Source: an uncultured Marinifilum sp. (GTDB lineage Bacteria; Bacteroidota; Bacteroidia; Bacteroidales; Marinifilaceae). Taken from it: a DNA stretch of 64,000 nt. The translations under genes and the position numbers were made by a program. The stretch is from the NCBI RefSeq assembly GCF_963677195.1, contig NZ_OY781918.1, positions 2,096,923-2,160,922 on the forward strand, written 5' to 3'. Every line of letters begins with the position of its first letter. The first letter of the stretch is position 1. The notes under the pieces are model-generated. The model had not been told where the DNA came from, searched no databases, and was given only the letters and a program-made list of their open reading frames with translations. Below, in pieces: positions 1-64,000 of this stretch.

Positions 1-1422
1 GTTTGGGTTTATAATATTGATGATAGAATCACTAAAAAAATGGATGTGGGAGAGGAAAAAGATCAGTATATTCCTAGAATAAAGTGGTCTAAAAATCCGA
101 AAATGCTATGTATTTACAGATTGAATCGTTTACAGAATAAGTTAGAGCTATTGTTATCTAATGCTAAAACGGGCGAATCTGATGTGATGTATACTCAGAA
201 AAACAAATATTACGTTGAGGAAGGGAATTTCGATTTCTTAACATTCCTGAATAATGGAGAACAATTTATTTATGCAAGTGAGGATGATGGTTTTAACCAT
301 TTGTATTTGTATGATATGGCAACAGGAAAAACTGTTCAGCAGATTACCTCGGGCGATTGGGATATGACTGACTTTTTAGGTTTTGATGAAAACAAGAAGG
401 TATGTTATTACGAGGCTGCAGAAATTTCTCCTTTAGAAAGAAATACCTATTCTGTAAAATTAAATGGGACTGGTAAAAAATTAATTACTCCCGAAAAAGG
501 AACTAACAGAACGGTTTTTAGTGAAGGATATAAGTTCTATATTAACTATTTTTCCAGTGTAAGTCAGCCCAATAGAGTTGTCCTTTACAATTACAAAGGA
601 AAGCAGATTCGTGTTTTGGAAGACAATAAAGAACTGATTGAAAAACTAAAAAATTATCAATACAATACTAAAGAATTTACCATGTTGCCTTCGGCCGATG
701 GAATGACCATGTTAAATGCTTGGATTATTAAGCCATATAATTTCGATCCTTCAAAGAAATATCCTTTGGTGATAACTCAGTATAGCGGACCCAATTCTCA
801 GAGTGTTGAGAATAGCTGGAGTTTCGACTGGTATCAGTATTTGGCACAGGAAGGATATGTGGTTGCTTGTGTTGATCCAAGGGGAACAGGTGCTCGCGGA
901 CAGGAGTTTCGTAAGTGTACTTATATGCAGTTGGGGCGTTTGGAATCCGATGATCATATTGCAGCAGCAAAAGCCATGGCTGAAGAAGATTATATTGATG
1001 ACAATAGAATTGCCATTTGGGGCTGGAGCTATGGTGGGTTTATGTCATCGCTCTGCTTAGAGAAAGGAAGTGATGTGTTTGCAGCAGCAATAGCAGTTGC
1101 TCCCGTAACTAATTGGAGGTATTACGATTCGGTTTACACCGAGAGGTTCATGAGAACGCCACAGGAAAATGCCAAAGGTTACGACGATAATTCACCTATT
1201 AACCATGTTGACAAGTTAAAAGGTTCATTATTGCTTTGCCATGGTACTGCCGATGATAATGTTCATGTACAAAATACTTACGAGCTTTCGGAACGACTAG
1301 TGCAGGCGGGTAAGCAATTCGAAATGCAGATTTATACCAACAGAAATCATAGTATTTACGGAGGAATTACAAGATTACACTTGTACAAGCGTTTCAATAA
1401 ATTTTTAAAAGAGAATTTATAG
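1..1422 (+). CDS. Dipeptidyl peptidase IV-type serine peptidase (S9B), 5' end outside window
   Basis: The frame is open from base 1, before the first ATG at 40, so this is the C-terminal part of a longer gene (473 codons visible). The first half looks like the end of the DPP IV beta-propeller. The second half is an alpha/beta-hydrolase peptidase domain. The nucleophile motif GWSYGG has its Ser codon at 1027; the Asp lies in HGTADDNVH (about 1240-1266) and the His in NRNHSIYGG (about 1339-1365), giving a complete Ser-Asp-His triad in the usual order. Family enzymes are secreted or periplasmic and release Xaa-Pro dipeptides from peptides. It stands alone before a tRNA cluster and is followed by a terminator-like hairpin. 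Another S9 prolyl oligopeptidase type is possible, but the motif spacing favours DPP IV. Confidence 0.9.
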   Translation, partial: VWVYNIDDRITKKMDVGEEKDQYIPRIKWSKNPKMLCIYRLNRLQNKLELLLSNAKTGESDVMYTQKNKYYVEEGNFDFLTFLNNGEQFIYASEDDGFNHLYLYDMATGKTVQQITSGDWDMTDFLGFDENKKVCYYEAAEISPLERNTYSVKLNGTGKKLITPEKGTNRTVFSEGYKFYINYFSSVSQPNRVVLYNYKGKQIRVLEDNKELIEKLKNYQYNTKEFTMLPSADGMTMLNAWIIKPYNFDPSKKYPLVITQYSGPNSQSVENSWSFDWYQYLAQEGYVVACVDPRGTGARGQEFRKCTYMQLGRLESDDHIAAAKAMAEEDYIDDNRIAIWGWSYGGFMSSLCLEKGSDVFAAAIAVAPVTNWRYYDSVYTERFMRTPQENAKGYDDNSPINHVDKLKGSLLLCHGTADDNVHVQNTYELSERLVQAGKQFEMQIYTNRNHSIYGGITRLHLYKRFNKFLKENL

Positions 1423-1438
1423 GAAGATTTGATCAAAT

Positions 1439-1485
1439 AAAAGAGGACGGAGGAGGAATTGTAAAATTTTTCCTCTTTTCTTTTG
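1439..1485 (+). terminator. Probable intrinsic terminator after the peptidase gene
   Basis: AAAAGAGGA (1439-1447) and TCCTCTTTT (1471-1479) are perfect complements separated by 23 nt and followed by a T-rich run. The position just after the stop codon fits termination. The long loop lowers confidence. Confidence 0.5.
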
Positions 1486-1549
1486 TGCAAATACTCAGAA
1501 AATTAGCTGGTGCTGATAGATTTTTTTAAAACTTTTTTGCAAAATATTC

Positions 1550-1579
1550 TTGCCAGAAAGGCTGGATTATCTATATTTG
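1550..1579 (+). promoter_or_regulatory. Bacteroidota-type promoter for the tRNA-Gly cluster
   Basis: TTG at 1550-1552, a 19-nt spacer and TATATTTG at 1572-1579 match the Bacteroidota -33/-7 pattern (TTTG-N19-TAnnTTTG). Transcription would begin near 1585, so the tRNA-like fragment at 1615 would lie in the 5' leader of the first tRNA. Confidence 0.6.
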
Positions 1580-1614
1580 CATCGCAAAAGTTTAGAACAG
1601 GCTTTAGCAAATAT

Positions 1615-1660
1615 GCGAGAATAGCTCATCCCGATAGCTATCGGGAGTTAGAGCATAAGG
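1615..1660 (+). repeat. Degenerate tRNA-Gly 5' half with a hairpin in the D-loop (copy 1)
   Basis: The first 14 bases (GCGAGAATAGCTCA) are identical to the 5' end of the tRNA-Gly at 1672. A perfect palindrome, TCCCGATAGCTATCGGGA (1629-1646), then stands where the D-loop bases should be. It is followed by a D-stem 3' strand (GAGC) and CATAAGG. The rest of the tRNA is absent. Confidence 0.7.
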
Positions 1661-1671
1661 CAAAATAATAT

Positions 1672-1744
1672 GCGAGAATAGCTCAGTTGGTAGAGCATAA
1701 CCTTGCCAAGGTTAGGGTCGCGAGTTCGAGTCTCGTTTCTCGCT
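1672..1744 (+). tRNA. tRNA-Gly (GCC)
   Basis: A 73-nt cloverleaf. Acceptor stem GCGAGAA/TTCTCGC; anticodon loop TTGCCAA between TAACC and GGTTA; T-arm with GTTCGAGTC; discriminator T. CCA is not encoded. It is the first of three tRNA-Gly(GCC) genes. Confidence 0.97.
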
Positions 1745-1804
1745 CGAAAAAATTGTTGAATTTTTCCTTTGTCAGCAGTTTTAGAGTAATAAGAAAAGGA
1801 AAAT

Positions 1805-1850
1805 GTGAGAATAACTTATCTCGATAACTATCGGTAGATAGAGCAAAAGG
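1805..1850 (+). repeat. Degenerate tRNA-Gly 5' half with a D-loop hairpin (copy 2)
   Basis: A diverged copy of 1615-1660. It starts GTGAGAATAACTTATC and has an imperfect CGATAACTATCG hairpin followed by GATAGAGCAAAAGG. It again lies about 11 nt before a complete tRNA-Gly. Confidence 0.6.
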
Positions 1851-1861
1851 TTAAATAAAAT

Positions 1862-1934
1862 GCGAGAATAGCTCAGTTGGTAGAGCATAACCTTGCCAAG
1901 GTTAGGGTCGCGAGTTCGAGTCTCGTTTCTCGCT
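1862..1934 (+). tRNA. tRNA-Gly (GCC)
   Basis: Identical over 73 nt to the gene at 1672-1744: same acceptor stem, GCC anticodon and T-arm. An intrinsic terminator follows. Confidence 0.97.
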
Positions 1935-1965
1935 CAAGAATTATTACTGTACAAGCATTACATGG

Positions 1966-1997
1966 CCGCTTCATTTTAAATGGGGCGGTTTTTTTTA
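1966..1997 (+). terminator. Intrinsic terminator after the second tRNA-Gly
   Basis: CCGCTTCAT pairs with ATGGGGCGG, including two G-U pairs, around a short loop. A run of eight T residues follows. Confidence 0.8.
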
Positions 1998-2143
1998 TTG
2001 AAAAAATCTTTGTAAAAAGGCTAGCCTAAAAAAGTAGCTTATTTTAATATGTTAGGAAGTAAAGAGAAAATTAATGCTCACCAGTTGGGTGTATAAGTCA
2101 TCGCTTTTGTCGTATGGCAATGTATTAAAAAAAAAAGGAAAGT

Positions 2144-2190
2144 GTGAGAATATCTTATCCCGATAGCTATCGGTAGATAGGGTAAGAGGT
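2144..2190 (+). repeat. Degenerate tRNA-Gly 5' half with a D-loop hairpin (copy 3)
   Basis: Starts GTGAGAATATCTTAT, then CCCGATAGCTATCGG, then a D-stem-like remnant ending GGTAAGAGGT. It sits 10 nt upstream of the third complete tRNA-Gly, the same arrangement as copies 1 and 2. Confidence 0.6.
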
Positions 2191-2200
2191 AAAATAATAT

Positions 2201-2273
2201 GCGAGAGTAGCTCAGTTGGTAGAGCATAAGCTTGCCAAGCTTAGGGTCGCGAGTTCGAGTCTCGTTTCTCGCT
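2201..2273 (+). tRNA. tRNA-Gly (GCC), variant anticodon stem
   Basis: A 73-nt cloverleaf with the same GCC loop. The anticodon stem is TAAGC/GCTTA instead of TAACC/GGTTA, a paired change that preserves the stem. The seventh acceptor pair is G-T. Structure is kept, so the gene is probably functional. Confidence 0.95.
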
Positions 2274-2304
2274 CAAGAATTATTACTGTACAAGCATTAC
2301 ATGG

Positions 2305-2336
2305 CCGCTTCATTTTTTAATGGGGCGGTTTTTTTT
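2305..2336 (+). terminator. Intrinsic terminator after the third tRNA-Gly
   Basis: A near-identical copy of the 1966-1997 terminator: CCGCTTCAT and ATGGGGCGG stem, T8 tail. The tRNA and its terminator were therefore duplicated together. Confidence 0.8.
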
Positions 2337-2349
2337 GTGCTTAAAATCA

Positions 2350-2379
2350 AAAAAAAAGCCTGCCCGAAGGCAAGCTTTC
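2350..2379 (-). terminator. Intrinsic terminator of the minus-strand ApbE operon
   Basis: Read on the minus strand: AAGC-T-TGCC, a TTCG tetraloop, GGCA-G-GCTT and a run of T. It lies about 20 nt after the DUF3570 stop codon. Confidence 0.75.
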
Positions 2380-2400
2380 TAAATTTGTTATACTGTAATC

Positions 2401-3708
2401 TTAGAATGTAAAACCAAAATTAAGGCTTAACAACCAAGCATTTAAACCATCGCTTCTGTCATAATAAGCAGCACGCAAACCAATACTCTTAAATTGAGCA
2501 ATTTTTTTCTTACGGAATGGTGATTTAAAATTACCAATGCCCATAATTGGAGAATATTCCAATCCTAGTCCTATTTTATAACTGTTTATATCCGATAAGT
2601 CGTAATCGGAAGTATAAAACTCTGGTGTATTTGTGGCACTTGCTTCTCCAAATTCATAGAAATCGTCAGCCGCAGTTTGTGTATGATATCTGAAAAAAGG
2701 AGATACAATAAAAGAGGAAGAAAGCATCATAGGCAGCTCAATGCTTGTAGTATGAGCAGTAATTCCCCAGTTATCGGTATAGAAACGATAGAAAGTTTTT
2801 AAGCGCATAAAATCACTTACATAATAATTAAATCGCATTGATATTGGGATTTTAAGACGATTATCGTCTAGGTGCTCCACATTACTCAATCCTCTTAAAG
2901 TATTCATGTTATCGTAAATATTCATACCACTGGCATTATAGAAAAATACCCGATGAAAAGGAGTCGATAACAATCCGTTTTGTGAAACTACTTCGGCCGA
3001 AAATAGGGCTTGTAAGCGTTTATTGATTACTTGTGAATAAGATAAGCCAAGTTTTAGTGTTGTTCGTGTATCGTCGGTTAAATTTGCTTTTGAGCTACCC
3101 CTAACTTCAACCGGATACAATAAATCCCAGCTGTCGTTCATGAATAAACCATCAATAGTAAATGAACGGTTCTGGTCTTTAGAGTTGAATGTGTACGATC
3201 CACCAAAATTAAAAGATGAAACATCATATTCGTTAGAGAATCCAGCAAGAACACTATATTCGTTACCTGATTTTACCAACTTGCGTGAATAAGAAGCGTT
3301 AATATGTGCTCTGGCATCCTTGCTCGAAGCCGATGATTTGTGTTCCGTTTCAAAATAATCAATATTATCTGTAGAGGCCGAAGAGTAAATATCAATACCA
3401 AAATTTAAATCCAGACTCGATAGTGAATCCATGGGAATATGAACTACAAAACTAGGAGCTATATTATCGAGCTCTTCAGTCCCTTGTCCGCCGGTAACAG
3501 GGGAGTGGTCGCCATCCTGCTCGTAGTAATTAAGCAAAAAATTAACCTCTGTATCCTTAAAATCTTCGGGCGATTTTTTTATTTTTACTTTTTTACGGCT
3601 TTCTTCCTCTTTGTCGTCTATGCTGTTTTTATCACTCTGAGCCGTACTATAAAATGATATAGATAATAGCATCATAATTGTGTAAAATGTTTTTAGTTGC
3701 ATCCGCAT
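2401..3708 (-). CDS. DUF3570 outer-membrane beta-barrel protein
   Basis: 435 residues with a signal peptide (MRMQLKTFYTI... ending STAQ). An acidic, lysine-rich segment (EEESRKKVKIKK) follows, then a long amphipathic beta-strand region that ends in a terminal F (FGFTF), as outer-membrane barrels do. Length and pattern match the DUF3570 family. The start overlaps the DUF4266 gene by 16 nt, showing translational coupling. In my knowledge DUF3570, DUF4266, ApbE and a thioredoxin-like gene recur together in Bacteroidota and Proteobacteria, but the function of the set is not established to me. It may be the export or assembly barrel for the small DUF4266 protein (inference). Confidence 0.8.
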   Translation of the reverse strand: MRMQLKTFYTIMMLLSISFYSTAQSDKNSIDDKEEESRKKVKIKKSPEDFKDTEVNFLLNYYEQDGDHSPVTGGQGTEELDNIAPSFVVHIPMDSLSSLDLNFGIDIYSSASTDNIDYFETEHKSSASSKDARAHINASYSRKLVKSGNEYSVLAGFSNEYDVSSFNFGGSYTFNSKDQNRSFTIDGLFMNDSWDLLYPVEVRGSSKANLTDDTRTTLKLGLSYSQVINKRLQALFSAEVVSQNGLLSTPFHRVFFYNASGMNIYDNMNTLRGLSNVEHLDDNRLKIPISMRFNYYVSDFMRLKTFYRFYTDNWGITAHTTSIELPMMLSSSFIVSPFFRYHTQTAADDFYEFGEASATNTPEFYTSDYDLSDINSYKIGLGLEYSPIMGIGNFKSPFRKKKIAQFKSIGLRAAYYDRSDGLNAWLLSLNFGFTF

Positions 3709-3920
3709 CCTCCTCCCGATTTTCCACCATTAGCACCTGCAGCACCTTCTCTGTAGGCTTGAAAATTAGTTTCGTATACCTCTAGTTTTTTAGCTTGCAA
3801 GGCCATTTCGGCATCATTTAGATAGGCTTTTTGGTATGCCGCAACCGAAACGCAGCTGTTTAGTGCTGTTATGGCTAAAAAACCAGTGAGCAGCAAGTGT
3901 AGTTTTCTTCTATTTTTCAT
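3693..3920 (-). CDS. DUF4266 small lipoprotein with C-terminal GGCGCN
   Basis: 75 residues. The N-terminus is a signal sequence with a lipobox (LNSC), so the mature protein should be lipid-anchored at that Cys. The C-terminus is GGKSGGGCGCN, the conserved tail I associate with DUF4266. The stretch EGAAGAN before it resembles the ApbE acceptor shape (D-G-x-S/T-G-A-T/S), but Asn stands where the flavinylated Thr or Ser would be. It overlaps apbE by 11 nt and the DUF3570 gene by 16 nt. Its place between a flavin transferase and an outer-membrane barrel suggests it is the modified or exported component of the set; that is inference. Confidence 0.75.
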   Translation of the reverse strand: MKNRRKLHLLLTGFLAITALNSCVSVAAYQKAYLNDAEMALQAKKLEVYETNFQAYREGAAGANGGKSGGGCGCN

Positions 3921-4956
3921 TGATTTCTCCTATTTGAATTTTATGTTTATTTGACATGTTATTTGTGTTGTGGTATTCTAATTTTAAATTATTTGAAGTA
4001 ATCATTTTTTGATCATCAGTAACCAGAATACATTCAATTCCATTTAATTTATTGATAAGGTTTAGGCCATCCTCTTTTCCAAGAACAAAAACCGAGGTAG
4101 CTAAAGCGTCGGCCAGTTCGGCATTGGGACAGATAATTGTCACACTACTTAGGCCTTTGACAGGATATCCAGTTCTTGGATCAATAATATGGCTGTATCT
4201 TTGTCCGTTTATCATGATAAATTTTTCGTAGTTTCCCGAAGTAACTACGGCAGTTTCGCCAATGTTTAACCAGGAAAATATTTTATTTTTTTCTTTTGGA
4301 TTGGAAATGCCAATTTTCCAGTCTTTGCCACCTTCATCTTTCCCCCAGCTTATGAGGTCGCCCGATGCATTAACTAATGCTCCATCGAGATTCATTTTTG
4401 ACATTACTTCCAAAGCTTTATTGGCAGCATAGCCCTTACCAATGGCTCCAAAGCCAATTTTCATGCCTTTTTCTTTCAGGAAAACAGTTTTTTTATCGGG
4501 ATCAAGAATGATGTTTTTGTAATTGATCTTCGAAACTGAGGTGGCAATGCTCAGAGAATCTGGCATCGTGTTTACGCTTCCGTCGAATTTCCATATCTTA
4601 TCTACCGATGCATAACTGATATCAAATGCACCATGAGTTAAGTCTGAAATTTTAATACTTCGTCTTATTAGATTGAATAATTCGTGCTTAATAGCAATAG
4701 GCTTAATTCCTGCATTTTTATTGATTTGTGAAGTCTGCGATTTACTATCCCAGGATGAAATTAATTGTTCAATTCTTTTAATTTCTTCGATACCAGCTGC
4801 AATTGCTTCTTTTGCCCTGAACTGATCTGAACTTACTGCCGTAATTTCGAAACGCGAGCCCATTAGCAGTACTACTTCGGTATAGGATTTACTTTGAGCC
4901 ATCGCAGTGGATAGAAATCCAAGCAATATTCCAAGACTGAGAATGATGTTTTTCAT
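3910..4956 (-). CDS. apbE: FAD:protein FMN transferase
   Basis: 348 residues with a signal peptide ending AMAQ, so it acts in the periplasm. Family landmarks are present in order: the FAD-binding GAIGKGYAANKA, NASGDLISWG, HIIDPRTGYP and the metal-site segment NAELADALATSVFVLG. ApbE moves FMN from FAD onto a Thr or Ser of a target protein through a phosphodiester bond, using Mg2+. The neighbours are a thioredoxin-fold gene 7 nt upstream and the overlapping DUF4266 gene downstream. No Nqr or Rnf subunit, the usual targets, is visible here, so the target may lie in this operon. Confidence 0.93.
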   Translation of the reverse strand: MKNIILSLGILLGFLSTAMAQSKSYTEVVLLMGSRFEITAVSSDQFRAKEAIAAGIEEIKRIEQLISSWDSKSQTSQINKNAGIKPIAIKHELFNLIRRSIKISDLTHGAFDISYASVDKIWKFDGSVNTMPDSLSIATSVSKINYKNIILDPDKKTVFLKEKGMKIGFGAIGKGYAANKALEVMSKMNLDGALVNASGDLISWGKDEGGKDWKIGISNPKEKNKIFSWLNIGETAVVTSGNYEKFIMINGQRYSHIIDPRTGYPVKGLSSVTIICPNAELADALATSVFVLGKEDGLNLINKLNGIECILVTDDQKMITSNNLKLEYHNTNNMSNKHKIQIGEINEK

Positions 4957-4963
4957 TCTGTTG

Positions 4964-5431
4964 TTATTGTTTAATAATTGATTTAATGTGTTGGATGTAT
5001 TCAGAAGGACTCAATTTTTTATAGGAGGTTTTACCTAAAACCTGTCCTTCACTATTCATTAAAACAATGGTAGGAAACTGTCCTTTCTTGTTGTATTTAG
5101 CAGCTAGCTTTTCGTTGTATGCTACCTGTTCTTTTGGCAATCGATTTTTTTTCATTCTTGGAAAATCAATATCCAAAATAACAAGTTCTTTATCTGCAAA
5201 AGATTTAAACTTTTCAGTGTCCAGAATTGTTTTTTTGAGTAGAATACATCCTCTGCACCAGTCTGATCCTGAAAAGTTAATGAGCAAATTTTTATTTTGT
5301 TCTTTTGCTTTAAGTAGTGCTTTTTCAAGATTGTTTTGGGCTGATAGATTTACAGAATTTATAACTAAAACTGTAAGTAAAAGGAAAATGCTTCGTCCGA
5401 AATTCATAAGTGATTTTAGATTTATTATCAA
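4964..5431 (-). CDS. Secreted thioredoxin-fold protein
   Basis: 155 residues with an N-terminal signal segment, then a thioredoxin-like domain. The active site is WCRGC (Cys-x2-Cys) and a cis-Pro segment FPTIV lies near the end. Such DUF255/thioredoxin-7-type proteins work as periplasmic disulfide reductases or chaperones. It is first in the operon, before apbE, DUF4266 and DUF3570, and could keep the GCGC cysteines of DUF4266 reduced (inference). An internal start at 5407 (MNFGRS) is also plausible and would give a more typical signal peptide. Confidence 0.85.
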   Translation of the reverse strand: MIINLKSLMNFGRSIFLLLTVLVINSVNLSAQNNLEKALLKAKEQNKNLLINFSGSDWCRGCILLKKTILDTEKFKSFADKELVILDIDFPRMKKNRLPKEQVAYNEKLAAKYNKKGQFPTIVLMNSEGQVLGKTSYKKLSPSEYIQHIKSIIKQ

Positions 5432-5453
5432 TAAGTATTCTTTTTATTAAGAT

Positions 5454-5485
5454 CAAATCTAAATAAAAATATTTTATTTGAACAA
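5454..5485 (-). promoter_or_regulatory. Candidate promoter of the thioredoxin-apbE-DUF4266-DUF3570 operon
   Basis: On the minus strand, TTG (5485-5483), 21 nt and TAGATTTG (5461-5454) fit the Bacteroidota TTG-N19..21-TAnnTTTG pattern about 23 nt before the ATG at 5431. Confidence 0.5.
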
Positions 5486-5570
5486 TTAAGAAGGTTAAAA
5501 TATGTGAAAAGATAAATATTTATATACTATAAGATAAACATATTGTAATGTATAACATTAATTGATAATA

Positions 5571-6119
5571 TTATAGCTCTACACCATTATTGTATAAAAT
5601 ACTGATCACTTCGGAGCCTAAATTTGGTTTAAGAGATTGTAATATTTGGTTGATTTTTTTATTGTCGATATCGCTTAAGCCAAGAATAATATAAGCAGAA
5701 TTTCTGTCGGCAGGAGCATCTTTAATTAACTCGATTAAGATATTGGTTCCCGAGTGAAATTCCTTATTGGAAAGTACAGACAAGTTAACAAAGAACTGAC
5801 TGGCTGTGCGTATTATCATGCCATCTTCTTCAGCCTGAATAAAGGGGAATAAGGCTAAAATGGCTTTGGGATTTTTCTTTCGTATAATGGAACTAAGGGC
5901 CGTTAGTAGTTTGGCACGTTCTTCGCAACTGGTATTTGCAGCTAAGAATTCGTACATGCGAAACAATGTAGGGATCATTTTCTTATTTCGACTTTCTCCA
6001 TATAAAAAGAAGGTTCTGAAGGCCATAACCTGTATTTCATTTTTATCTAGTTCGGTCCACTTTTCAGTTTCCAATGCAATTTGATCGAGATAAGTGTAGT
6101 CCTTTTTTTGTTCTGACAT
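5571..6119 (-). CDS. Helical-repeat (HEAT/ARM-like) cytoplasmic protein of unknown function
   Basis: 182 residues, no signal peptide. The sequence is a run of amphipathic helices with a repeat feel (KMIPTLFRMYEFLAA, KAILALFPFIQAEED, SGTNILIELIKDAP), as in HEAT-type scaffolds. I do not recognise a named family. It is monocistronic and lies between the ApbE operon and tRNA-Leu. Nothing around it suggests a specific job. Confidence 0.7.
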   Translation of the reverse strand: MSEQKKDYTYLDQIALETEKWTELDKNEIQVMAFRTFFLYGESRNKKMIPTLFRMYEFLAANTSCEERAKLLTALSSIIRKKNPKAILALFPFIQAEEDGMIIRTASQFFVNLSVLSNKEFHSGTNILIELIKDAPADRNSAYIILGLSDIDNKKINQILQSLKPNLGSEVISILYNNGVEL

Positions 6120-6138
6120 GTGTAGTAATTTTTTTTTG

Positions 6139-6146
6139 CAAATATA
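6139..6146 (-). promoter_or_regulatory. Candidate -7 box for the helical-repeat gene
   Basis: On the minus strand this reads TATATTTG (TAnnTTTG), 19 nt before the ATG at 6119. No good -33 element is visible. Confidence 0.35.
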
Positions 6147-6228
6147 TAATGAATGCCTTTACAGAAAACATTTCAGCTGATTTTAATTGTTCGATTTCAA
6201 TGTTTTTTATTCAATCGATTGAATATGT

Positions 6229-6258
6229 TTTGCAGTTCTTACTTTTTTGTTAATTTTG
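6229..6258 (+). promoter_or_regulatory. Promoter of tRNA-Leu
   Basis: TTTG (6229-6232), 18 nt and TAATTTTG (6251-6258) match the Bacteroidota consensus. The -7 box ends only 9 nt before the mature tRNA, so the 5' leader must be very short. Confidence 0.65.
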
Positions 6259-6267
6259 CTCTCCCTT

Positions 6268-6351
6268 GCCCAGGTGGCGGAATTGGTAGACGCGCCAGCT
6301 TGAGGGGCTGGTGACCTTATGGTTGTTCGGGTTCGAGTCCCGATTTGGGCA
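6268..6351 (+). tRNA. tRNA-Leu (GAG)
   Basis: An 84-nt class II tRNA. Acceptor stem GCCCAGG/TTTGGGC with G-T pairs; anticodon loop TTGAGGG between CCAGC and GCTGG, anticodon GAG; long variable arm; T-loop GTTCGAGTC; discriminator A. CCA is not encoded. Confidence 0.96.
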
Positions 6352-6376
6352 CTGTATTCCTGTTAAAAATAAAACT

Positions 6377-6412
6377 AAAGCACTTGTTCTTAAATAAGAC
6401 AGGTGCTTTTTT
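6377..6412 (+). terminator. Intrinsic terminator after tRNA-Leu
   Basis: AAAGCACTTGT pairs over 11 bp with ACAGGTGCTTT around an 11-nt loop, then TTTTTT. Confidence 0.85.
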
Positions 6413-7690
6413 GTTAGGTATCCTTTTTATCGAAAGCTTCAGATTCTCTGTTTAATAATGTATGCTTTAGCTTGTCCGTTCTGCAAAATGAGGTTTTCGA
6501 GTCGTAAGATTAAAATTGCATCTTTATAAATAACTTATGCTGCCTTTTTCTTTATTTTTTACCGGAATTTTAAGCTTAAATGAATCTGAATTGTTAGCCA
6601 TTTTATGGCTGTAGTTTACTCTTAAGTATTTGATTAGTAGATGGATACTGATAAAATTAGACTTGTGGCTGTAATGTAGGTCTAGAAATTCTCAAATATC
6701 CATTGTGGATAAATTGAGCTATTCCAGATTAAAATTTACAGGTATTGTTAAATATTCTGGTAAACCATAGAAAATTAACGAATCGATTAAGAATGGTGAA
6801 TATCTAATCTGTTTCTCGAATTTCGATTGTTTAAGTTTTTTCCCTTGAAAAACAAGCTCATATATATTACTTCTATATGATGAAGAAATCATAATATTAA
6901 GATAAATTATTGAAATGTATTGGTAAGATAGATTGTTAATTATTATGTATGATACTTTAGTTTATGTAATATAAATATTTTGCCTTTAATACCTAGAAAT
7001 AAGCTATTGTTATTACGCGAATATTTGATAAAGTAGTACGATAAGTATGATTCTTAGGAGAAAGAAATGCTTGGTCTATTATTGAAATTAGGATGTTAAA
7101 TAGTAAAAAATAGATACTCTTGCAATAGTACATTAAGCACAATAAAAACAAAGAAAAATTTTTTTTTGTAAACATGCAGAAAGTATGGAAAGAAAGGTTT
7201 AAGATATAAGATATAATTGATTTACAGACTAAACTTGAGTTTTTTTTAGTAATTGACTAATAAGATTAAATCTAAATTAACAAAAAGTAATATTTAATTA
7301 AACTCGATATGAATTGGGTTTTTTGTTGGGAATTTTAAGCAAGAAAGCCAATGATTAGTGGTTTTAACGCTAAGGGGAGTGTGAAAAGCGTCTTTAGTTT
7401 TATGTTTTATTTTAATAAAATCACATTATGGTTAAGTGTAACTTTTTCAATTTAATTAAGTAATACATATCATTATAAAAAGCTAAAAATTTTATGATTA
7501 AAATATATTTTTATGGATCTACTTTTTAAATTATCATTATCATTTATAAAAATTAATCGTAAATAATCTGGCTAAAATTATTCACAAACTTATTAGTTGT
7601 TGCAATCATATTGTTGAGTATATCGCACTAATGTAAGGATTAAATAAACATATAAATAACTACTGTCAAAAGGACATAAATATTGAAGTT
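6413..7690. other. 1.28-kb AT-rich region without a convincing gene
   Basis: No reading frame with credible composition or a signal peptide is seen; a 60-codon minus-strand frame at 6993-7175 is poly-T/Leu-rich and not supported. A weak hairpin with a T-run (AACTC...GGGTTTTTT, about 7301-7326) could end a short plus-strand transcript. Otherwise I see only A/T runs. The region may hold a decayed gene or the long upstream region of the gene at 7708. Confidence 0.5.
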
Positions 7691-7707
7691 TAATGAGAGG
7701 TATTATT

Positions 7708-8895
7708 ATGAAGAAATTTTTACTAAAAAATTACTGCAGAACTATTGTGCTAATAGTACTATTAATGATTTGTTTTTTTAATGGGTATTCTGAAAATGAA
7801 GGGAAGATTGTTGTGGGTAGTTCATTTTATATAGGTGAAAATGCGGTGGTATTCACAAACTTTGATTTGAAAATTAATGAAACAAGTAATTTCAGATTAG
7901 AAGGCAACTGTATTTTGAGGGAAAGCAGTATGCTTGAATTGCCTTCTTATTTTATTGGTAATGGTATTTTACTATTGCAGGGAGATACAGATATTTCCTT
8001 ATCAGGATATAATAGCTCGCTTGGTGTTTTGTGTGCCGATATGGACGGCGGAGATATTTATGTCGACGAGGATATAAGTATAACAAACAAGCTGCAGTTG
8101 TATTCGGGTAAAATCATAACAAATCCTGGTAAAAGCATAATTCTAACAAACTCAGATCAGAATGCAATAGAATTTAGCGATGATATTTCAAATGAAAGTT
8201 ATATACAGGGAGGTCTTAGCCGTTCTGTAATAGCTAATACAAAATATTCCTATCCTGTTGGAGATGCTTATGGGTTTCATCCAATGTATTTATATGATAC
8301 TAGTGGAGAAGGGGATTTACGAGTGATTTATGATGAGAATATTCCTGCTCAGTGGGAAAGCTCAAATATTCGTCCATCTCTGCACCTTAATGAATCGGGA
8401 GCCTGGGTATTAACGGACGATAGTGGTTCCGAGCTTAACTTTAAAGTAGGACTATCCACTTTAGATTCTTACGGACAAATGATTTCAGATCCTTGCCAGA
8501 TTTTTTATGCAAGTGATTATTCTTTTGAAAAATCCGATATGTCTTATCAGTCTACAGCTGTAGGACCCTATTATTTAGAGGGCGGTCTAGTAAAGTCTGT
8601 AGGAATTTATTCTCTTGCAGAATCAGATTTAGAGATGGGAGAGCTGGCTAATACATTAATTGTTAATGGAAGAGACGAGAGTCGATTTAAGATCGATTTA
8701 GATAAGTTTCAAAATGTACGACTGCTTGTGTTCGATAGTTTTGGAAGGGAAGTTTTTAATAGAAATTCCTATAACAATGATTTTGATGCGCAATATTTTC
8801 GGTCAGGAACCTACTACTATTATCTAACTGGTAGACTGGTAAATGGAGAAGAAATTGTTCGTAAGAATATTATTGAAGTGATTCACTCGAATTAG
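7708..8895 (+). CDS. Secreted protein with gliding-type (CHU_C-like) C-terminal domain
   Basis: 395 residues from the ATG at 7708, preferred because MKKFLLKNY leads straight into a signal peptide; an ATG at 7693 would add five residues. The middle is beta-rich with no family I recognise. The C-terminus (NVRLLVFDSFGREVF ... FRSGTYYYYL ... RKNIIEV) has the layout of the gliding-motility-associated C-terminal domain, which directs proteins through the type IX secretion system. It precedes a PorP/SprF-type gene, the usual partner of such substrates. The likely role is a surface-anchored or fibre-associated protein. Confidence 0.75.
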   Translation: MKKFLLKNYCRTIVLIVLLMICFFNGYSENEGKIVVGSSFYIGENAVVFTNFDLKINETSNFRLEGNCILRESSMLELPSYFIGNGILLLQGDTDISLSGYNSSLGVLCADMDGGDIYVDEDISITNKLQLYSGKIITNPGKSIILTNSDQNAIEFSDDISNESYIQGGLSRSVIANTKYSYPVGDAYGFHPMYLYDTSGEGDLRVIYDENIPAQWESSNIRPSLHLNESGAWVLTDDSGSELNFKVGLSTLDSYGQMISDPCQIFYASDYSFEKSDMSYQSTAVGPYYLEGGLVKSVGIYSLAESDLEMGELANTLIVNGRDESRFKIDLDKFQNVRLLVFDSFGREVFNRNSYNNDFDAQYFRSGTYYYYLTGRLVNGEEIVRKNIIEVIHSN

Positions 8896-9008
8896 TATAC
8901 TCACTAAAATATTATACAACAAAGTTTGAAATGATTCTATTACCAGTTAGTGGGCTATGGGTTTGTTATACTGGAAGCTAATTATTTGCAACAATTAAAA
9001 TCAAGTTT

Positions 9009-9995
9009 ATGATAAAATATTTACTTAAACCTTTTGGAGTATTACTGTTGATGCTTTCTCTGTTAAACCAGAAACAGGTATATGCACAATATCACACCAC
9101 AAGTCAATCTATTGTAAATCAGGAATTTTACAATCCGGCATACAATTCATTTAAAGCAAATGCTTCCGTATCACTTTTTAACCGATGGCAATGGACAAAG
9201 GTTGCAAATAGTCCTAAAACTTATGCCCTAAACGCCTATTCTCCAATAAAGAAAAGTGCCTTGGGAATAGGAACCACTTTAATTACCGAATCTATTGGTT
9301 TAAGAAATATAACTACCATGCATGCTTCTTTATCTCATAACATTAAGGTTGGGGAGACATCCTTTTTAGCGCTGGGATATAGTCTGGGTTTTGAAAGTAT
9401 ATGTTACGATAAAGACGAGATGATTACCAATCTAGGGGTTGATATTTCAAGCCTTGGAAGCCTAAACTCTTTTAGTCCGGCTTTAAATATGGGACTAATG
9501 TATTTATCTTCTAACTTTTTTGCAGGTATTAGTACGAATATGGTGTTGCGACAAACCGAAGTTTCATCAACAATGCTACCAGGTTTCGATTTTACAACAG
9601 GAATGGTTTTCGATTTTGAGAATGATATTCTTTTTAAGCCTGCTTTAGTAGTAAAGTACTATAAAGAGCAAAGAATAGGAAATGATCCTAACTATGATGA
9701 GGAGAAATTTGCCCGTCCTCTCATCGATTTATCAGCAAACTTCAAGATAGGTGATCTGTTTTGGTTGGGCACAAGTCATCGTTTTAATCAGGCACAAACT
9801 TTTTTGTTGGAAATGACGATACTGGAAAAATTAAAAATGGGAATCACCTACGAATTAGGATTTGGAGATGGACTTAATCAGTATAATTCTCAATCCATAA
9901 GGCTGGCTTGGAATTTTTCAAAAAAGAAAAACCCACATGTAGGTTATTCTCGCCGACGAATACCATCTTATTCACCAATTATTTATTACCCATAA
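9009..9995 (+). CDS. PorP/SprF-family type IX secretion membrane protein
   Basis: 328 residues with a signal peptide ending VYAQ. The N-terminal motif after cleavage (QEFYNPAYNS ... VSLFNRWQW) is the hallmark of PorP/SprF proteins, followed by a long outer-membrane beta-barrel. Family members sit in the outer membrane and help deliver or anchor particular large type IX substrates such as SprB-like adhesins. The gene is 113 nt after the sorting-domain protein and 15 nt before the OmpA/LysM gene, so the cluster is probably one transcription unit serving the giant fibre at 12067. Confidence 0.92.
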   Translation: MIKYLLKPFGVLLLMLSLLNQKQVYAQYHTTSQSIVNQEFYNPAYNSFKANASVSLFNRWQWTKVANSPKTYALNAYSPIKKSALGIGTTLITESIGLRNITTMHASLSHNIKVGETSFLALGYSLGFESICYDKDEMITNLGVDISSLGSLNSFSPALNMGLMYLSSNFFAGISTNMVLRQTEVSSTMLPGFDFTTGMVFDFENDILFKPALVVKYYKEQRIGNDPNYDEEKFARPLIDLSANFKIGDLFWLGTSHRFNQAQTFLLEMTILEKLKMGITYELGFGDGLNQYNSQSIRLAWNFSKKKNPHVGYSRRRIPSYSPIIYYP

Positions 9996-10010
9996 CCTTT
10001 AGAAGTTGAA

Positions 10011-12056
10011 ATGTATGTTGCTAAACTAATATGTGAATCTAAAATATATACTGTTGTGATTAATTTAATTCAAAACCGGAACCTCTTGCTTGCTTTGTTG
10101 TTTGTTGTTTGTTGTTTTTCAAGCAGCACCACATACTCTCAGAAAACAGCAAAGAATATATTCAAATGCTTGCAGAAAGGAGAGCTTGAAAAAATAGTAA
10201 AACTATCTGCCGAAGAAATTTCAACACTGGAAAAAGCAGATGATTTAAGAAGTGTAGGGAAAATTTTGCTGGAAGATTTACAATATGGAAAGTCAGCAAT
10301 CTGTTATCAGCAATTATTGTCAGAACACAAGACTTCCCTTCTTGCTTCCGATTACATGAATTATTATTTCTGTTTGCTTAATACAGGAAAACAAGAGCTA
10401 GTTTTAAAATCAGGAAAACAACAGGTTGACTCTAATAAGTGGGTAAAAATGTTAAAAATATCTGCTCGGGCTCAATCTTATTTTGCATCTCAGGAAAAGA
10501 TAAATCCTCTACTTATAGAAAGTAATATTTACCCTTCTTATGGATTTTCACTTACACAGGATACCTTACGATATTTTACAGAAAAAAATCAAGAAGTAAA
10601 GGATGTTCTTTTAGAAGAAACGGCCACAATATTAAATAATAAAGTATCTAATCTGAATTCACGATCTGCAGTTTATCAAAACGCTTGCATTAAAGAGGTA
10701 AAAGGAGGCAGTAAACAATTGAAATTAAATTTAAATCGATTTGCTGGTCGGCAAATTTTTGTTTTAAAACAATCAAAAGATATTATTTATTCGGTAGAAT
10801 CTTTTTCCAACGGAAGATTTACTATTAAAATTAAATGCGATAAACTAAGTCCTTTTACTTTTAATAGCCAGGATTATGATTGTGCCATGCCTTTTTTCGA
10901 TGAAAAACATCAAACTCTTTATTATTGTTCCAATAAACCCGGAGGTTTTGGTTCGTGGGATATTTACTCCAGTAATTACAATAATGGAAAATGGAACGAA
11001 CCTGTAAATTTAGGAGATCAGGTAAATACACCCTTTACGGATATTTTTCCACAAATTAGTGATTATGGATTGTTGTTTTCCACCAATGGTCGCATAGGAG
11101 CCGGAGGTTTTGATAATTACCTTTTTTCATTCAAAGACAAAATAGCTCACAACCTTGCAGTTTTTAACAGTCCTGAAGACGATTTTTGTCTGCAGGAAAT
11201 AAATAATACAAGCATAGGTATTCAAAATGGACAATTGGTAGATTATCAGTTATCCGTTAAAAATTTCTTGTCGGATATTAAAAAACAGGAAGCTGAATTG
11301 ATTGCTTTTCTATATCCTGAAAGGCTTGAGGCAGCCAAAAGATCAAAAGTTAGACAGGACTCTTTGCAGAATGTTGCAAAGCAAATAAAACTAAGGAAAG
11401 AAAAAGAAGAATACGAAAAAAAGCTGGTTCAGTGGAACTCGCTTAAGAATCTTTACTACGAAATTGAACAGACAAATATAAAGCAGTGGCAAAAGCCAAG
11501 AATTGATTCAATAATTCAAACAATTTCCGATTTACAGGTCAAGCAGGTATATCTTATTGCTTATGCTGATGGTTTTGGGACTTCTTTATTCAATCGGTCA
11601 ATTGCCTCTAAACGTGCTTTTTCTATGATGGATTATCTTGCCAGCCATGAGAATTTAAAAGGAGTGAGTTTTATTCCTGTAATCATGGGTGAAACATTGT
11701 CTACTCCTGATAAATCAGACTGTAAAACAAGAAAGGTAGAGTTTAAAATTGCTAGAGAAGCATTCTCAGCTAAAGGATTGCTCGCAGTTTTATCGCAAGA
11801 AGAGCCAGATTCGATATTATCTCAAAATTATCAGTCAACAGATTTACCCCAATCAAACAAACTTAAATACCAGAAAGTAAGGGCATGGCATAAGGTGCTT
11901 GCTGGCGAAACAATAGGAGAAATTAGTCTGAAATACAATTGCCCGATTCAAAGAATTGAACAAATGAATAATATTAATGACGGCATTATTATGCTGAATG
12001 AGTATTTGTTTATTCCAGAAGAAAATATAACAAACTTAACTAAGAACAATAACTAA
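10011..12056 (+). CDS. PD40-OmpA-LysM periplasmic/outer-membrane protein
   Basis: 681 residues. An N-terminal extension precedes a signal or anchor segment (NLLLALLFVVCCFSSS). A helical region of about 200 residues follows, then PD40-type beta-propeller strands around residue 300 (FFDEKHQTLYYCSNKPGG, FGSWDIYSS, SDYGLLFSTNGRIG). A charged coiled coil is next, then an OmpA-like peptidoglycan-binding domain (IAYADGFGTSLFNRSIASKR) and a C-terminal LysM (AGETIGEISLKYNCPIQRI). This resembles the PorE-type proteins that tether surface machinery to peptidoglycan, with an added LysM. An internal start near 10056 would give a more normal signal peptide. Confidence 0.8.
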   Translation: MYVAKLICESKIYTVVINLIQNRNLLLALLFVVCCFSSSTTYSQKTAKNIFKCLQKGELEKIVKLSAEEISTLEKADDLRSVGKILLEDLQYGKSAICYQQLLSEHKTSLLASDYMNYYFCLLNTGKQELVLKSGKQQVDSNKWVKMLKISARAQSYFASQEKINPLLIESNIYPSYGFSLTQDTLRYFTEKNQEVKDVLLEETATILNNKVSNLNSRSAVYQNACIKEVKGGSKQLKLNLNRFAGRQIFVLKQSKDIIYSVESFSNGRFTIKIKCDKLSPFTFNSQDYDCAMPFFDEKHQTLYYCSNKPGGFGSWDIYSSNYNNGKWNEPVNLGDQVNTPFTDIFPQISDYGLLFSTNGRIGAGGFDNYLFSFKDKIAHNLAVFNSPEDDFCLQEINNTSIGIQNGQLVDYQLSVKNFLSDIKKQEAELIAFLYPERLEAAKRSKVRQDSLQNVAKQIKLRKEKEEYEKKLVQWNSLKNLYYEIEQTNIKQWQKPRIDSIIQTISDLQVKQVYLIAYADGFGTSLFNRSIASKRAFSMMDYLASHENLKGVSFIPVIMGETLSTPDKSDCKTRKVEFKIAREAFSAKGLLAVLSQEEPDSILSQNYQSTDLPQSNKLKYQKVRAWHKVLAGETIGEISLKYNCPIQRIEQMNNINDGIIMLNEYLFIPEENITNLTKNNN

Positions 12057-12066
12057 ATCCTAAGAT

Positions 12067-13637
12067 ATGAGACGATTTTACTTTTTAATGTTCGTAATTT
12101 ACTTCCTTTCTCATTTTAGTGCTTCGGCACAGGAAGGTGGAGTAAGTATAGGGAAAGGGCAAAATGCTGCTCATCCTAATGCTATTTTGGAACTTTTTTC
12201 TGAAGATAAAGGACTCCTTATTCCACGCATAAGTACAATACAACGAATTAATATGTTCGCTAGCGAAGACTTTGATGCTAAAGGTATGATGGTTTTCGAT
12301 AATGATAAGAATAAATTCTATTTCTGGAGTGGAAGCTCCTGGATTATAATAGGAGAAGAATTTAGATTGACAGAAGACGATATAGATGCTTTTGTGTCCA
12401 ATAACGGTTATCAGTTAAGTGCCGATGATGGAGATACTGATGCTGCTAATGAAATTCAGGATTTGAATATGCAAGGTCATATTCTTAGCATTACTCAAAA
12501 TGGTGAGGCTACTGCTATTGATTTTAGTAAATACCTGGAGACAGAAAGTATTTTGGCTAATACCAAGGCTATTGATGCAGAGAAATTAAGAGCCATAGCA
12601 GCAGAAAAAGCCAATGCAGATGCCATATCAGCAGAAGCGACAAGAGCAACAGGAGCCGAGACAACACTTCAAGCAAATATTGCATCAGAAGCAGCAACAG
12701 CCAGAGCCGCAGAAAAAGCCAATGCAGATGCCATATCAGCAGAAGCGACAAGAGCCACAGGAGCTGAGACAAAACTTCAAGCAAATATTGAAGCAGAAGC
12801 AACAACAGCGAGAGCCGCAGAAAAAGCCAATGCAGATGCCATATCAGCCGAAGCGATACGAGCCACAGGAGCCGAGACAACCCTTCAAGCAAATATTGAA
12901 GCCGAAGCAACAACAGCCAGAGCCGCAGAAAAAGCCAATGCAGATGCCATATCAGCCGAAGCGATACGAGCCACAGGAGCCGAGACAACCCTTCAAGCAA
13001 ATATTGAAGCCGAAGCAACAACAGCAAGAGCTGCAGAAAAAGCCAATGCAGATGCCATATCAGCAGAAGCGACAAGAGCCACAGGAGCCGAGACAACACT
13101 TCAAGCAAATATTGAAGCCGAAGCAACAACAGCCAGAGCCGCAGAAAAAGCCAATGCAGATGCCATAACAGCCGAAGCGATACGAGCCACAGGAGCCGAG
13201 ACAACCCTTCAAGCAAATATTGAAGCCGAAGCAACAACAGCCAGAGCCGCAGAAAAAGCCAATGCAGATGCCATATCAGCCGAAGCGATACGAGCCACAG
13301 GAGCCGAGACAACCCTTCAAGCAAATATTGAAGCAGAAGCAACAACAGCCAGAGCCGCAGAAAAAGCCAATGCAGATGCCATATCAGCAGAAGCGACAAG
13401 AGCAACAGGAGCTGAGACAACACTTCAAGCAAATATTGCATCAGAAGCAGCAACAGCCAGAGCCGCAGAAAAAGCCAATGCAGATGCCATATCAGCAGAA
13501 GCAGCCAGAGCAACTTTAGCAGAAACAACCCTTCAAGCAAATATTGAAGCCGAAGCAACAACAGCCAGAGCCGCAGAAAAAGCCAATGCAGATGCCATAT
13601 CAGCCGAAGCGATACGAGCCACAGGAGCCGAGACAAC
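12067..13637 (+). pseudogene. Giant repetitive surface fibre, N-terminal part (interrupted by IS66)
   Basis: 523 codons before the IS. A signal peptide ends SASAQ; next is the Bacteroidota fibre head segment (AILELFSEDKGLLIPRIS ... GMMVFDNDKNKFYFWSGSSW). From about residue 175, 36-residue repeats begin (AEKANADAISAEATRATGAE, then TTLQANIEAEATTARA), like the coiled stalks of phage tail fibres. The frame reaches a TAA inside the left end of the IS. Removing the IS and one 8-bp target copy rejoins the repeat in frame with the downstream part at 15891. The product was presumably a long surface fibre handled by the PorP/SprF and OmpA-LysM neighbours. The truncated product would lack its distal end. 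Confidence 0.88.
12592..13637 (+). repeat. 108-bp coding tandem repeats, block 1
   Basis: About ten copies of a 108-bp (36-codon) unit encoding an Ala/Glu/Thr-rich coiled-coil stalk. Units differ at a few codons (for example ATRATGAE, AIRATGAE and AARATLAE), giving a mosaic of sub-variants typical of unequal exchange. The array resumes after the IS at 15891. Confidence 0.93.
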
Positions 13638-13695
13638 GTAACCATCCGACCAAGCCCATCTTTTCTTTCATTTTTCGATAATTTAATTTTGGAGC

Positions 13696-13962
13696 ATGAC
13701 AAAAGAAGAAATCATGTTTAAGGAGGTTGAGTTGTATTTGGAGAGCGATTTAAATCAGTATGAATTTTCGAAGGGAAAAGATTATACCCGACACGGATTA
13801 CAGTATTGGCTGAAAAAATACCGTTTGCAAAATCCAAGTGAGGGATCCTGTCAATCTGAAGGGCATTTTCAAGAGATCAATTTATCGGATGGCAAAAAAC
13901 AGGCTGAAAAAGTTATGGAAATCACGACAAAATCGGGAACTCAAATTATAATTTACGAGTAG
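13696..13962 (+). CDS. tnpA: IS66 accessory protein TnpA
   Basis: 88 residues, the first of the three IS66 genes. It is small and basic with a helix-turn-helix-like segment (FSKGKDYTRHGLQYWLKKYR). In IS66 elements TnpA is needed together with TnpB for efficient transposition, though its exact role is unclear. The stop TAG is followed directly by the tnpB ATG. An identical copy lies at 29940. Confidence 0.85.
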   Translation: MTKEEIMFKEVELYLESDLNQYEFSKGKDYTRHGLQYWLKKYRLQNPSEGSCQSEGHFQEINLSDGKKQAEKVMEITTKSGTQIIIYE

Positions 13963-14325
13963 ATGATTGCAATTTCAACCAACACAAAAATATTTGTCTA
14001 CAGTCAGCCTTGTGATATGCGCAAGGGCTTCGATGGCTTATCGGGTCTGGTACAAAACAGGATGCAATTGGATCCTATGAATGGATACCTTTTTGTGTTT
14101 TTTAATAAAAACAGGACTCATGTAAAGATATTATCCTGGGATAGCGATGGATTTTGTATTTATTACAAACGTTTGGAAAAAGGCACTTTTAAGCGACCAA
14201 CAGCACGAATTGATACTCCTAATTTTGAGTTAACTAATGAAGAATTATTCATGATTTTACAGGGAATTGATTTTGAAAAATGCAAGAAACGTAGAAGATA
14301 TTTATCTACAAATTTTGTTGATTAA
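13963..14325 (+). CDS. tnpB: IS66 accessory protein TnpB
   Basis: 120 residues, matching the usual IS66 Orf2 length. It has the family signature CDMRKGFDGLSGLV and the later WDSDGFCIYYKRLEKGTF. Its role in transposition is accessory and not enzymatically defined. It abuts tnpA. Residue ILQGID here is ILRGID in the second copy. An 82-bp relic of the same gene lies at 55567. Confidence 0.93.
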   Translation: MIAISTNTKIFVYSQPCDMRKGFDGLSGLVQNRMQLDPMNGYLFVFFNKNRTHVKILSWDSDGFCIYYKRLEKGTFKRPTARIDTPNFELTNEELFMILQGIDFEKCKKRRRYLSTNFVD

Positions 14326-14357
14326 AATTCTATGAATAATCAGGTTTTTAGAAGGCT

Positions 14358-15866
14358 TTGATGTATTTTAACATCATGAGTTTAAAGCTGGAAAATAAGA
14401 ACAAAGATGAACTTTTGGAGTTAATTCAAAAGCAAAATTTGTTGATTCAGGAAAATGAACAGATCATTACCAGCCAACAAAACTATATCAAACAATTACA
14501 GCGCATTGCATTTGGTAGTAAAAGTGAACGTTTTGCAAAAGGTTCTGTTGACGAAAATCAATTAAGCCTATCTTTCGAAGAACTTGCCCAAAAAGATAAA
14601 GATATAAAGGATGAAACCGTAAAGGAAAAGATCAGTTATACCCGTAAAAAAGCCAGCAATCATAAAGGAAGAAACAAATTGCCGGAACATTTGCCTGTGC
14701 GTGAAATCATCATTAATCCGGAAGAAAATATAAATGGCTTAAAGAAAATTGGCGAGGAAAGAACCGAGATTTTAGAATATACACCAGGTAAGTTTTTCAA
14801 GTTGGTTTTAATTCGTCCAAAATACGAAAAAGAAAATCAGGAAGGTGTCTTAATTGCTAATATGCCCTCACGTCCCATTGAAAAATGTTTGGCCGGAAAT
14901 GCCCTTTTATCTTCTATTTTGATTAATAAATATGTGGATCATCTGCCATTGTATCGTCAACGCCAGATTTTCAAACGAGCTGATATCGAAATTGCTCCAT
15001 CAACTATCGATTCATGGGTACAGCAGTTGGGTGATCTGTTAAATCCGCTGTATGAAGCCATGGTAAATACTGTTAAAAATGATGGTTACCTGCAGGCTGA
15101 TGAAACGCCAACCCGGGTTTTAGATAAACAGAAAAAAGGCAAAACCCATCGTGGATTTTATTGGGTTTATCATTCGCCGCTAAAACGGATGGTTGTTTTC
15201 GATTATCAAAAGAGGCGAAATAAGGATGCTCCCCGAAAAATATTGAATGAATTTGCCGGATATTTGCAAACCGACGGATATAAAGTTTACGATCAGTATA
15301 AAAATAAAAAAGAAGTTACCCATTTGGCCTGTTGGGCTCATGCCCGCCGATATTTTGAAAAAGCACTGGATCAAGATCAAACCAGAGCCGAATTTGCAAT
15401 GCTCCAAATTCAAAAGATATATGCCATTGAAAGAGAAATATCAGATTTATCTGCTGATCAGAAAAAAGCTGTTCGCCTGGAAAAATCGCTTCCGGTTTTG
15501 AATAATTTTGGAAAATGGATTTGTAATGAAAGCAAGTTGGTACTTCCCAAAAGTCCCATTGGAAAGGCATTTTTATATGCCATTAATTTATGGGATAGTC
15601 TGCTGGCATATCTATATAACGGAGAATTGTTGATCGATAACAATCCTATTGAAAACAGTATTCGTCCCAATGCACTTGGTCGCAAAAATTACCTGTTTGC
15701 AGGATCGCATGAAGGTGCAAAAAGAACAGCTATGTTCTATACATTCTTTGGAACCTGTAAAATGCACAATGTAGATCCTCAAAAATGGCTCAATTCAGTA
15801 CTTGAACAAATTGCAGATCATAAAGTGAATAAATTGTATGAGCTATTTCCTCAGAATTTAATGTAG
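14358..15866 (+). CDS. tnpC: IS66 transposase TnpC
   Basis: 502 residues. The N-terminus is a leucine-zipper-like coiled coil (ELLELIQKQNLLIQENEQII) followed by FGSKSERF. The DDE catalytic core shows the Asp sites in LQADETPTRV and LQTDGYKVYDQY and the Glu in IDNNPIENSIRP. The IS66 C-terminal helix is present (FFGTCKMHNVDPQKWL). It cuts and joins the IS ends. The start could instead be the ATG at 14376 (MSLKLEN). Protein identical to the copy at 30602. Confidence 0.96.
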   Translation: MMYFNIMSLKLENKNKDELLELIQKQNLLIQENEQIITSQQNYIKQLQRIAFGSKSERFAKGSVDENQLSLSFEELAQKDKDIKDETVKEKISYTRKKASNHKGRNKLPEHLPVREIIINPEENINGLKKIGEERTEILEYTPGKFFKLVLIRPKYEKENQEGVLIANMPSRPIEKCLAGNALLSSILINKYVDHLPLYRQRQIFKRADIEIAPSTIDSWVQQLGDLLNPLYEAMVNTVKNDGYLQADETPTRVLDKQKKGKTHRGFYWVYHSPLKRMVVFDYQKRRNKDAPRKILNEFAGYLQTDGYKVYDQYKNKKEVTHLACWAHARRYFEKALDQDQTRAEFAMLQIQKIYAIEREISDLSADQKKAVRLEKSLPVLNNFGKWICNESKLVLPKSPIGKAFLYAINLWDSLLAYLYNGELLIDNNPIENSIRPNALGRKNYLFAGSHEGAKRTAMFYTFFGTCKMHNVDPQKWLNSVLEQIADHKVNKLYELFPQNLM

Positions 15867-15890
15867 TTGGCCGGATGGGTACGAGACAAC

Positions 15891-17510
15891 ACTTCAAGCA
15901 AATATTGAAGCCGAAGCAACAACAGCCAGAGCCGCAGAAAAAGCCAATGCAGATGCCATATCAGCAGAAGCGACAAGAGCAACAGGAGCTGAGACAACAC
16001 TTCAAGCAAATATTGAAGCCGAAGCAACAACAGCCAGAGCTGCAGAAAAAGCCAATGCAGATGCCATATCAGCAGAAGCAGCCAGAGCAACTTTAGCAGA
16101 AACAACCCTTCAAGCAAATATTGAAGCCGAAGCAACAACAGCCAGAGCCGCAGAAAAAGCCAATGCAGATGCCATATCAGCCGAAGCGATACGAGCCACA
16201 GGAGCCGAGACAACACTTCAAGCAAATATTGAAGCCGAAGCAACAACAGCCAGAGCCGCAGAAAAAGCCAATGCAGATGCCATATCAGCAGAAGCAGCCA
16301 GAGCAACTTTAGCAGAAACAACACTTCAAGCAAATATTGAAGCCGAAGCAACAACAGCAAGAGCTGCAGAAAAAGCCAATGCAGATGCCATATCAGCAGA
16401 AGCGACAAGAGCCACAGGAGCCGAGACAACACTTCAAGCAAATATTGAAGCCGAAGCAACAACAGCCAGAGCCGCAGAAAAAGCCAATGCAGATGCCATA
16501 TCAGCTGAAGCGACAAGAGCCACAGGAGCCGAGACAACCCTTCAAGCAAATATTGAAGCCGAAGCAACAACAGCAAGAGCTGCAGAAAAAGCCAATGCAG
16601 ATGCCATATCAGCAGAAGCGACAAGAGCCACAGGAGCCGAGACAACACTTCAAGCAAATATTGAAGCCGAAGCAACAACAGCCAGAGCCGCAGAAAAAGC
16701 CAATGCAGATGCCATATCAGCTGAAGCGACAAGAGCCACAGGAGCCGAGACAACCCTTCAAGCAAATATTGAAGCCGAAGCAACAACAGCCAGAGCAGCA
16801 GAAAAAGCCAATGCAGATGCGATATCAGATGAAACAACAAGAGCCAAAGGAGCTGAGACAACACTTCAAGCAAATATTGAAGCCGAAGCAACAACAGCCA
16901 GAGCTGCAGAAAAAGCCAATGCAGATGCCATATCAGCAGAAGCAGCCAGAGCAACTTTAGCAGAAACAACCCTTCAAGCAAATATTGAAGCCGAAGCAAC
17001 AACAGCGAGAGCCGCAGAAAAAGATAATGCAGATGCCATATCAGCAGAAGCGACAAGAGCCACAGGAGCTGAGACAAAACTTCAAGCAAATATTGAAGCA
17101 GAAGCAACAACAGCGAGAGCCGCAGAAAAAGCCAATGCAGATGCCATATCAGCTGAAGCGACAAGAGCCACAGGAGCTGAGACAACACTTCAAGCAAATA
17201 TTGAAGCCGAAGCAACAACAGCCAGAGCCGCAGAAAAAGCCAATGCAGATGCGATATCAGATGAAACAACAAGAGCCAAAGGAGCCGAGACAACACTTCA
17301 AGCAAATATTGAAGCCGAAGCAACAACAGCCAGAGCAGCAGAAAAAGCCAATGCAGATGCCATATCAGCAGAAGCAGCACGAGCAGCTTTAGCAGAAACG
17401 GCACTTCAAACAAATATTGAAGCAGAAGCAACAACAGCGAGAGCCGCAGAAAAAGCCAATGCAGATGCCATATCAGCAGAAGCGACAAGAGCTTCAGATG
17501 CAGAATCAGC
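15891..17510 (+). repeat. 108-bp coding tandem repeats, block 2
   Basis: About fifteen further copies of the 36-codon stalk unit, in the same frame as block 1. Sub-variants (DETTRAKGAE, AARATLAE, AEKDNADA) recur in a patchwork order, which indicates segmental duplication within the array. Confidence 0.93.
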
Positions 17511-18419
17511 TTTGACTACTGCCATCACAGCCATTAACACCTTGGCAGGTGGAAAAATCTACCTGGGAAATGCGAGTAATGTAGCAACAGAAGTAAGTTT
17601 AACAGGAGATGTTACCATTGATAATTCAGGAGTAAGTACCATTGGAACAAGTAAAGTTATTAGTTCTATGATCAGTGATGAAACAATTGTAGCAGCAGAT
17701 ATTAAAGAAGGAGCCGTAACAACTTCAGAAATTTTGAATGGAACAATACTTGATGAAGATGTAAATTCAAGTGCAGCAATTGCAGGAACAAAAATAGATC
17801 CGGATTTTGGATCTCAAAATATTAGTACATCTGGAAATGTTTCAGTCGGTGGAAATTTAGGAGTGAATGGAGCTTCAAGTCTTAATAGTACTCTTAATGT
17901 ATCCGGAATTAGTACATTCACAAATAATACTGCATCTAACACAAAAAATACTGGAGCCATAGTTGTAGCAGGAGGAGTAGGTGTTGGTGAAAATCTAAAT
18001 GTTGGAGGTTATCTGGCAACATCGGGAAACATATCAACGGGTTCTAATTTAATAGTAACAGGAAATGCTAGTTTAAATAGTAATTTAGCTGTTGCAGGGA
18101 ATACCACATTTACATCAAATGTAACTTTCCAGAATTCTTCACCAAGCATTGCTCCTTTAACGGCTGATGCTCCCGTATTTACGAATAGTTTCAATAAGTT
18201 GGTATCAAGAGCAACTACAGGAAGTGGAAGTGTTGTTTTAGCAGAATCACCTGCTTTAACAGGAACTCCAACAGCTCCTACAGCCTCTGCTGGAACTAAC
18301 ACTACACAAATCGCAACTACAGCATTTGTGACTGCCGTTAATGTTACGCAACAAAATAATATCGATGCTCTTCAAGCCGATGTGAATCAGAATGAATCAG
18401 ATAGTGATGCAGCCGATGC

Positions 18420-19900
18420 AGCTCAAACTACAGCATTAAAAGCTTATGCCGATGCAGCAGAATCAGATGCAGTTTCATCAGCAAATACTTATACCGATGG
18501 AAGAGAAACAGCTATAACAACAGCTTATAAAGCTTATGCAGACGCGGCAGAATCAGATGCGAATACACATTCAGATGATGCAGATACAGCTCAAACTACA
18601 ACATTAAAAGCTTATGCCGATGCAGCCGAAACAGATGCAGTTTCATCAGCAAACACTTATACCGATGGAAGAGAAACAGCTATAACCACAGCTTATAAAG
18701 CTTACGCAGATACAGCAGAATCGGATGCAATTTCAGCATCGAATACACATTCAGATGATGCAGATGCAACTCAAACTACAACATTAAAAGCTTATGCCGA
18801 TGCAGCCGAAACAGATGCAGTTTCATCAGCAAACACTTATACCGATGGAAGAGAAACAGCTATAACAATAGCTTATAAAGCATATGCTGATACTGCAGAA
18901 TCGGATGCAATTTCAGCATCGAATACACATTCAGATGATGCAGATGCAACTCAAACTACAACATTAAAAGCTTATGCCGATGCAGCAGAATCAGATGCAG
19001 TTTCATCAGCAAATACTTATACCGATGGAAGAGAAACAGCTATAACAACAGCTTATAAAGCTTATGCAGATCGCGATGCAGAATCAGATGCGAATACACA
19101 TTCAGATGATGCAGATACAGCTCAAACTACAACATTAAAAGCTTATGCCGATGCAGCCGAAACAGATGCAGTTTCATCAGCAAACACTTATACCGATGGA
19201 GAGAAACAGACCACACAGCTTACGCAGATACAGCAGAATCGGATGCAATTTCAGCATCGAATACACATTATGATGCAATGCAACTCAAACTACAACATTA
19301 AAAGCTTATGCCGATGCAGCCGAAACAGATGCAGTTTCATCAGCAAACACTTATACCGATGGAAGAGAAACAGCTATAACCACAGCTTATAAAGCTTACG
19401 CAGATACAGCAGAATCGGATGCAATTTCAGCATCGAATACACATTCAGATGATGCAGATGCAACTCAAACTACAACATTAAAAGCTTATGCCGATGCAGC
19501 CGAAACAGATGCAGTTTCATCAGCAAACACTTATACCGATGGAAGAGAAACAGCTATAACAATAGCTTATAAAGCTTACGCAGATACAGCAGAATCGGAT
19601 GCAATTTCAGCATCGAATACACATTCAGATGATGCAGATGCAACTCAAACTACAACATTAAAAGCTTATGCAGATACAGCAGAATCAGATGCGGTTTCAG
19701 CAGCGAATACACATTCAGATGATGCAGATGCAACTCAAACTACAACATTAAAAGCTTATGCCGATGCAGCCGAAACAGATGCAGTTTCATCAGCAAACAC
19801 TTATACCGATGGCAGAGAAACAGCTATAACCACAGCTTATAAAGCATATGCAGATGCAGCAGAATCAGATGCGATTTCAGCAGCCGCAGCTGATGCAACA
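18420..19900 (+). repeat. Second class of coding repeats in the fibre gene
   Basis: Repeated modules encoding TLKAYADAAESDAVSSANTY, TDGRETAITTAYKAYADTAE and SDAISASNTHSDDADATQTT, about 180 bp per full unit. The copy at 19190-19290 carries four short deletions that break the frame. Confidence 0.85.
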
Positions 19901-20326
19901 ACAAAAGCAAATGCAGCACTAGCCGCAGCAGGTGTATTAGTTACAGCAGAAGAAACAAGCAGAATAAATGCTGATTTATTAAAAGCAAACATAGCATCAC
20001 CAACATTCACAGGAACACCAGCTGCTCCAACCGCAACAGCAGGTACGAATACAACACAGTTAGCAACAACAGCTTTTGTCGGGAATGCGATAGCTGCAGC
20101 GGTTAGAGAAGTAGCGGATGAGTTTACGGCAACAGCAGCTCAAACCTCTTTTACCTTATCACAGATACCATCAGTTAACAGTAAAGTGAAGATGTATGTT
20201 AATGGTATTAGAATTAGTAATACTGCTTATAGTACAAGTGGAACTACACTAACCTATGTGCCGGCAAATAATGGGGGGTATGCTCTGACAGCCGGAGATA
20301 GAATTCAAATGGATTTTTATTATTGA

Positions 20327-20515
20327 TATGATATTTAATATCTAATTCACACACACAGTAAGATGATTAAAAATACTCAACGCTAGTGATTTTACTTGCC
20401 ATAGCTTGTCACTTGTCACTTGCCACTTGAAGCTAATTTTAAACAGATGAATCGAGCATGAAAATCTCATTATCTAATATACATACAGCAAGATAATTAA
20501 AATAATCTAAAAAAG
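20327..20515. other. Intergenic spacer with a 7-nt repeat tract
   Basis: No gene. Bases 20396-20432 form a heptamer tract (TTGTCAC, TTGTCAC, TTGCCAC, TTGAAGC), the same 7-nt periodicity as in the large repeat blocks. Confidence 0.6.
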
Positions 20516-23500
20516 ATGAGAAAACTTTACTCTACCTTATTACTATTCATTATAGGATTAATGTCTCCGAATTTTGTCGTAGCCAGTAATTATGACATTG
20601 AACATTTGGTGTTTATTGATAAATCGTTACCCGATTATAAAATATTGGAGTCAAGTATTAATCTACAAGCTTCAGCAATCATTTTAATTGACCCTGAGAA
20701 CTATGAAGGGGTTCTGAAAATAACAGAGGAAATTCAAAAGTATGATGAGTTACAATCGATTCATATTGTAGAACACGCAAAGCCTGCAGAGATCATTTTG
20801 GGGGCTGATAGTTTTTGGAAGGATGACCTGTACATGATTCAAAAAGAATTAAATTCCTGGAAGAGTCATTTAACTGCAGGTGCTGATCTGTTTTTGTATG
20901 GATGTTCTTTAGCCGATACAGAGCAAGGGAAAGAGACAGTTGATTTAATGGCTTCGCTAACTGGAATGGATGTGATAGCTTCAACCAACTTAACTGGACA
21001 CTCTTCTTTGAATGGCGACTGGAAGCTTGAATATAAGACCGGCACAATTGTGTCACCTATCGCTTTTTCAACGGAAATAAAAAATTACAAACATACTTTA
21101 CAATCCTTGAATTATTCAGATTTAAGAACTTTTGAAGAGATAAATGAGGGAACTTCGAGTTATTATTTTGGGGATTGGACCTATCCTGACGGGACGGGAC
21201 GTACGGCTTATCAATCTAAAAATACGGGTAAACCAGTTTATTTATTAAGTAAAGAATCTGGCTATTTGAATCAGGTCTATAAAGGAACTATTACAGTAAG
21301 TGCTTCCGATGACGATGATATCGGTTTTGCTTTTGGTTTTAATGGTGTAAATGATACTTATATTTGGTCGTGGGATAGTAAAGGACTTGCTATGGGAGTT
21401 AGAAGTGGTGGCGCCCATTTACTATATCATAAAACGGGTTCTGGATATTCATTCCCAGATTTAGGAACAGTAATAGCAAAAGGTCCAAACAATGATCCTT
21501 GGGTACGAGGAGTAACTTATCAGATAGAAATTTTATATACGGTTAATAGAATTAGGATTAAGGTTAATGGAGTAGAAAAATTTAATGTCACAGCTGCTGA
21601 AGCTAATGTAGAGAAGTTCCCTGCTGGAAAATTTGGTTTTTATAACTTGTCACAAGCAGGAGTAACTTTTGGGAATATGCAGAATGCACCTGCTTCCGAT
21701 GATCCAGTTCCTCCAACAGCTCAGGATGATTCTTATGGAATGGCTCCTAATACAACTTTAACAGTCGATTATTTAGACGGTATTCTGAAAAACGACTACG
21801 ATGCCAATCTTGATGAATTCACCATTGTTAAAATGTCTGATGTGAGTCATGGAACTTTGTCTTTAGATACTAATGATGGAAGTTTTACTTACATACCAAC
21901 TACAAATTATCAGGGCGCTGATGAGTTTACCTATAAATTGGTTCAGAATGATAATGGTAGTGAATCAGCAGTTAGAACAGTCGCTTTTGGAATTATAACT
22001 AATAATCAGGCTCCAACTGATATTCAGTTATCCAATAGTTCAATAAGCGAAGGAGCTGCCAATAATACGAGCATTGGTGTCTTAACCACTACTGATACTA
22101 ATAATCCTGATGATGAACATGATTATTCTTTGTCAGACAATGGAGGTGGTCGTTTTACTGTAAATGGGAACAATTTAATCGTATTGAATTCTTCTCTATT
22201 AACTCCTGGAGACTATTCAATAACGGTTCGCTCAACAGATTTAATGGGAGAATCCTATACCGAATCTTTTACAGTTTCAGTTATAGCTAATGCAAAACCT
22301 ACTAGTTCCAATACCCAGGTTTCAATGAGCAGTGGTTCAACTTATTCTTTTCAGAGTAGTGATTTCTCTTTTAACGATGCCGATGGAGATACATTTGGAG
22401 GAATTAGAATTGAAACTGCTGAAACAGCTGGCGATTTAGAGTATAATGATTCTGATGTTTTTAATATGTCTGTTATTAATGATATCTCATTACTTAAGTT
22501 TAAAGCTCCTGCTAATGCTTCAGGAAACCCGTATTCAACTTTTACATTTAAAGTTGTCGATTCTAGGGGAGGAATTAGTACTTCTACTTATACAATGAGT
22601 ATTGAAGTAATAAATAATCCACCTGTATTTACAGCTCCTTCAGCTGCATTCGATATTTCAAATGCAGAATACACTGGTAAAAGTATTAATGCCGTTTCAG
22701 GATTTTCCACCAAGGGCGTAACGTTTTCCAAAGGTGGAATGAAAATGTATTTGTCAGGATTATTTGATGGTAAAGTAGTCGAATATGATCTGAGTACACC
22801 GTATGATATTTTAACAGCTAATTTTGTTCAGGAAAAAGTATTATCTGGTGTTGTCGAGCGTTTTTTGGATATACAGTTAAATTCAGATGGAAGCAAATTA
22901 TTTATGGCAAAGCAGTCTGGGACGGTTCAGGAGTATATTCTGTCAACGCCATATGATATTAGTACTATGAGTTTGAACTACACATTGAATGTTGTTTCGG
23001 ATGATTATGGTATTTATTTTAGTAATGATGGCTTAATATTATATGTAGTTGGAGAGGATACTAAGAAGATATCTCAATACAATCTGAGCACGGCTTTTGA
23101 CTTATCTACTGCGAGCAATAGTGGTAATAGTTTCACTCTTGGATCAGAGGCTTCCAATTGTATGGATGTAACATTTAGTACAAATGGAGACAAGATGTTG
23201 GTTATGAGTTCCTGGAATGGTATATGGGAATATAACCTAAGTATACCCTTTAATATTTCAACTGCGGTATTTGCGGGATCAGATAAAGGTTTTGATCCTG
23301 GTACTCAGGAAGCTGATGCCTATGGTATGGCATTTAATACTAACGGAGATAAGTTTTATATTGTAGGTGCCGATAAAAAAGTTTACCAATATGAGATTAC
23401 TGCTTCTGTAGATTTTGCCGAAAACGGAACTGGTACAGTTACTGATGCAGATGCCAATGATGGCGACGGTGGTGCAGATAATTCTGGCATTACCTACAGT

Positions 23501-24640
23501 TTGACATCAGGTGGAGATAATGACCTGTTTAATATTAACCAGACTTCCGGAGTAATTACTTTCAAATCTGCTCCTGACTGGGAAAATCCAGGTGATTCGG
23601 ATACTGACAATGTTTATGAGATTACAGTTATTGCTAATGATGGAAGTGCGAGCAATAATATAAGTAACCAGGATGTTAGTATTACTGTGACCGATGTTGA
23701 GGAAAATTATCTGGCATCAGTTACAACCCAGGCAGTTTCATCCATCTCGACTACAACTGCCACAGCTAATGGAACTATATCTGATTTGGGATTTCCAAAC
23801 CCAACAGCTCATGGCGTTTGCTGGAATACAACAGGTACACCAACCATTTTGAATGGCGTGGTAAATAATGGAGCAGCTTCAGCAACGGGAGCATTTACAG
23901 CTTCTATGAGCTCTCTTTCAGCAGGAACATTATATTATGTGCGTGCTTATGCAACAAATAGTACGGGAACAGCTTATGGTGAGCAGGTGAGTTTTACTAC
24001 GGCTAAAAATTCCCAGACAATTACATTTTCAGCTTTAGCTTCTAAAACTTATGGCGATGCACCTTTTTCATTAACGGGAACTGCTTCTTCTGGCTTAAGC
24101 GTAAGCTATACCAGTTCTGATCCTTCGGTAGCTACTGTGTCTGGAAATACTGTCACCATTGTTGGTGTGGGATCTACAACCATTACAGCTTCTCAATCTG
24201 GTGATGCAAGTTATGATGCCGCAACCGATGTGGTACAAACTTTAACAGTTGATAAAAAAGCAGTTAGCATCTCGAACTTTAACGATATGACAAAACTGTA
24301 TTTCGATGCATCATTTGAGATAGATGCGCCCACTTCTAATAGTGCCGGAGCATTTACTTATAGCAGTAGTAATACGGCTGTAGCCACAGTTAGCGGAACA
24401 ACAGTTACTATTTTAAGTGAAGGTAGCACCGAGATAACGGCAACTCAAGCTCCGCATTCATTCTATGCTGGTGGTAGCATTACAGCTACTTTAACAGTGA
24501 ATAGTGTAGATGTAGTTACAAAACAAGGAGAGAATACAAGAACCAACGCGGCTTATGTGAATAAAAATGGAGCTGTTGGCGGAAATACTTCAGTAAATAA
24601 GAATGGAAAACAGGAATCAACAAAATCTGAAGTACCATAA
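20516..24640 (+). CDS. DUF4347/cadherin-like multidomain surface protein
   Basis: 1,374 residues. Signal peptide to about residue 24. A DUF4347 domain (about 30-190) ends NGDWKLEYKTGTI. It is followed by a lectin/TSP-C-like beta-sandwich (about 195-395), a tandem cadherin-like domain (QDDSYGMAPNTTLTVDYLDG), another cadherin-like repeat (APTDIQLSNSSISEGAANNT) and a YVTN-like beta-propeller (about 715-960). The rest is a cadherin (FAENGTGTVTDADANDGDGG), a fibronectin-type segment and Ig-like repeats (YGDAPFSLTGTASSGL). Such proteins are large secreted adhesins of Bacteroidota. The frame ends without a sorting domain, but a sorting-domain-like tail follows out of frame at 24643. The gene follows the fibre cluster and may be another type IX substrate. 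Confidence 0.85.
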   Translation: MRKLYSTLLLFIIGLMSPNFVVASNYDIEHLVFIDKSLPDYKILESSINLQASAIILIDPENYEGVLKITEEIQKYDELQSIHIVEHAKPAEIILGADSFWKDDLYMIQKELNSWKSHLTAGADLFLYGCSLADTEQGKETVDLMASLTGMDVIASTNLTGHSSLNGDWKLEYKTGTIVSPIAFSTEIKNYKHTLQSLNYSDLRTFEEINEGTSSYYFGDWTYPDGTGRTAYQSKNTGKPVYLLSKESGYLNQVYKGTITVSASDDDDIGFAFGFNGVNDTYIWSWDSKGLAMGVRSGGAHLLYHKTGSGYSFPDLGTVIAKGPNNDPWVRGVTYQIEILYTVNRIRIKVNGVEKFNVTAAEANVEKFPAGKFGFYNLSQAGVTFGNMQNAPASDDPVPPTAQDDSYGMAPNTTLTVDYLDGILKNDYDANLDEFTIVKMSDVSHGTLSLDTNDGSFTYIPTTNYQGADEFTYKLVQNDNGSESAVRTVAFGIITNNQAPTDIQLSNSSISEGAANNTSIGVLTTTDTNNPDDEHDYSLSDNGGGRFTVNGNNLIVLNSSLLTPGDYSITVRSTDLMGESYTESFTVSVIANAKPTSSNTQVSMSSGSTYSFQSSDFSFNDADGDTFGGIRIETAETAGDLEYNDSDVFNMSVINDISLLKFKAPANASGNPYSTFTFKVVDSRGGISTSTYTMSIEVINNPPVFTAPSAAFDISNAEYTGKSINAVSGFSTKGVTFSKGGMKMYLSGLFDGKVVEYDLSTPYDILTANFVQEKVLSGVVERFLDIQLNSDGSKLFMAKQSGTVQEYILSTPYDISTMSLNYTLNVVSDDYGIYFSNDGLILYVVGEDTKKISQYNLSTAFDLSTASNSGNSFTLGSEASNCMDVTFSTNGDKMLVMSSWNGIWEYNLSIPFNISTAVFAGSDKGFDPGTQEADAYGMAFNTNGDKFYIVGADKKVYQYEITASVDFAENGTGTVTDADANDGDGGADNSGITYSLTSGGDNDLFNINQTSGVITFKSAPDWENPGDSDTDNVYEITVIANDGSASNNISNQDVSITVTDVEENYLASVTTQAVSSISTTTATANGTISDLGFPNPTAHGVCWNTTGTPTILNGVVNNGAASATGAFTASMSSLSAGTLYYVRAYATNSTGTAYGEQVSFTTAKNSQTITFSALASKTYGDAPFSLTGTASSGLSVSYTSSDPSVATVSGNTVTIVGVGSTTITASQSGDASYDAATDVVQTLTVDKKAVSISNFNDMTKLYFDASFEIDAPTSNSAGAFTYSSSNTAVATVSGTTVTILSEGSTEITATQAPHSFYAGGSITATLTVNSVDVVTKQGENTRTNAAYVNKNGAVGGNTSVNKNGKQESTKSEVP

Positions 24641-24642
24641 GC

Positions 24643-24714
24643 TTGTTTTTCAAGGGAGCTATCTACCTAATTAATGGCAACACCAAAACAGTTCACAAGC
24701 TTAACGTTGAGTAA
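24643..24714 (+). pseudogene. Out-of-frame remnant of a type IX C-terminal sorting tail
   Basis: In a frame shifted relative to the adhesin, the DNA just after its stop encodes KGAIYLINGNTKTVHKLNVE and then TAA. This has the form of the last strands of a T9SS type A sorting domain. It suggests the adhesin lost most of its sorting domain through a small deletion or frameshift. Confidence 0.45.
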
Positions 24715-24779
24715 TGAGGATGAGGATTTATCTTTTTGCAAAACTTAGCATGTAAAGAATACGATAATTACCAGAAAAT

Positions 24780-24816
24780 AATGCTCTTCGAGATTAAATC
24801 GGAGAGCATTTTTTAT
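24780..24816. terminator. Probable bidirectional terminator between adhesin and kinase genes
   Basis: ATGCTCTTCG pairs with CGGAGAGCAT around a short AT loop, with T-rich sequence on the plus-strand side. It lies between two convergent genes. Confidence 0.6.
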
Positions 24817-24891
24817 GCAGAATGCTTTTCATTCTTCTTGCAATTAATATAGAAGAGTATTTTTGGCTGTAAAGGTATTTTCAAAAGTAGT

Positions 24892-27696
24892 TTACTCATA
24901 TTTTCGGTAGTGCAGAATAGGAATTGTAAATCCAAACGAAGAGCCTTTTCCTGCCTCCGACTCAAGCCATATTTTGCCACTCATAAGTTCTATAATTTCT
25001 TTTGAAATGGCCAGTCCCAAGCCGTTGCCACCATAATTTCTGGTGTAGTGCTCTTCTACCTGTCTAAATCGCTCGAAAATAATATACTGATTTTCTTTTG
25101 CAATGCCAATGCCGGTGTCTTTTACCTTAAAGCTAATCTCTTTTTCTGTGCACTTAAAAAGCAGGCTTATGGATCCTTTGTCGGTAAATTTTATGGCATT
25201 TCGAATTAAATTTTCCAGCACCTGGCGAATTCTTTTTCTATCAGCTTTAATTTCAATTTTCTGATTCGAACAGCAGTCTGTTATCAGACAAATTCCTTTT
25301 TTCGAAACCTCTGGTTCGTAGGTATCTCTTATTTCCTCAATTAATTTGTTTACTTCGAAATAGCTGTTTTTAATACTAAACTGTTTCGATTCTAGTCGAG
25401 ATAATCGTACCAAATCATCAATAATCATCATCAACTGTTCGCCCGATTCCTGAATAATTTGACTGTATCTGGGTTTTTTATCTGCATGGGTATCATTACT
25501 TAATAACAAATCGTTAAAGCCCAGAATCGAATTTAAAGGTGTTCTTACTTCGTGACTTAAATTGGCTAAAAATGCAGTTTTTAAACGATCGCTTTCTTCG
25601 GCTTTAAATTTTGCTTTTATCAGTTCTTCTTGTAGTTCTTTTTGTTTAGTTATGTCTTTTCCCAGCTTTACATAATTAACTATTTTTCCCGAATCATCCA
25701 TAATAGGAGCTATATTGGCATGTTCCCAGTAGTAGCTTCCATCTTTCTTGCGATTGTAAAGTTCACCACTCCAGCGTTTGCCTTTGGAAATAGACTCCCA
25801 TATTTTATGGTAAGTCTCTTTTGACATTTTTCCCGATTTCAAAATTCGCGCATTTTTACCAATGAGTTCCTCGAGTTCGTATCCTGTAAGCCTGCAGTTT
25901 TTAGGATTTGCATATTCTATTACTCCATTTAAATCGGTAATTAAAATTGATGCAGGAGCCTGTTCTACAGCTTTCGATAATTTTATAATTTCTCGATGAT
26001 CGCGCTTCTTTTCGGTAATATCGTGAATGATAGAGTGCAGCAGTACTTTGCCATTGCGAATAATCGGACTCGAATAAACCTCAACATCTTTAATTTCTCC
26101 GCTGGCTATTTTGTGTTTAAATTCGAAATACTTCTTTTTCTTTTGTTTGGTTAAGTTAATTTTCGATTGTACATCCTCCGGATCCAGCATATTAATTTCA
26201 TTAATCGACATTTGCAGAAGTGTACTTCTGGAGTATCCTATAAAATTAACAGCCGATTGGTTGGCATCAACAATTTTTCCACCATCCGGATCGATTAATA
26301 ACATAATGGAACTGCTGTTTTCAAATATCGACTTGTATCTTTCTTCGCTTTCTTTATGTTGTTCTGTGGCCCTTACTCTTTTGCTAATATCGTAACAGGT
26401 AAAGGCAAGTTTATCTTTTAGAAGAAACACACTGCAGGAAAAATGCTTATCCACGCTTTTAATGTGAAATTCAAAAGTCTGTGTCTTTTTATGTTTAAGT
26501 GCAGAGCTAAAATAATCGAAAAATTCAGGCTGTGTATTCGGATAAAGCTCCAGCATTCTTTTATTCCTGACTTCCTCATTTTTAATCCCCATAATCTGTT
26601 CGTTAAGAGGATTCATATCCTGATAAATTAAATCGATTACCTTTCCCGATGCATCAACAACAGGATCGAATAAAACAATGGCGGTATTAATGGCATTAAA
26701 TAGGGAATGGTACTTGTCTTCCTGTTCTGCTAGCTTTTTATTTAAATTTACAGTCTTGCTAATGTCGTAATAAATAACACAAAATAAATTATCTTCTAGC
26801 TTGAAAGTATTTACCGAGAAAAATTTGTTCAATTGTTTATGATGAAGACTAAAATTAATCATCTGATTATTTTTATAAGCCTTCTCAAAATTCTCAAGCC
26901 ACTCTTTTTCTGTATCGGGAAATATACTTAAAATGGTTTTTCCTATTACTTTCTCTTTTTGCAGACCAATAATTTTTTCGTTAGTCTGATTCATATCCAC
27001 ATAAATAGCATCGCTAAGAGATCCATCTTTGGCCCATACCGGACTAAATGCTACTACTGCAGTATTCATTTTATTGATAAGTTTACTGCATGTGCTTTGT
27101 TCTTGTATAGCTTTTTTACTTAATTCTTTTTTCGGTAGTTCTGCTTGTTTGTCATCATTTGCCACCTTGCCTGTGGAGCATATATTTCCCAATTTTAGTT
27201 TCCGATTAAGCTTTTCCTCTAAAGAAATTCTTTTTTGTTTATAAGAATAATAGGTGGCAATATCCAGCTCAAGCATCTCTTTACAATGCACAAGTAGCTC
27301 TTCAATATCGCTGGAAAAATTATTTTCTTGCTCATTTAAAACACAAATTGTTCCGAATATTTTTCCGTCTGGCCTAAAAACCGGATAACCCATATAAGCC
27401 ATTGTATCGACTCTTCTTTTTTGTTTATTTGCCTGCCCTTGTTCGAGAAGCGTACCAAAAGCAAGCCGTTTCGATTTTTTCGAGATTACTTTTCCGCAAT
27501 TGTATTGAGCAAATTTTTCAATGTTGTTTGCTTGCTTATTATTCTCGCTGTTTGTATTTCGGGTCGTAATTTTAATTTCGCCGCCTTTTAGCTGAGTAAT
27601 AAAACAGTAGGGGAGCTGAAAAGTACTGCTAATTAAATTAGTAAGTTCTGTCCAGTGCTCATTTATGTGTCGATCGAAAGTATTATGCTTAATCAT
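24892..27696 (-). CDS. GAF-PAS sensor histidine kinase
   Basis: 934 residues, no transmembrane segment or signal peptide, so probably cytoplasmic. Domains in order: GAF (about 10-150, with YPVFRPDGKIFGTICVL), a linker, then four PAS domains (about 205-325, 330-445, 450-570 and 575-690; the last has the KDGSYYWEH and NYVKLGKDIT motifs). HisKA follows with the phosphoacceptor in NLSHEVRTPLNS, then HATPase with the N box LIRNAIKFTDKG and G boxes VKDTGIGI and NGLGLAIS. No receiver domain is fused. The first two PAS domains are similar to each other, suggesting duplication. The signal and the response-regulator partner cannot be told from the window. Confidence 0.95.
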   Translation of the reverse strand: MIKHNTFDRHINEHWTELTNLISSTFQLPYCFITQLKGGEIKITTRNTNSENNKQANNIEKFAQYNCGKVISKKSKRLAFGTLLEQGQANKQKRRVDTMAYMGYPVFRPDGKIFGTICVLNEQENNFSSDIEELLVHCKEMLELDIATYYSYKQKRISLEEKLNRKLKLGNICSTGKVANDDKQAELPKKELSKKAIQEQSTCSKLINKMNTAVVAFSPVWAKDGSLSDAIYVDMNQTNEKIIGLQKEKVIGKTILSIFPDTEKEWLENFEKAYKNNQMINFSLHHKQLNKFFSVNTFKLEDNLFCVIYYDISKTVNLNKKLAEQEDKYHSLFNAINTAIVLFDPVVDASGKVIDLIYQDMNPLNEQIMGIKNEEVRNKRMLELYPNTQPEFFDYFSSALKHKKTQTFEFHIKSVDKHFSCSVFLLKDKLAFTCYDISKRVRATEQHKESEERYKSIFENSSSIMLLIDPDGGKIVDANQSAVNFIGYSRSTLLQMSINEINMLDPEDVQSKINLTKQKKKKYFEFKHKIASGEIKDVEVYSSPIIRNGKVLLHSIIHDITEKKRDHREIIKLSKAVEQAPASILITDLNGVIEYANPKNCRLTGYELEELIGKNARILKSGKMSKETYHKIWESISKGKRWSGELYNRKKDGSYYWEHANIAPIMDDSGKIVNYVKLGKDITKQKELQEELIKAKFKAEESDRLKTAFLANLSHEVRTPLNSILGFNDLLLSNDTHADKKPRYSQIIQESGEQLMMIIDDLVRLSRLESKQFSIKNSYFEVNKLIEEIRDTYEPEVSKKGICLITDCCSNQKIEIKADRKRIRQVLENLIRNAIKFTDKGSISLLFKCTEKEISFKVKDTGIGIAKENQYIIFERFRQVEEHYTRNYGGNGLGLAISKEIIELMSGKIWLESEAGKGSSFGFTIPILHYRKYE

Positions 27697-28655
27697 TAAT
27701 TGGGAGGTAATAATCTGATTTTAAAAGAAAACTATCATTCTTATACTAAGATATACATATATATTAAAATCTTAAAGCTGATTACTCTAAAAGACTCAAT
27801 AGCTAAGTTTAAGCGAAAAGACTAGATGTGTAAAATGCTGATAATAAAACATCAAAGACTTATTTGTATGTATTATAAATTAGAATATTCTATGTTTTAT
27901 ACTTCTGTTTCTTCAATGATTATCAACATAATATCATATTTAGATTAACAAATTAAGACAATGAATTTTGTATTTTTAAAATTTATACATAATGTTTTTG
28001 TAGTAGTTGGAAAAGTTTAAAGGTGTAAAGGTGAAAGGGTGAAAGTCAAAGGTCGAAGGTCGAAGGTCGAAGGTCGAAGGTCGAAAATCCAAAATCCAAA
28101 GTGTCGAAAAGCGCTGTACTGAGCAATAGAAAGTTCCCAAGGTAAATCGTCGCACAGCTTTGCTAAATTAAAGGCAGATGGCTCCTGCGACGAAAAAGTA
28201 AATCCCGAAGTATTGGGACCAGCAGAGCTGGAAGGATAAAGGTGGAAAAGTTTAAAGGTGAAAAGGTGTAAAGGTGTAAAGGTGAAAGGGTGAAAGTCAA
28301 AGGTCGAAGGTCGAAGGTCGAAGGTCGAAAATCCAAAATCGAAAATCCAAAGTGTCGAAAGGAGCTGCACTGAGTAATAGATGGTAATTTGTTTTTTTGC
28401 CTGAAGGGCAAACATATTTATAGCCCAGGGCAAATGAGCGTAGCGAATGTCACCCTGGGATAGAAAGTTCCTAAGGTAAATCGTCGCACAGCTTTGCTAA
28501 ATTAAAGGCAGATGGCTCCTGCGACGAAAAAAGTGAATCCCGAGTATCGGGACCAGCAGAGCTGGAAATAGGACCCACAAATGACACAGATTGCTAATTA
28601 ATAATGAGCACTTGTAATGAGTAATGAAGAATTAAAAATGAATAATTAAAAATTT
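27697..28655. repeat. Spacer and repeat mosaic before M5 copy 1
   Basis: 27697-28015 is plain AT-rich DNA, possibly the upstream region of the kinase. From 28018 it is mosaic: GTGTAAAG/GTGAAAGG octamers, AAGGTCG heptamers (28047-28085) and AAAATCC heptamers. A partial M3 lies at 28131-28195 and the M4 double hairpin at 28201-28232. A second heptamer tract spans 28240-28355, full M3 28398-28528, and M4 28546-28570. Then come CACAAATGACACAGATT-like DNA and an AATTAAA/AATGAAT tract up to the M5 start. Confidence 0.8.
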
Positions 28656-28941
28656 TCTGGCGGCTTTTTTCCGACATCGCCAAAGCAGGTGGGGTACCCA
28701 TAGCTGCAGAAGGCGTTAAGAAAAAAAATCCGTTTTAAAAATGGCTACATACTTTGTTTAGAATCTTTAGTAAGAATTATTACGAGCAATATTTTTTTAA
28801 TAAAAGATAGACCATTTTTTAAACATTACTTTTTTTTTAGCCTTTAAAGCGTGATGGGTCACCGATTGGCGTAGTCTTGAGCTTTTTGTTTCGTTTTTGG
28901 GTCAAGCCAAAAATGAAAAGTCTGTCCGGCTAGAGGACAAG
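28656..28941 (+). repeat. M5 structured repeat, copy 1 (core b, GTCC/GGAC tail)
   Basis: Consecutive hairpins: TGGCG/CGCCA; GCAG-TGGG/CCCA-CTGC; AAGGC/GCCTT enclosing core b; GTGA/TCAC; CTTGA/TCAAG; GTCC/GGAC. It contains the empty target TGAGCTTT that is occupied by IS66 in copy 2. Confidence 0.85.
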
Positions 28942-29651
28942 GAAGAAGATAGAGGTAACAAGCTTCAAGTAACAAGTAACAAGTTTCAAGCTCCAAAGTC
29001 CAAAGTTCAAATTCCAAAAAACCAAAATCCAAAGTTCAAAGTGTCGAAAAGCGCTGCACTGAGCAATAGAAAGTAATTTTTTTTGCCTGAAGGGCAAACA
29101 TATTTATAGCTCAGGGCAAATGAGCGTAGCGAATGTCATCCTGGGATAGAAAGTTCCCAAGGTAAATCGTCGCACAGCTTTGCTAAATTAAAGGCAGATG
29201 CCTTCTGCGACGAAAAAAGTAAATCCCGAAGTATCGGGACCAGCAGAGCTGGAAGGATAAAGGTGGAAAAGTTTAAAGGTGTAAAGGTGTAAAGGTGAAA
29301 GGGTGAAAGTCAAAGGTCGAAGGTCGAAAATCCAAAATCCAAAATCCAAAGTGACGAAAGGAGCTGCACTGAGCAATAGAAAGTAATTTTTTTTGCCTGA
29401 AGGGCAAACATATTTATAGCTCAGGGCAAATGAGCGTAGCGAATGTCACCCTGGGATAGAAAGTTCCCAAGGTAAATCGTCGCACAGCTTTGCTAAATTA
29501 AAGGCAGATGGCTCCTGCGACGAAAAGGTAAATCCCGAAGTATTGGGACCAGCAGAGCTGGAAATAGGACCCACAAATGACACAGATTGCTAATTAATAA
29601 TGAGCACTTGTAATGAGTAATGAAGAATTAAAAATGAATAATTAAAAATTT
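28942..29651. repeat. Repeat mosaic between M5 copies 1 and 2
   Basis: TCAAGTA/ACAAGTA heptamers (28962-29000), AAAGTCC/AAAATCC heptamers (to 29045), M3 29084-29213, and M4 29224-29253. Then octamer and heptamer tracts, M3 29394-29523, M4 29532-29562 and an AATTAAA tract. The sequence 28535-28880 is nearly repeated by 29535-29880, a duplication of roughly 1 kb period. Confidence 0.8.
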
Positions 29652-29939
29652 TCTGGCGGCTTTTTTCCGACATCGCCAAAGCAGGTGGGGTACCCATAGC
29701 TGCAGAAGGCGTTAAGAAAAAAAATCCGTTTTAAAAATGGCTACATACCTTGTTTAGAATCTTTAGTAAGAATTATTACGAGCAATATTTTTTTAATAAA
29801 AGATAGACCATTTTTTAAACATTACTTTTTTTTTAGCCTTTAAAGCGTGATGGGTCACCGATTGGCGTAGTCTTGAGCTTTGTAACCATCCGACCAAGCC
29901 CATCTTTTCTTTCATTTTTCGATAATTTAATTTTGGAGC

Positions 29940-30206
29940 ATGACAAAAGAAGAAATCATGTTTAAGGAGGTTGAGTTGTATTTGGAGAGCGATTTAAATC
30001 AGTATGAATTTTCGAAGGGAAAAGATTATACCCGACACGGATTACAGTATTGGCTGAAAAAATACCGTTTGCAAAATCCAAGTGAGGGATCCTGTCAATC
30101 TGAAGGGCATTTTCAAGAGATCAATTTATCGGATGGCAAAAAACAGGCTGAAAAAGTTATGGAAATCACGACAAAATCGGGAACTCAAATTATAATTTAC
30201 GAGTAG
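29940..30206 (+). CDS. tnpA: IS66 accessory protein TnpA (copy 2)
   Basis: 88 residues, identical to the protein at 13696. First gene of the element; its stop codon abuts tnpB. Confidence 0.85.
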   Translation: MTKEEIMFKEVELYLESDLNQYEFSKGKDYTRHGLQYWLKKYRLQNPSEGSCQSEGHFQEINLSDGKKQAEKVMEITTKSGTQIIIYE

Positions 30207-30569
30207 ATGATTGCAATTTCAACCAACACAAAAATATTTGTCTACAGTCAGCCTTGTGATATGCGCAAGGGCTTCGATGGCTTATCGGGTCTGGTACAAA
30301 ACAGGATGCAATTGGATCCTATGAATGGATACCTTTTTGTGTTTTTTAATAAAAACAGGACTCATGTAAAGATATTATCCTGGGATAGCGATGGATTTTG
30401 TATTTATTACAAACGTTTGGAAAAAGGCACTTTTAAGCGACCAACAGCACGAATTGATACTCCTAATTTTGAGTTAACTAATGAAGAATTATTCATGATT
30501 TTACGGGGAATTGATTTTGAAAAATGCAAGAAACGTAGAAGATATTTATCTACAAATTTTGTTGATTAA
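30207..30569 (+). CDS. tnpB: IS66 accessory protein TnpB (copy 2)
   Basis: 120 residues with the MRKGFDGLSGLV signature. Differs from copy 1 only at ILRGID versus ILQGID. Arg versus Gln lies near the C-terminus, outside the signature, so both are probably functional. Confidence 0.93.
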   Translation: MIAISTNTKIFVYSQPCDMRKGFDGLSGLVQNRMQLDPMNGYLFVFFNKNRTHVKILSWDSDGFCIYYKRLEKGTFKRPTARIDTPNFELTNEELFMILRGIDFEKCKKRRRYLSTNFVD

Positions 30570-30601
30570 AATTCTATGAATAATCAGGTTTTTAGAAGGC
30601 T

Positions 30602-32110
30602 TTGATGTATTTTAACATCATGAGTTTAAAGCTGGAAAATAAGAACAAAGATGAACTTTTGGAGTTAATTCAAAAGCAAAATTTGTTGATTCAGGAAAAT
30701 GAACAGATCATTACCAGCCAACAAAACTATATCAAACAATTACAGCGCATTGCATTTGGTAGTAAAAGTGAACGTTTTGCAAAAGGTTCTGTTGACGAAA
30801 ATCAATTAAGCCTATCTTTCGAAGAACTTGCCCAAAAAGATAAAGATATAAAGGATGAAACCGTAAAGGAAAAGATCAGTTATACCCGTAAAAAAGCCAG
30901 CAATCATAAAGGAAGAAACAAATTGCCGGAACATTTGCCTGTGCGTGAAATCATCATTAATCCGGAAGAAAATATAAATGGCTTAAAGAAAATTGGCGAG
31001 GAAAGAACCGAGATTTTAGAATATACACCAGGTAAGTTTTTCAAGTTGGTTTTAATTCGTCCAAAATACGAAAAAGAAAATCAGGAAGGTGTCTTAATTG
31101 CTAATATGCCCTCACGTCCCATTGAAAAATGTTTGGCCGGAAATGCCCTTTTATCTTCTATTTTGATTAATAAATATGTGGATCATCTGCCATTGTATCG
31201 TCAACGCCAGATTTTCAAACGAGCTGATATCGAAATTGCTCCATCAACTATCGATTCATGGGTACAGCAGTTGGGTGATCTGTTAAATCCGCTGTATGAA
31301 GCCATGGTAAATACTGTTAAAAATGATGGTTACCTGCAGGCTGATGAAACGCCAACCCGGGTTTTAGATAAACAGAAAAAAGGCAAAACCCATCGTGGAT
31401 TTTATTGGGTTTATCATTCGCCGCTAAAACGGATGGTTGTTTTCGATTATCAAAAGAGGCGAAATAAGGATGCTCCCCGAAAAATATTGAATGAATTTGC
31501 CGGATATTTGCAAACCGACGGATATAAAGTTTACGATCAGTATAAAAATAAAAAAGAAGTTACCCATTTGGCCTGTTGGGCTCATGCCCGCCGATATTTT
31601 GAAAAAGCACTGGATCAAGATCAAACCAGAGCCGAATTTGCAATGCTCCAAATTCAAAAGATATATGCCATTGAAAGAGAAATATCAGATTTATCTGCTG
31701 ATCAGAAAAAAGCTGTTCGCCTGGAAAAATCGCTTCCGGTTTTGAATAATTTTGGAAAATGGATTTGTAATGAAAGCAAGTTGGTACTTCCCAAAAGTCC
31801 CATTGGAAAGGCATTTTTATATGCCATTAATTTATGGGATAGTCTGCTGGCATATCTATATAACGGAGAATTGTTGATCGATAACAATCCTATTGAAAAC
31901 AGTATTCGTCCCAATGCACTTGGTCGCAAAAATTACCTGTTTGCAGGATCGCATGAAGGTGCAAAAAGAACAGCTATGTTCTATACATTCTTTGGAACCT
32001 GTAAAATGCACAATGTAGATCCTCAAAAATGGCTCAATTCAGTACTTGAACAAATTGCAGATCATAAAGTGAATAAATTGTATGAGCTATTTCCTCAGAA
32101 TTTAATGTAG
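30602..32110 (+). CDS. tnpC: IS66 transposase TnpC (copy 2)
   Basis: 502 residues, identical to the transposase at 14358: coiled-coil N-terminus, DDE sites in QADETPTRV, QTDGYKVYD and NNPIENSIRP. The alternative start is the ATG at 30620. Confidence 0.96.
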   Translation: MMYFNIMSLKLENKNKDELLELIQKQNLLIQENEQIITSQQNYIKQLQRIAFGSKSERFAKGSVDENQLSLSFEELAQKDKDIKDETVKEKISYTRKKASNHKGRNKLPEHLPVREIIINPEENINGLKKIGEERTEILEYTPGKFFKLVLIRPKYEKENQEGVLIANMPSRPIEKCLAGNALLSSILINKYVDHLPLYRQRQIFKRADIEIAPSTIDSWVQQLGDLLNPLYEAMVNTVKNDGYLQADETPTRVLDKQKKGKTHRGFYWVYHSPLKRMVVFDYQKRRNKDAPRKILNEFAGYLQTDGYKVYDQYKNKKEVTHLACWAHARRYFEKALDQDQTRAEFAMLQIQKIYAIEREISDLSADQKKAVRLEKSLPVLNNFGKWICNESKLVLPKSPIGKAFLYAINLWDSLLAYLYNGELLIDNNPIENSIRPNALGRKNYLFAGSHEGAKRTAMFYTFFGTCKMHNVDPQKWLNSVLEQIADHKVNKLYELFPQNLM

Positions 32111-32190
32111 TTGGCCGGATGGGTACTGAGCTTTTTGTTTCGTTTTTGGGTCAAGCCAAAAATGAAAAGTCTGTCCGGCTAGAGGACAAG

Positions 32191-32775
32191 GAAGAAGATA
32201 GAGGTAACAAGCTTCAAGTAACAAGTAACAAGTTTCAAGCTCCAAAGTCCAAAGTTCAAATTCCAAAAAACCAAAATCCAAAGTTCAAAGTGTCGAAAAG
32301 CGCTGCACTGAGCAATAGAAAGTAATTTTTTTTGCCTGAAGGGCAAACATATTTATAGCCCAGGGCAAATGAGCGTAGCGAATGTCACCCTGGGATAGAA
32401 AGTTCCCAAGGTAAATCGTCGCACAGCTTTGCTAAATTAAAGGCAGATGGCTCCTGCGACGAAAAAGTAAATCCCGAAGTATTGGGACCAGCAGAGCTGG
32501 AAAGTAAAAAGTCACTGCAGAATAATTTGCTGACTGCTGATAGCTGAAAGCTGATCGCTGACTGCTGATAGCTGGAAATAAGGTAAAGTGATAATGAACA
32601 GATTGCCGCGGCCTCGTTCCTCCGCCTCGCAAAGACAGAGGAAATTAGGGCAAGGAAAAGAATAAGTATAAAGGATACCATTGACCAACTAACCACTGAC
32701 TAATTTGCTGAGAGCTGAGAGCTGATAGCTGACTGCTGATAGCTGATAGCTGATAGTCGACAACCGCCAATTCCC
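32191..32775. repeat. Repeat mosaic downstream of IS66 copy 2
   Basis: TCAAGTA/ACAAGTA heptamers (32211-32240), AAAATCC heptamers, M3 32333-32462 and M4 32472-32500. GCTGATA/GCTGACT heptamers occupy 32520-32576 and 32705-32758, with M2 at 32601-32638 between them. No gene. Confidence 0.8.
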
Positions 32776-34401
32776 CTACAAACTACTCAAATCAATAGGT
32801 TCACCATTTTTAAATAAAACAATAAACGCACCAGCAACACCGCAGGAATTTTTAAACTTCTCAGCTTCCCGGTAAGTCTTAAACTGTCCGATAGCATATT
32901 TGTGCCATCCCGAAAGAAACTGGTGAGCAATAATCTCATTGCCCGAATAAATTTTGTATAACTCCTCGGCAGGAGCCGCATTTTTACAAGCCAGAATCTG
33001 TATTCTGTAAATTAATTCAGGTACTATTTGTTTAGGCGTAGGCGCCACATATTTTTCTTTGGCCGGCATTTCCTTGGCAAGAGCAATTTCTTTTGCAGGC
33101 TGCACAATTTTTTCTAGCCTATAAATATCATATCCGGCACCACGTTCCGATGAGAAAAAAGCCTCTCCCTCAGCCGTTTTAAAATACTGAATATCGTTAA
33201 ACGGACTGTTAACAGGAGCACCCATATTTTCCGGATTGCTCCAGCCACCATTGGCCAAACGCTCGCATCTGAAAATATCATATCCACCCATGCTGTTATG
33301 TCCTTTCGAGTTAAAGAACAACTCTTTTCCGTCGGCAGTAACAAATACATCAGCCTCGTCGAAAGGTGTATTAATGTGCAGGCCTATGTTTTTAGGAACC
33401 GACCAGTTTCCACCTTTTATCTTCGTACAAAAATAAATATCACATGCTCCGTAGCTGCCATTTCTGTCGCTCACAAAATAAAGCTCATTGCCCGCAATAC
33501 ATGCCGATGCCTCGCGCGACGATAAGGCATTAACCCCCTTTATTGCCTTTACAGCCGTCCACTTGCCACCTTTTTTCTCGGCTGTATAAATATCCCCACC
33601 ATTATCAATACCCGCATAAAAAGCAAAGGTATTATTACCAATAGGATCAACCAGAGCCACATTTAAAATATCATCGAAGGGAATATTCTCCATTTTAACA
33701 TCCTTAAAGCCATCTTTATCGGTGCTTACCGAATATACTTTTTCGATTAGCTTGCTGCCCGCATTAATTTTTCGCTGCGAGCTAAAATAAAATACATTAT
33801 CTACTTTAACAGGATTAAGATCGTTAAATCGGGAGTTAACATTTTCGTCTAAGCGACTAATGCTATGTTTTGCAGGTAATGATTGCAGATGAATTCCGCT
33901 TTTACACTCCCCAATATGCTTCTCACATAATTCTATCAGACTCTTATTTTTTTCGCCTCTTTTTCTAATTTCATTTTCGATGTTCTTATTAAACATCCTA
34001 ATGGCTTTAATAAATTGCGACTGGTACTGATAACTAAGTCCGATATAAAAACAAAGATCCTTGCTTACCATTGGGTTTAACTCATAAGCCTTGTCGAGAT
34101 ATTGTCTGGCTTTCTCCTTCTCATTACCCAGCAAATAACAAATTCCTATATTGTAATTCAACTCGGCATTGCTCTTGTTTAATTTGTAAGCTTCTAAAAA
34201 CAAAGAAATGCACTGCTCTGTGGCATTGGCATCCTGCTTATATAAATCCATTGCCTTCTTAATTTTTACATAGGCTATAGCCGATTTATCCTTCGCATTT
34301 ACAAATTCACTTTTTTTAACCGATAATAAATTCTGAGCATCTGCTTTAGCAATGCAGAACAGAGAAAAAATGAATATAAGAATGATGTTTTTAAAATTCA
34401 T
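32776..34401 (-). CDS. TPR-PD40 outer-membrane-associated protein with SPOR-like C-terminus
   Basis: About 541 residues from the preferred ATG at 34401 (MNFKNIILIF); three more codons are possible upstream. A signal peptide ends KADAQ. Tetratricopeptide repeats follow (NAELNYNIGICYLLGNEKEK, ARQYLDKAYELNP), then a PD40 propeller with repeated FxSDRNGSYGACDIYFC, FNSKGHNSMGGYDIFRC and FFSSERGAGYDIYRL blades. The C-terminal segment (YRIQILACK ... GWHKYAIGQFKTYREAEKF) resembles a SPOR or peptidoglycan-linked domain in place of OmpA. Related proteins belong to type IX/gliding or envelope machinery. It is transcribed away from the polysaccharide locus. Confidence 0.8.
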   Translation of the reverse strand: MNFKNIILIFIFSLFCIAKADAQNLLSVKKSEFVNAKDKSAIAYVKIKKAMDLYKQDANATEQCISLFLEAYKLNKSNAELNYNIGICYLLGNEKEKARQYLDKAYELNPMVSKDLCFYIGLSYQYQSQFIKAIRMFNKNIENEIRKRGEKNKSLIELCEKHIGECKSGIHLQSLPAKHSISRLDENVNSRFNDLNPVKVDNVFYFSSQRKINAGSKLIEKVYSVSTDKDGFKDVKMENIPFDDILNVALVDPIGNNTFAFYAGIDNGGDIYTAEKKGGKWTAVKAIKGVNALSSREASACIAGNELYFVSDRNGSYGACDIYFCTKIKGGNWSVPKNIGLHINTPFDEADVFVTADGKELFFNSKGHNSMGGYDIFRCERLANGGWSNPENMGAPVNSPFNDIQYFKTAEGEAFFSSERGAGYDIYRLEKIVQPAKEIALAKEMPAKEKYVAPTPKQIVPELIYRIQILACKNAAPAEELYKIYSGNEIIAHQFLSGWHKYAIGQFKTYREAEKFKNSCGVAGAFIVLFKNGEPIDLSSL

Positions 34402-35214
34402 AATAAGCAAGATTTAAATTGTATGTTCAGATTGTTCTAAAGTAATCAAAATAATACTTTTTATTGCATATTATTGATTAATGTGCATAAAAAACATTTC
34501 CCACGGCTTTTTTTATTGATTAAAGAAGACAATAGAAGTTAAATTTTTCTCTTTCTCATTCATTTTTTTTCTCAAAGTCTTTCTCAAATACGATTTCTAT
34601 TTAATTATAAGAATAGAAGATCTAGTTCTCTCTAGTTAGAATTATGTAAAGACTAATTGTTCGCTATTTATTCCTAAAATTGCGAATCAAATTATCTATA
34701 ATATTAGATGTAATCTTGATTACTAGTAGATGTAGAAAGTGTTCTTGTAAATTTTGTTTATTATCGACATAAATTATGTTCAAATAAAAAAAGTAATATG
34801 TTTATAAATATTGCTTCTTTCTTTAAAATTAAAAATCCTATAAAAGATTCGCTTGACAGGTCGAAATACTAGTTTAGTCCGTATAAATATGTATTTAATC
34901 AATAAAAAAATGTTGTTGGTGTTAGTTGGTCTTGTATTTCTATCTTTGTGAACAATCCTAAACAGACCTAAATGATAGGGCTAAAAATAGGATGCTTTTT
35001 AATAATGTTTACATACAGTGAGAATTATTTTTAATTAACATTATTAAAAAGTTAAACAGACCATTGCTATAATGGGACTGAAGGGGCGAAGCTGTGTTTA
35101 AGCACGACTATTTTTTTGGAGATTTTTCCCTTTTTAGCTCCTTAATTTTTATGAGTTACTGTTAACAATTAAAAGAGCATTATTTAGATTATAAAGATTT
35201 TACAATAAGAGAGG
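34402..35214 (+). promoter_or_regulatory. Long upstream/leader region of the UpxY-type gene
   Basis: No gene. A promoter candidate has TTGG at 34915 and TATCTTTG at 34941-34948 (22-nt spacer). Transcription would leave a leader of about 260 nt. The leader holds two related signals: AAACAGA followed by a CC..GG hairpin at 34960-34980 (CCTA/TAGG), and again at 35054-35076 (CCATT/AATGG). Between them is a perfect 15-bp inverted repeat, CTTTTTAATAATGTT (34995-35009) and AACATTATTAAAAAG (35037-35051). UpxY-family antiterminators act on such leaders in Bacteroides, so these are candidate recognition or pause elements (inference). Confidence 0.6.
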
Positions 35215-35748
35215 ATGCAGGAGAGACGAGTGATAAATTGTAAAAGGGAGTATTTTTGGTATGCCATATATACAAAATCGCGCTCGGAGCGAAAATTATA
35301 TCAGGACCTGCTCCACGATGGAATTGAAGCCTATCTGCCCTTAAAAAAAGAACTGAAAATATGGAGCGACAGAAAAAAATGGGTGGAATCGCCTCTTTTT
35401 AATTCCTACGTATTTGTAAGGGTTTCGGCTAAAGAATATCATAAGGCTATTGCTTCTACTTATGCAGTTTGTTACGTGAGTATCCGCGGTAAAGCGGTAC
35501 CCGTACCTGAAAATCAAATCGAGGCGCTTCGCATATTCTTAAGAGATGAAAATCGCAAGCTGGAGTTTACGAGTGCCGACCTTAAAACCGGCGATACGGT
35601 AGAGGTAATAGGTGGTTCGCTTAAAGGTGCAAAAGGCGAAATTGTACAAATAAGAGGCAAGCACCGACTGGTCTTGCGATTCGATAGCCTGGGAACCTGC
35701 CTCACTACCGAAATAAAAATTGAGGAAGTAAAAAAAACAAAGATTTAA
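35215..35748 (+). CDS. UpxY-family NusG-like transcription antiterminator
   Basis: 177 residues. The NusG N-terminal (NGN) domain has the WYAIYTKSRSERK-type start and FNSYVFVRVSAKEYHKAI. A C-terminal KOW region follows (GDTVEVIGGSLKGAKGEIVQ). Length and sequence fit the UpxY/LoaP-type specialised NusG paralogues. In Bacteroides, UpxY is encoded first in each capsule locus and prevents early termination of that long operon. Here too it heads the polysaccharide region, about 6 kb before rfbC, behind a structured leader. The intervening repeats may require such processivity (inference). Confidence 0.92.
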   Translation: MQERRVINCKREYFWYAIYTKSRSERKLYQDLLHDGIEAYLPLKKELKIWSDRKKWVESPLFNSYVFVRVSAKEYHKAIASTYAVCYVSIRGKAVPVPENQIEALRIFLRDENRKLEFTSADLKTGDTVEVIGGSLKGAKGEIVQIRGKHRLVLRFDSLGTCLTTEIKIEEVKKTKI

Positions 35749-36185
35749 AGCGATAATTCCCACTTTTTTATATTTATCAGTACAAATTTAAGCAGACATT
35801 TTTCCAATGCAGAAAAGTGAGCGAGCTAATTTACTTGTGGGCAAACAGGTTTAAGAAAATTAAAATATCCTGCCAAAGCTACTGCCCATTTACTATAATT
35901 TAACTTGCTTAATGTATTACTTATCACTGTTAAAGAAACAATAAAATAGTAGGTAAATTACTAATTTACAAGCTTACTAGTAAAGGTGTAAGCATGTATA
36001 GTGCTTGTTTTCTTTATTTTGTGGACAAATATTATGTGCCGGTTTAACACAATGTTCTCATCTTTTTGTGTATTTTTAAAAAATAATAATGCATTAATTA
36101 GAAAATTGCCCAATATTTAAAATTCTAGTAATGCAAGTCTTAACAGACAAAAAACTATTTACAAACATCCATATATTATTTAATT
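35749..36185. other. 437-bp AT-rich spacer after the UpxY-type gene
   Basis: No gene, M-module or clear terminator. The region is AT-rich and without tandem repeats, unlike the spacers further on. Confidence 0.5.
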
Positions 36186-36743
36186 ATGAACTCTAAAAAT
36201 ATCATAAACCTAATAGTGCTGACAGGCTTATTGTTATGTGCTTTAAACCTAAAGGCCTCGAATAAAGATAAGGAAACCGAAACTGTTGCTCCCCAGTCGG
36301 TAGTAAATTCGCGATATGTGATGAATGATAATAAGTTTGGCAGAAGCATCCTGTCGGGCGGTATTACCACCGGACCCGAGTACGGCAAAGGTTTTGGTTT
36401 AGAGGCTATGTTCGAACATCGCATTGTAGATAGATTCTCTATAGGTTTGCAGGCCGATTTGTACTTCGAGGAGTCCTCTCTATCAAAAGGAAGAGATCTA
36501 ACCGTAGGTACGCGTGCCAATTATCACCTAATTAAAGAAAATAAAATTGGTATTAACAACTGGGACTGGTATATAGGTGTCGATTTAGGTGTCGATTTAG
36601 ATGGTGTTTTTAATGAGCATAAAGATCCTGAGGCATACTACGGTGCACACACTGGCATCCGCTACAAACTTAACTACCGCTGGCTTACCTTCGCCGAAGT
36701 TGGTACCCGAAATGCCTGCATCGGACTGGCGATAATGTTTTAA
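36186..36743 (+). CDS. Small outer-membrane beta-barrel protein (paralogue 1 of 3)
   Basis: 185 residues with a signal peptide (MNSKNIINLIVLTG, ending LKAS). The mature part is alternating beta-strands, probably an 8-strand barrel. Features shared with the genes at 39404 and 39912 are GLEAMFEHRIVDRFSIGL, a DWYIGVDLG strand, an acidic DxxxDxxxxxH loop before YGAHTGIRY, and the end WLTFAEVGTRNACIGLAIMF. I do not recognise a named family. The position behind the antiterminator suggests a role in surface polysaccharide export or anchoring (inference). Confidence 0.75.
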   Translation: MNSKNIINLIVLTGLLLCALNLKASNKDKETETVAPQSVVNSRYVMNDNKFGRSILSGGITTGPEYGKGFGLEAMFEHRIVDRFSIGLQADLYFEESSLSKGRDLTVGTRANYHLIKENKIGINNWDWYIGVDLGVDLDGVFNEHKDPEAYYGAHTGIRYKLNYRWLTFAEVGTRNACIGLAIMF

Positions 36744-37119
36744 AAGTGAAAAGGTGAAAGAGTGAAAGAGTGAAAGAGTGAAAAAGTGAAAGAGTGAAAG
36801 GGTGAAAAAGTGAATCCCGAAGTATCGGGACCAGCAGAGCTGGAAAAAGGATCCACAAATGACACAAATGGAACGAATTTTCACAAATAAAAGCTCCAAG
36901 ATTCAATAACTATTAACCAGTGACTGCCATAATTATTAATTACTCATTTTTAATTATTAATTTCTCGAAGCTTGCAACTGCCGCTGGCCATTGACTAATG
37001 ACCAATGACTACTGATCGCTGGAAGGTCCAAAGCATGCAGTCATCCTGAGGGAAGCGAAGCGACGAAGGATCTCAAAATAATTAAGAATTAAGAATTAAA
37101 AATTAAAAATTAAAAATTT

Positions 37120-37327
37120 TCTGGCGGCTTTTTTCCGACATCGCCAAAGTAGGTGGGGAACCCATAGCTGCAGAAGGCGTTAAAAACAGAATTCCATGAG
37201 TGAGGAACGAACGAATATTATTCTGTTTAGCCTTTAAAGCGTGATGGGTCACCGATTGGCGTAGTCTTGATTTTTTGTAACTTTTTTATCAAGAAAAAAG
37301 TTTAAAAAGCCCCTCCGGCTAGAGGAG
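37120..37327 (+). repeat. M5 structured repeat, copy 3 (core a, CTCC/GGAG tail)
   Basis: 208 bp. Core a carries the AAACAGAAT/ATTCTGTTT stem. The tail is CTTGAT/ATCAAG followed by CTCC/GGAG. Confidence 0.85.
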
Positions 37328-37858
37328 AAGAAAGAGAATTAAAGGATGAAAATCCAAAAAACAAAATCCAAAAAACAAAAAGAAAAAACCAAGCTTCAAG
37401 ATCAAGCACTGTAAGATAAAGAGATAATAAACATCGCGAAAGCAAAGCTTACCATAAGATAATAAACAGATTGCCGCGGCATCGTTCCTCCGCCTCGCAA
37501 AGACAGAAAAAATGAGGATAGGTGAATCCCGAAGCATCGGGACCAGCAAAGCTGGAAGGACAAAGGTGTAAAAGTATAAAAGTGTAAAGGTGTAAAAGTA
37601 TAAAAGTCACTGCAGACTAATTTGCTGACTGCTGACTGCTGATAGCTGATAGCTGATCGCCGTTAACAAAAAGGATCCACAAATAACACAAATGGAACGA
37701 ATTTTCACAAATAAAAGATCCAAAGTCCAAAGGTCGTTGCTGACAACCGACAACCGATAACCGATAACCGAAAACCAAATCTTGCAGTCATCCTGAGGGA
37801 AGCGCAGCGACGAAGGATCTCAAAATAATTAAGAATTAAAAATTAATAATTAAAAATT

Positions 37859-38140
37859 TCTGGCGGCTTTTTTCCGACATCGCCAGGGCAGGTGGGGAAC
37901 CCATAGCTGCAGAAGGCGTTAAGAAAAAAAATCCGTTTTAAAAATGGCTACATACCTTGTTTAGAATCTTTAGTAAGAATTATTACGAGCAATATTTTTT
38001 TAATAAAAGATAGACCATTTTTTAAACATTACTTTTTTTTTAGCCTTTAAAGCGTGATGGGTCACCGATTGGCGTAGTCTTGATTTTTTGTAACTTTTTT
38101 ATCAAGAAAAAAGTTTAAAAAGCCCCTCCGGCTAGAGGAG
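37859..38140 (+). repeat. M5 structured repeat, copy 4 (core b, CTCC/GGAG tail)
   Basis: 282 bp. Core b stem: AAAAAAAA/TTTTTTTT next to AAGGC/GCCTT, with the inner arm GTTTTAAAAATGG/CCATTTTTTAAAC. Confidence 0.85.
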
Positions 38141-38680
38141 AAGAAAGAGAATTAAAGGATGAAAATCCAAAAAACAAAAAGAAAAAACTAAGCTTCAAGA
38201 TCAAGCACTGTAAGATAAAGAGATAATAAACATCGCGAAAGCAAAGTTTACCATAAGATAATAAACAGATTGCCGCGGCATCGTTCCTCCGCCTCGCAAA
38301 GACAGAAAAAATGAGGATAGGTGAATCCCGAAGCATCGGGACCAGCAGAGCTGGAAGGATAAAGGTGTAAAAGTTTAAAAGTGTAAAGGTGAAAGGGTGT
38401 AAAGGTGTAAAAGTATAAAAGTCACTGCAGACTAATTTGCTGACTGCTGACTGCTGATAGCTGATAGCTGATCGCCGTTAACAAAAAGGATCCACAAATA
38501 ACACAAATGGAACGAATTTTCACAAATAAAAGATCCAAAGTCCAAAGGTCGTTGCTGACAACCGACAACCGATAACCGACAACCGAAAACCAAATCCCAA
38601 ATCTTGCAGTCATCCTGAGGGAAGCGCAGCGACGAAGGATCTCAAAATAATTAAGAATTAAAAATTAATAATTAAAAATT

Positions 38681-38962
38681 TCTGGCGGCTTTTTTCCGAC
38701 ATCGCCAAAGCAGGTGGGGTACCCATAGCTGCAGAAGGCGTTAAGAAAAAAAATCCGTTTTAAAAATGGCTACATACCTTGTTTAGAATCTTTAGTAAGA
38801 ATTATTACGAGCAATATTTTTTTAATAAAAGATAGACCATTTTTTAAACATTACTTTTTTTTTAGCCTTTAAAGCGTGATGGGTCACCGATTGGCGTAGT
38901 CTTGATTTTTTGTAACTTTTTTATCAAGAAAAAAGTTTAAAAAGCCCCTCCGGCTAGAGGAG
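38681..38962 (+). repeat. M5 structured repeat, copy 5 (core b, CTCC/GGAG tail)
   Basis: 282 bp, nearly identical to copy 4; together they reflect the superunit duplication of this block. Confidence 0.85.
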
Positions 38963-39403
38963 AAGAAAGAGAATTAAAGGATGAAAATCCAAAAAACAAA
39001 ATCCAAAAAACAAAAAGAAAAAACTAAGCTTCAAGATCAAGCACTGTAAGATAAAGAGATAATAAACATCGCGAAAGCAAAGCTTACCATAAGATAATAA
39101 ACAGATTGCCGCGGCATCGTTCCTCCGCCTCGCAAAGACAGAAAAAATGAGGATAGGTGAATCCCGAAGCATCGGGACCAGCAAAGCTGGAAGGACAAAG
39201 GTGTAAAAGTATAAAAGTGTAAAGGTGTAAAAGTATAAAAGTCACTGCAGACTAATTTGCTGACTGCTGATAGCTGACTGCTGAGAGCTGACTGCTGATA
39301 GCTGAGAGCTGAAAGCTGAAAGCTGATCGCCGACAACAAAAAGGATCCACAAATACCAATGAGCATTGCCCAATAATCATGCCCCATCATTAATCAAACC
39401 AAA

Positions 39404-39877
39404 ATGAACAAAAACCACTACATTACAATAATCCTAATACTCCTGTGCCTGTGTGTAAAAGCACAAGAACAAACACATCAATTTAAAAGGCACATTTACT
39501 CAATTGGACTAAACGCCTACGGACCATACGGCAGCGACATGGGACTAGAAGCATTCTACGATGTGCGCGTAAACAGCTGGCTTTCTCTAGGCGGATTAGG
39601 CGAAGTAGATATCAACCCCGATGTGATAGACGAAAAAATAGACCTCTTTTTAGCTGGCAGACTAAATATTCACCTGTTCAACCATCTGAAAGAGGAAAGT
39701 ACACACTGGGATCCCTACCTGGGTATAACCGGAGGATTAAGAGTAGACCCCTGGGTGAAAGATTACAACGGACATTACGACCTTTACGTGGGTGCACGTT
39801 ATTTTATTAAAAAAAATTGGGCCGTGTTTGCCGAAATTGGCTCCAGCGATGCCATTGGCATTAGCTTCGCAATTTAA
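39404..39877 (+). CDS. Small outer-membrane beta-barrel protein (paralogue 2 of 3)
   Basis: 157 residues with a signal peptide ending VKAQ. It shares GLEAFYDVRVNSWLSLGG, WDPYLGITGGLRVD, YDLYVGARYFIKKNWAVFAE and the terminal GISFAI with the neighbours at 36186 and 39912. The family is unnamed to me; short outer-membrane barrels of this size are usually passive pores, adhesins or anchors. Its stop is 34 nt before paralogue 3, so the two are probably co-transcribed. GC content is clearly higher than in the polysaccharide genes after 43 kb. Confidence 0.75.
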   Translation: MNKNHYITIILILLCLCVKAQEQTHQFKRHIYSIGLNAYGPYGSDMGLEAFYDVRVNSWLSLGGLGEVDINPDVIDEKIDLFLAGRLNIHLFNHLKEESTHWDPYLGITGGLRVDPWVKDYNGHYDLYVGARYFIKKNWAVFAEIGSSDAIGISFAI

Positions 39878-39911
39878 TAAAATCATAAGTCGTATAAATA
39901 AGCCCTTTGAT

Positions 39912-40466
39912 ATGAAACTTTTAATGTCCCCAAAAAAACAATATGCCACACTGGCTTTCCTAATGATCATTAGCCTTATCTGCCCGGCAGAAAACAAGGG
40001 CAGTGCAAATAATACAAATCAGGCAAATTGCCTTAAAGTACCCGAAAAATGGATGGAGGCCGTCAACTCTCGCCACCATTACTCCTTTGGTATCGATCGC
40101 GAAAACCATTGGGACGGAATGCTAGGCCTCGAGGCAATGTACGATGTGCGAATACATCCGAATTTTACAATAGGTGTGTACGGCGGCGTGGCTTTTAAAA
40201 ATGCCGACTGGCACAATACCACCGAAGTGCTCACTGGCTTTCGTACCAGCTACTTCCCCTGGGGTTTAGGCCAGTATAAAATGAGCCGACTGGAACCATA
40301 CATCTGCCTTACCGGCGGATTAAATATAGACGAGGCCCGACACGATTTCTACGAGCTTGAAGCATCTCTGCATGCCGGCGCCAGATATCGTATCGCTAAA
40401 AATTGGTCGCTCTATGCCGAAGCTGGTACCGGACTGGCTTGTGGGCTTACTTTTATGATGAGGTAG
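39912..40466 (+). CDS. Small outer-membrane beta-barrel protein (paralogue 3 of 3)
   Basis: 184 residues from the ATG at 39912. An open extension further upstream overlaps paralogue 2 and lacks a signal peptide, so I reject it. The signal peptide (MKLLMSPKKQYATLAFLMII) ends near CPAENKG. Barrel motifs shared with the other two: GLEAMYDVRIHPNFTIGVYG, LEPYICLTGGLNID, LHAGARYRIAKNWSLYAEAG and the end GLTFMMR. The three genes look like an expanded family within the locus, separated by repeats. Confidence 0.75.
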   Translation: MKLLMSPKKQYATLAFLMIISLICPAENKGSANNTNQANCLKVPEKWMEAVNSRHHYSFGIDRENHWDGMLGLEAMYDVRIHPNFTIGVYGGVAFKNADWHNTTEVLTGFRTSYFPWGLGQYKMSRLEPYICLTGGLNIDEARHDFYELEASLHAGARYRIAKNWSLYAEAGTGLACGLTFMMR

Positions 40467-40665
40467 GAAGATTTAAGGAACAAGGGACAAGGATAAAGGA
40501 TAAAGGTCGAAAGTCGAAAAGGTCGAAAGTCAAAAAGTCGAAAGTCGAAAGTCAAAGGTCAAAAGTCCAAATCTTGCAGTCATCCTGAGGGAAGCGCAGC
40601 GACGAAGGATCTCAAAATAATTAAGAATTAAGAATTAAAAATTAAAAATTAAAAATTAAGAATTT

Positions 40666-40869
40666 TCTGGCGGCTTGGGACCCGCATCATGAAAAATGCG
40701 AGAAGAATTGCAGTGATGGCTTAGTAAGACCGTGAAGCTGAGAACTTGTTCGAAGATCACGCGGCCGCACTTAGTCATTGCAAAAATTCAGCTTGTATTT
40801 TTAATGCGCGGAAGATTTTTTGCTTACTTTTTCATCTGAAAAAGGTAAGAGCCCCTCCGGCTAGAGGAG
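40666..40869 (+). repeat. M5 repeat, copy 6: foreign core c between M5 ends
   Basis: The left end (TCTGGCGGCTT) and the CTCC/GGAG tail are kept, but the interior is unrelated to cores a and b. It has its own stems: AAGCTGA/TCAGCTT, GCAT/ATGC, and CTTACTTTTT/AAAAAGGTAAG in the position of CTTGAT/ATCAAG. Confidence 0.75.
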
Positions 40870-41021
40870 AAGAAAGAAAATTAAAGATCCAAAGTCCAAA
40901 GGTCGTTGCTGACAACCGATAACCGATAACCGAAAACCAAATCTTGCAGTCAACCTGAGGGAAGCGCAGCGACGAAGGATCTCAAAATAATTAATAATTA
41001 ATAATTAAAAATTAAGAATTT

Positions 41022-41229
41022 TCGGGCGGCTTTTTTCCGACATCGCCAAAGCAGGTGGGGTACCCATAGCTGCAGAAGGCGTTAAAAACAGAATTCCATG
41101 AGTGAGGAACGAGCGAATATTATTCTGTTTAGCCTTTAAAGCGTGATGGGTCACCGATTGGCGTAGTCTTGATTTTTTGTAACTTTTTTATCAAGAAAAA
41201 AGTTTAAAAAGCCTCTCCGGCTAGAGGAG
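41022..41229 (+). repeat. M5 structured repeat, copy 7 (core a, CTCC/GGAG tail)
   Basis: 208 bp. The left arm starts TCGGGCGG, which weakens the first stem; the other stems are intact. Confidence 0.8.
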
Positions 41230-41451
41230 AAGAAAGAGAATTAAAGGATGAAAGTCGAAAGTCGAAAGTAAATCCCGAAGTATCGGGACCAGCAGAGCTG
41301 GAAAAAGGATCCACAAATAACACAAATGGAACGAATTTTCACAAATAAAAGCTCCAAGATTCAATAACTATTAACCAGTGACTGCCATAATTATTAATTA
41401 CTCATTCTTAATTCTTTTGGCTTGAGGACAAGGCAAAAATCAAAAACAAAC

Positions 41452-42021
41452 ATGAAATTTACCCCAACAAACATACCCGAAGTAGTAATTATAGAACCCA
41501 ATGTATTTGGGGATGACAGGGGCTACTTTTTTGAATCATTTAACCAAAAAGAATTTGAAGAAAATATAGGCCCTGTAGATTTTGTGCAGGACAATGAATC
41601 GAAATCCTCACGCGGGGTGCTGCGGGGATTGCATTTCCAGAAACCGCCTTTTACACAGGCCAAACTGGTGCGCTGCATAGAGGGTGAAGTTTTAGATGTG
41701 GCTGTTGACCTGCGTAAAGATTCACCAACCTATAAAAAATATGTTTCCGTGCTGCTCACAGGCGAAAACAAAAAACAACTATTTGTGCCACGTGGTTTTG
41801 CACACGGCTTTGTGGTGCTTAGCGAAAAAGCAACTTTCGCCTATAAGGTTGACAATTACTACGCCCCAAAACACGACACAGGAATTGCCTGGAACGATGA
41901 ACAAATTGCCGTAGACTGGCAAATCCCTGCACAAGAGGTACAGCTTTCGGGGAAAGACCAACTGCTGAAACCACTGAGGGAAACCCTGGTGCCGGAGTTT
42001 GGGGAAGAGGTGATGGCATAG
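41452..42021 (+). CDS. rfbC: dTDP-4-dehydrorhamnose 3,5-epimerase (RmlC type)
   Basis: 189 residues from the ATG at 41452, the start that fits the family (MKFTPTNIPEVVIIEPNVFG). Cupin fold. The catalytic-base His is His61 in RGLHFQ, with further active-site residues around VPRGFAHGF (His118) and the Tyr at FAYKVDNYY (Tyr131). It converts dTDP-4-keto-6-deoxyglucose to the L-rhamnose precursor. rmlA, rmlB and rmlD are not in the window, so they lie elsewhere or the enzyme serves a related sugar. It is the first biosynthetic gene after the repeat blocks, 53 nt before the epimerase. Confidence 0.95.
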   Translation: MKFTPTNIPEVVIIEPNVFGDDRGYFFESFNQKEFEENIGPVDFVQDNESKSSRGVLRGLHFQKPPFTQAKLVRCIEGEVLDVAVDLRKDSPTYKKYVSVLLTGENKKQLFVPRGFAHGFVVLSEKATFAYKVDNYYAPKHDTGIAWNDEQIAVDWQIPAQEVQLSGKDQLLKPLRETLVPEFGEEVMA

Positions 42022-42074
42022 CAGACAAAAAAATAGCTTGACTATAAAACAGCATTTTTTAAGAACAATAGCAA

Positions 42075-43109
42075 ATGAAAATATTAGTAACAGGTACTGC
42101 CGGATTTATCGGTTTTCACCTGGCAGAAAGATTAGCAAAAGAAGGACACCAAGTAGTAGGTATTGATAATCTCAACCATTACTACGATGTGAACCTAAAA
42201 TATGCCCGATTAGCAGAATCAGGAATCAATAGATCTGATGTTGAAGAATCTGCCCGTCATCCTGAACTCGTTTCAGGATCTTATTGCTTGAGCAATAAAT
42301 ATTCAAATTATAGGTTCTTGAAAATTGACATTACAGATTTACCGAAACTAGAACAGCTCTTTGCACAGGAAAAATTTACCCATGTAGTAAACCTGGCAGC
42401 GCAGGCAGGTGTTCGTTATTCGATTGAAAATCCTCATGTTTACATCCAGTCGAATGTAGTTGGTTTTGTAAATCTTTTGGAATGTTGCCGACACCATAAA
42501 ATTGAACATTTGGTTTATGCTTCCTCTTCTTCGGTGTATGGAGCAAATGCAAAGATTCCTTTCTCGGAAGAAGATCGGGTTGATCATCCTGTTTCTTTAT
42601 ATGCTGCCACAAAGAAGAGTAACGAACTAATGGCTTACACCTATAGCCATTTGTACAATTTACCAACAACAGGTTTGCGCTTTTTTACCGTTTATGGACC
42701 ATGGGGGCGCCCAGATATGGCACCTATGCTCTTTGCCAATGCCATTACAAAAGGAGAACCCATTAAGGTGTTTAACAATGGGGATATGGAACGCGATTTT
42801 ACCTATGTAGATGATATTGTGGAAGGTGTTGCAAAATGCCTGACAGTTTTACCTGAAAAACAACCACATGCCGAAATTTGCAATATTGGAAATTCTCAAC
42901 CCATAAAATTGATGGATTTTATTTCTTGCCTGGAAGAGCAATTGGGAAAGAAAGCACAAAAGAACTTTATGCCTATGCAGGATGGGGATGTGAAACGGAC
43001 TTGGGCGGATATTAGTGCTTTAGAGCAAAAAGTAGAATACAGACCCAATACCAGTTTAGCTGATGGAGTGAAAGAATTTGTGAATTGGCATCTCGAAAAT
43101 GTTGAATAG
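42075..43109 (+). CDS. UDP-glucuronate 4-epimerase-type NAD-dependent sugar epimerase with in-frame repeat insertion
   Basis: 344 residues, extended SDR family. The NAD motif is GTAGFIGFHLAERL; the NHYYDVNLKYARL segment is typical of UDP-GlcA 4-epimerases. The catalytic Ser is in YASSSSVYG and the YxxxK in LYAATKKSNE, followed by RFFTVYGPWGRPDMA. The expected reaction makes UDP-galacturonate for the surface polysaccharide. Residues 61-74 (RHPELVSGSYCLSN) are encoded by two adjacent perfect hairpins of repeat type (42258-42298). The site falls in the variable loop before the strand NYRFLKIDI, so activity may survive. Other UDP-hexose 4-epimerases are the main alternative. Confidence 0.88.
   Translation: MKILVTGTAGFIGFHLAERLAKEGHQVVGIDNLNHYYDVNLKYARLAESGINRSDVEESARHPELVSGSYCLSNKYSNYRFLKIDITDLPKLEQLFAQEKFTHVVNLAAQAGVRYSIENPHVYIQSNVVGFVNLLECCRHHKIEHLVYASSSSVYGANAKIPFSEEDRVDHPVSLYAATKKSNELMAYTYSHLYNLPTTGLRFFTVYGPWGRPDMAPMLFANAITKGEPIKVFNNGDMERDFTYVDDIVEGVAKCLTVLPEKQPHAEICNIGNSQPIKLMDFISCLEEQLGKKAQKNFMPMQDGDVKRTWADISALEQKVEYRPNTSLADGVKEFVNWHLENVE
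42258..42298 (+). repeat. Palindromic repeat inserted in frame in the epimerase gene
   Basis: ATCCTGAA (42259-42266) pairs with TTCAGGAT (42272-42279). Directly after, TTATTGCT (42281-42288) pairs with AGCAATAA (42291-42298). The first hairpin is the M1-related dispersed repeat whose translation HPELVSGS is familiar from repeat-derived peptides in other genomes. No stop codon or frameshift results. Confidence 0.75.
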
Positions 43110-43195
43110 CTATAAAATCTGACCAATGGAGAGTATAAGAAGTATTATGAAGAGATGTATTGGTGACTCAGATTTTAGATTAAGTAATAATTAAC

Positions 43196-44644
43196 ATGGG
43201 GATAAAAAAAAATTTTGCATTTAATAGTATTTTAACGGTATCGAATTATATCTTCCCATTATTAACGTTCCCGTATATTTCACGCGTACTTGGAGTTTCA
43301 AATGTAGGATTGTGCAATTTTACAGATAGTGTTATTAACTATTTTATACTTTTCTCTATGTTGGGGATAAGTGCTGTCGGAATTCGGGAGATAGCAAAAA
43401 GTAAAGTAGACCATAAAAAGTTAAACTCTACTTTTTCAAGTTTACTGTTCTTGAATGCAATTAGTACTTTTATTGCTTTAATATCGTTATTACTCGCTGT
43501 GATCTTTGTCCCAAAGTTGCATGAAAATTGGGAGTTGATGTTTTTAGGAGGAGTAAAATTGTTATTTAATTGTCTATTAACAGAGTGGTTTTTTAGGGGA
43601 ATAGAGGATTTTAAATACATCACCATTCGTTCTGTAATTGTAAAAGCTATTTTTGTTGTTTCCGTTTTTATTTTTGTCAAGCATGAAACAGATGTACAAA
43701 TCTATTATACTTTGCTTGTTACATTAGTTGTGGTAAATTCAATCTTTAATTACGTTTATCGCAGAAGATTTGTGACCTTCAGTTTTAAGTGTATTAATTT
43801 TACTCCATTTTTAAAGTCTTATATTACGATTGGATTTTATATGCTTTTAACATCAATGTATACCTCTTTCAATATTGCATATTTGGGTTTCGTATCCGGT
43901 AATATAGAGGTTGGTTATTATACAACGGCTACAAAATTATACAGTATTTTACTTTCATTATTTACTGCATTTACAGCAGTAATGTTACCCCGGATGAGTG
44001 CATTAGTTGCAGAGAGGAAGATAGATGAAGTAAGGCGATTGATCGTAAAATCTTATGATGCTTTAATAGCCTTTTGTTTACCCTTAATTATAGTATCAAC
44101 GATATTTGCACCGCAGATAATAAACCTCATTGCTGGTTCTGGTTATGAAGGGGCTATTGTTCCAATGCGTATTGTGATGCCTTTGATGTTAATTATAGGT
44201 ATTGAACAAATATTGGTATTGCAATTGATGGTGCCTCTTAAAATGGATAATAAAATTTTAATTAATTCAGTTCTAGGTGCAAGTGTTGGATTATTGTTGA
44301 ATATTTTACTTGTGTCAAAATTTAAAAGTGTAGGATCTGCTATTGTATGGGTCTGTTCCGAAATTAGTGTATTGGTAATGGCACAATATTTTGTAAAAAA
44401 ATCCTTGAATATTCAATTTCCATATAAAAGAGTTTTAATAAATATAATTTATGCATTGCCAATCGTAATAATTAGTCTCTGCATAAAGAAATTGACGATA
44501 TTACCAAGTGTTTTGGAATTAATTGTTGCATTCGCTCTCTGTAGTATTTATTTTTTGTTGGTTCAGGTTTTTCTTATTAAGAATGAATTGGTAATTAAAA
44601 TGTGGGAACTATTGCAAAAAATTAAGCTTAAAGTTGATAATTGA
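43196..44644 (+). CDS. Polysaccharide flippase (Wzx type)
   Basis: 482 residues with about 12-14 hydrophobic segments. The N-terminus (FNSILTVSNYIFPLLTFPYI then SRVLGVSNVG) is typical of the oligosaccharide flippase (PST) family of the MOP superfamily. It moves undecaprenyl-linked repeat units across the inner membrane. Start ATG at 43196 follows an 86-nt gap after the epimerase. It opens an AT-rich, tightly spaced gene block running to 51.5 kb, with the polymerase next. Confidence 0.93.
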   Translation: MGIKKNFAFNSILTVSNYIFPLLTFPYISRVLGVSNVGLCNFTDSVINYFILFSMLGISAVGIREIAKSKVDHKKLNSTFSSLLFLNAISTFIALISLLLAVIFVPKLHENWELMFLGGVKLLFNCLLTEWFFRGIEDFKYITIRSVIVKAIFVVSVFIFVKHETDVQIYYTLLVTLVVVNSIFNYVYRRRFVTFSFKCINFTPFLKSYITIGFYMLLTSMYTSFNIAYLGFVSGNIEVGYYTTATKLYSILLSLFTAFTAVMLPRMSALVAERKIDEVRRLIVKSYDALIAFCLPLIIVSTIFAPQIINLIAGSGYEGAIVPMRIVMPLMLIIGIEQILVLQLMVPLKMDNKILINSVLGASVGLLLNILLVSKFKSVGSAIVWVCSEISVLVMAQYFVKKSLNIQFPYKRVLINIIYALPIVIISLCIKKLTILPSVLELIVAFALCSIYFLLVQVFLIKNELVIKMWELLQKIKLKVDN

Positions 44645-44718
44645 ATCAAATTTTAAATTATCAGATAATTTAAAGTGTTAAAAAATAGATGTATTTATAT
44701 TAATTCCAACATAAAAGA

Positions 44719-46068
44719 ATGATTTACGATCTGTTATTTATAGTACTAGCTATTATAGGTGTATTTTCCTATTTAAGTAAAACTTATTCGCGATTTATTG
44801 TCATTCTTTTTTTAATTCTTTCTTCAGGGTTTGGTTTTATTCCGTCGCCATTATTAAAATTGCATGATATTTCATTTGTAATGTGTTTTGGGAGTGCTAT
44901 TTTTGCCAGTTTTAGTTCTAAAACTATTTTTACAGCGAAAAATGATATTGTAGCAAAAATAATATATGCCTTATTAGGATGGTATACACTTGTTGCAGCT
45001 TTAACGATTATTTTAGGAAACGAAACAATTTTGTTTACTTTAAAAATTTGGAGGCTGGAATTATTTTATCTCACATATTTTACATTTCGGCAAATACCTA
45101 GAAACTCATTAGAAAAAGCATTTAAACCATTATTAATTTTAACTGTTATATCAGGTATATTTTATTTATTACAATTTGTAGGAATTACTGGTTTTTTAAA
45201 TGAAAATGTTGATGAAAATATAGGTCAAGCTATAAAATTTTCTCGCTTTAGAAATGCTTCAAACTTATCATTGGTATTTTTATATTATTTAATATACACC
45301 AAGAAAAATATCGAGTTAAGATATGTCTATTTATTGATATTATCAGCAGTGATTGTTTTTCAATTAAGTCGAGGACTTATTGTTTCAATTGTAGGCAGTA
45401 TATTATTGTATCAAATTGTAAGAGGTCAGATATCGAAATTAATACGAGTGAGTTTATTAGGTTCTCTTCTTTTTCTATTGTTTTTACCTGTAATTCAATA
45501 TCGTTTTGCTTCACAAGAAGGCACTAGCGAAGATGTTGGTTTTATTGGAGGAATAAAAAATGGACTCAGTATGCTTGGTACTGAAGATTTTGATAAAGAC
45601 GATATTGATGGCACTTTTACTTTTCGTATTGCATTAGCACTTGAAAGATGGAATTTTCTAAAGGAAAATACTCAATATTTATGGACAGGTGTGGGTTCCA
45701 TACATGAAGAATCCCCGAATAATAAATTTATCTTCGATATAGGTACTTATAATGAAAGATATGAGTACGGCAAAGGAATGATCAATACAACCGATATTTC
45801 TTATGTATCTCACGTGTTTCGTTATGGTTTAGTTTATTTAATTATTTTTTTATTATTTCTATACTACTCTATACGGCGACTTTATTCGTGTAAAAACAAT
45901 ATTTTCGCATTAGTTGGTTTTTTAGTACTTACCCAAATGATAATTCAGTCACTTGGAAGTGATAGATTTTCGAGATTTATATTAATGGCAATGCCTTTGT
46001 TGCTAATTGCCCAAACAGCTAAGATAAATGGAAAGAAAATGCACCGCAGTTATAATACTCAATTATAA
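44719..46068 (+). CDS. O-antigen/exopolysaccharide polymerase (Wzy type)
   Basis: 449 residues, about ten to twelve transmembrane segments, with a large extracytoplasmic loop in the second half (GTEDFDKDDIDGTFTFRIAL). The short motif QLSRGLIVSIVGS resembles Wzy/O-antigen-ligase-family helices. Function rests on topology and neighbourhood, since Wzy proteins share little sequence. It would join repeat units at the periplasmic face. Its end overlaps the next glycosyltransferase by 41 nt. Confidence 0.8.
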   Translation: MIYDLLFIVLAIIGVFSYLSKTYSRFIVILFLILSSGFGFIPSPLLKLHDISFVMCFGSAIFASFSSKTIFTAKNDIVAKIIYALLGWYTLVAALTIILGNETILFTLKIWRLELFYLTYFTFRQIPRNSLEKAFKPLLILTVISGIFYLLQFVGITGFLNENVDENIGQAIKFSRFRNASNLSLVFLYYLIYTKKNIELRYVYLLILSAVIVFQLSRGLIVSIVGSILLYQIVRGQISKLIRVSLLGSLLFLLFLPVIQYRFASQEGTSEDVGFIGGIKNGLSMLGTEDFDKDDIDGTFTFRIALALERWNFLKENTQYLWTGVGSIHEESPNNKFIFDIGTYNERYEYGKGMINTTDISYVSHVFRYGLVYLIIFLLFLYYSIRRLYSCKNNIFALVGFLVLTQMIIQSLGSDRFSRFILMAMPLLLIAQTAKINGKKMHRSYNTQL

Positions 46069-46993
46069 CAATTCTGGGGATACGATAAACTGTATTGATT
46101 CTGTCCACAAATACAATAAAGCTCCAATTAAATTTATTGTGATTGATAACGGTTCAATAGATAAAAATGTTATTGGTGATATTGAAGCGCATTTGGCATT
46201 AAATTTTCAGAATAAGCATATCGTATTAAACGAAGAAAGTGAGGAAATAAAATGTTTGCCATATATAACATTTTATAGACTTAAGGAAAATTTAGGATAT
46301 GCATGTGGAAATAATAAAGGATTAAAACTAATAGAAAATGATAAACAAATAGAAAATGTTTTAATCTTAAATAATGATATTTTATTTACTGAGGATATCA
46401 TTTCATCATTAAATAATGATATCAATTCTCTACCTCAAATTGCAATAGTTAGTCCTTTATTAAAAAAAAGAGATAATCAAACAATTGATAATAACTGTGC
46501 AAGAAGATCTGAGTCAAAAAAGTACGTTTTATTGCAACATATTTTTTGTTTTCAAGATTTATTTGGATTCTTGAGCAAACTCAAGAAGAAACAATATATG
46601 CTTAATGCAGATATTCTTAAAAATAGAAAAACGATAGAGATAGACTTACCATCAGGAAGCTGTATGTTAATAAAAAAGAAACTCTTTGAGAATATAGGTT
46701 TTTTTGATCCGAACACATTTTTGTATTATGAAGAAAATATTATAAATGCCAAAATAAAAAAGATAGGATTGAAAAATTATTTGAATACTTCAATTTCATG
46801 CATTCATTTAGGAGCATCAACAACAAAAAAGGAAAAAACTAATATTTTTTTAATAAAGTGTGGAATTCAAAGTAAAAACTATTATCTGAAAACATTTACA
46901 AATGCTGGAGTCTTTTTCCTTAATATGTTGTATTTCTTTGAGTATGTTTCATTATTAGCACTAAGGATAAAAAATAGTATAAAAGACAAGTAA
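46028..46993 (+). CDS. Family 2 glycosyltransferase
   Basis: 321 residues, GT-A fold. The nucleotide-sugar part has VIILNYNNSGDTINCI, VIDNGSIDKN and ENLGYACGNNKG, and the metal-binding region is ILNNDILFTEDI. The acceptor side shows PSGSCMLIKKKLFENIGFFD followed by YYEENI. This is the rhamnosyl/galactofuranosyltransferase-like GT2 type. A hydrophobic C-terminal segment suggests membrane attachment. It overlaps the polymerase gene by 41 nt, so the two are translationally coupled. Donor and linkage cannot be told from sequence. Confidence 0.9.
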   Translation: MERKCTAVIILNYNNSGDTINCIDSVHKYNKAPIKFIVIDNGSIDKNVIGDIEAHLALNFQNKHIVLNEESEEIKCLPYITFYRLKENLGYACGNNKGLKLIENDKQIENVLILNNDILFTEDIISSLNNDINSLPQIAIVSPLLKKRDNQTIDNNCARRSESKKYVLLQHIFCFQDLFGFLSKLKKKQYMLNADILKNRKTIEIDLPSGSCMLIKKKLFENIGFFDPNTFLYYEENIINAKIKKIGLKNYLNTSISCIHLGASTTKKEKTNIFLIKCGIQSKNYYLKTFTNAGVFFLNMLYFFEYVSLLALRIKNSIKDK

Positions 46994-47038
46994 TTATGCT
47001 TGCTATTGTGTTTTTCTCTAATAGAAAATCAAATTATT

Positions 47039-48115
47039 ATGAAAATTGTCCACATATACTGGTTTGGACCGAAAGAACCAGGAGGAATATCGAATATGCT
47101 TGCAGAAGAAGTTCAGAATTATCCTAAAAGCATAAAATGCTATATCATTTATATAGAAGATTGCGATAAGGAATATGCAAAATTATTTCCAGCAGACACA
47201 ACAATAATTACATTAAAGCGAAATAAAAAAAAGGGATTGTTAGGAGCAGTTCTTCCTGTAATTAAATTAAATCTGACACTTTGGAAAATTAAACCGGATA
47301 TTTTAGTTTTTCAATGGTTGTCACTTGCAAAGTATATTCTTAATAGAAAAATTCCAAAAATTGGAAGAATCCATAACATGAATATGACTCTTGCAGATTC
47401 AAAATTAAAATTTGATAAGTTTATAGCCATTTCAAATGCTGTTAAGAAGGATGTTTGTAAAAGAATAAGTCTTGATAAATCAAAGGTAGAGGTAATATAT
47501 AATGGTGTTTATGTAAATAATTTTAAATTGAAAATTCAAAAAAGATTACAAGAAGGAAAGCCATTTAAAATTGTACAAGTTTCTAGATTAATTCATGAAG
47601 TGAAGGCACAGGATTTAGTCATGAGAGCATTGAAAGTATGTGAATTAAAATATGAATTTAAGAATTGGACTTATGATATTATTGGTACCGGAGATTCAAG
47701 AGAATATTTAGAAGAATTAGCCCATGAATTGAATATTTCTAGCAAGGTTAATTTTGTTGGGCAATTAACGAGAGCTGAGTTGTATGTTAGACTGAGTGAA
47801 TATGATTTATTCACATTACCTTCTTATCGTGAAGGGTTGGGGAATGTAATTGTGGAGGCAATGGCGGCAAAACTACCCGTTTTATGTAGTAATATAGATG
47901 GACCATCTGAAATTATAGAAAACGGAAAACATGGGTACCTCTTTAAGAATAAAGATGTCAATGATTTGGCAGAGAAAATATATCATATTTCAAATTGTTA
48001 TGGGAATGAAGAGATGATTCAAATAGTTGAAGAAGCTTATAAGTTTACAAGAAGGAATTTTGATATTCAGATAATGACAAATAAATTAATAGAAACTTAT
48101 AAAGACGTTATATAA
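47039..48115 (+). CDS. Family 4 (GT-B) glycosyltransferase
   Basis: 358 residues from the ATG at 47039 (MKIVHIYWFGPKEPGGISNM). An ATG at 47000 would add 13 residues unlike the family start. The GT-B C-terminal domain shows VSRLIHEVKAQDLVMRAL, VNFVGQLTRAELYVRLSEYD and the nucleotide-binding PSYREGLGNVIVEAMAAKLP. Retaining GT4 enzymes add hexoses from nucleotide sugars to the lipid-linked repeat unit at the cytoplasmic membrane. Its stop TAA shares a base with the next start (TAATG). Confidence 0.9.
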   Translation: MKIVHIYWFGPKEPGGISNMLAEEVQNYPKSIKCYIIYIEDCDKEYAKLFPADTTIITLKRNKKKGLLGAVLPVIKLNLTLWKIKPDILVFQWLSLAKYILNRKIPKIGRIHNMNMTLADSKLKFDKFIAISNAVKKDVCKRISLDKSKVEVIYNGVYVNNFKLKIQKRLQEGKPFKIVQVSRLIHEVKAQDLVMRALKVCELKYEFKNWTYDIIGTGDSREYLEELAHELNISSKVNFVGQLTRAELYVRLSEYDLFTLPSYREGLGNVIVEAMAAKLPVLCSNIDGPSEIIENGKHGYLFKNKDVNDLAEKIYHISNCYGNEEMIQIVEEAYKFTRRNFDIQIMTNKLIETYKDVI

Positions 48116-49290
48116 TGAAAATCTATTTTGATGCTCTTTCTTTAAAGCCAACAACAAGTATAGGAACCCAGGCTTTTATAATAGCAGGTATGGAGCTGAT
48201 ACAAAAAAAATATCCTAAAGCAGAATTTATTCTTTTAGCTGCTGATCCTATCGTTGAGGAACATTATCTAAAGAATACGAATATTAATTATAGGCTGATA
48301 AAAAGAGATCCTAGTTATTTAGGAACATGGAAACAAGTTAGAAAAATATTGAAAGAAGTGAATGCTGTTGTGGCTTCATGGGGGGATGGTTATATTACTT
48401 TTCCACCACACTACTTGTTACGAAAAACCATAATGCTGAGAAAAAGAAATGTACCTCTTATACTATTTACTTCTTCGATCGGTCCATTTACAGGAAGATT
48501 AAAAAAATTAATGGCAGTTTTGGGTTTAAAGTTATTTGATGTACTAACGGTTCGGGATTCTATTACTTTTGAATATCTAAAGTCATTAAAGTTTAAGAAT
48601 GTAAAGTTGGTTCACGATTCAGCTTTTGTACTTCAGCCATCATCTGCAAAAAAAGTTGAAGTATTATTAGCTAATGCAGGTTTGCAGTCAGGTGATTATA
48701 TTGGGCTTAATATAAGTGTCTTAATGTATAATCTTTTTAAAGGTAAAGGTCTGGATTATTCTAAACTTATGGCGGAATATGCTACTTGGCTGGTACAAAC
48801 TTTTAAACTTCCAGTAATACTTGTTCCGCATCAAATTTATCCCCAGTGTCATACTTATACAAGAGAACAATATGAATCACGTGGTGGGGATGATAGGTAT
48901 GCAATTGATAAAGTACTTGAAAATATTCAAAATACGAATATGATTATTCCTTTAAAAGAAGAGTATTCTCCTATGGAATTGAAGGGAATAATAAGGGGAT
49001 CCGAAATATTTATAGGTGGTAGAATGCATACCATCATTGGTGCAATCTCAACTGCAACACCTGCTTTAATTATGCAATATAGTCATAAAGCAGGAGGTAT
49101 GATGAAGTTCCTAAATATGCAGGAGAATTTGTGGGATATAAATGAAAATTTGGAATGTCTTAAAAATAGAACTCAATTGCTTTGGGAAAATAAGTCTAAA
49201 ATAAGAGAACGTTTATTAAAAGAATTACCAGCTATGAAAAAAGAGATTTATGATCTGGCTGATTACCTTCCTGAAGAGAATTTGAAATAA
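48115..49290 (+). CDS. Polysaccharide pyruvyltransferase family protein
   Basis: 391 residues, CsaB/WcaK-type. Features are the N-terminal NIGTQAF-like SIGTQAFIIAGMELI, ASWGDGYITFPP, TSSIGPF, TVRDSITFEYLKSL and the C-terminal GGRMHTIIGAISTATPALIM. Family enzymes put ketal pyruvate on sugars of surface polysaccharides using phosphoenolpyruvate. It overlaps the upstream transferase by one base and is 6 nt from the FrhB-like gene, a pairing common in polysaccharide clusters. Pyruvylation would add negative charge to the polymer. Confidence 0.9.
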   Translation: MKIYFDALSLKPTTSIGTQAFIIAGMELIQKKYPKAEFILLAADPIVEEHYLKNTNINYRLIKRDPSYLGTWKQVRKILKEVNAVVASWGDGYITFPPHYLLRKTIMLRKRNVPLILFTSSIGPFTGRLKKLMAVLGLKLFDVLTVRDSITFEYLKSLKFKNVKLVHDSAFVLQPSSAKKVEVLLANAGLQSGDYIGLNISVLMYNLFKGKGLDYSKLMAEYATWLVQTFKLPVILVPHQIYPQCHTYTREQYESRGGDDRYAIDKVLENIQNTNMIIPLKEEYSPMELKGIIRGSEIFIGGRMHTIIGAISTATPALIMQYSHKAGGMMKFLNMQENLWDINENLECLKNRTQLLWENKSKIRERLLKELPAMKKEIYDLADYLPEENLK

Positions 49291-49296
49291 TCTTAT

Positions 49297-50553
49297 ATGA
49301 AGAAATTGAATCCGAATATTGCATATGTTGTAGACAATTCCCTTTGTACAGGTTGTGGCTTGTGCCAGGATGTATGTCCTAAAAATGCAATTAGTTTTTT
49401 AAAAAGCAAGGGTTTAAATCAACCTACCATAAATAATGATAGATGTATAAATGATAAAGGATGTTCTCGTTGTTTTGATATTTGTCCAGGTAAGGGAATT
49501 GAAATCAGACACAAATCAAGTCAGCTATTTAAGATGACAGGAGTAAGGTTTGATGAGTATATAGGAAATTATCTTACATGTTATTCTGGTTATAGCTTAA
49601 ATAATGATGTTCGTTACAATTCAGCATCAGGAGGTTTGTTGTCTCAATTTTTAATTTTTTTATTGGAAAAAGGAGAAATTGATGGTGCCGTAATAACAGG
49701 TTTTTCATCATGCGATTTAATGCAACCAAAACCGTTTATTGCAAAAAGCAGAGATGAAATTTTGAAAGGTAAAAGTTCAAAATACTGTCCAGTAGCATTA
49801 AATGGAATGGCTACACAACTTAAACAAGAAACAGGGAAATATGTGGTAGTAGGATTACCTTGTCATATTCAGGGGTTTCGTAATCTTGAATCGAAAGATA
49901 AGCATTTAAAAGAAAGGGTTTTTGGGTACTTTTCGATTTTTTGTAGTTCTAATCGTAATTATTATTCTCAAGATTATTTGTGTTCGAGGTATAATATAAA
50001 TAGAAAAGAATTGATTGATTTTACTTATCGCAGTGATGGTTGCATGGGATATTTAAAAGCCAAGCATAAAGATTCAAGATTAGTAAAGATTTATTATAGA
50101 GATTACTATCATCCTATGCGTTCGTTTTTTAAACCCAAACGATGTTTGTCCTGTGTCGATCATTACGGTGATTTGGCAGATATGTGCTTTGGGGATATAC
50201 AGGTTGGTGATTACAAAAAAGATGAGATTGGAGTTAATTCATTAATTATTAGAAATAATAAAATGCATACTCTTATTGAGCAGGCTAAAAAAGAAGGCTT
50301 TATTAAAATTAAAGAAGTTTCAAGTGATATTATTAATGAATCTCAAAAAGTGATGCTCCATCATAAACGACATGTGTCCGGTACGGTAATGTCTCTGGAT
50401 CATTTTTTTGGTAGAAAAGTACCTGTTTATGATATTCAGTTATCAGGGAAATCAACAATTAAAGATTATTTGAAAGTGTTGTTTACATATTTGCAACTAT
50501 TCATAGGTCGTAATAAACATCTTTGGTTTATTATAGATCGATTAAAAAAATAA
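49297..50553 (+). CDS. Ferredoxin-type/FrhB-domain (coenzyme F420 hydrogenase beta-like) protein
   Basis: 418 residues. A 4Fe-4S ferredoxin cluster motif at Cys17-x2-Cys20-x2-Cys23-x3-Cys27 (CTGCGLCQDVCP) and a second cysteine set (DRCINDKGCSRCFDICP) form the N-terminus. FrhB N and C domains follow (YNSASGGLLSQFL, GKSSKYCPVA, VVVGLPCHIQGF, KRCLSCVDHYGDLADMCFGD). In methanogens FrhB moves electrons to F420. In polysaccharide clusters its relatives sit next to pyruvyltransferases, with no assigned substrate that I know. A flavin- and Fe-S-dependent reduction of a sugar or lipid intermediate is a reasonable guess. Confidence 0.88.
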   Translation: MKKLNPNIAYVVDNSLCTGCGLCQDVCPKNAISFLKSKGLNQPTINNDRCINDKGCSRCFDICPGKGIEIRHKSSQLFKMTGVRFDEYIGNYLTCYSGYSLNNDVRYNSASGGLLSQFLIFLLEKGEIDGAVITGFSSCDLMQPKPFIAKSRDEILKGKSSKYCPVALNGMATQLKQETGKYVVVGLPCHIQGFRNLESKDKHLKERVFGYFSIFCSSNRNYYSQDYLCSRYNINRKELIDFTYRSDGCMGYLKAKHKDSRLVKIYYRDYYHPMRSFFKPKRCLSCVDHYGDLADMCFGDIQVGDYKKDEIGVNSLIIRNNKMHTLIEQAKKEGFIKIKEVSSDIINESQKVMLHHKRHVSGTVMSLDHFFGRKVPVYDIQLSGKSTIKDYLKVLFTYLQLFIGRNKHLWFIIDRLKK

Positions 50554-50562
50554 ATAAGCTTA

Positions 50563-51513
50563 ATGAAAGTACTTCATCTAACAAATAATTACCCCACAAA
50601 AAAGTACCCAATTTCGGGCATTTTTGTAAAAGAGCAAATTGATTCATTAGAGGATATAGGAATAGATACCGAAGTTTATTTGGTAAATGGGCGAGAGAAT
50701 GGGAAGCTGGAATATTTGAAAGAAATTTTCAGAATCAGGCGATTTTTAAAAAACAGACAATTCGATGTAATACATTGTCATCATGCCTTAACTGCTTTAA
50801 CTTTAATTTTAAGCGGGAAAGCAAAAAAAAGCAAGGTGGTCGTATCTTTTCAGAATGATCCGACACATGAATTTGGTTTAAAATTGTTTTCGTTCATTCA
50901 GAAAAGAACAGATGCCTGGATTTTTAAAAATAACTCTAGTCTTATTAGTAGTTCAAATCATTATTACCTGCCTAATGGGGTAAACACAGGTTTCTTTCAG
51001 CCAATAGATAAAAAGGAAGCCTGTAAAAAACTGGGATTGGATGAGGGCAAAAGATATTTGCTTTTTGTGAGTTCAAATTTTATGCGTGAGCAGAAGCGTT
51101 ACGATATTTTTACTGAGGTATTAAGGATTTTAAGGGAAAAGCATGGATTAAATGATTTGGAAGAATTGAAGTTAATCAATACCAAAAGAGAATTGGTACC
51201 CTACTATTTTAATGCTGCTAGTGTACATTTACTGAGTTCTGATTTTGAAGGTTCACCTAATTCTGTAAAGGAAGCCATGGCATGCGAAACACCTGTTGTG
51301 TCTACCAATGTTGGAAATGTAGAAGAACTGCTCGAAAAGGTAAATTCTTCCTATGTTGCAGAGGCGAATGATCCTGAGGAATTAGCAAGTCTGGTTCTTC
51401 AATCATTAAATAAACCAGAGAATAACAGCCGGGAAATTTTAATTCAAAAAAAATTGGACATTGTTTCTGTAGCTAAAAAATTACAAGATTTGTATGCCTC
51501 TCTAATCAACTAA
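50563..51513 (+). CDS. Family 4 (GT-B) glycosyltransferase, short form
   Basis: 316 residues, a little shorter than most GT4 proteins. The N-domain start MKVLHLTNNYPTKKYPISGI and the later YLPNGVNTGFFQP, LLSSDFEGSPNSVKEAMACE and PVVSTNVGNVEELL are clear GT4 signatures. The reduction lies in the N-terminal acceptor domain. It begins 9 nt after the FrhB-like gene and ends the AT-rich block. It is expected to add one sugar to the repeat unit. Confidence 0.88.
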   Translation: MKVLHLTNNYPTKKYPISGIFVKEQIDSLEDIGIDTEVYLVNGRENGKLEYLKEIFRIRRFLKNRQFDVIHCHHALTALTLILSGKAKKSKVVVSFQNDPTHEFGLKLFSFIQKRTDAWIFKNNSSLISSSNHYYLPNGVNTGFFQPIDKKEACKKLGLDEGKRYLLFVSSNFMREQKRYDIFTEVLRILREKHGLNDLEELKLINTKRELVPYYFNAASVHLLSSDFEGSPNSVKEAMACETPVVSTNVGNVEELLEKVNSSYVAEANDPEELASLVLQSLNKPENNSREILIQKKLDIVSVAKKLQDLYASLIN

Positions 51514-51647
51514 ACCTTCAGCTTCCCAAAAATTCTCCACCGAAAATTACTACAAAAAGCTGATGGAGATCTATCAGCAATAGAATAGCAAAAACCACAA
51601 TACAAGAATCTGAGATCTTCTATCTCACATCTCATATCTAAAAAACT

Positions 51648-52778
51648 ATGAATAGAACACCCATGCCAACCGATGTGTCGATCATCACGACCTATCGTTG
51701 TCAGATGCGCTGTAAGATGTGCAACATCTGGCAAAATCCTACCGATGTAAAAAAAGAGATTACACCCGAGGAGCTGAAAATGCTTCCTAATTTTAAGTTT
51801 GTGAATCTAACGGGTGGGGAGCCTTTTCTGCGCGAGGATATCGAGGAAGTTGTAGAGGTGATGTTTACCAAGTCGCCACGCATTGTTATCTCTACCTCGG
51901 GTTGGCATTACGATAAAATTATAAAGCTGGCCAAACGTTTCCCCAACATTGGCATACGTGTGAGTATTGAGGGCATGCAGGCCACCAACGACATGCTGCG
52001 GGGTCGCAATGGCGGATATCAGAAAGGAATTGCCCTGCTGAAGGAGCTGAAAGCAATGGGCGTGAAAGACATTGGTTTTGGCATGACGGTTTCGAATCTG
52101 AACCATCAGGATTTAATTCCTTTGTATGAGCTTTCGAGAGAGATGGGTCTGGAGTTTGCTACGGCAGCTTTTCACAATTCCTACTATTTTCATAAGGGCA
52201 ATAACTTAATCAGCGAAAAGCGTGCGGTAAATTCCGATTTCGAGAAGCTGATCAATCGCCTGCTGAAAGAGAATCATCCCAAAGCCTGGTTTCGGGCCTT
52301 TTTTAATTTGGGATTGATTAATTACATCAATGGGGGCCGCCGTATGTTGCCTTGCGAGGCAGGAACAGCCAACTTTTTTATCGAGCCTTATGGCGAGGTG
52401 TATCCCTGCAATGGCATGGAAGATGGGGTTTGGAAACAGAGCATGGGCAATATCCGCGATGGACGAAGTTTCGAGGAAATATGGAACGGCAAGCAAGCAC
52501 AGGAGGTAAGAGCCCGTGTGGCTTCCTGTCCGAAAAACTGCTGGATGGTGGGTACGGCTGCTCCGGTAATGAAAAAATACATCAAGCATCCGGTTTTGTG
52601 GGTGGCAAAAAATAAATTGCGTTCCCTGCTGGGGAAAGAGGTGTGTGTGGATCGCATTCCCTGGTACAATGTAGGACAGGATCCCTGTCAGGGCGATATG
52701 GATGCTTCTCGCATCAAACCTTTTAACGATGGAAGTGGGGCACAGCCCGATCCTTCTTTACCTCTTATCGAGGAGTAG
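51648..52778 (+). CDS. Radical SAM/SPASM protein
   Basis: 376 residues. The SAM cluster motif is Cys18-x3-Cys22-x2-Cys25 (CQMRCKMC). FVNLTGGEPFLRED is the GGE motif that binds the SAM amino group. The C-terminal SPASM-type cysteines lie in LPCEAGTANFF, EVYPCNGMED and VASCPKNCW, enough for auxiliary Fe-S clusters. It is noticeably GC-richer than the genes before it. The substrate is unknown: SPASM enzymes modify peptides or carbohydrates, and the neighbourhood favours a polysaccharide precursor or its carrier. The upstream gap (51514-51647) holds only a short CTCACAT-type heptamer tract. Its last codons are duplicated just downstream. Confidence 0.9.
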   Translation: MNRTPMPTDVSIITTYRCQMRCKMCNIWQNPTDVKKEITPEELKMLPNFKFVNLTGGEPFLREDIEEVVEVMFTKSPRIVISTSGWHYDKIIKLAKRFPNIGIRVSIEGMQATNDMLRGRNGGYQKGIALLKELKAMGVKDIGFGMTVSNLNHQDLIPLYELSREMGLEFATAAFHNSYYFHKGNNLISEKRAVNSDFEKLINRLLKENHPKAWFRAFFNLGLINYINGGRRMLPCEAGTANFFIEPYGEVYPCNGMEDGVWKQSMGNIRDGRSFEEIWNGKQAQEVRARVASCPKNCWMVGTAAPVMKKYIKHPVLWVAKNKLRSLLGKEVCVDRIPWYNVGQDPCQGDMDASRIKPFNDGSGAQPDPSLPLIEE

Positions 52779-53139
52779 ATAAAGTAAGAAGGATAAAGTG
52801 AAATAAGGATAAAGTGAAATAAGGATAAAGGATAAAGGATAAAGGAAGCAAGGATAAAGGTTAAGGTGAAACAAGTCTCAAATCTCATATCTCAAATCTC
52901 ACATCTCAATTCTCACATCTCAATTCTAACTTTACCTTTTATCGAGGAGTAGATAAAGTAAGAAAGATAAAGTGAAATAAGGATAAAGGATAAAGGATAA
53001 AGGAAGCAAGGATAAAGGTTAAGGTGAAACAAGTCTCAAATCTCACATCTCAAATCTCACATCTCAAATCTCACATCTCAAATCTCACATTTCACATCTC
53101 AAATCTCAATTCTCAAATCTCACATCTCAAATCTAACCT
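52757..53139. repeat. Duplicated gene tail and heptamer tracts before a glycosyltransferase
   Basis: The last codons of the radical SAM gene with its stop (TATCGAGGAGTAG) recur at 52938-52950 together with the following DNA, a direct duplication of about 175 bp. The DNA consists of GGATAAA heptamers (52802-52858 and 52980-53024) and CTCACAT/CTCAAAT heptamers (52875-52930 and 53033-53132). The tract runs up to the ATG of the next gene. Confidence 0.8.
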
Positions 53140-54273
53140 ATGAAAGTAGTAGTATTAGGAACTCGCGGAATCCCAAAGATTCAGGGCGGGGTAGAAACCC
53201 ATTGCGAAAAATTATATCCCCGTCTGGCCAATTTGGGTTGCGATGTTACTCTTATTCGTCGTAAGGGATATGTCGCATCCGATAATCAAATAGAGGATTA
53301 CGAAGGCGTTCATTTGGTCGATGTATTTTCTCCAAAGCAGAAGAGTATAGAAGCTATATTTCATTCCCTAGTTGGGGTGGTAAAGGCAAAACGCTTAAAT
53401 CCAGATGTGTTGCATATTCATGCCATTGGTCCTTCATTGGTGGTTCCTTTTGCAAAAATGCTGGGCATGAAAGTAGTAACTACTCACCATGGTCCCGATT
53501 ACGATCGCCAGAAATGGAATCGTGTTGCCAAGCGCTTATTGCGTGTTGGTGAAAGTATGGGAGCTCACTTTTCCGATCGGGTTATTGTAATATCCGAAGT
53601 AATAAAGGAACTTTTAGATAAGAAATATCACTGTAAAGAGAAATTAGATTTGATTTACAATGGGGTAGACTTGCCAGAGAAAAGTAAGCAAACAGATTAT
53701 ATAGAATCGTTAGGTGTAGAAGCGCAAAAATATATTATAGCCGTTGGCCGTTTTGTAGAGGAGAAAGGATTTCATGATTTAATTGCGGCTTATAAAAATA
53801 TTACTACCGATATGAAATTGGTTTTGGTTGGCGATGCCGATCATGAATCTATTTACAGTGAGCAACTAAAGGCCATGGCTAAAGATGCAGGAGTTGTACT
53901 TACTGGTTTTATAAAAGGGGAAAAGCTAAATCAGGTATTTTCTCATGCCGGTTTGTTTGTTTTGCCATCCTATCATGAGGGATTACCCATAGCACTTCTA
54001 GAAGCCATGTCGTACAATTTAAATGTATTGGTGAGTGATATTCCGGCAAATGCAGAGGTAAAACTGGATGCGAACGACTACTTTAAAGTGGGAGATGTTG
54101 AAAATTTAAGCGAGCAATTAAATAGAAAAGTAAAAAATCATGAGCAAAGAGATTTTGTTCCTGTTGTAAAGAAAAAATACAACTGGGACGAAATTGCCAA
54201 ACAAGTATTGGCTGTCTATGATAAAATGATGAGGCAGAAAAGAAAGGCTTTTTGGTCGGTGAAGAAGAATTAA
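53140..54273 (+). CDS. DUF1972/GT4-type glycosyltransferase
   Basis: 377 residues. The N-terminus (VVVLGTRGIPKIQGGVETHC) is the signature of the DUF1972-type GT4 family, including rhamnosyl- and galactosyltransferases of exopolysaccharide loci. The C-terminal domain shows AVGRFVEEKGFHDLIAAY, VVLTGFIKGEKLNQVFSHAG and PSYHEGLPIALLEAMSYNLN. It is expected to add a sugar to the undecaprenyl-linked precursor at the inner membrane. It stands alone between repeat blocks, preceded by heptamer tracts with no obvious promoter. Confidence 0.92.
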   Translation: MKVVVLGTRGIPKIQGGVETHCEKLYPRLANLGCDVTLIRRKGYVASDNQIEDYEGVHLVDVFSPKQKSIEAIFHSLVGVVKAKRLNPDVLHIHAIGPSLVVPFAKMLGMKVVTTHHGPDYDRQKWNRVAKRLLRVGESMGAHFSDRVIVISEVIKELLDKKYHCKEKLDLIYNGVDLPEKSKQTDYIESLGVEAQKYIIAVGRFVEEKGFHDLIAAYKNITTDMKLVLVGDADHESIYSEQLKAMAKDAGVVLTGFIKGEKLNQVFSHAGLFVLPSYHEGLPIALLEAMSYNLNVLVSDIPANAEVKLDANDYFKVGDVENLSEQLNRKVKNHEQRDFVPVVKKKYNWDEIAKQVLAVYDKMMRQKRKAFWSVKKN

Positions 54274-54527
54274 GAAAGTCTAAAGTCAAAAGTCGAAGAT
54301 CCATTAACTACTGACCACTGACTAATGACCATTGACTAATTTGCTGACAACCGACAACCGATAACCGATAACCAAAGTCCAAAATCCAAAATCCAAAATC
54401 CAAAGGGTCAAAAAGCGCTGCACTGAGCATAGTCGAAGTGTCCTTGCAGTCATCCTGAGGGAAGCTTAGCGACGAAGGATCTCAAAATAATTAATAATGA
54501 GTAATTAAGAATTAATAATTAAAAATA

Positions 54528-54735
54528 TCTGGCGGCTTTTTTCCGACATCGCCAGGGCAGGTGGGGTACCCATAGCTGCAGAAGGCGTTAAAAACAGAAT
54601 CCCATGAGTGAGGAACGAGCGAATATTATTCTGTTTAGCCTTTAAAGCGTGATGGGTCACCGATTGGCGTAGTCTTGATTTTTTGTAACTTTTTTATCAA
54701 GCAAAAAGTTTAAAAAGCCCCTCCGGCTAGAGGAG
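54528..54735 (+). repeat. M5 structured repeat, copy 8 (core a, CTCC/GGAG tail)
   Basis: 208 bp, all stems intact. Core a reads AGAATCCCATG where other copies have AGAATTCCATG. Confidence 0.85.
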
Positions 54736-54910
54736 AAGAAAGAGGATACAAGTAGCAAGCTCCAAGTTTCAAGTTCCAAGCTTCAAAATCCAAAGTGTCA
54801 AAAAGCGCTGTACTGGGCGTAGTCGAAGTGTCCTTGCAGTCATCCTGAGGGAAGCTTAGCGACGAAGGATCTCAAAATAATTAAGAATTAAAAATGAATA
54901 ATTAAAAATT

Positions 54911-55118
54911 TCTGGCGGCTTTTTTCCGACATCGCCAGGGCAGGTGGGGTACCCATAGCTGCAGAAGGCGTTAAAAACAGAATTCCATGAGTGAGGAACG
55001 AGCGAATATTATTCTGTTTAGCCTTTAAAGCGTGATGGGTCACCGATTGGCGTAGTCTTGATTTTTTGTAACTTTTTTATCAAGCAAAAAGTTTAAAAAG
55101 CCCCTCCGGCTAGAGGAG
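54911..55118 (+). repeat. M5 structured repeat, copy 9 (core a, CTCC/GGAG tail)
   Basis: 208 bp. All stems intact; nearly identical to copies 8 and 10. Confidence 0.85.
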
Positions 55119-55265
55119 AAGAAAGAGGATACAAGTAGCAAGCTCCAAGTTTCAAGTTCCAAGCTTCAAAATCCAAAGTGTCAAAAAGCGCTGTACTGGG
55201 CGTAGTCGAAAGTCAGATTGTTAATTAATAATGAGTGAGTAATTAAAAATTAATAATTAAAAATT

Positions 55266-55473
55266 TCTGGCGGTTTTTTTCCGACATCGCCAGGGCAGGT
55301 GGGGTACCCATAGCTGCAGAAGGCGTTAAAAACAGAATTCCATGAGTGAGGAACGAGCGAATATTATTCTGTTTAGCCTTTAAAGCGTGATGGGTCACCG
55401 ATTGGCGTAGTCTTGATTTTTTGTAACTTTTTTATCAAGCAAAAAGTTTAAAAAGCCCCTCCGGCTAGAGGAG
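55266..55473 (+). repeat. M5 structured repeat, copy 10 (core a, CTCC/GGAG tail)
   Basis: 208 bp. One C-to-T change in the left loop; stems intact. Confidence 0.85.
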
Positions 55474-55566
55474 AAGGAAGAAAATTAAAGGTCGAAAGTC
55501 CAAAGTCCAAAGTCGAAAGTCGAAGGTCAAAAGTCCAAAAGCGCTGCACTGAGCATAGTCGAAGTG

Positions 55567-55648
55567 TCCTGGGATAAAGATGGATTTTGTATTTATTACA
55601 AGCGTTTGGAAAAAGGCACTTTTAAGCGACCAACAACACGAATTGATA
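55567..55648 (+). pseudogene. 82-bp relic of IS66 tnpB
   Basis: From TCCTGGGATA to CGAATTGATA this matches tnpB codons around WDSDGFCIYYKRLEKGTF (compare 14140-14215) with four differences. It joins neighbouring repeat modules directly at GTCCT on the left and GGTCATCCTGAG (M1) on the right, with no IS ends. Confidence 0.85.
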
Positions 55649-55851
55649 AGGCAGGTCATCCTGAGGGAAGCTTAGCGACGAAGGATCTCTCCGAACAATT
55701 AAGAATTAACAATTAAGAATTAATAATTATGGACGCAGATCCCGCAGAAAAACAGGAACTAAAATTCACCCTTTTCCCTGTCTGAATTTTCCAAAAAAAG
55801 GAAAACAGCAATTAGTAAAGCTTCAGCTCGAGAAGAAGAAAGAGAGCAAGC

Positions 55852-56135
55852 AATGGATTAGTGCGATTTTGAAGTGGATGAGAGCACTCTAGCGATGGAT
55901 TAGTGCGATTTTGGTCTGGATCACTGCACTCTAGCGATGGATCAGTGCGATTTTGGTCTGGATCACTGCACTCTAGCGATGGATTAGTGCGATTTTGGTC
56001 TGGATCACTGCACTCTAGCGATGGATCAGTGCGATTTTGGTCTGGATCACTGCACTCTAGCGATGGATCAGTGCGATTTTGAACTGGATTAGTGCACTCT
56101 AGCAGTGGATCAGTGCGATTTTGAATCAGATCATA
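55852..56135. repeat. 42-bp tandem repeat array
   Basis: Six to seven copies of a 42-bp unit (GTGCGATTTTGGTCTGGATC then ACTGCACTCTAGCGATGGAT and CA). Each unit splits into two related 21-bp halves. The minus strand is open across it (55812-56144), encoding a 14-residue repeat (QNRTDPSLECSDPD), but there is no signal peptide and the composition looks repeat-driven. I list it as a repeat; a real small protein is possible. Confidence 0.8.
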
Positions 56136-56380
56136 ATAATTCAATCATAATTATTAAAACTATTTCTAAATAAGCATAATGATAAGTTGTGCGACGCTCG
56201 AAAATACAGGATTCTAATTGATTACGACTATGGTTTCAAGACTGTTAGACTCATTTAGCTGAACAAAATTAATTTGGATAGCTATGATTTAAAATGTAAA
56301 TTCAGAACTCGTTCTAGTGAAAAGAATAAAAACTATGAACGATTAATTCATTTTTTTTTAAATCTTAAATGTAAAACTTT

Positions 56381-57031
56381 ATGAAATCAAAAGCTTTTTC
56401 CCAAAAACTAGAAAATTGTCGAGTTCTAATTTATAACAGCAGTAATGCCGATATTCTGCCTTATCTGACAGAAATTGGTGTCAATGAAGAATATCTTACT
56501 AGGGGAAAAACCATGTATCAGGAGGTTGCAGAATTAAGTGTTAATCAGCGTAAAGAATATCAGGAGCAATCTTTAGCTTACGATGATTATTTTGAGAGTA
56601 AAGAGCTTTGTGGAACAGCCTACAAACGAATTTTAAGTATTGTTAAGCTCATGGCTCGTGATGATGAAAATTTGCAAAATCGCTTATCTCTAGGAAATCG
56701 ATCCGAATACCAACGTGTTACCGATTGGATTTCCAACAGCTATCAGTTTTATGATGCATTACTAGCTGAAACCGATTTTCTGACCAAACTGGAGACCACT
56801 AAAATTACCAGTGAGACTCTTGCTGCAGAAAAGGAGGCCATTCTAAATTTAAAAGCCCTTCGGAATAAAGCGATTTCTGAAAAAGGACAGGCGCAGGAAG
56901 CTACTCTTATTCGGAATGAAAAAATGGAAGAATTAGAAGACTACTGTTACGAACTAAAAGGACTGGCTAAGATTGCTCTAGAAGACAAACCTCAGTATTT
57001 GGAGAGTCTTGGAATCCTTGTTCGATCCTAA
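56381..57031 (+). CDS. Helical protein of unknown function
   Basis: 216 residues, no signal peptide or membrane segment, predicted almost entirely alpha-helical. It has a long central helix-rich stretch (AEKEAILNLKALRNKAISEK) and charged ends, suggesting a four-helix or coiled-coil bundle. I do not recognise the family. It is monocistronic, preceded by 236 nt of AT-rich DNA without repeats and followed by a repeat mosaic. It interrupts the polysaccharide genes, so it may be a passenger rather than part of the pathway. Confidence 0.75.
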   Translation: MKSKAFSQKLENCRVLIYNSSNADILPYLTEIGVNEEYLTRGKTMYQEVAELSVNQRKEYQEQSLAYDDYFESKELCGTAYKRILSIVKLMARDDENLQNRLSLGNRSEYQRVTDWISNSYQFYDALLAETDFLTKLETTKITSETLAAEKEAILNLKALRNKAISEKGQAQEATLIRNEKMEELEDYCYELKGLAKIALEDKPQYLESLGILVRS

Positions 57032-57392
57032 ATAACAGGTTTACATATTTGAAATTTCGCGGGGTTCACATGTAGTGTATCCCGCCTTTTAATGAGCAAA
57101 ATTATTCAGCTTAAAGCATACAAAGTCAAAAAGTCGAAAGTCGAAGATCAAAAATCAAAAATCAAAAATCCAAAATCCAAGATCCAAAGTACAAAGGTCG
57201 TTGCTGACAACCGAAAACCAAAGTCCAAAATCCAAAATCCAAAATCCAAAATCCAAAGGGTCAAAAAGCGCTGCACTGGGCCTAGTCGAAGTGACAAAAA
57301 TCCAAAGCCTGCAGTCATCCTGAGGGAAGCGTAGCGACGAAGGATCTCAAAATAATTAATAATGAGTAATTAAGAATTAATAATTAAAAATT

Positions 57393-57600
57393 TCTGGCGG
57401 CTTTTTTCCGACATCGCCAGGGCAGGTGGGGAACCCATAGCTGCAGAAGGCGTTAAAAACAGAATCCCATGAGTGAGGAACGAGCGAATATTATTCTGTT
57501 TAGCCTTTAAAGCGTGATGGGTCACCGATTGGCGTAGTCTTGATTTTTTGTAACTTTTTTATCAAGCAAAAAGTTTAAAAAGCCCCTCCGGCTAGAGGAG
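57393..57600 (+). repeat. M5 structured repeat, copy 11 (core a, CTCC/GGAG tail)
   Basis: 208 bp. The loop of the second hairpin is GAA rather than GTA; stems intact. Confidence 0.85.
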
Positions 57601-57780
57601 AAGGAAGAAAATTAAAGGTCGAAAGTCCAAAGTCGAAAGTCGAAAGTCGAAGGTCAAAAGTCCAAAAGCGCTGCACTGAGCATAGTCGAAGTGTCCTTGC
57701 AGTCATCCTGAGGGAAGCGCAGCGACGAAGGATCTCAAAATAATTAATAATGAGTAATTAAGAATTAATAATTAAAAATA

Positions 57781-58062
57781 TCTGGCGGCTTTTTTCCGAC
57801 ATCGCCAGGGCAGGTGGGGTACCCATAGCTGCAGAAGGCGTTAAGAAAAAAAATCCGTTTTAAAAATGGCTACAAACCTTGTTTAGAATCTTTAGTAAGA
57901 ACTATTACAAGCGATATTGTTTTAATATAAGATAGGCCATTTTTTAAACATTACTTTTTTTTTAGCCTTTAAAGCGTGATGGGTCACCGATTGGCGTAGT
58001 CTTGATTTTTTGTAACTTTTTTATCAAGCAAAAAGTTTAAAAAGCCCCTCCGGCTAGAGGAG
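57781..58062 (+). repeat. M5 structured repeat, copy 12 (core b, CTCC/GGAG tail)
   Basis: 282 bp. Core b carries a linked set of changes (GAACTATTACAAGCGATATT) shared with copy 13 but not with copies 1-5. Confidence 0.85.
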
Positions 58063-58215
58063 AAGGAAGAAAATTAAAGGTCGAAAGTCGAAAGTCGAAA
58101 GTCGAAGGTCAAAAGTCAAAAAGCGCTGTACTGGGCGTAGTCGAAAGTCAGATTGTTAATTAATAATGAGTGAGTAATTAAAAATTAATAATTAAAAATT
58201 AATAATTAAAAATTA

Positions 58216-58498
58216 TCTGGAGGCCCATTGACATCGCCAAAGTAGGTGGGGTACCCATAGCTGCAGAAGGCGTTAAGAAAAAAAATCCGTTTTAAAAATG
58301 GCTACAAACCTTGTTTAGAATCTTTAGTAAGAACTATTACAAGCGATATTGTTTTAATATAAGATAGGCCATTTTTTAAACATTACTTTTTTTTTAGCCT
58401 TTAAAGCGTGATGGGTCACCGATTGGCGCAGTCTTGACCTTTTTGTTTCGTTTTTGGGTTAAGCCAAAAATGAAAAGCCTGTCCGGCTAGAGGACAAG
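58216..58498 (+). repeat. M5 structured repeat, copy 13 (core b, GTCC/GGAC tail)
   Basis: The left arm is altered (TCTGGAGGCCCATTGACATC), disrupting the first stem. The core is like copy 12 and the tail like copies 1 and 2. Confidence 0.8.
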
Positions 58499-58682
58499 GA
58501 AGAAGATTGAAGGTCGAAAGTCAAAAGTCCAAAGTCGAAAGTCAAAAGTCCAAAAGTCAAAAAGCGCTGCACTGAGCATAGTCGAAGTGTCCTTGCAGTC
58601 ATCCTGAGGGAAGCTTAGCGACGAAGGATCTCAAAATAATTAAGAATTAAAAATTAAGAATTAAAAATTAAGAATTAAAAAT

Positions 58683-58942
58683 TTCTGGCGGTTTTTTTCC
58701 GATATCGCCAGGGCAGGTGGGGTACCCATAGCTGCAGAAGGCGTTAAAAACAGAATTCCATGAGTGAGGAACGAGCGAATATTATTCTGTTTAGCCTTTA
58801 AAGCGTGATGGGTCACCGATTGGCGCAGTCTTGACCTTTTTATTCACGATATAATTTTACGGGTGTTCATGGTCTCACTTCGTTCGGCAGTTTCGTTTTT
58901 GGGTTAAGCCAAAAATGAAAAGCCTGTCCGGCTAGAGGACAA
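58683..58942 (+). repeat. M5 structured repeat, copy 14 (core a, GTCC/GGAC tail, loop insertion)
   Basis: Core a is joined to the GTCC tail, a combination not seen in the other copies. About 48 nt (from TTCACGATATAATTTTACGG to CGTTCGGCAG) are inserted in the loop of the CTTGACC/GGTTAAG hairpin. Confidence 0.8.
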
Positions 58943-59110
58943 GGAAGAAAATTAAAGGTCGAAAGTCCAAAGTCCAAAGTCGAAAGTCAAAAGTCCAAAA
59001 GTCAAAAAGCGCTGCACTGGGCCTAGTTGAAGTGACCATTAACCACTGACTATTGACTAATTTGCTGACAACCAACAACCAACAACAAAAAAACACAACA
59101 AAATATACTT

Positions 59111-60253
59111 ATGAATAAAAACAATTATATCATCATTATGGCCGGGGGGATAGGTTCCCGATTCTGGCCCATGAGCACGGCAGCAAAGCCCAAGCAATTT
59201 CTTGATGTATTAGGAATTGGAAAAACCCTATTGCAGCAAACCGTCGATCGATTTAAGAGCATAGCTCCGGCAGAGAATATTTTGGTGGTGACTTCGGCAA
59301 AATACAAGCAGCTGGTACAAGAGCAATGTCCCGAATTACTGGAATCGAACATATTGCTCGAGCCCTGCATGCGCAATACTGCACCCTGTATTGCCTATGC
59401 CTGTTCCAAGATAAAAGGTCTGTGTAAAGATGCCAATATGGTGGTAGCCCCATCGGATCATCTCATTACCAAAGAGGAGGAGTTTATCCGTATCATAGAA
59501 AACGGATTGGCCTTTACCGAAAAAGATGATGTCTTGTTAACACTGGGCATAGAGCCACACAAACCTGAAACGGGATATGGATATATACAGGCGCAGGACG
59601 ATAAATCAAAGGAAAAGAATCAATCCTTGCACATTGGTTCCGAGGGCGTATCTTATGAGACCATGACCAATCATTCGCAGACTATATCCCAAGCAAAGCC
59701 TTTGCAGGTACAGGCCTTTAAGGAAAAGCCCGATTTGCAGACCGCAAAAGAGTATCTCCATAAGGGCAATTACTTTTGGAACTCCGGAATTTTTCTGTGG
59801 TCGCTAAGCAGTATCAGTAAGGCATTCGACAGGCATTTGCCCGATTTAAAGGATATCTTTCGCAAGGGCAAGCAATATCTCAACACCGACAAAGAGCAGG
59901 AATTTATCGATAGCATGTTTCCCTTTTGCCCTAGTATTTCCATCGATTATGGAATAATGGAAAAGGCCGATAACATATATGTACAGCCGGCAGATTTTGG
60001 CTGGTCCGACCTGGGTACCTGGGGATCATTATGGGAAAAACGTGAAAAATCGGAAGAAGGAAATACTGTTGTGGGCGATAAAACCCATCTGTTCGATTCC
60101 TCCAATTGTATTGTTAACATGCCTTTAAATAAGAAGGTAGTGATTCAGGGACTAGAAAACTACATCATTGTAGAAGAAAACGACACCCTGCTAATCTGCA
60201 AAAAAGAAGACGAGCAGCGCATCAAGGAATTCCAGAACGCGGTGAAGGAGTGA
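59111..60253 (+). CDS. manC: Mannose-1-phosphate guanylyltransferase
   Basis: 380 residues, single-domain GMP type without the isomerase half. The nucleotide-binding signature is IMAGGIGSRFWPMS with KPKQFLD. Further motifs are EPCMRNTAPCIAYA, VAPSDH, ETGYGYIQ, FKEKPD, GNYFWNSGIFLW, SIDYGIMEKA and GWSDLGTWGSLWE. It makes GDP-mannose from GTP and mannose-1-phosphate, feeding mannose, fucose or related residues into the polysaccharide. About 35 residues between GYGYIQ and VQAFKEKP are longer than usual; no repeat is visible in that DNA. It is flanked on both sides by repeat blocks. Confidence 0.95.
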   Translation: MNKNNYIIIMAGGIGSRFWPMSTAAKPKQFLDVLGIGKTLLQQTVDRFKSIAPAENILVVTSAKYKQLVQEQCPELLESNILLEPCMRNTAPCIAYACSKIKGLCKDANMVVAPSDHLITKEEEFIRIIENGLAFTEKDDVLLTLGIEPHKPETGYGYIQAQDDKSKEKNQSLHIGSEGVSYETMTNHSQTISQAKPLQVQAFKEKPDLQTAKEYLHKGNYFWNSGIFLWSLSSISKAFDRHLPDLKDIFRKGKQYLNTDKEQEFIDSMFPFCPSISIDYGIMEKADNIYVQPADFGWSDLGTWGSLWEKREKSEEGNTVVGDKTHLFDSSNCIVNMPLNKKVVIQGLENYIIVEENDTLLICKKEDEQRIKEFQNAVKE

Positions 60254-62426
60254 AAAAGTGAAAAGGTGAAAGGGTGTAAAGGTGAATCCCGATGCTTGGG
60301 ACCAGAAGAGCTGGAAGGACAAAGGTGGAAAGGTCAAAGATCCAAAGTCGTAAGTCCAAAATCCAAAGTCCAAAATCCAAAATCCAAAAACCAAAATCCA
60401 AAGTGTCAAAAGGCGCTGCACTGAGCAATAGAAGGCAATTTGTTTTTTTTGCCTGAAGGGCAAACATATTATAGCCCAGGGCAAATGAGCGCAGCGAATG
60501 TCACCCTGGGATAGAAAGTTCCCAAGGTAAATCGTCGCACAGCTTTGTTAAATTAAAGGCAGATGGCTCCTGCGACGAAAGGTGGAAAGATCGAAAAGGT
60601 CGAAAGTCAAAAGTCAAAAATCCAAAGTCCAAAGTGTCAAAAGGCGCTGCACTGAGCAATAGAAGGCAATTTGTTTTTTTTGCCTGTAGGGCAAACATAT
60701 TTATAGCCCAGGGCAAATGAGCGCAGCGAATGTCACCCTGGGATAGAAAGTTCCCAAGGTAAATCGTCGCACAGCTTTGTTAAATTAAAGGCAGATGGCT
60801 CCTGCGACGAAAGGTGGAAAGATCGAAAAGGTCGAAAGTCAAAAGTCAAAAATCCAAAGTCCAAAGTGTCAAAAGGCGCTGCACTGAGTAATAGATGGTA
60901 ATTTGTTTTTTGCCTGAAGGGCAAACATATTATAGCCCAGGGCAAATGAGCGCAGCGAATGTCACCCTGGGATAGAAAATTCCCAAGGTAAATCGTCGCA
61001 CAGCTTTGTTAAATTAAAGGCAGATGGCTCCTGCGACGAAAGGTGGAAAGATCGAAAAGGTCGAAAGTCAAAAGTCAAAAGTCGAAAGTCGAAAGTCGAA
61101 AGTCGAAAGTCAAAAGTCAAAAGTCAAAAGTCGAAAGTCGAAAGTCGAAAGTCAAAAGTCAAAAATCCAAAGTGTCAAAAGGCGCTGCACTGAGTAATAG
61201 ATGGTAATTTGTTTTTTGCCTGAAGGGCAAACATATTATAGCCCAGGGCAAATGAGCGCAGCGAATGTCACCCTGGGATAGAAAATTCCCAAGGTAAATC
61301 GTCGCACAGCTTTGTTAAATTAAAGGCAGATGGCGCCTGCGACGAAAGGTGGAAAGATCGAAAAGGTCGAAAGTCAAAAGTCAAAAATCCAAAGTCCAAA
61401 GTGTCAAAAGGCGCTGCACTGAGTAATAGATGGTAATTTGTTTTTTGCCTGAAGGGCAAACATATTATAGCCCAGGGCAAATGAGCGCAGCGAATGTCAC
61501 CCTGGGATAGAAAATTCCCAAGGTAAATCGTCGCACAGCTTTGTTAAATTAAAGGCAGATGGCTCCTGCGACGAAAGGTGGAAAGATCGAAAAGGTCGAA
61601 AGTCAAAAGTCAAAAATCCAAAGTCCAAAGTGTCAAAAGGCGCTGCACTGAGTAATAGATGGTAATTTGTTTTTTGCCTGAAGGGCAAACATATTATAGC
61701 CCAGGGCAAATGAGCGCAGCGAATGTCACCCTGGGATAGAAAATTCCCAAGGTAAATCGTCGCACAGCTTTGTTAAATTAAAGGCAGATGGCTCCTGCGA
61801 CGAAAGGTGGAAAGATCGAAAAGGTCGAAAGTCAAAAGTCAAAAATCCAAAGTCCAAAGTGTCAAAAGGCGCTGCACTGAGTAATAGATGGTAATTTGTT
61901 TTTTGCCTGAAGGGCAAACATATTATAGCCCAGGGCAAATGAGCGCAGCGAATGTCACCCTGGGATAGAAAATTCCCAAGGTAAATCGTCGCACAGCTTT
62001 GTTAAATTAAAGGCAGATGGCTCCTGCGACGAAAGGTGGAAAGGTCGAAAAAGTAGAAAGGTCTTGAAAAGTCAAAGAGTCGAAGAGTCAAAAGGTCGAA
62101 GATCAAAAACCATTAACCACTGACTATTGACTAATTTGCTGATCGCTGACTGCTGATCGCTGACTGCTGATCGCTGAGAGCTGAAAGCTGGAAAGTCAAA
62201 AGACCAAAGACCAAGTACTGTAAGATAAACAGATAATAAACATCGCGAAAACTATCATGACCATAAGAAAATGAACAGATTGCCGCGGCCTCGTTCCTCC
62301 GCCTCGCAAAGACAGAGGGAATGAGGGGAAGGAAAAAAGTCTGGAAAAGTCGGAAGATCAAAGATCCAATACCCATTAACAATTAACAACAATATCATAC
62401 CCATTTACTAAAAAACCCCTATATCA
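60254..62426. repeat. Repeat block with a tandem array of ~229-bp M3 units
   Basis: Octamers (GTGAAAAA/GTGAAAGG) and a degenerate M4 (60285-60318) come first. Seven M3 units follow: 60450-60578, 60681-60810, 60911-61039, 61217-61345, 61446-61574, 61675-61803 and 61904-62032. Each is followed by an AAAGTCA/AAAATCC heptamer tract and AGGCGCTGCACTGAG. Spacing is 229-231 bp, except after the third unit, where an expanded AAAGTCG/AAAGTCA tract (61056-61165) lengthens it to 306 bp. GCTGACT/GCTGATC heptamers (62138-62190) and M2 (62275-62315) end the block. Confidence 0.85.
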
Positions 62427-63830
62427 ATGATTAGAGAACGAGAATCAGCCTTAGAGAAGCTCAGTGTAGGGCTTCAGGTATTAATTACGCTGGTCTGTTT
62501 TTACGCAGCCTGGTGGGGAACAAACTCTTTTATAAAGCCTGTTGGCGGAGAGTTTATCGAATATAAGATCATTTTTTTACTGATTGCTCCTCTGTGGTTT
62601 GTTTTGCTCGATAATTTCGGATTGGGAAAAATGACCCGTGTAAAAATGTATTCAACCCTTTTAGTCGAATACATGACCGTTGTAGGCATAGGCATGGGCT
62701 TTGTGTTTACAGCCATTGTGATTATGGATTTTGATATGATCTCGCGAATGGTCTTGTTTATTTTTGCGGGTGTAAATTTCTTGGTTCTATTTTCCTACAA
62801 GTTTATCGTATATCGTATCATGAAATTTTTGCGTGGTAAAGGGTATAACTCCCGATCTGTTTTGATTATTGCCGACGATGATTCCTATTATTTTATCGAT
62901 CGCCTTATTGAAACCAAAGATTGGGGATTTAAAGTCTGGGCAATAATGACCGACAGCAAGTACATAAGGGCCAAATACAGAAAGAATTTTACCGTTCTGC
63001 CCGAGCATAAAAAAATGGCAGAGGTAATCGATGGCAAGGCTCTTGATGAGGTAATGTACTGCAAAGGTGCTTTAGATCAGGATGAGATTCGTAGTTTGAT
63101 ATATGCCTGCTCCGAGGTGGGTGTAACCTTTAGAATGCAATCGGAGCTGCTAAGCGTGGTGAGTGTACGTTCGCAGTTGGCCTATTTTAACCAGTTGCCT
63201 TTTCTAACTTTTATGAATACACCAAGTAATTATTTGGCATTAAAAATAAAATCGGCCATGGATTATGTGGGTGCTGCCTTTATTGTTTTGTGTATTTCTC
63301 CTGTTTTACTGATTATTGCTTTGGCCATAAAGCTAAACGATGGCGGACCAATTTTCTTTGCGCAAAAACGTGTGGGCAAGAATGGTCGTCGTTTTCCATG
63401 TCTTAAGTTTAGAACCATGGTGACCAATGCCGAGGCTTTAAAAGCCGGATTAATGGCTCAGAACGAACAGGAAGGGCCCGTTTTTAAGATAAAGAAAGAT
63501 CCGAGGGTAACTCGTATTGGGCATTTCCTACGAAGAACCTCTCTCGATGAGCTGCCACAATTTTTTAATGTCCTTCGGGGCGAGATGTCTATTGTGGGAC
63601 CTCGTCCGCCGGTTCCGGCTGAAGTGCTTCAGTACGAACGCTGGCAACGCCGACGACTAAGCATGAAACCCGGTATTACCTGCATCTGGCAGGTATCGGG
63701 TCGCAATAACATTCCTTTCGATCAGTGGATGAAAATGGATATGCAGTATATCGATACCTGGTCGCTAAAGCTCGATTTTATCCTCTTTCTAAAAACCTTT
63801 AAGGTTATGCTTACTGGCGATGGGCAGTGA
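62427..63830 (+). CDS. Undecaprenyl-phosphate sugar phosphotransferase (WcaJ-like initiating enzyme)
   Basis: 467 residues. Four N-terminal membrane helices, then a CoA-binding-like Rossmann segment (around residues 140-260). A fifth helix ([20 protein letters not shown]) and the bacterial sugar-transferase domain follow ([72 protein letters not shown]). This layout and length match polyisoprenyl-phosphate hexose-1-phosphate transferases, which begin repeat-unit synthesis on undecaprenyl phosphate, usually with glucose or galactose. Here it lies last in the visible locus, about 19 kb after the flippase. Confidence 0.93.
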
Positions 63831-64000
63831 GAAGCTTGAAGTTCCAAGTTTCAAGTAACAAGTAACAAGCTTCAAGTTCCAAAATCCAAAGTCGAAAGGT
63901 CTTGAAAAGTCAAAAAGTCTATGCTGACCATTGACTAATTTGCTGATTTGTTTTTTTGCCTGAAGGGCAAACATATTATAGCCCAGGGCAAATGAGCGCA
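63831..64000. repeat. Repeat mosaic running off the right edge
   Basis: TCAAGTA/ACAAGTA heptamers (63838-63880), AAAGTCG/AAAAGTC, and a TTGACTAATTTGCTGA segment. An M3 starts at 63957 and is cut by the window end. Confidence 0.75.

Follow-up and report, generated by a model that had tools for sequence, protein, structure and literature searches.

A repeat element too short for a gene occurs in many copies in the window, the whole 64-kb stretch of DNA analysed here, and its predicted fold has a long irregular hairpin (D1) and, after it, a second hairpin (D2). Matched changes preserve the pairing, both among relatives and among the copies of one genome, and the fold is found, thinly scattered, beyond the family of the window and in other classes of the phylum. 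The folded + strand is likely to be under selection. We favour, at about even confidence, the reading that this is a non-autonomous mobile repeat whose predicted conserved two-part + strand fold would be recognised by enzymes supplied in trans; the main rival to a mobile element is a dispersed regulatory RNA.

Copies of the element in the window

The original prediction listed 14 copies. A covariance model (R2) was built from 70 rows, three of them from the window cluster (one cut short) and one being the separate copy of the same genome, and its search found the element at 13 of the 14 places, all on the + strand. The remaining place, 40666, has the head and the tail only, around another body. 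The tail of the copy at 29652 is cut by an IS66 element.

28656..28938, + strand: copy with core b and tail GTCC/GGAC (R2 match)
29652..29881, + strand: copy with core b, tail interrupted by IS66 (R2 match; left end of the IS at about 29882 by eye)
37120..37327, + strand: copy with core a and tail CTCC/GGAG (R2 match; predicted fold)
About 37137-37266, + strand: predicted D1 of copy 37120, with GAC/GTC and CGCCA 37142/TGGCG 37257
CCCAT 37161/ATGGG 37244 and AACAGAAT 37185/ATTCTGTT 37220, + strand: predicted inner pairs of the same D1
37266..37302, + strand: D2 of copy 37120, with linker CTTGAT 37266 and stem AACTTTTTT 37279/AAAAAAGTT 37294
ATCAAG 37288, + strand: D2 loop of copy 37120, complementary to linker CTTGAT 37266
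37313..37327, + strand: terminal stem of copy 37120, CTCC-GGCTAGA-GGAG
37859..38140, + strand: copy with core b and tail CTCC (R2 match)
38681..38962, + strand: copy with core b and tail CTCC (R2 match)
40666..40869, + strand: head TCTGGCGGCTT and CTCC tail only, not a main-hairpin copy (no R2 match)
41022..41229, + strand: copy with core a and tail CTCC (R2 match)
54528..54735, + strand: copy with core a and tail CTCC (R2 match)
54911..55118, + strand: copy with core a and tail CTCC (R2 match)
55266..55473, + strand: copy with core a and tail CTCC (R2 match)
57393..57600, + strand: copy with core a and tail CTCC (R2 match)
57781..58062, + strand: copy with core b and tail CTCC (R2 match)
58216..58495, + strand: copy with core b and tail GTCC (R2 match)
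58683..58940, + strand: copy with core a and tail GTCC, small insert in the D2 region (R2 match)

As had been claimed, core a and core b have no sequence relation and occupy the same position in the element, the terminal stem takes one of two forms, CTCC/GGAG or GTCC/GGAC, and every one of the four pairings of core and tail is seen (core a with CTCC in 6 copies, core b with CTCC in 3, core b with GTCC in 2 and core a with GTCC in 1). Neither core is found at 40666, which is without the main hairpin and has a different palindrome as its body (TTGCAGTGATGGCTTAG...CTTAGTCATTGCAA). Including head and tail, the window copies measure 208-283 bp; D1 and D2 together span 166-173 bp in one genus, or 213-216 bp with an insert.

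The copies of the window cluster have flanks in common and so resemble products of local duplication rather than 14 independent instances. A DNA search of the same genome returned one separate copy outside the cluster, at 2518686, and a left-arm fragment at 2161217, just beyond the window. The dense cluster may have grown via local duplication and exchange among neighbouring copies. The flanks of the element are A/T-rich and contain simple repeats.

The predicted fold

Of the hairpins originally proposed, AAGGC/GCCTT and CTTGA/TCAAG hold, but conservation does not extend to the local stems around GCAG-TGGG/CCCA-CTGC and GTGA/TCAC; in relatives, the partner of CCCAT is ATGGG on the other side of the apex (98.8% of the cells of that helix are paired), and another genus carries GTCAAAT/ATTTGAC at the same place. 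The tip of D1 is exchangeable. Orthologous copies document such an exchange in place, GCGATAGC against GTCCCGAAAGCTTTCGGGAC, with 4 differences across the other 160 positions. D2 is T-rich and is followed, in the family of the window and in one other family, by the small terminal stem.

The loop of D2 is often complementary to the preceding linker. Automatic extraction gave 82 of 138 D2 segments with a CTTG/CTAG linker, representing 17 linker/loop types, and in a count confined to these linkers 26 of 34 tested positions were complementary, compared with a shuffle mean of 17.9 (3 of 10000 shuffles as high). The segments outside that count are mixed: some agree, such as CATTGAT with ATCAAG, and others, such as GGCGGAC with GACTGTAG, do not.

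Pairing is maintained by matched changes

The covariation check in a wider alignment that had been suggested gave a signal far above shuffled and slid controls. In an alignment of 21 copies made by sequence only (A1), two-sided changes were found in 18 of 29 pairs and 95.4% of cells were paired, against 35-48% for slid versions. In the 70 model matches (A2), the alignment of which was fitted to the model, all 29 modelled pairs had two-sided changes, and the covariation score was 0.595 compared with 0.194 after shuffling, with 0 of 500 shuffles as high. The same holds within a single genome, G837, for which 8 of 10 copies were aligned (L318 and L319, missed by the extraction pattern, were left out): all 352 pair cells were intact, 10 pairs were variable and 5 of these had a two-sided change. 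Shuffling gave 8.3 broken cells on average as against none observed (2000 shuffles, minimum 2). Covarying base pairs, one mark of a structured RNA, were found in these alignments.

Wobble pairs were also strand-specific. Three alignments made by sequence only gave ratios of wobble to A-C cells of 73:1, 44:5 and 19:7, so that in the first of these wobble pairs fall almost only on the + strand, where they account for 73 of 920 paired cells. The earlier suggestion of selection on a fold thus stands on the two-sided changes, the fully paired G837 copies and the strand-specific wobble.

That the palindromes arose by chance or by low-complexity drift, with no real feature behind them, has a practically negligible probability. 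The A/T-rich flanks would fit such drift, as would the modest stability of copy 37120, for which the + strand RNA fold exceeds that of its own shuffles by no more than 2 s.d. (z -2.07). However, the controls for A1, A2 and G837 refute it, and the model also finds matches in other families and classes. For this one copy the - strand does better against its shuffles (z -3.87), which speaks against the favoured reading with its folded + strand.

Relation to known repeats and RNA families

The original prediction knew of no matching described family, and our searches returned none. Rfam 15 reported only four tRNAs in the window at gathering score and nothing up to E 5 in 36900-41500, a region with five of the listed places, and a literature search of limited depth found no description of the element. 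Short gene-free repeats are common in bacteria, few of which, to our knowledge, show selection on their fold. Here, covariation is strong, extends to copies at separate loci within a genome and across families and classes, and is shown by an element without a counterpart in Rfam. Should a mobilising enzyme read the fold, the element offers a way to find that enzyme; should the element act as a regulatory RNA, it would be a widespread regulator that resembles intergenic repeat DNA. The covariance model opens both questions to testing in public genomes and RNA-seq data.

Compared by architecture only, the element resembles ERIC/IRU of Enterobacteria, which are intergenic, ORF-free imperfect palindromes of 100-200 bp with many copies and internal insertions, and for which we know of no dedicated transposase. 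It differs in its phylum, in the complementarity between D2 loop and linker, in the exchangeable tip and in the two-sided changes of all modelled pairs. Integron attC sites are likewise strand-specific imperfect hairpins with a variable tip, and the window cluster, in one orientation, is reminiscent of them; the element, however, occurs elsewhere in both orientations, and inspection by eye showed no attC-like boxes at the hairpin base. A survey of human-microbiome RNAs lists palindromic candidate RNAs, mainly from Bacteroidetes; as that survey characterises them, its four named palindromic candidates are 80-132 bp long and linked to specific genes or phage domains (PMC8040213). These share palindromy and phylum with the element and, going by that description, differ from it in length and in their association with specific genes or phage domains.

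Distribution and genomic context

The proposed covariance model search of Bacteroidota returned sparse matches in other families and classes. Counting the genome of the window itself, the element was found in 22 of 56 genomes of the family, 15 of 393 of the order and 12 of 395 of the phylum (383 of the 395 were without a match, at about 8 candidates scored per genome), and in 12 of 41 genomes of one other genus. A pattern scan of named genome contigs yielded 88 stretches, of which 80 were searched; 27 contained a model match and 53 none. Twenty-six of the 27 came from Marinifilum, Labilibaculum or Ancylomarina, and the other was a weak match in Flammeovirga, away from the pattern. A search of phages and plasmids gave no match with the L300 copy; with a window copy a single match turned up, covering 47 bases of the tail, in an Aureibacter plasmid.

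Copies adjoin unrelated genes. The most shared neighbour family accounts for only 4 of 105 flanking ORFs (60 loci). It speaks against the favoured reading that the 25 most frequent of the 145 Pfam families in these ORFs include neither a transposase nor a reverse transcriptase. Among the 39 copies in the family of the window, simple ORF calls give a divergent gene pair around 1 and a convergent pair around 14. The 55 copies of the wider set have no clear preference in gene context: 22 lie in sense between two genes, 13 are antisense to both and 9 lie between divergent genes. Four genomes of one genus hold a copy at the same position.

These data bear on the possibility, which we regard as real though rather doubtful, that the element is a dispersed structured RNA kept for a task at each site, where it would be co-transcribed and set mRNA processing, stability or operon balance, movement being rare and secondary. 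The intact pairing of the G837 copies goes beyond what is expected of copies decaying after insertion, the strand-specific wobble is RNA-like, the position kept in four genomes also fits a resident function, and both the near absence from divergent intergenic regions in the family of the window and the 22 sense copies of the wider set are in line with such an RNA. Against this stand the lack of a common neighbour family beyond 4 of 105 ORFs, the antisense and divergent placements in the wider set, and a copy number that varies from 0 to 19 per genome among relatives.

Presence, absence and carrier elements

Under the favoured reading of a non-autonomous mobile repeat, new copies would arise through movement of the D1/D2 unit, and the single-stranded + strand would be the form recognised. 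That the element is modular and non-autonomously mobile, as the original prediction had offered, is likely in view of its presence and absence at one junction and of copies inside carriers with inverted-repeat ends (both ends in G002, at least one in G005 and G026), one of which, at L044, has an 8-base flanking repeat. Of 30 emrA/emrB junction loci examined, 2, from two species, carry the element and 28 lack it. The extra DNA is 345 bp, comprising the unit of 168 bp and adjoining stretches of 54 and 123 bp, with no clear target duplication, and the ends of the moving unit are thus not fixed. The G837 copies share D1 and D2, and most of their flanks differ by eye. At L057 the element of G050 is absent in G049, where the spacer could not be aligned and gave no clean empty site; a search for an empty site by way of the protein beside L027 gave matches in 4 of 9 genomes, one of them its own and the rest at <=61% identity.

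In G002 the element lies inside units of 520-610 bp with similar 23-base ends on both sides (GGATCACTGGTAAAAGTTGGGTC, with mismatches in some). One end matches the GGATCACTGGTAAAAGTTGGGTC-type pattern within 2 mismatches in G005 and G026, and with a looser pattern 2 of 5 G026 loci have a second end as well, less well matched, at a distance of about 650-670 bp. The element recalls MITEs, being ORF-free and dispersed, with some copies inside TIR-bearing elements, and it could be a passenger that a TIR-type IS moves as a MITE, its hairpin playing no part in movement. Besides the ends in these three genomes, the 8-base flanking repeat at L044 (AGTTTTAT; none by eye at six other copies shown) and other multi-copy sequence behind the same 23-base ends at eight G002 contig ends would agree with a passenger. 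We nevertheless consider this very unlikely: the end pattern (<=2 mismatches) was absent from G000, G001, G003, G004, G033, G039 and G050, of which G000, G033, G039 and G050 hold copies; in the other genus copies stop close to D1 and D2, where no inverted repeats are visible by eye; and conservation of the fold would be left unexplained.

A broader proposal, which we judge decidedly unlikely, is a phylum-wide, SINE-like class of bacterial repeats. Its members would be gene-free folded RNAs with a common 3' module (D2 and terminal stem) and different 5' bodies (the present element, that of 40666 and one with GTCAGCCTG). A machine recognising this module would return copies of them to the chromosome, and tips and cores would be exchanged as replaceable caps.

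RAYT genes and replication strand

An unlikely alternative is a single-stranded DNA element on which HUH/Y1 transposases of the RAYT-like kind would act, a mechanism that has been proposed for GTAG REPs. GTAG/CGTC-tagged REPs are described as 20-40 bp long, with a tetranucleotide tag, often adjoining RAYT genes and occurring in arrays and inverted pairs, and are hypothesised there to be miniature transposons mobilised in trans (PMC3733652). The element shares with them the character of dispersed palindromic repeats; its unit of 166-283 bp, however, lies outside that length range and does not adjoin the RAYT genes examined. The D1 tip is GCGNAGC or GCGNNAGC in 29 of 82 regex-matched tips (a few accidental matches included), and loops of these types are described as extra-stable DNA mini-hairpins (PMC4686876), which would suit a DNA element. 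The 73 wobble cells among 920 are, by contrast, more RNA-like.

RAYT genes were found in all 22 family genomes positive for the element and in 9 of 34 negative ones, but the association across the phylum is weak (24 of 25 positive and 16 of 25 negative genomes, some by weak matches). Replication-strand bias, a sign of ssDNA transposition, was not clear in G026, where 10 or 11 of 17 copies agree depending on where the terminus is placed; strands were counted by hand, with a noisy skew from twenty 8-kb samples. RAYT was rejected as an adjoining partner: no full element was found at 30 RAYT (PF01797) loci with up to 1.5 kb of flanks, some cut by contig ends. One of these loci, L084, has a 22-base match to the element only, and by eye the RAYT flanks carry other short repeats.

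Covariation of the fold

The original prediction had proposed a search for covariation in a wider alignment of the element, a gene-free folding DNA repeat, and such covariation was found in both alignments analysed. Relatives detected by plain DNA similarity were present in 22 of the 56 genomes of the family and 6 of its 17 genera (the host's own included), and provided the 21 rows of alignment A1, which was made without reference to structure. RNAalifold applied to A1 gave one long irregular hairpin (D1) of 29 pairs, 18 of which showed two-sided changes. Cells of A1 were paired in 95.4% of cases, as against 83.3% when the letters of the 3' side were shuffled and 35-48% when partners were slid, and the covariation score was 0.384 as against 0.156 after shuffling, a value attained in none of 500 shuffles; the count of further pair types was less striking (22 of 500 shuffles as high). 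In alignment A2, composed of 70 matches aligned to the covariance model, two-sided changes occurred at all 29 pairs, 94.2% of cells were paired and the covariation score was 0.595 versus 0.194, values that lean to the model to which A2 was fitted, whereas A1 and the alignments used for the strand test are free of this.

Copies within one genome were also compared. The relative G837 contains ten copies, each at a different place. Eight of them allowed alignment over their whole length, and in these none of the 352 pair cells was broken, with ten pairs variable and five of these changed on both sides; shuffling the 3' letters broke a mean of 8.3 cells (minimum 2 in 2000). Since unselected mutations after insertion would be expected to break pairs, either each copy in G837 is selected or all of them stem from folded, active lineages.

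The folded strand and the nature of the molecule

With the structure on the + strand, wobble cells exceeded A-C cells 19:7 in A1, 44:5 in an alignment of 32 rows and 73:1 in 21 rows from g226, another genus of the same class, all three being sequence-only alignments; the asymmetry was reversed when the structure was placed on the reverse strand. Consensus energies were likewise poorer on the reverse than on the + strand (-18.69 versus -22.19, -15.07 versus -21.12 and -24.99 versus -41.18). From the wobble asymmetry and the better energies we conclude that the folded form is, as modelled, the + strand. Copy 37120 taken alone runs counter to this, with z-scores against its own shuffles of -3.87 on the - strand, -2.07 on the + strand and -3.29 on the + strand folded as DNA.

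The tip, or apex, of D1 often reads TGTTTGA, a small hairpin, then GAGTT. Among 82 pattern-matched tips, GCGNAGC occurred 23 times and GCGNNAGC six times, the rest including longer hairpins and tips without an evident hairpin. Extra-stable DNA mini-hairpins are described as having GNA or GNNA loops with two or more G-C pairs, the melting temperature of GCGAAGC being 78 C (PMC4686876). The strongest case for single-stranded DNA comes from tips of this type, and that for RNA from the wobble pairs. A dispersed structured RNA that serves a function at each of its sites is weighed here as a possible, second-ranked explanation, held tentatively; the most likely reading, in which we place about even confidence, is that of a mobile, non-autonomous repeat selected for its folded + strand.

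On the 3' side of D1, a linker, often CTTGAN or CTAGNN, is followed by a T-rich stem (D2), the loop of which often opens with bases complementary to that linker. Automatic extraction yielded a CTTG/CTAG-type linker in 82 of 138 distinct segments, with 17 linker/loop types. Of the 34 positions tested across these types, 26 were complementary, against a mean of 17.9 after shuffling, and 3 of 10000 shuffles reached 26. Among other linkers some fit and some do not.

Copies in the window and exchange of parts

The host genome is a single contig of 4.80 Mb, of which the window covers 2096923-2160922. A DNA search of this genome located, outside the window, a lone further copy and, immediately beyond it, a fragment of the left arm; the fragment is the one that adjoins the window. 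Of the 14 copies originally predicted, 13 gave a + strand match to the covariance model; 40666 did not, and has another body flanked by the element's own head and tail. The copies lie among genes for polysaccharide synthesis, and their common flanks suggest that the cluster arose by local duplication. A NusG-family protein, perhaps a specialised antiterminator, is encoded at 35215-35748, ahead of the polysaccharide genes. Each of the exchangeable middles (cores a and b) was indeed found with each of the tails (terminal stem CTCC/GGAG or GTCC/GGAC), giving all four combinations. The tail of copy 29652 is broken by IS66, of which the window holds two copies:

13963-15863, IS66 copy 1, with TnpB and transposase ORFs of the same length as in copy 2 and near-equal Pfam scores
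30207-32107, IS66 copy 2, interrupting copy 29652

The orthologous copies of G837 and G1212 differ in their tips (GCGATAGC and GTCCCGAAAGCTTTCGGGAC) and show only four differences over the remaining 160 positions, a swap of the same kind as that between cores a and b in the window. Core b is old: by eye, G028 has a relative of it whose stem is compensated.

The second large palindromic body, TTGCAGTGATGGCTTAGTAAG...CTTAGTCATTGCAA, lies between the element's head and tail at window 40666-40869 and at about 800-900 of fetched locus L062, and another copy apparently starts just outside the window; D2-type tails thus occur under different bodies. A third, GTCAGCCTGCCG...CAGGCTGAC, precedes the same kind of tail hairpin in L054, L025 and L026. 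A further family of repeats, GCCTGAAGGGCAAACATATTTATAGCCCAGGGCAAATGAGCGTAGCGAATGTCACCCTGGG, whose middle is of the GAGCGNAGCGA type, occurs at window 28426-28560 and 29090-29220 and in L279, L281 and L282, with related sequence inside the G026 carriers of the element. Several genera repeatedly showed, in or beside the element's T-rich hairpins, a short insertion some 45-70 bases long:

ATTCATGA-like insert, in window copy 58683 and in L029, L061, L281, L282, L320, L321, L102 and L104, in one or two cases within the arm of D1

Distribution

The proposed covariance-model search of wider genomes recovered members, sparsely, in other families and classes of the phylum. The model from A1 gave 15 positive genomes out of 393 in the order. 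A second model gave 12 out of 395 in the phylum, some of the matches close to the E-value cut-off, and 12 out of 41 in g226. These counts are lower bounds, few candidates having been scored per genome under strict filters; nonetheless, in most genomes the element is either missing or escaped detection. Same-strand arrays spaced at about 290-470 bp, as in the window, were seen in other families (L132/L139/L143 in G653, L125/L134/L141 in G500 and L326 in G856), and oppositely oriented pairs no more than about 300 bp apart in L053, L030, L124, L135, L137 and L095. In Flammeovirga aprica a weak model match (37 bits; L162, 4721-4868) lies elsewhere than the sequence pattern by which the locus was retrieved.

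Mobility, gene context and classification

One G837 copy lies between emrA-like (HlyD) and emrB-like (MFS) genes, named by eye from sequence. This junction was matched in 326 of 398 genomes of the genus, and among the best 30 matches the element was present in two (G837 and G1212); the other 28 gave no model match and all had both genes in one locus, the genes nearly abutting in G881, G902, G1006, G1162 and G1140. The extra DNA in G837 measures 345 bp (54, then the 168-bp unit, then 123), which allows more than one placing of the ends of the putative moving unit. In G002 the element sits inside units of 520-610 bp with similar 23-base ends on both sides; one end in G005 and G026 matches this type within two mismatches, and a poorer second end lies about 650-670 bp away in two of five G026 loci. 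One unit occupies the same place in G005 and G002 in opposite orientation, and an 8-base flanking repeat, AGTTTTAT, was found at one carrier unit (L044). At eight G002 contig ends (L254, L256-L262) another multi-copy sequence stands behind the same ends as the carrier units; this sequence has ends GGATCACTGGTAAAAGTTGGGTC and is visible for only about 127 bases.

By simple ORF calls, 39 copies of the window's family comprised 14 convergent, 1 divergent, 18 tandem and 6 without a neighbour, and 55 copies of a wider set comprised 22 sense, 13 antisense, 10 convergent, 9 divergent and 1 without a neighbour. No gene family was common to more than four of 105 neighbouring ORFs, no clear replication-strand bias was seen in one complete genome, and phage and plasmid records queried with the G837 copy gave no match.

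The statement that no known family matches was borne out for Rfam, in which the whole window, and 36900-41500 also up to E 5, gave no match for the element. No description was found in the literature searched, most subscription papers lying outside its reach. The features of REP/RAYT systems failed: none of 30 loci examined around RAYT (REP-associated transposase) genes carried the full element, and the association across the phylum was weak. Features of TIR/MITE elements (small, non-autonomous, with terminal inverted repeats) hold only for carriers of the element in some genomes. The element was therefore not assigned to any family tested. Gene-free palindromic repeats are already known as a kind; the two-part fold, the exchangeable tip and the phylum-wide covariation are new. 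By its architecture it would work like ERIC-type intergenic palindromes. Several RAYT genes of the family are themselves flanked by their own short repeats, such as CCTCGGGCTTTAGCCCGAGG and CCGTAGGTGCGACAATATGGTAG (L063-L090, by eye).
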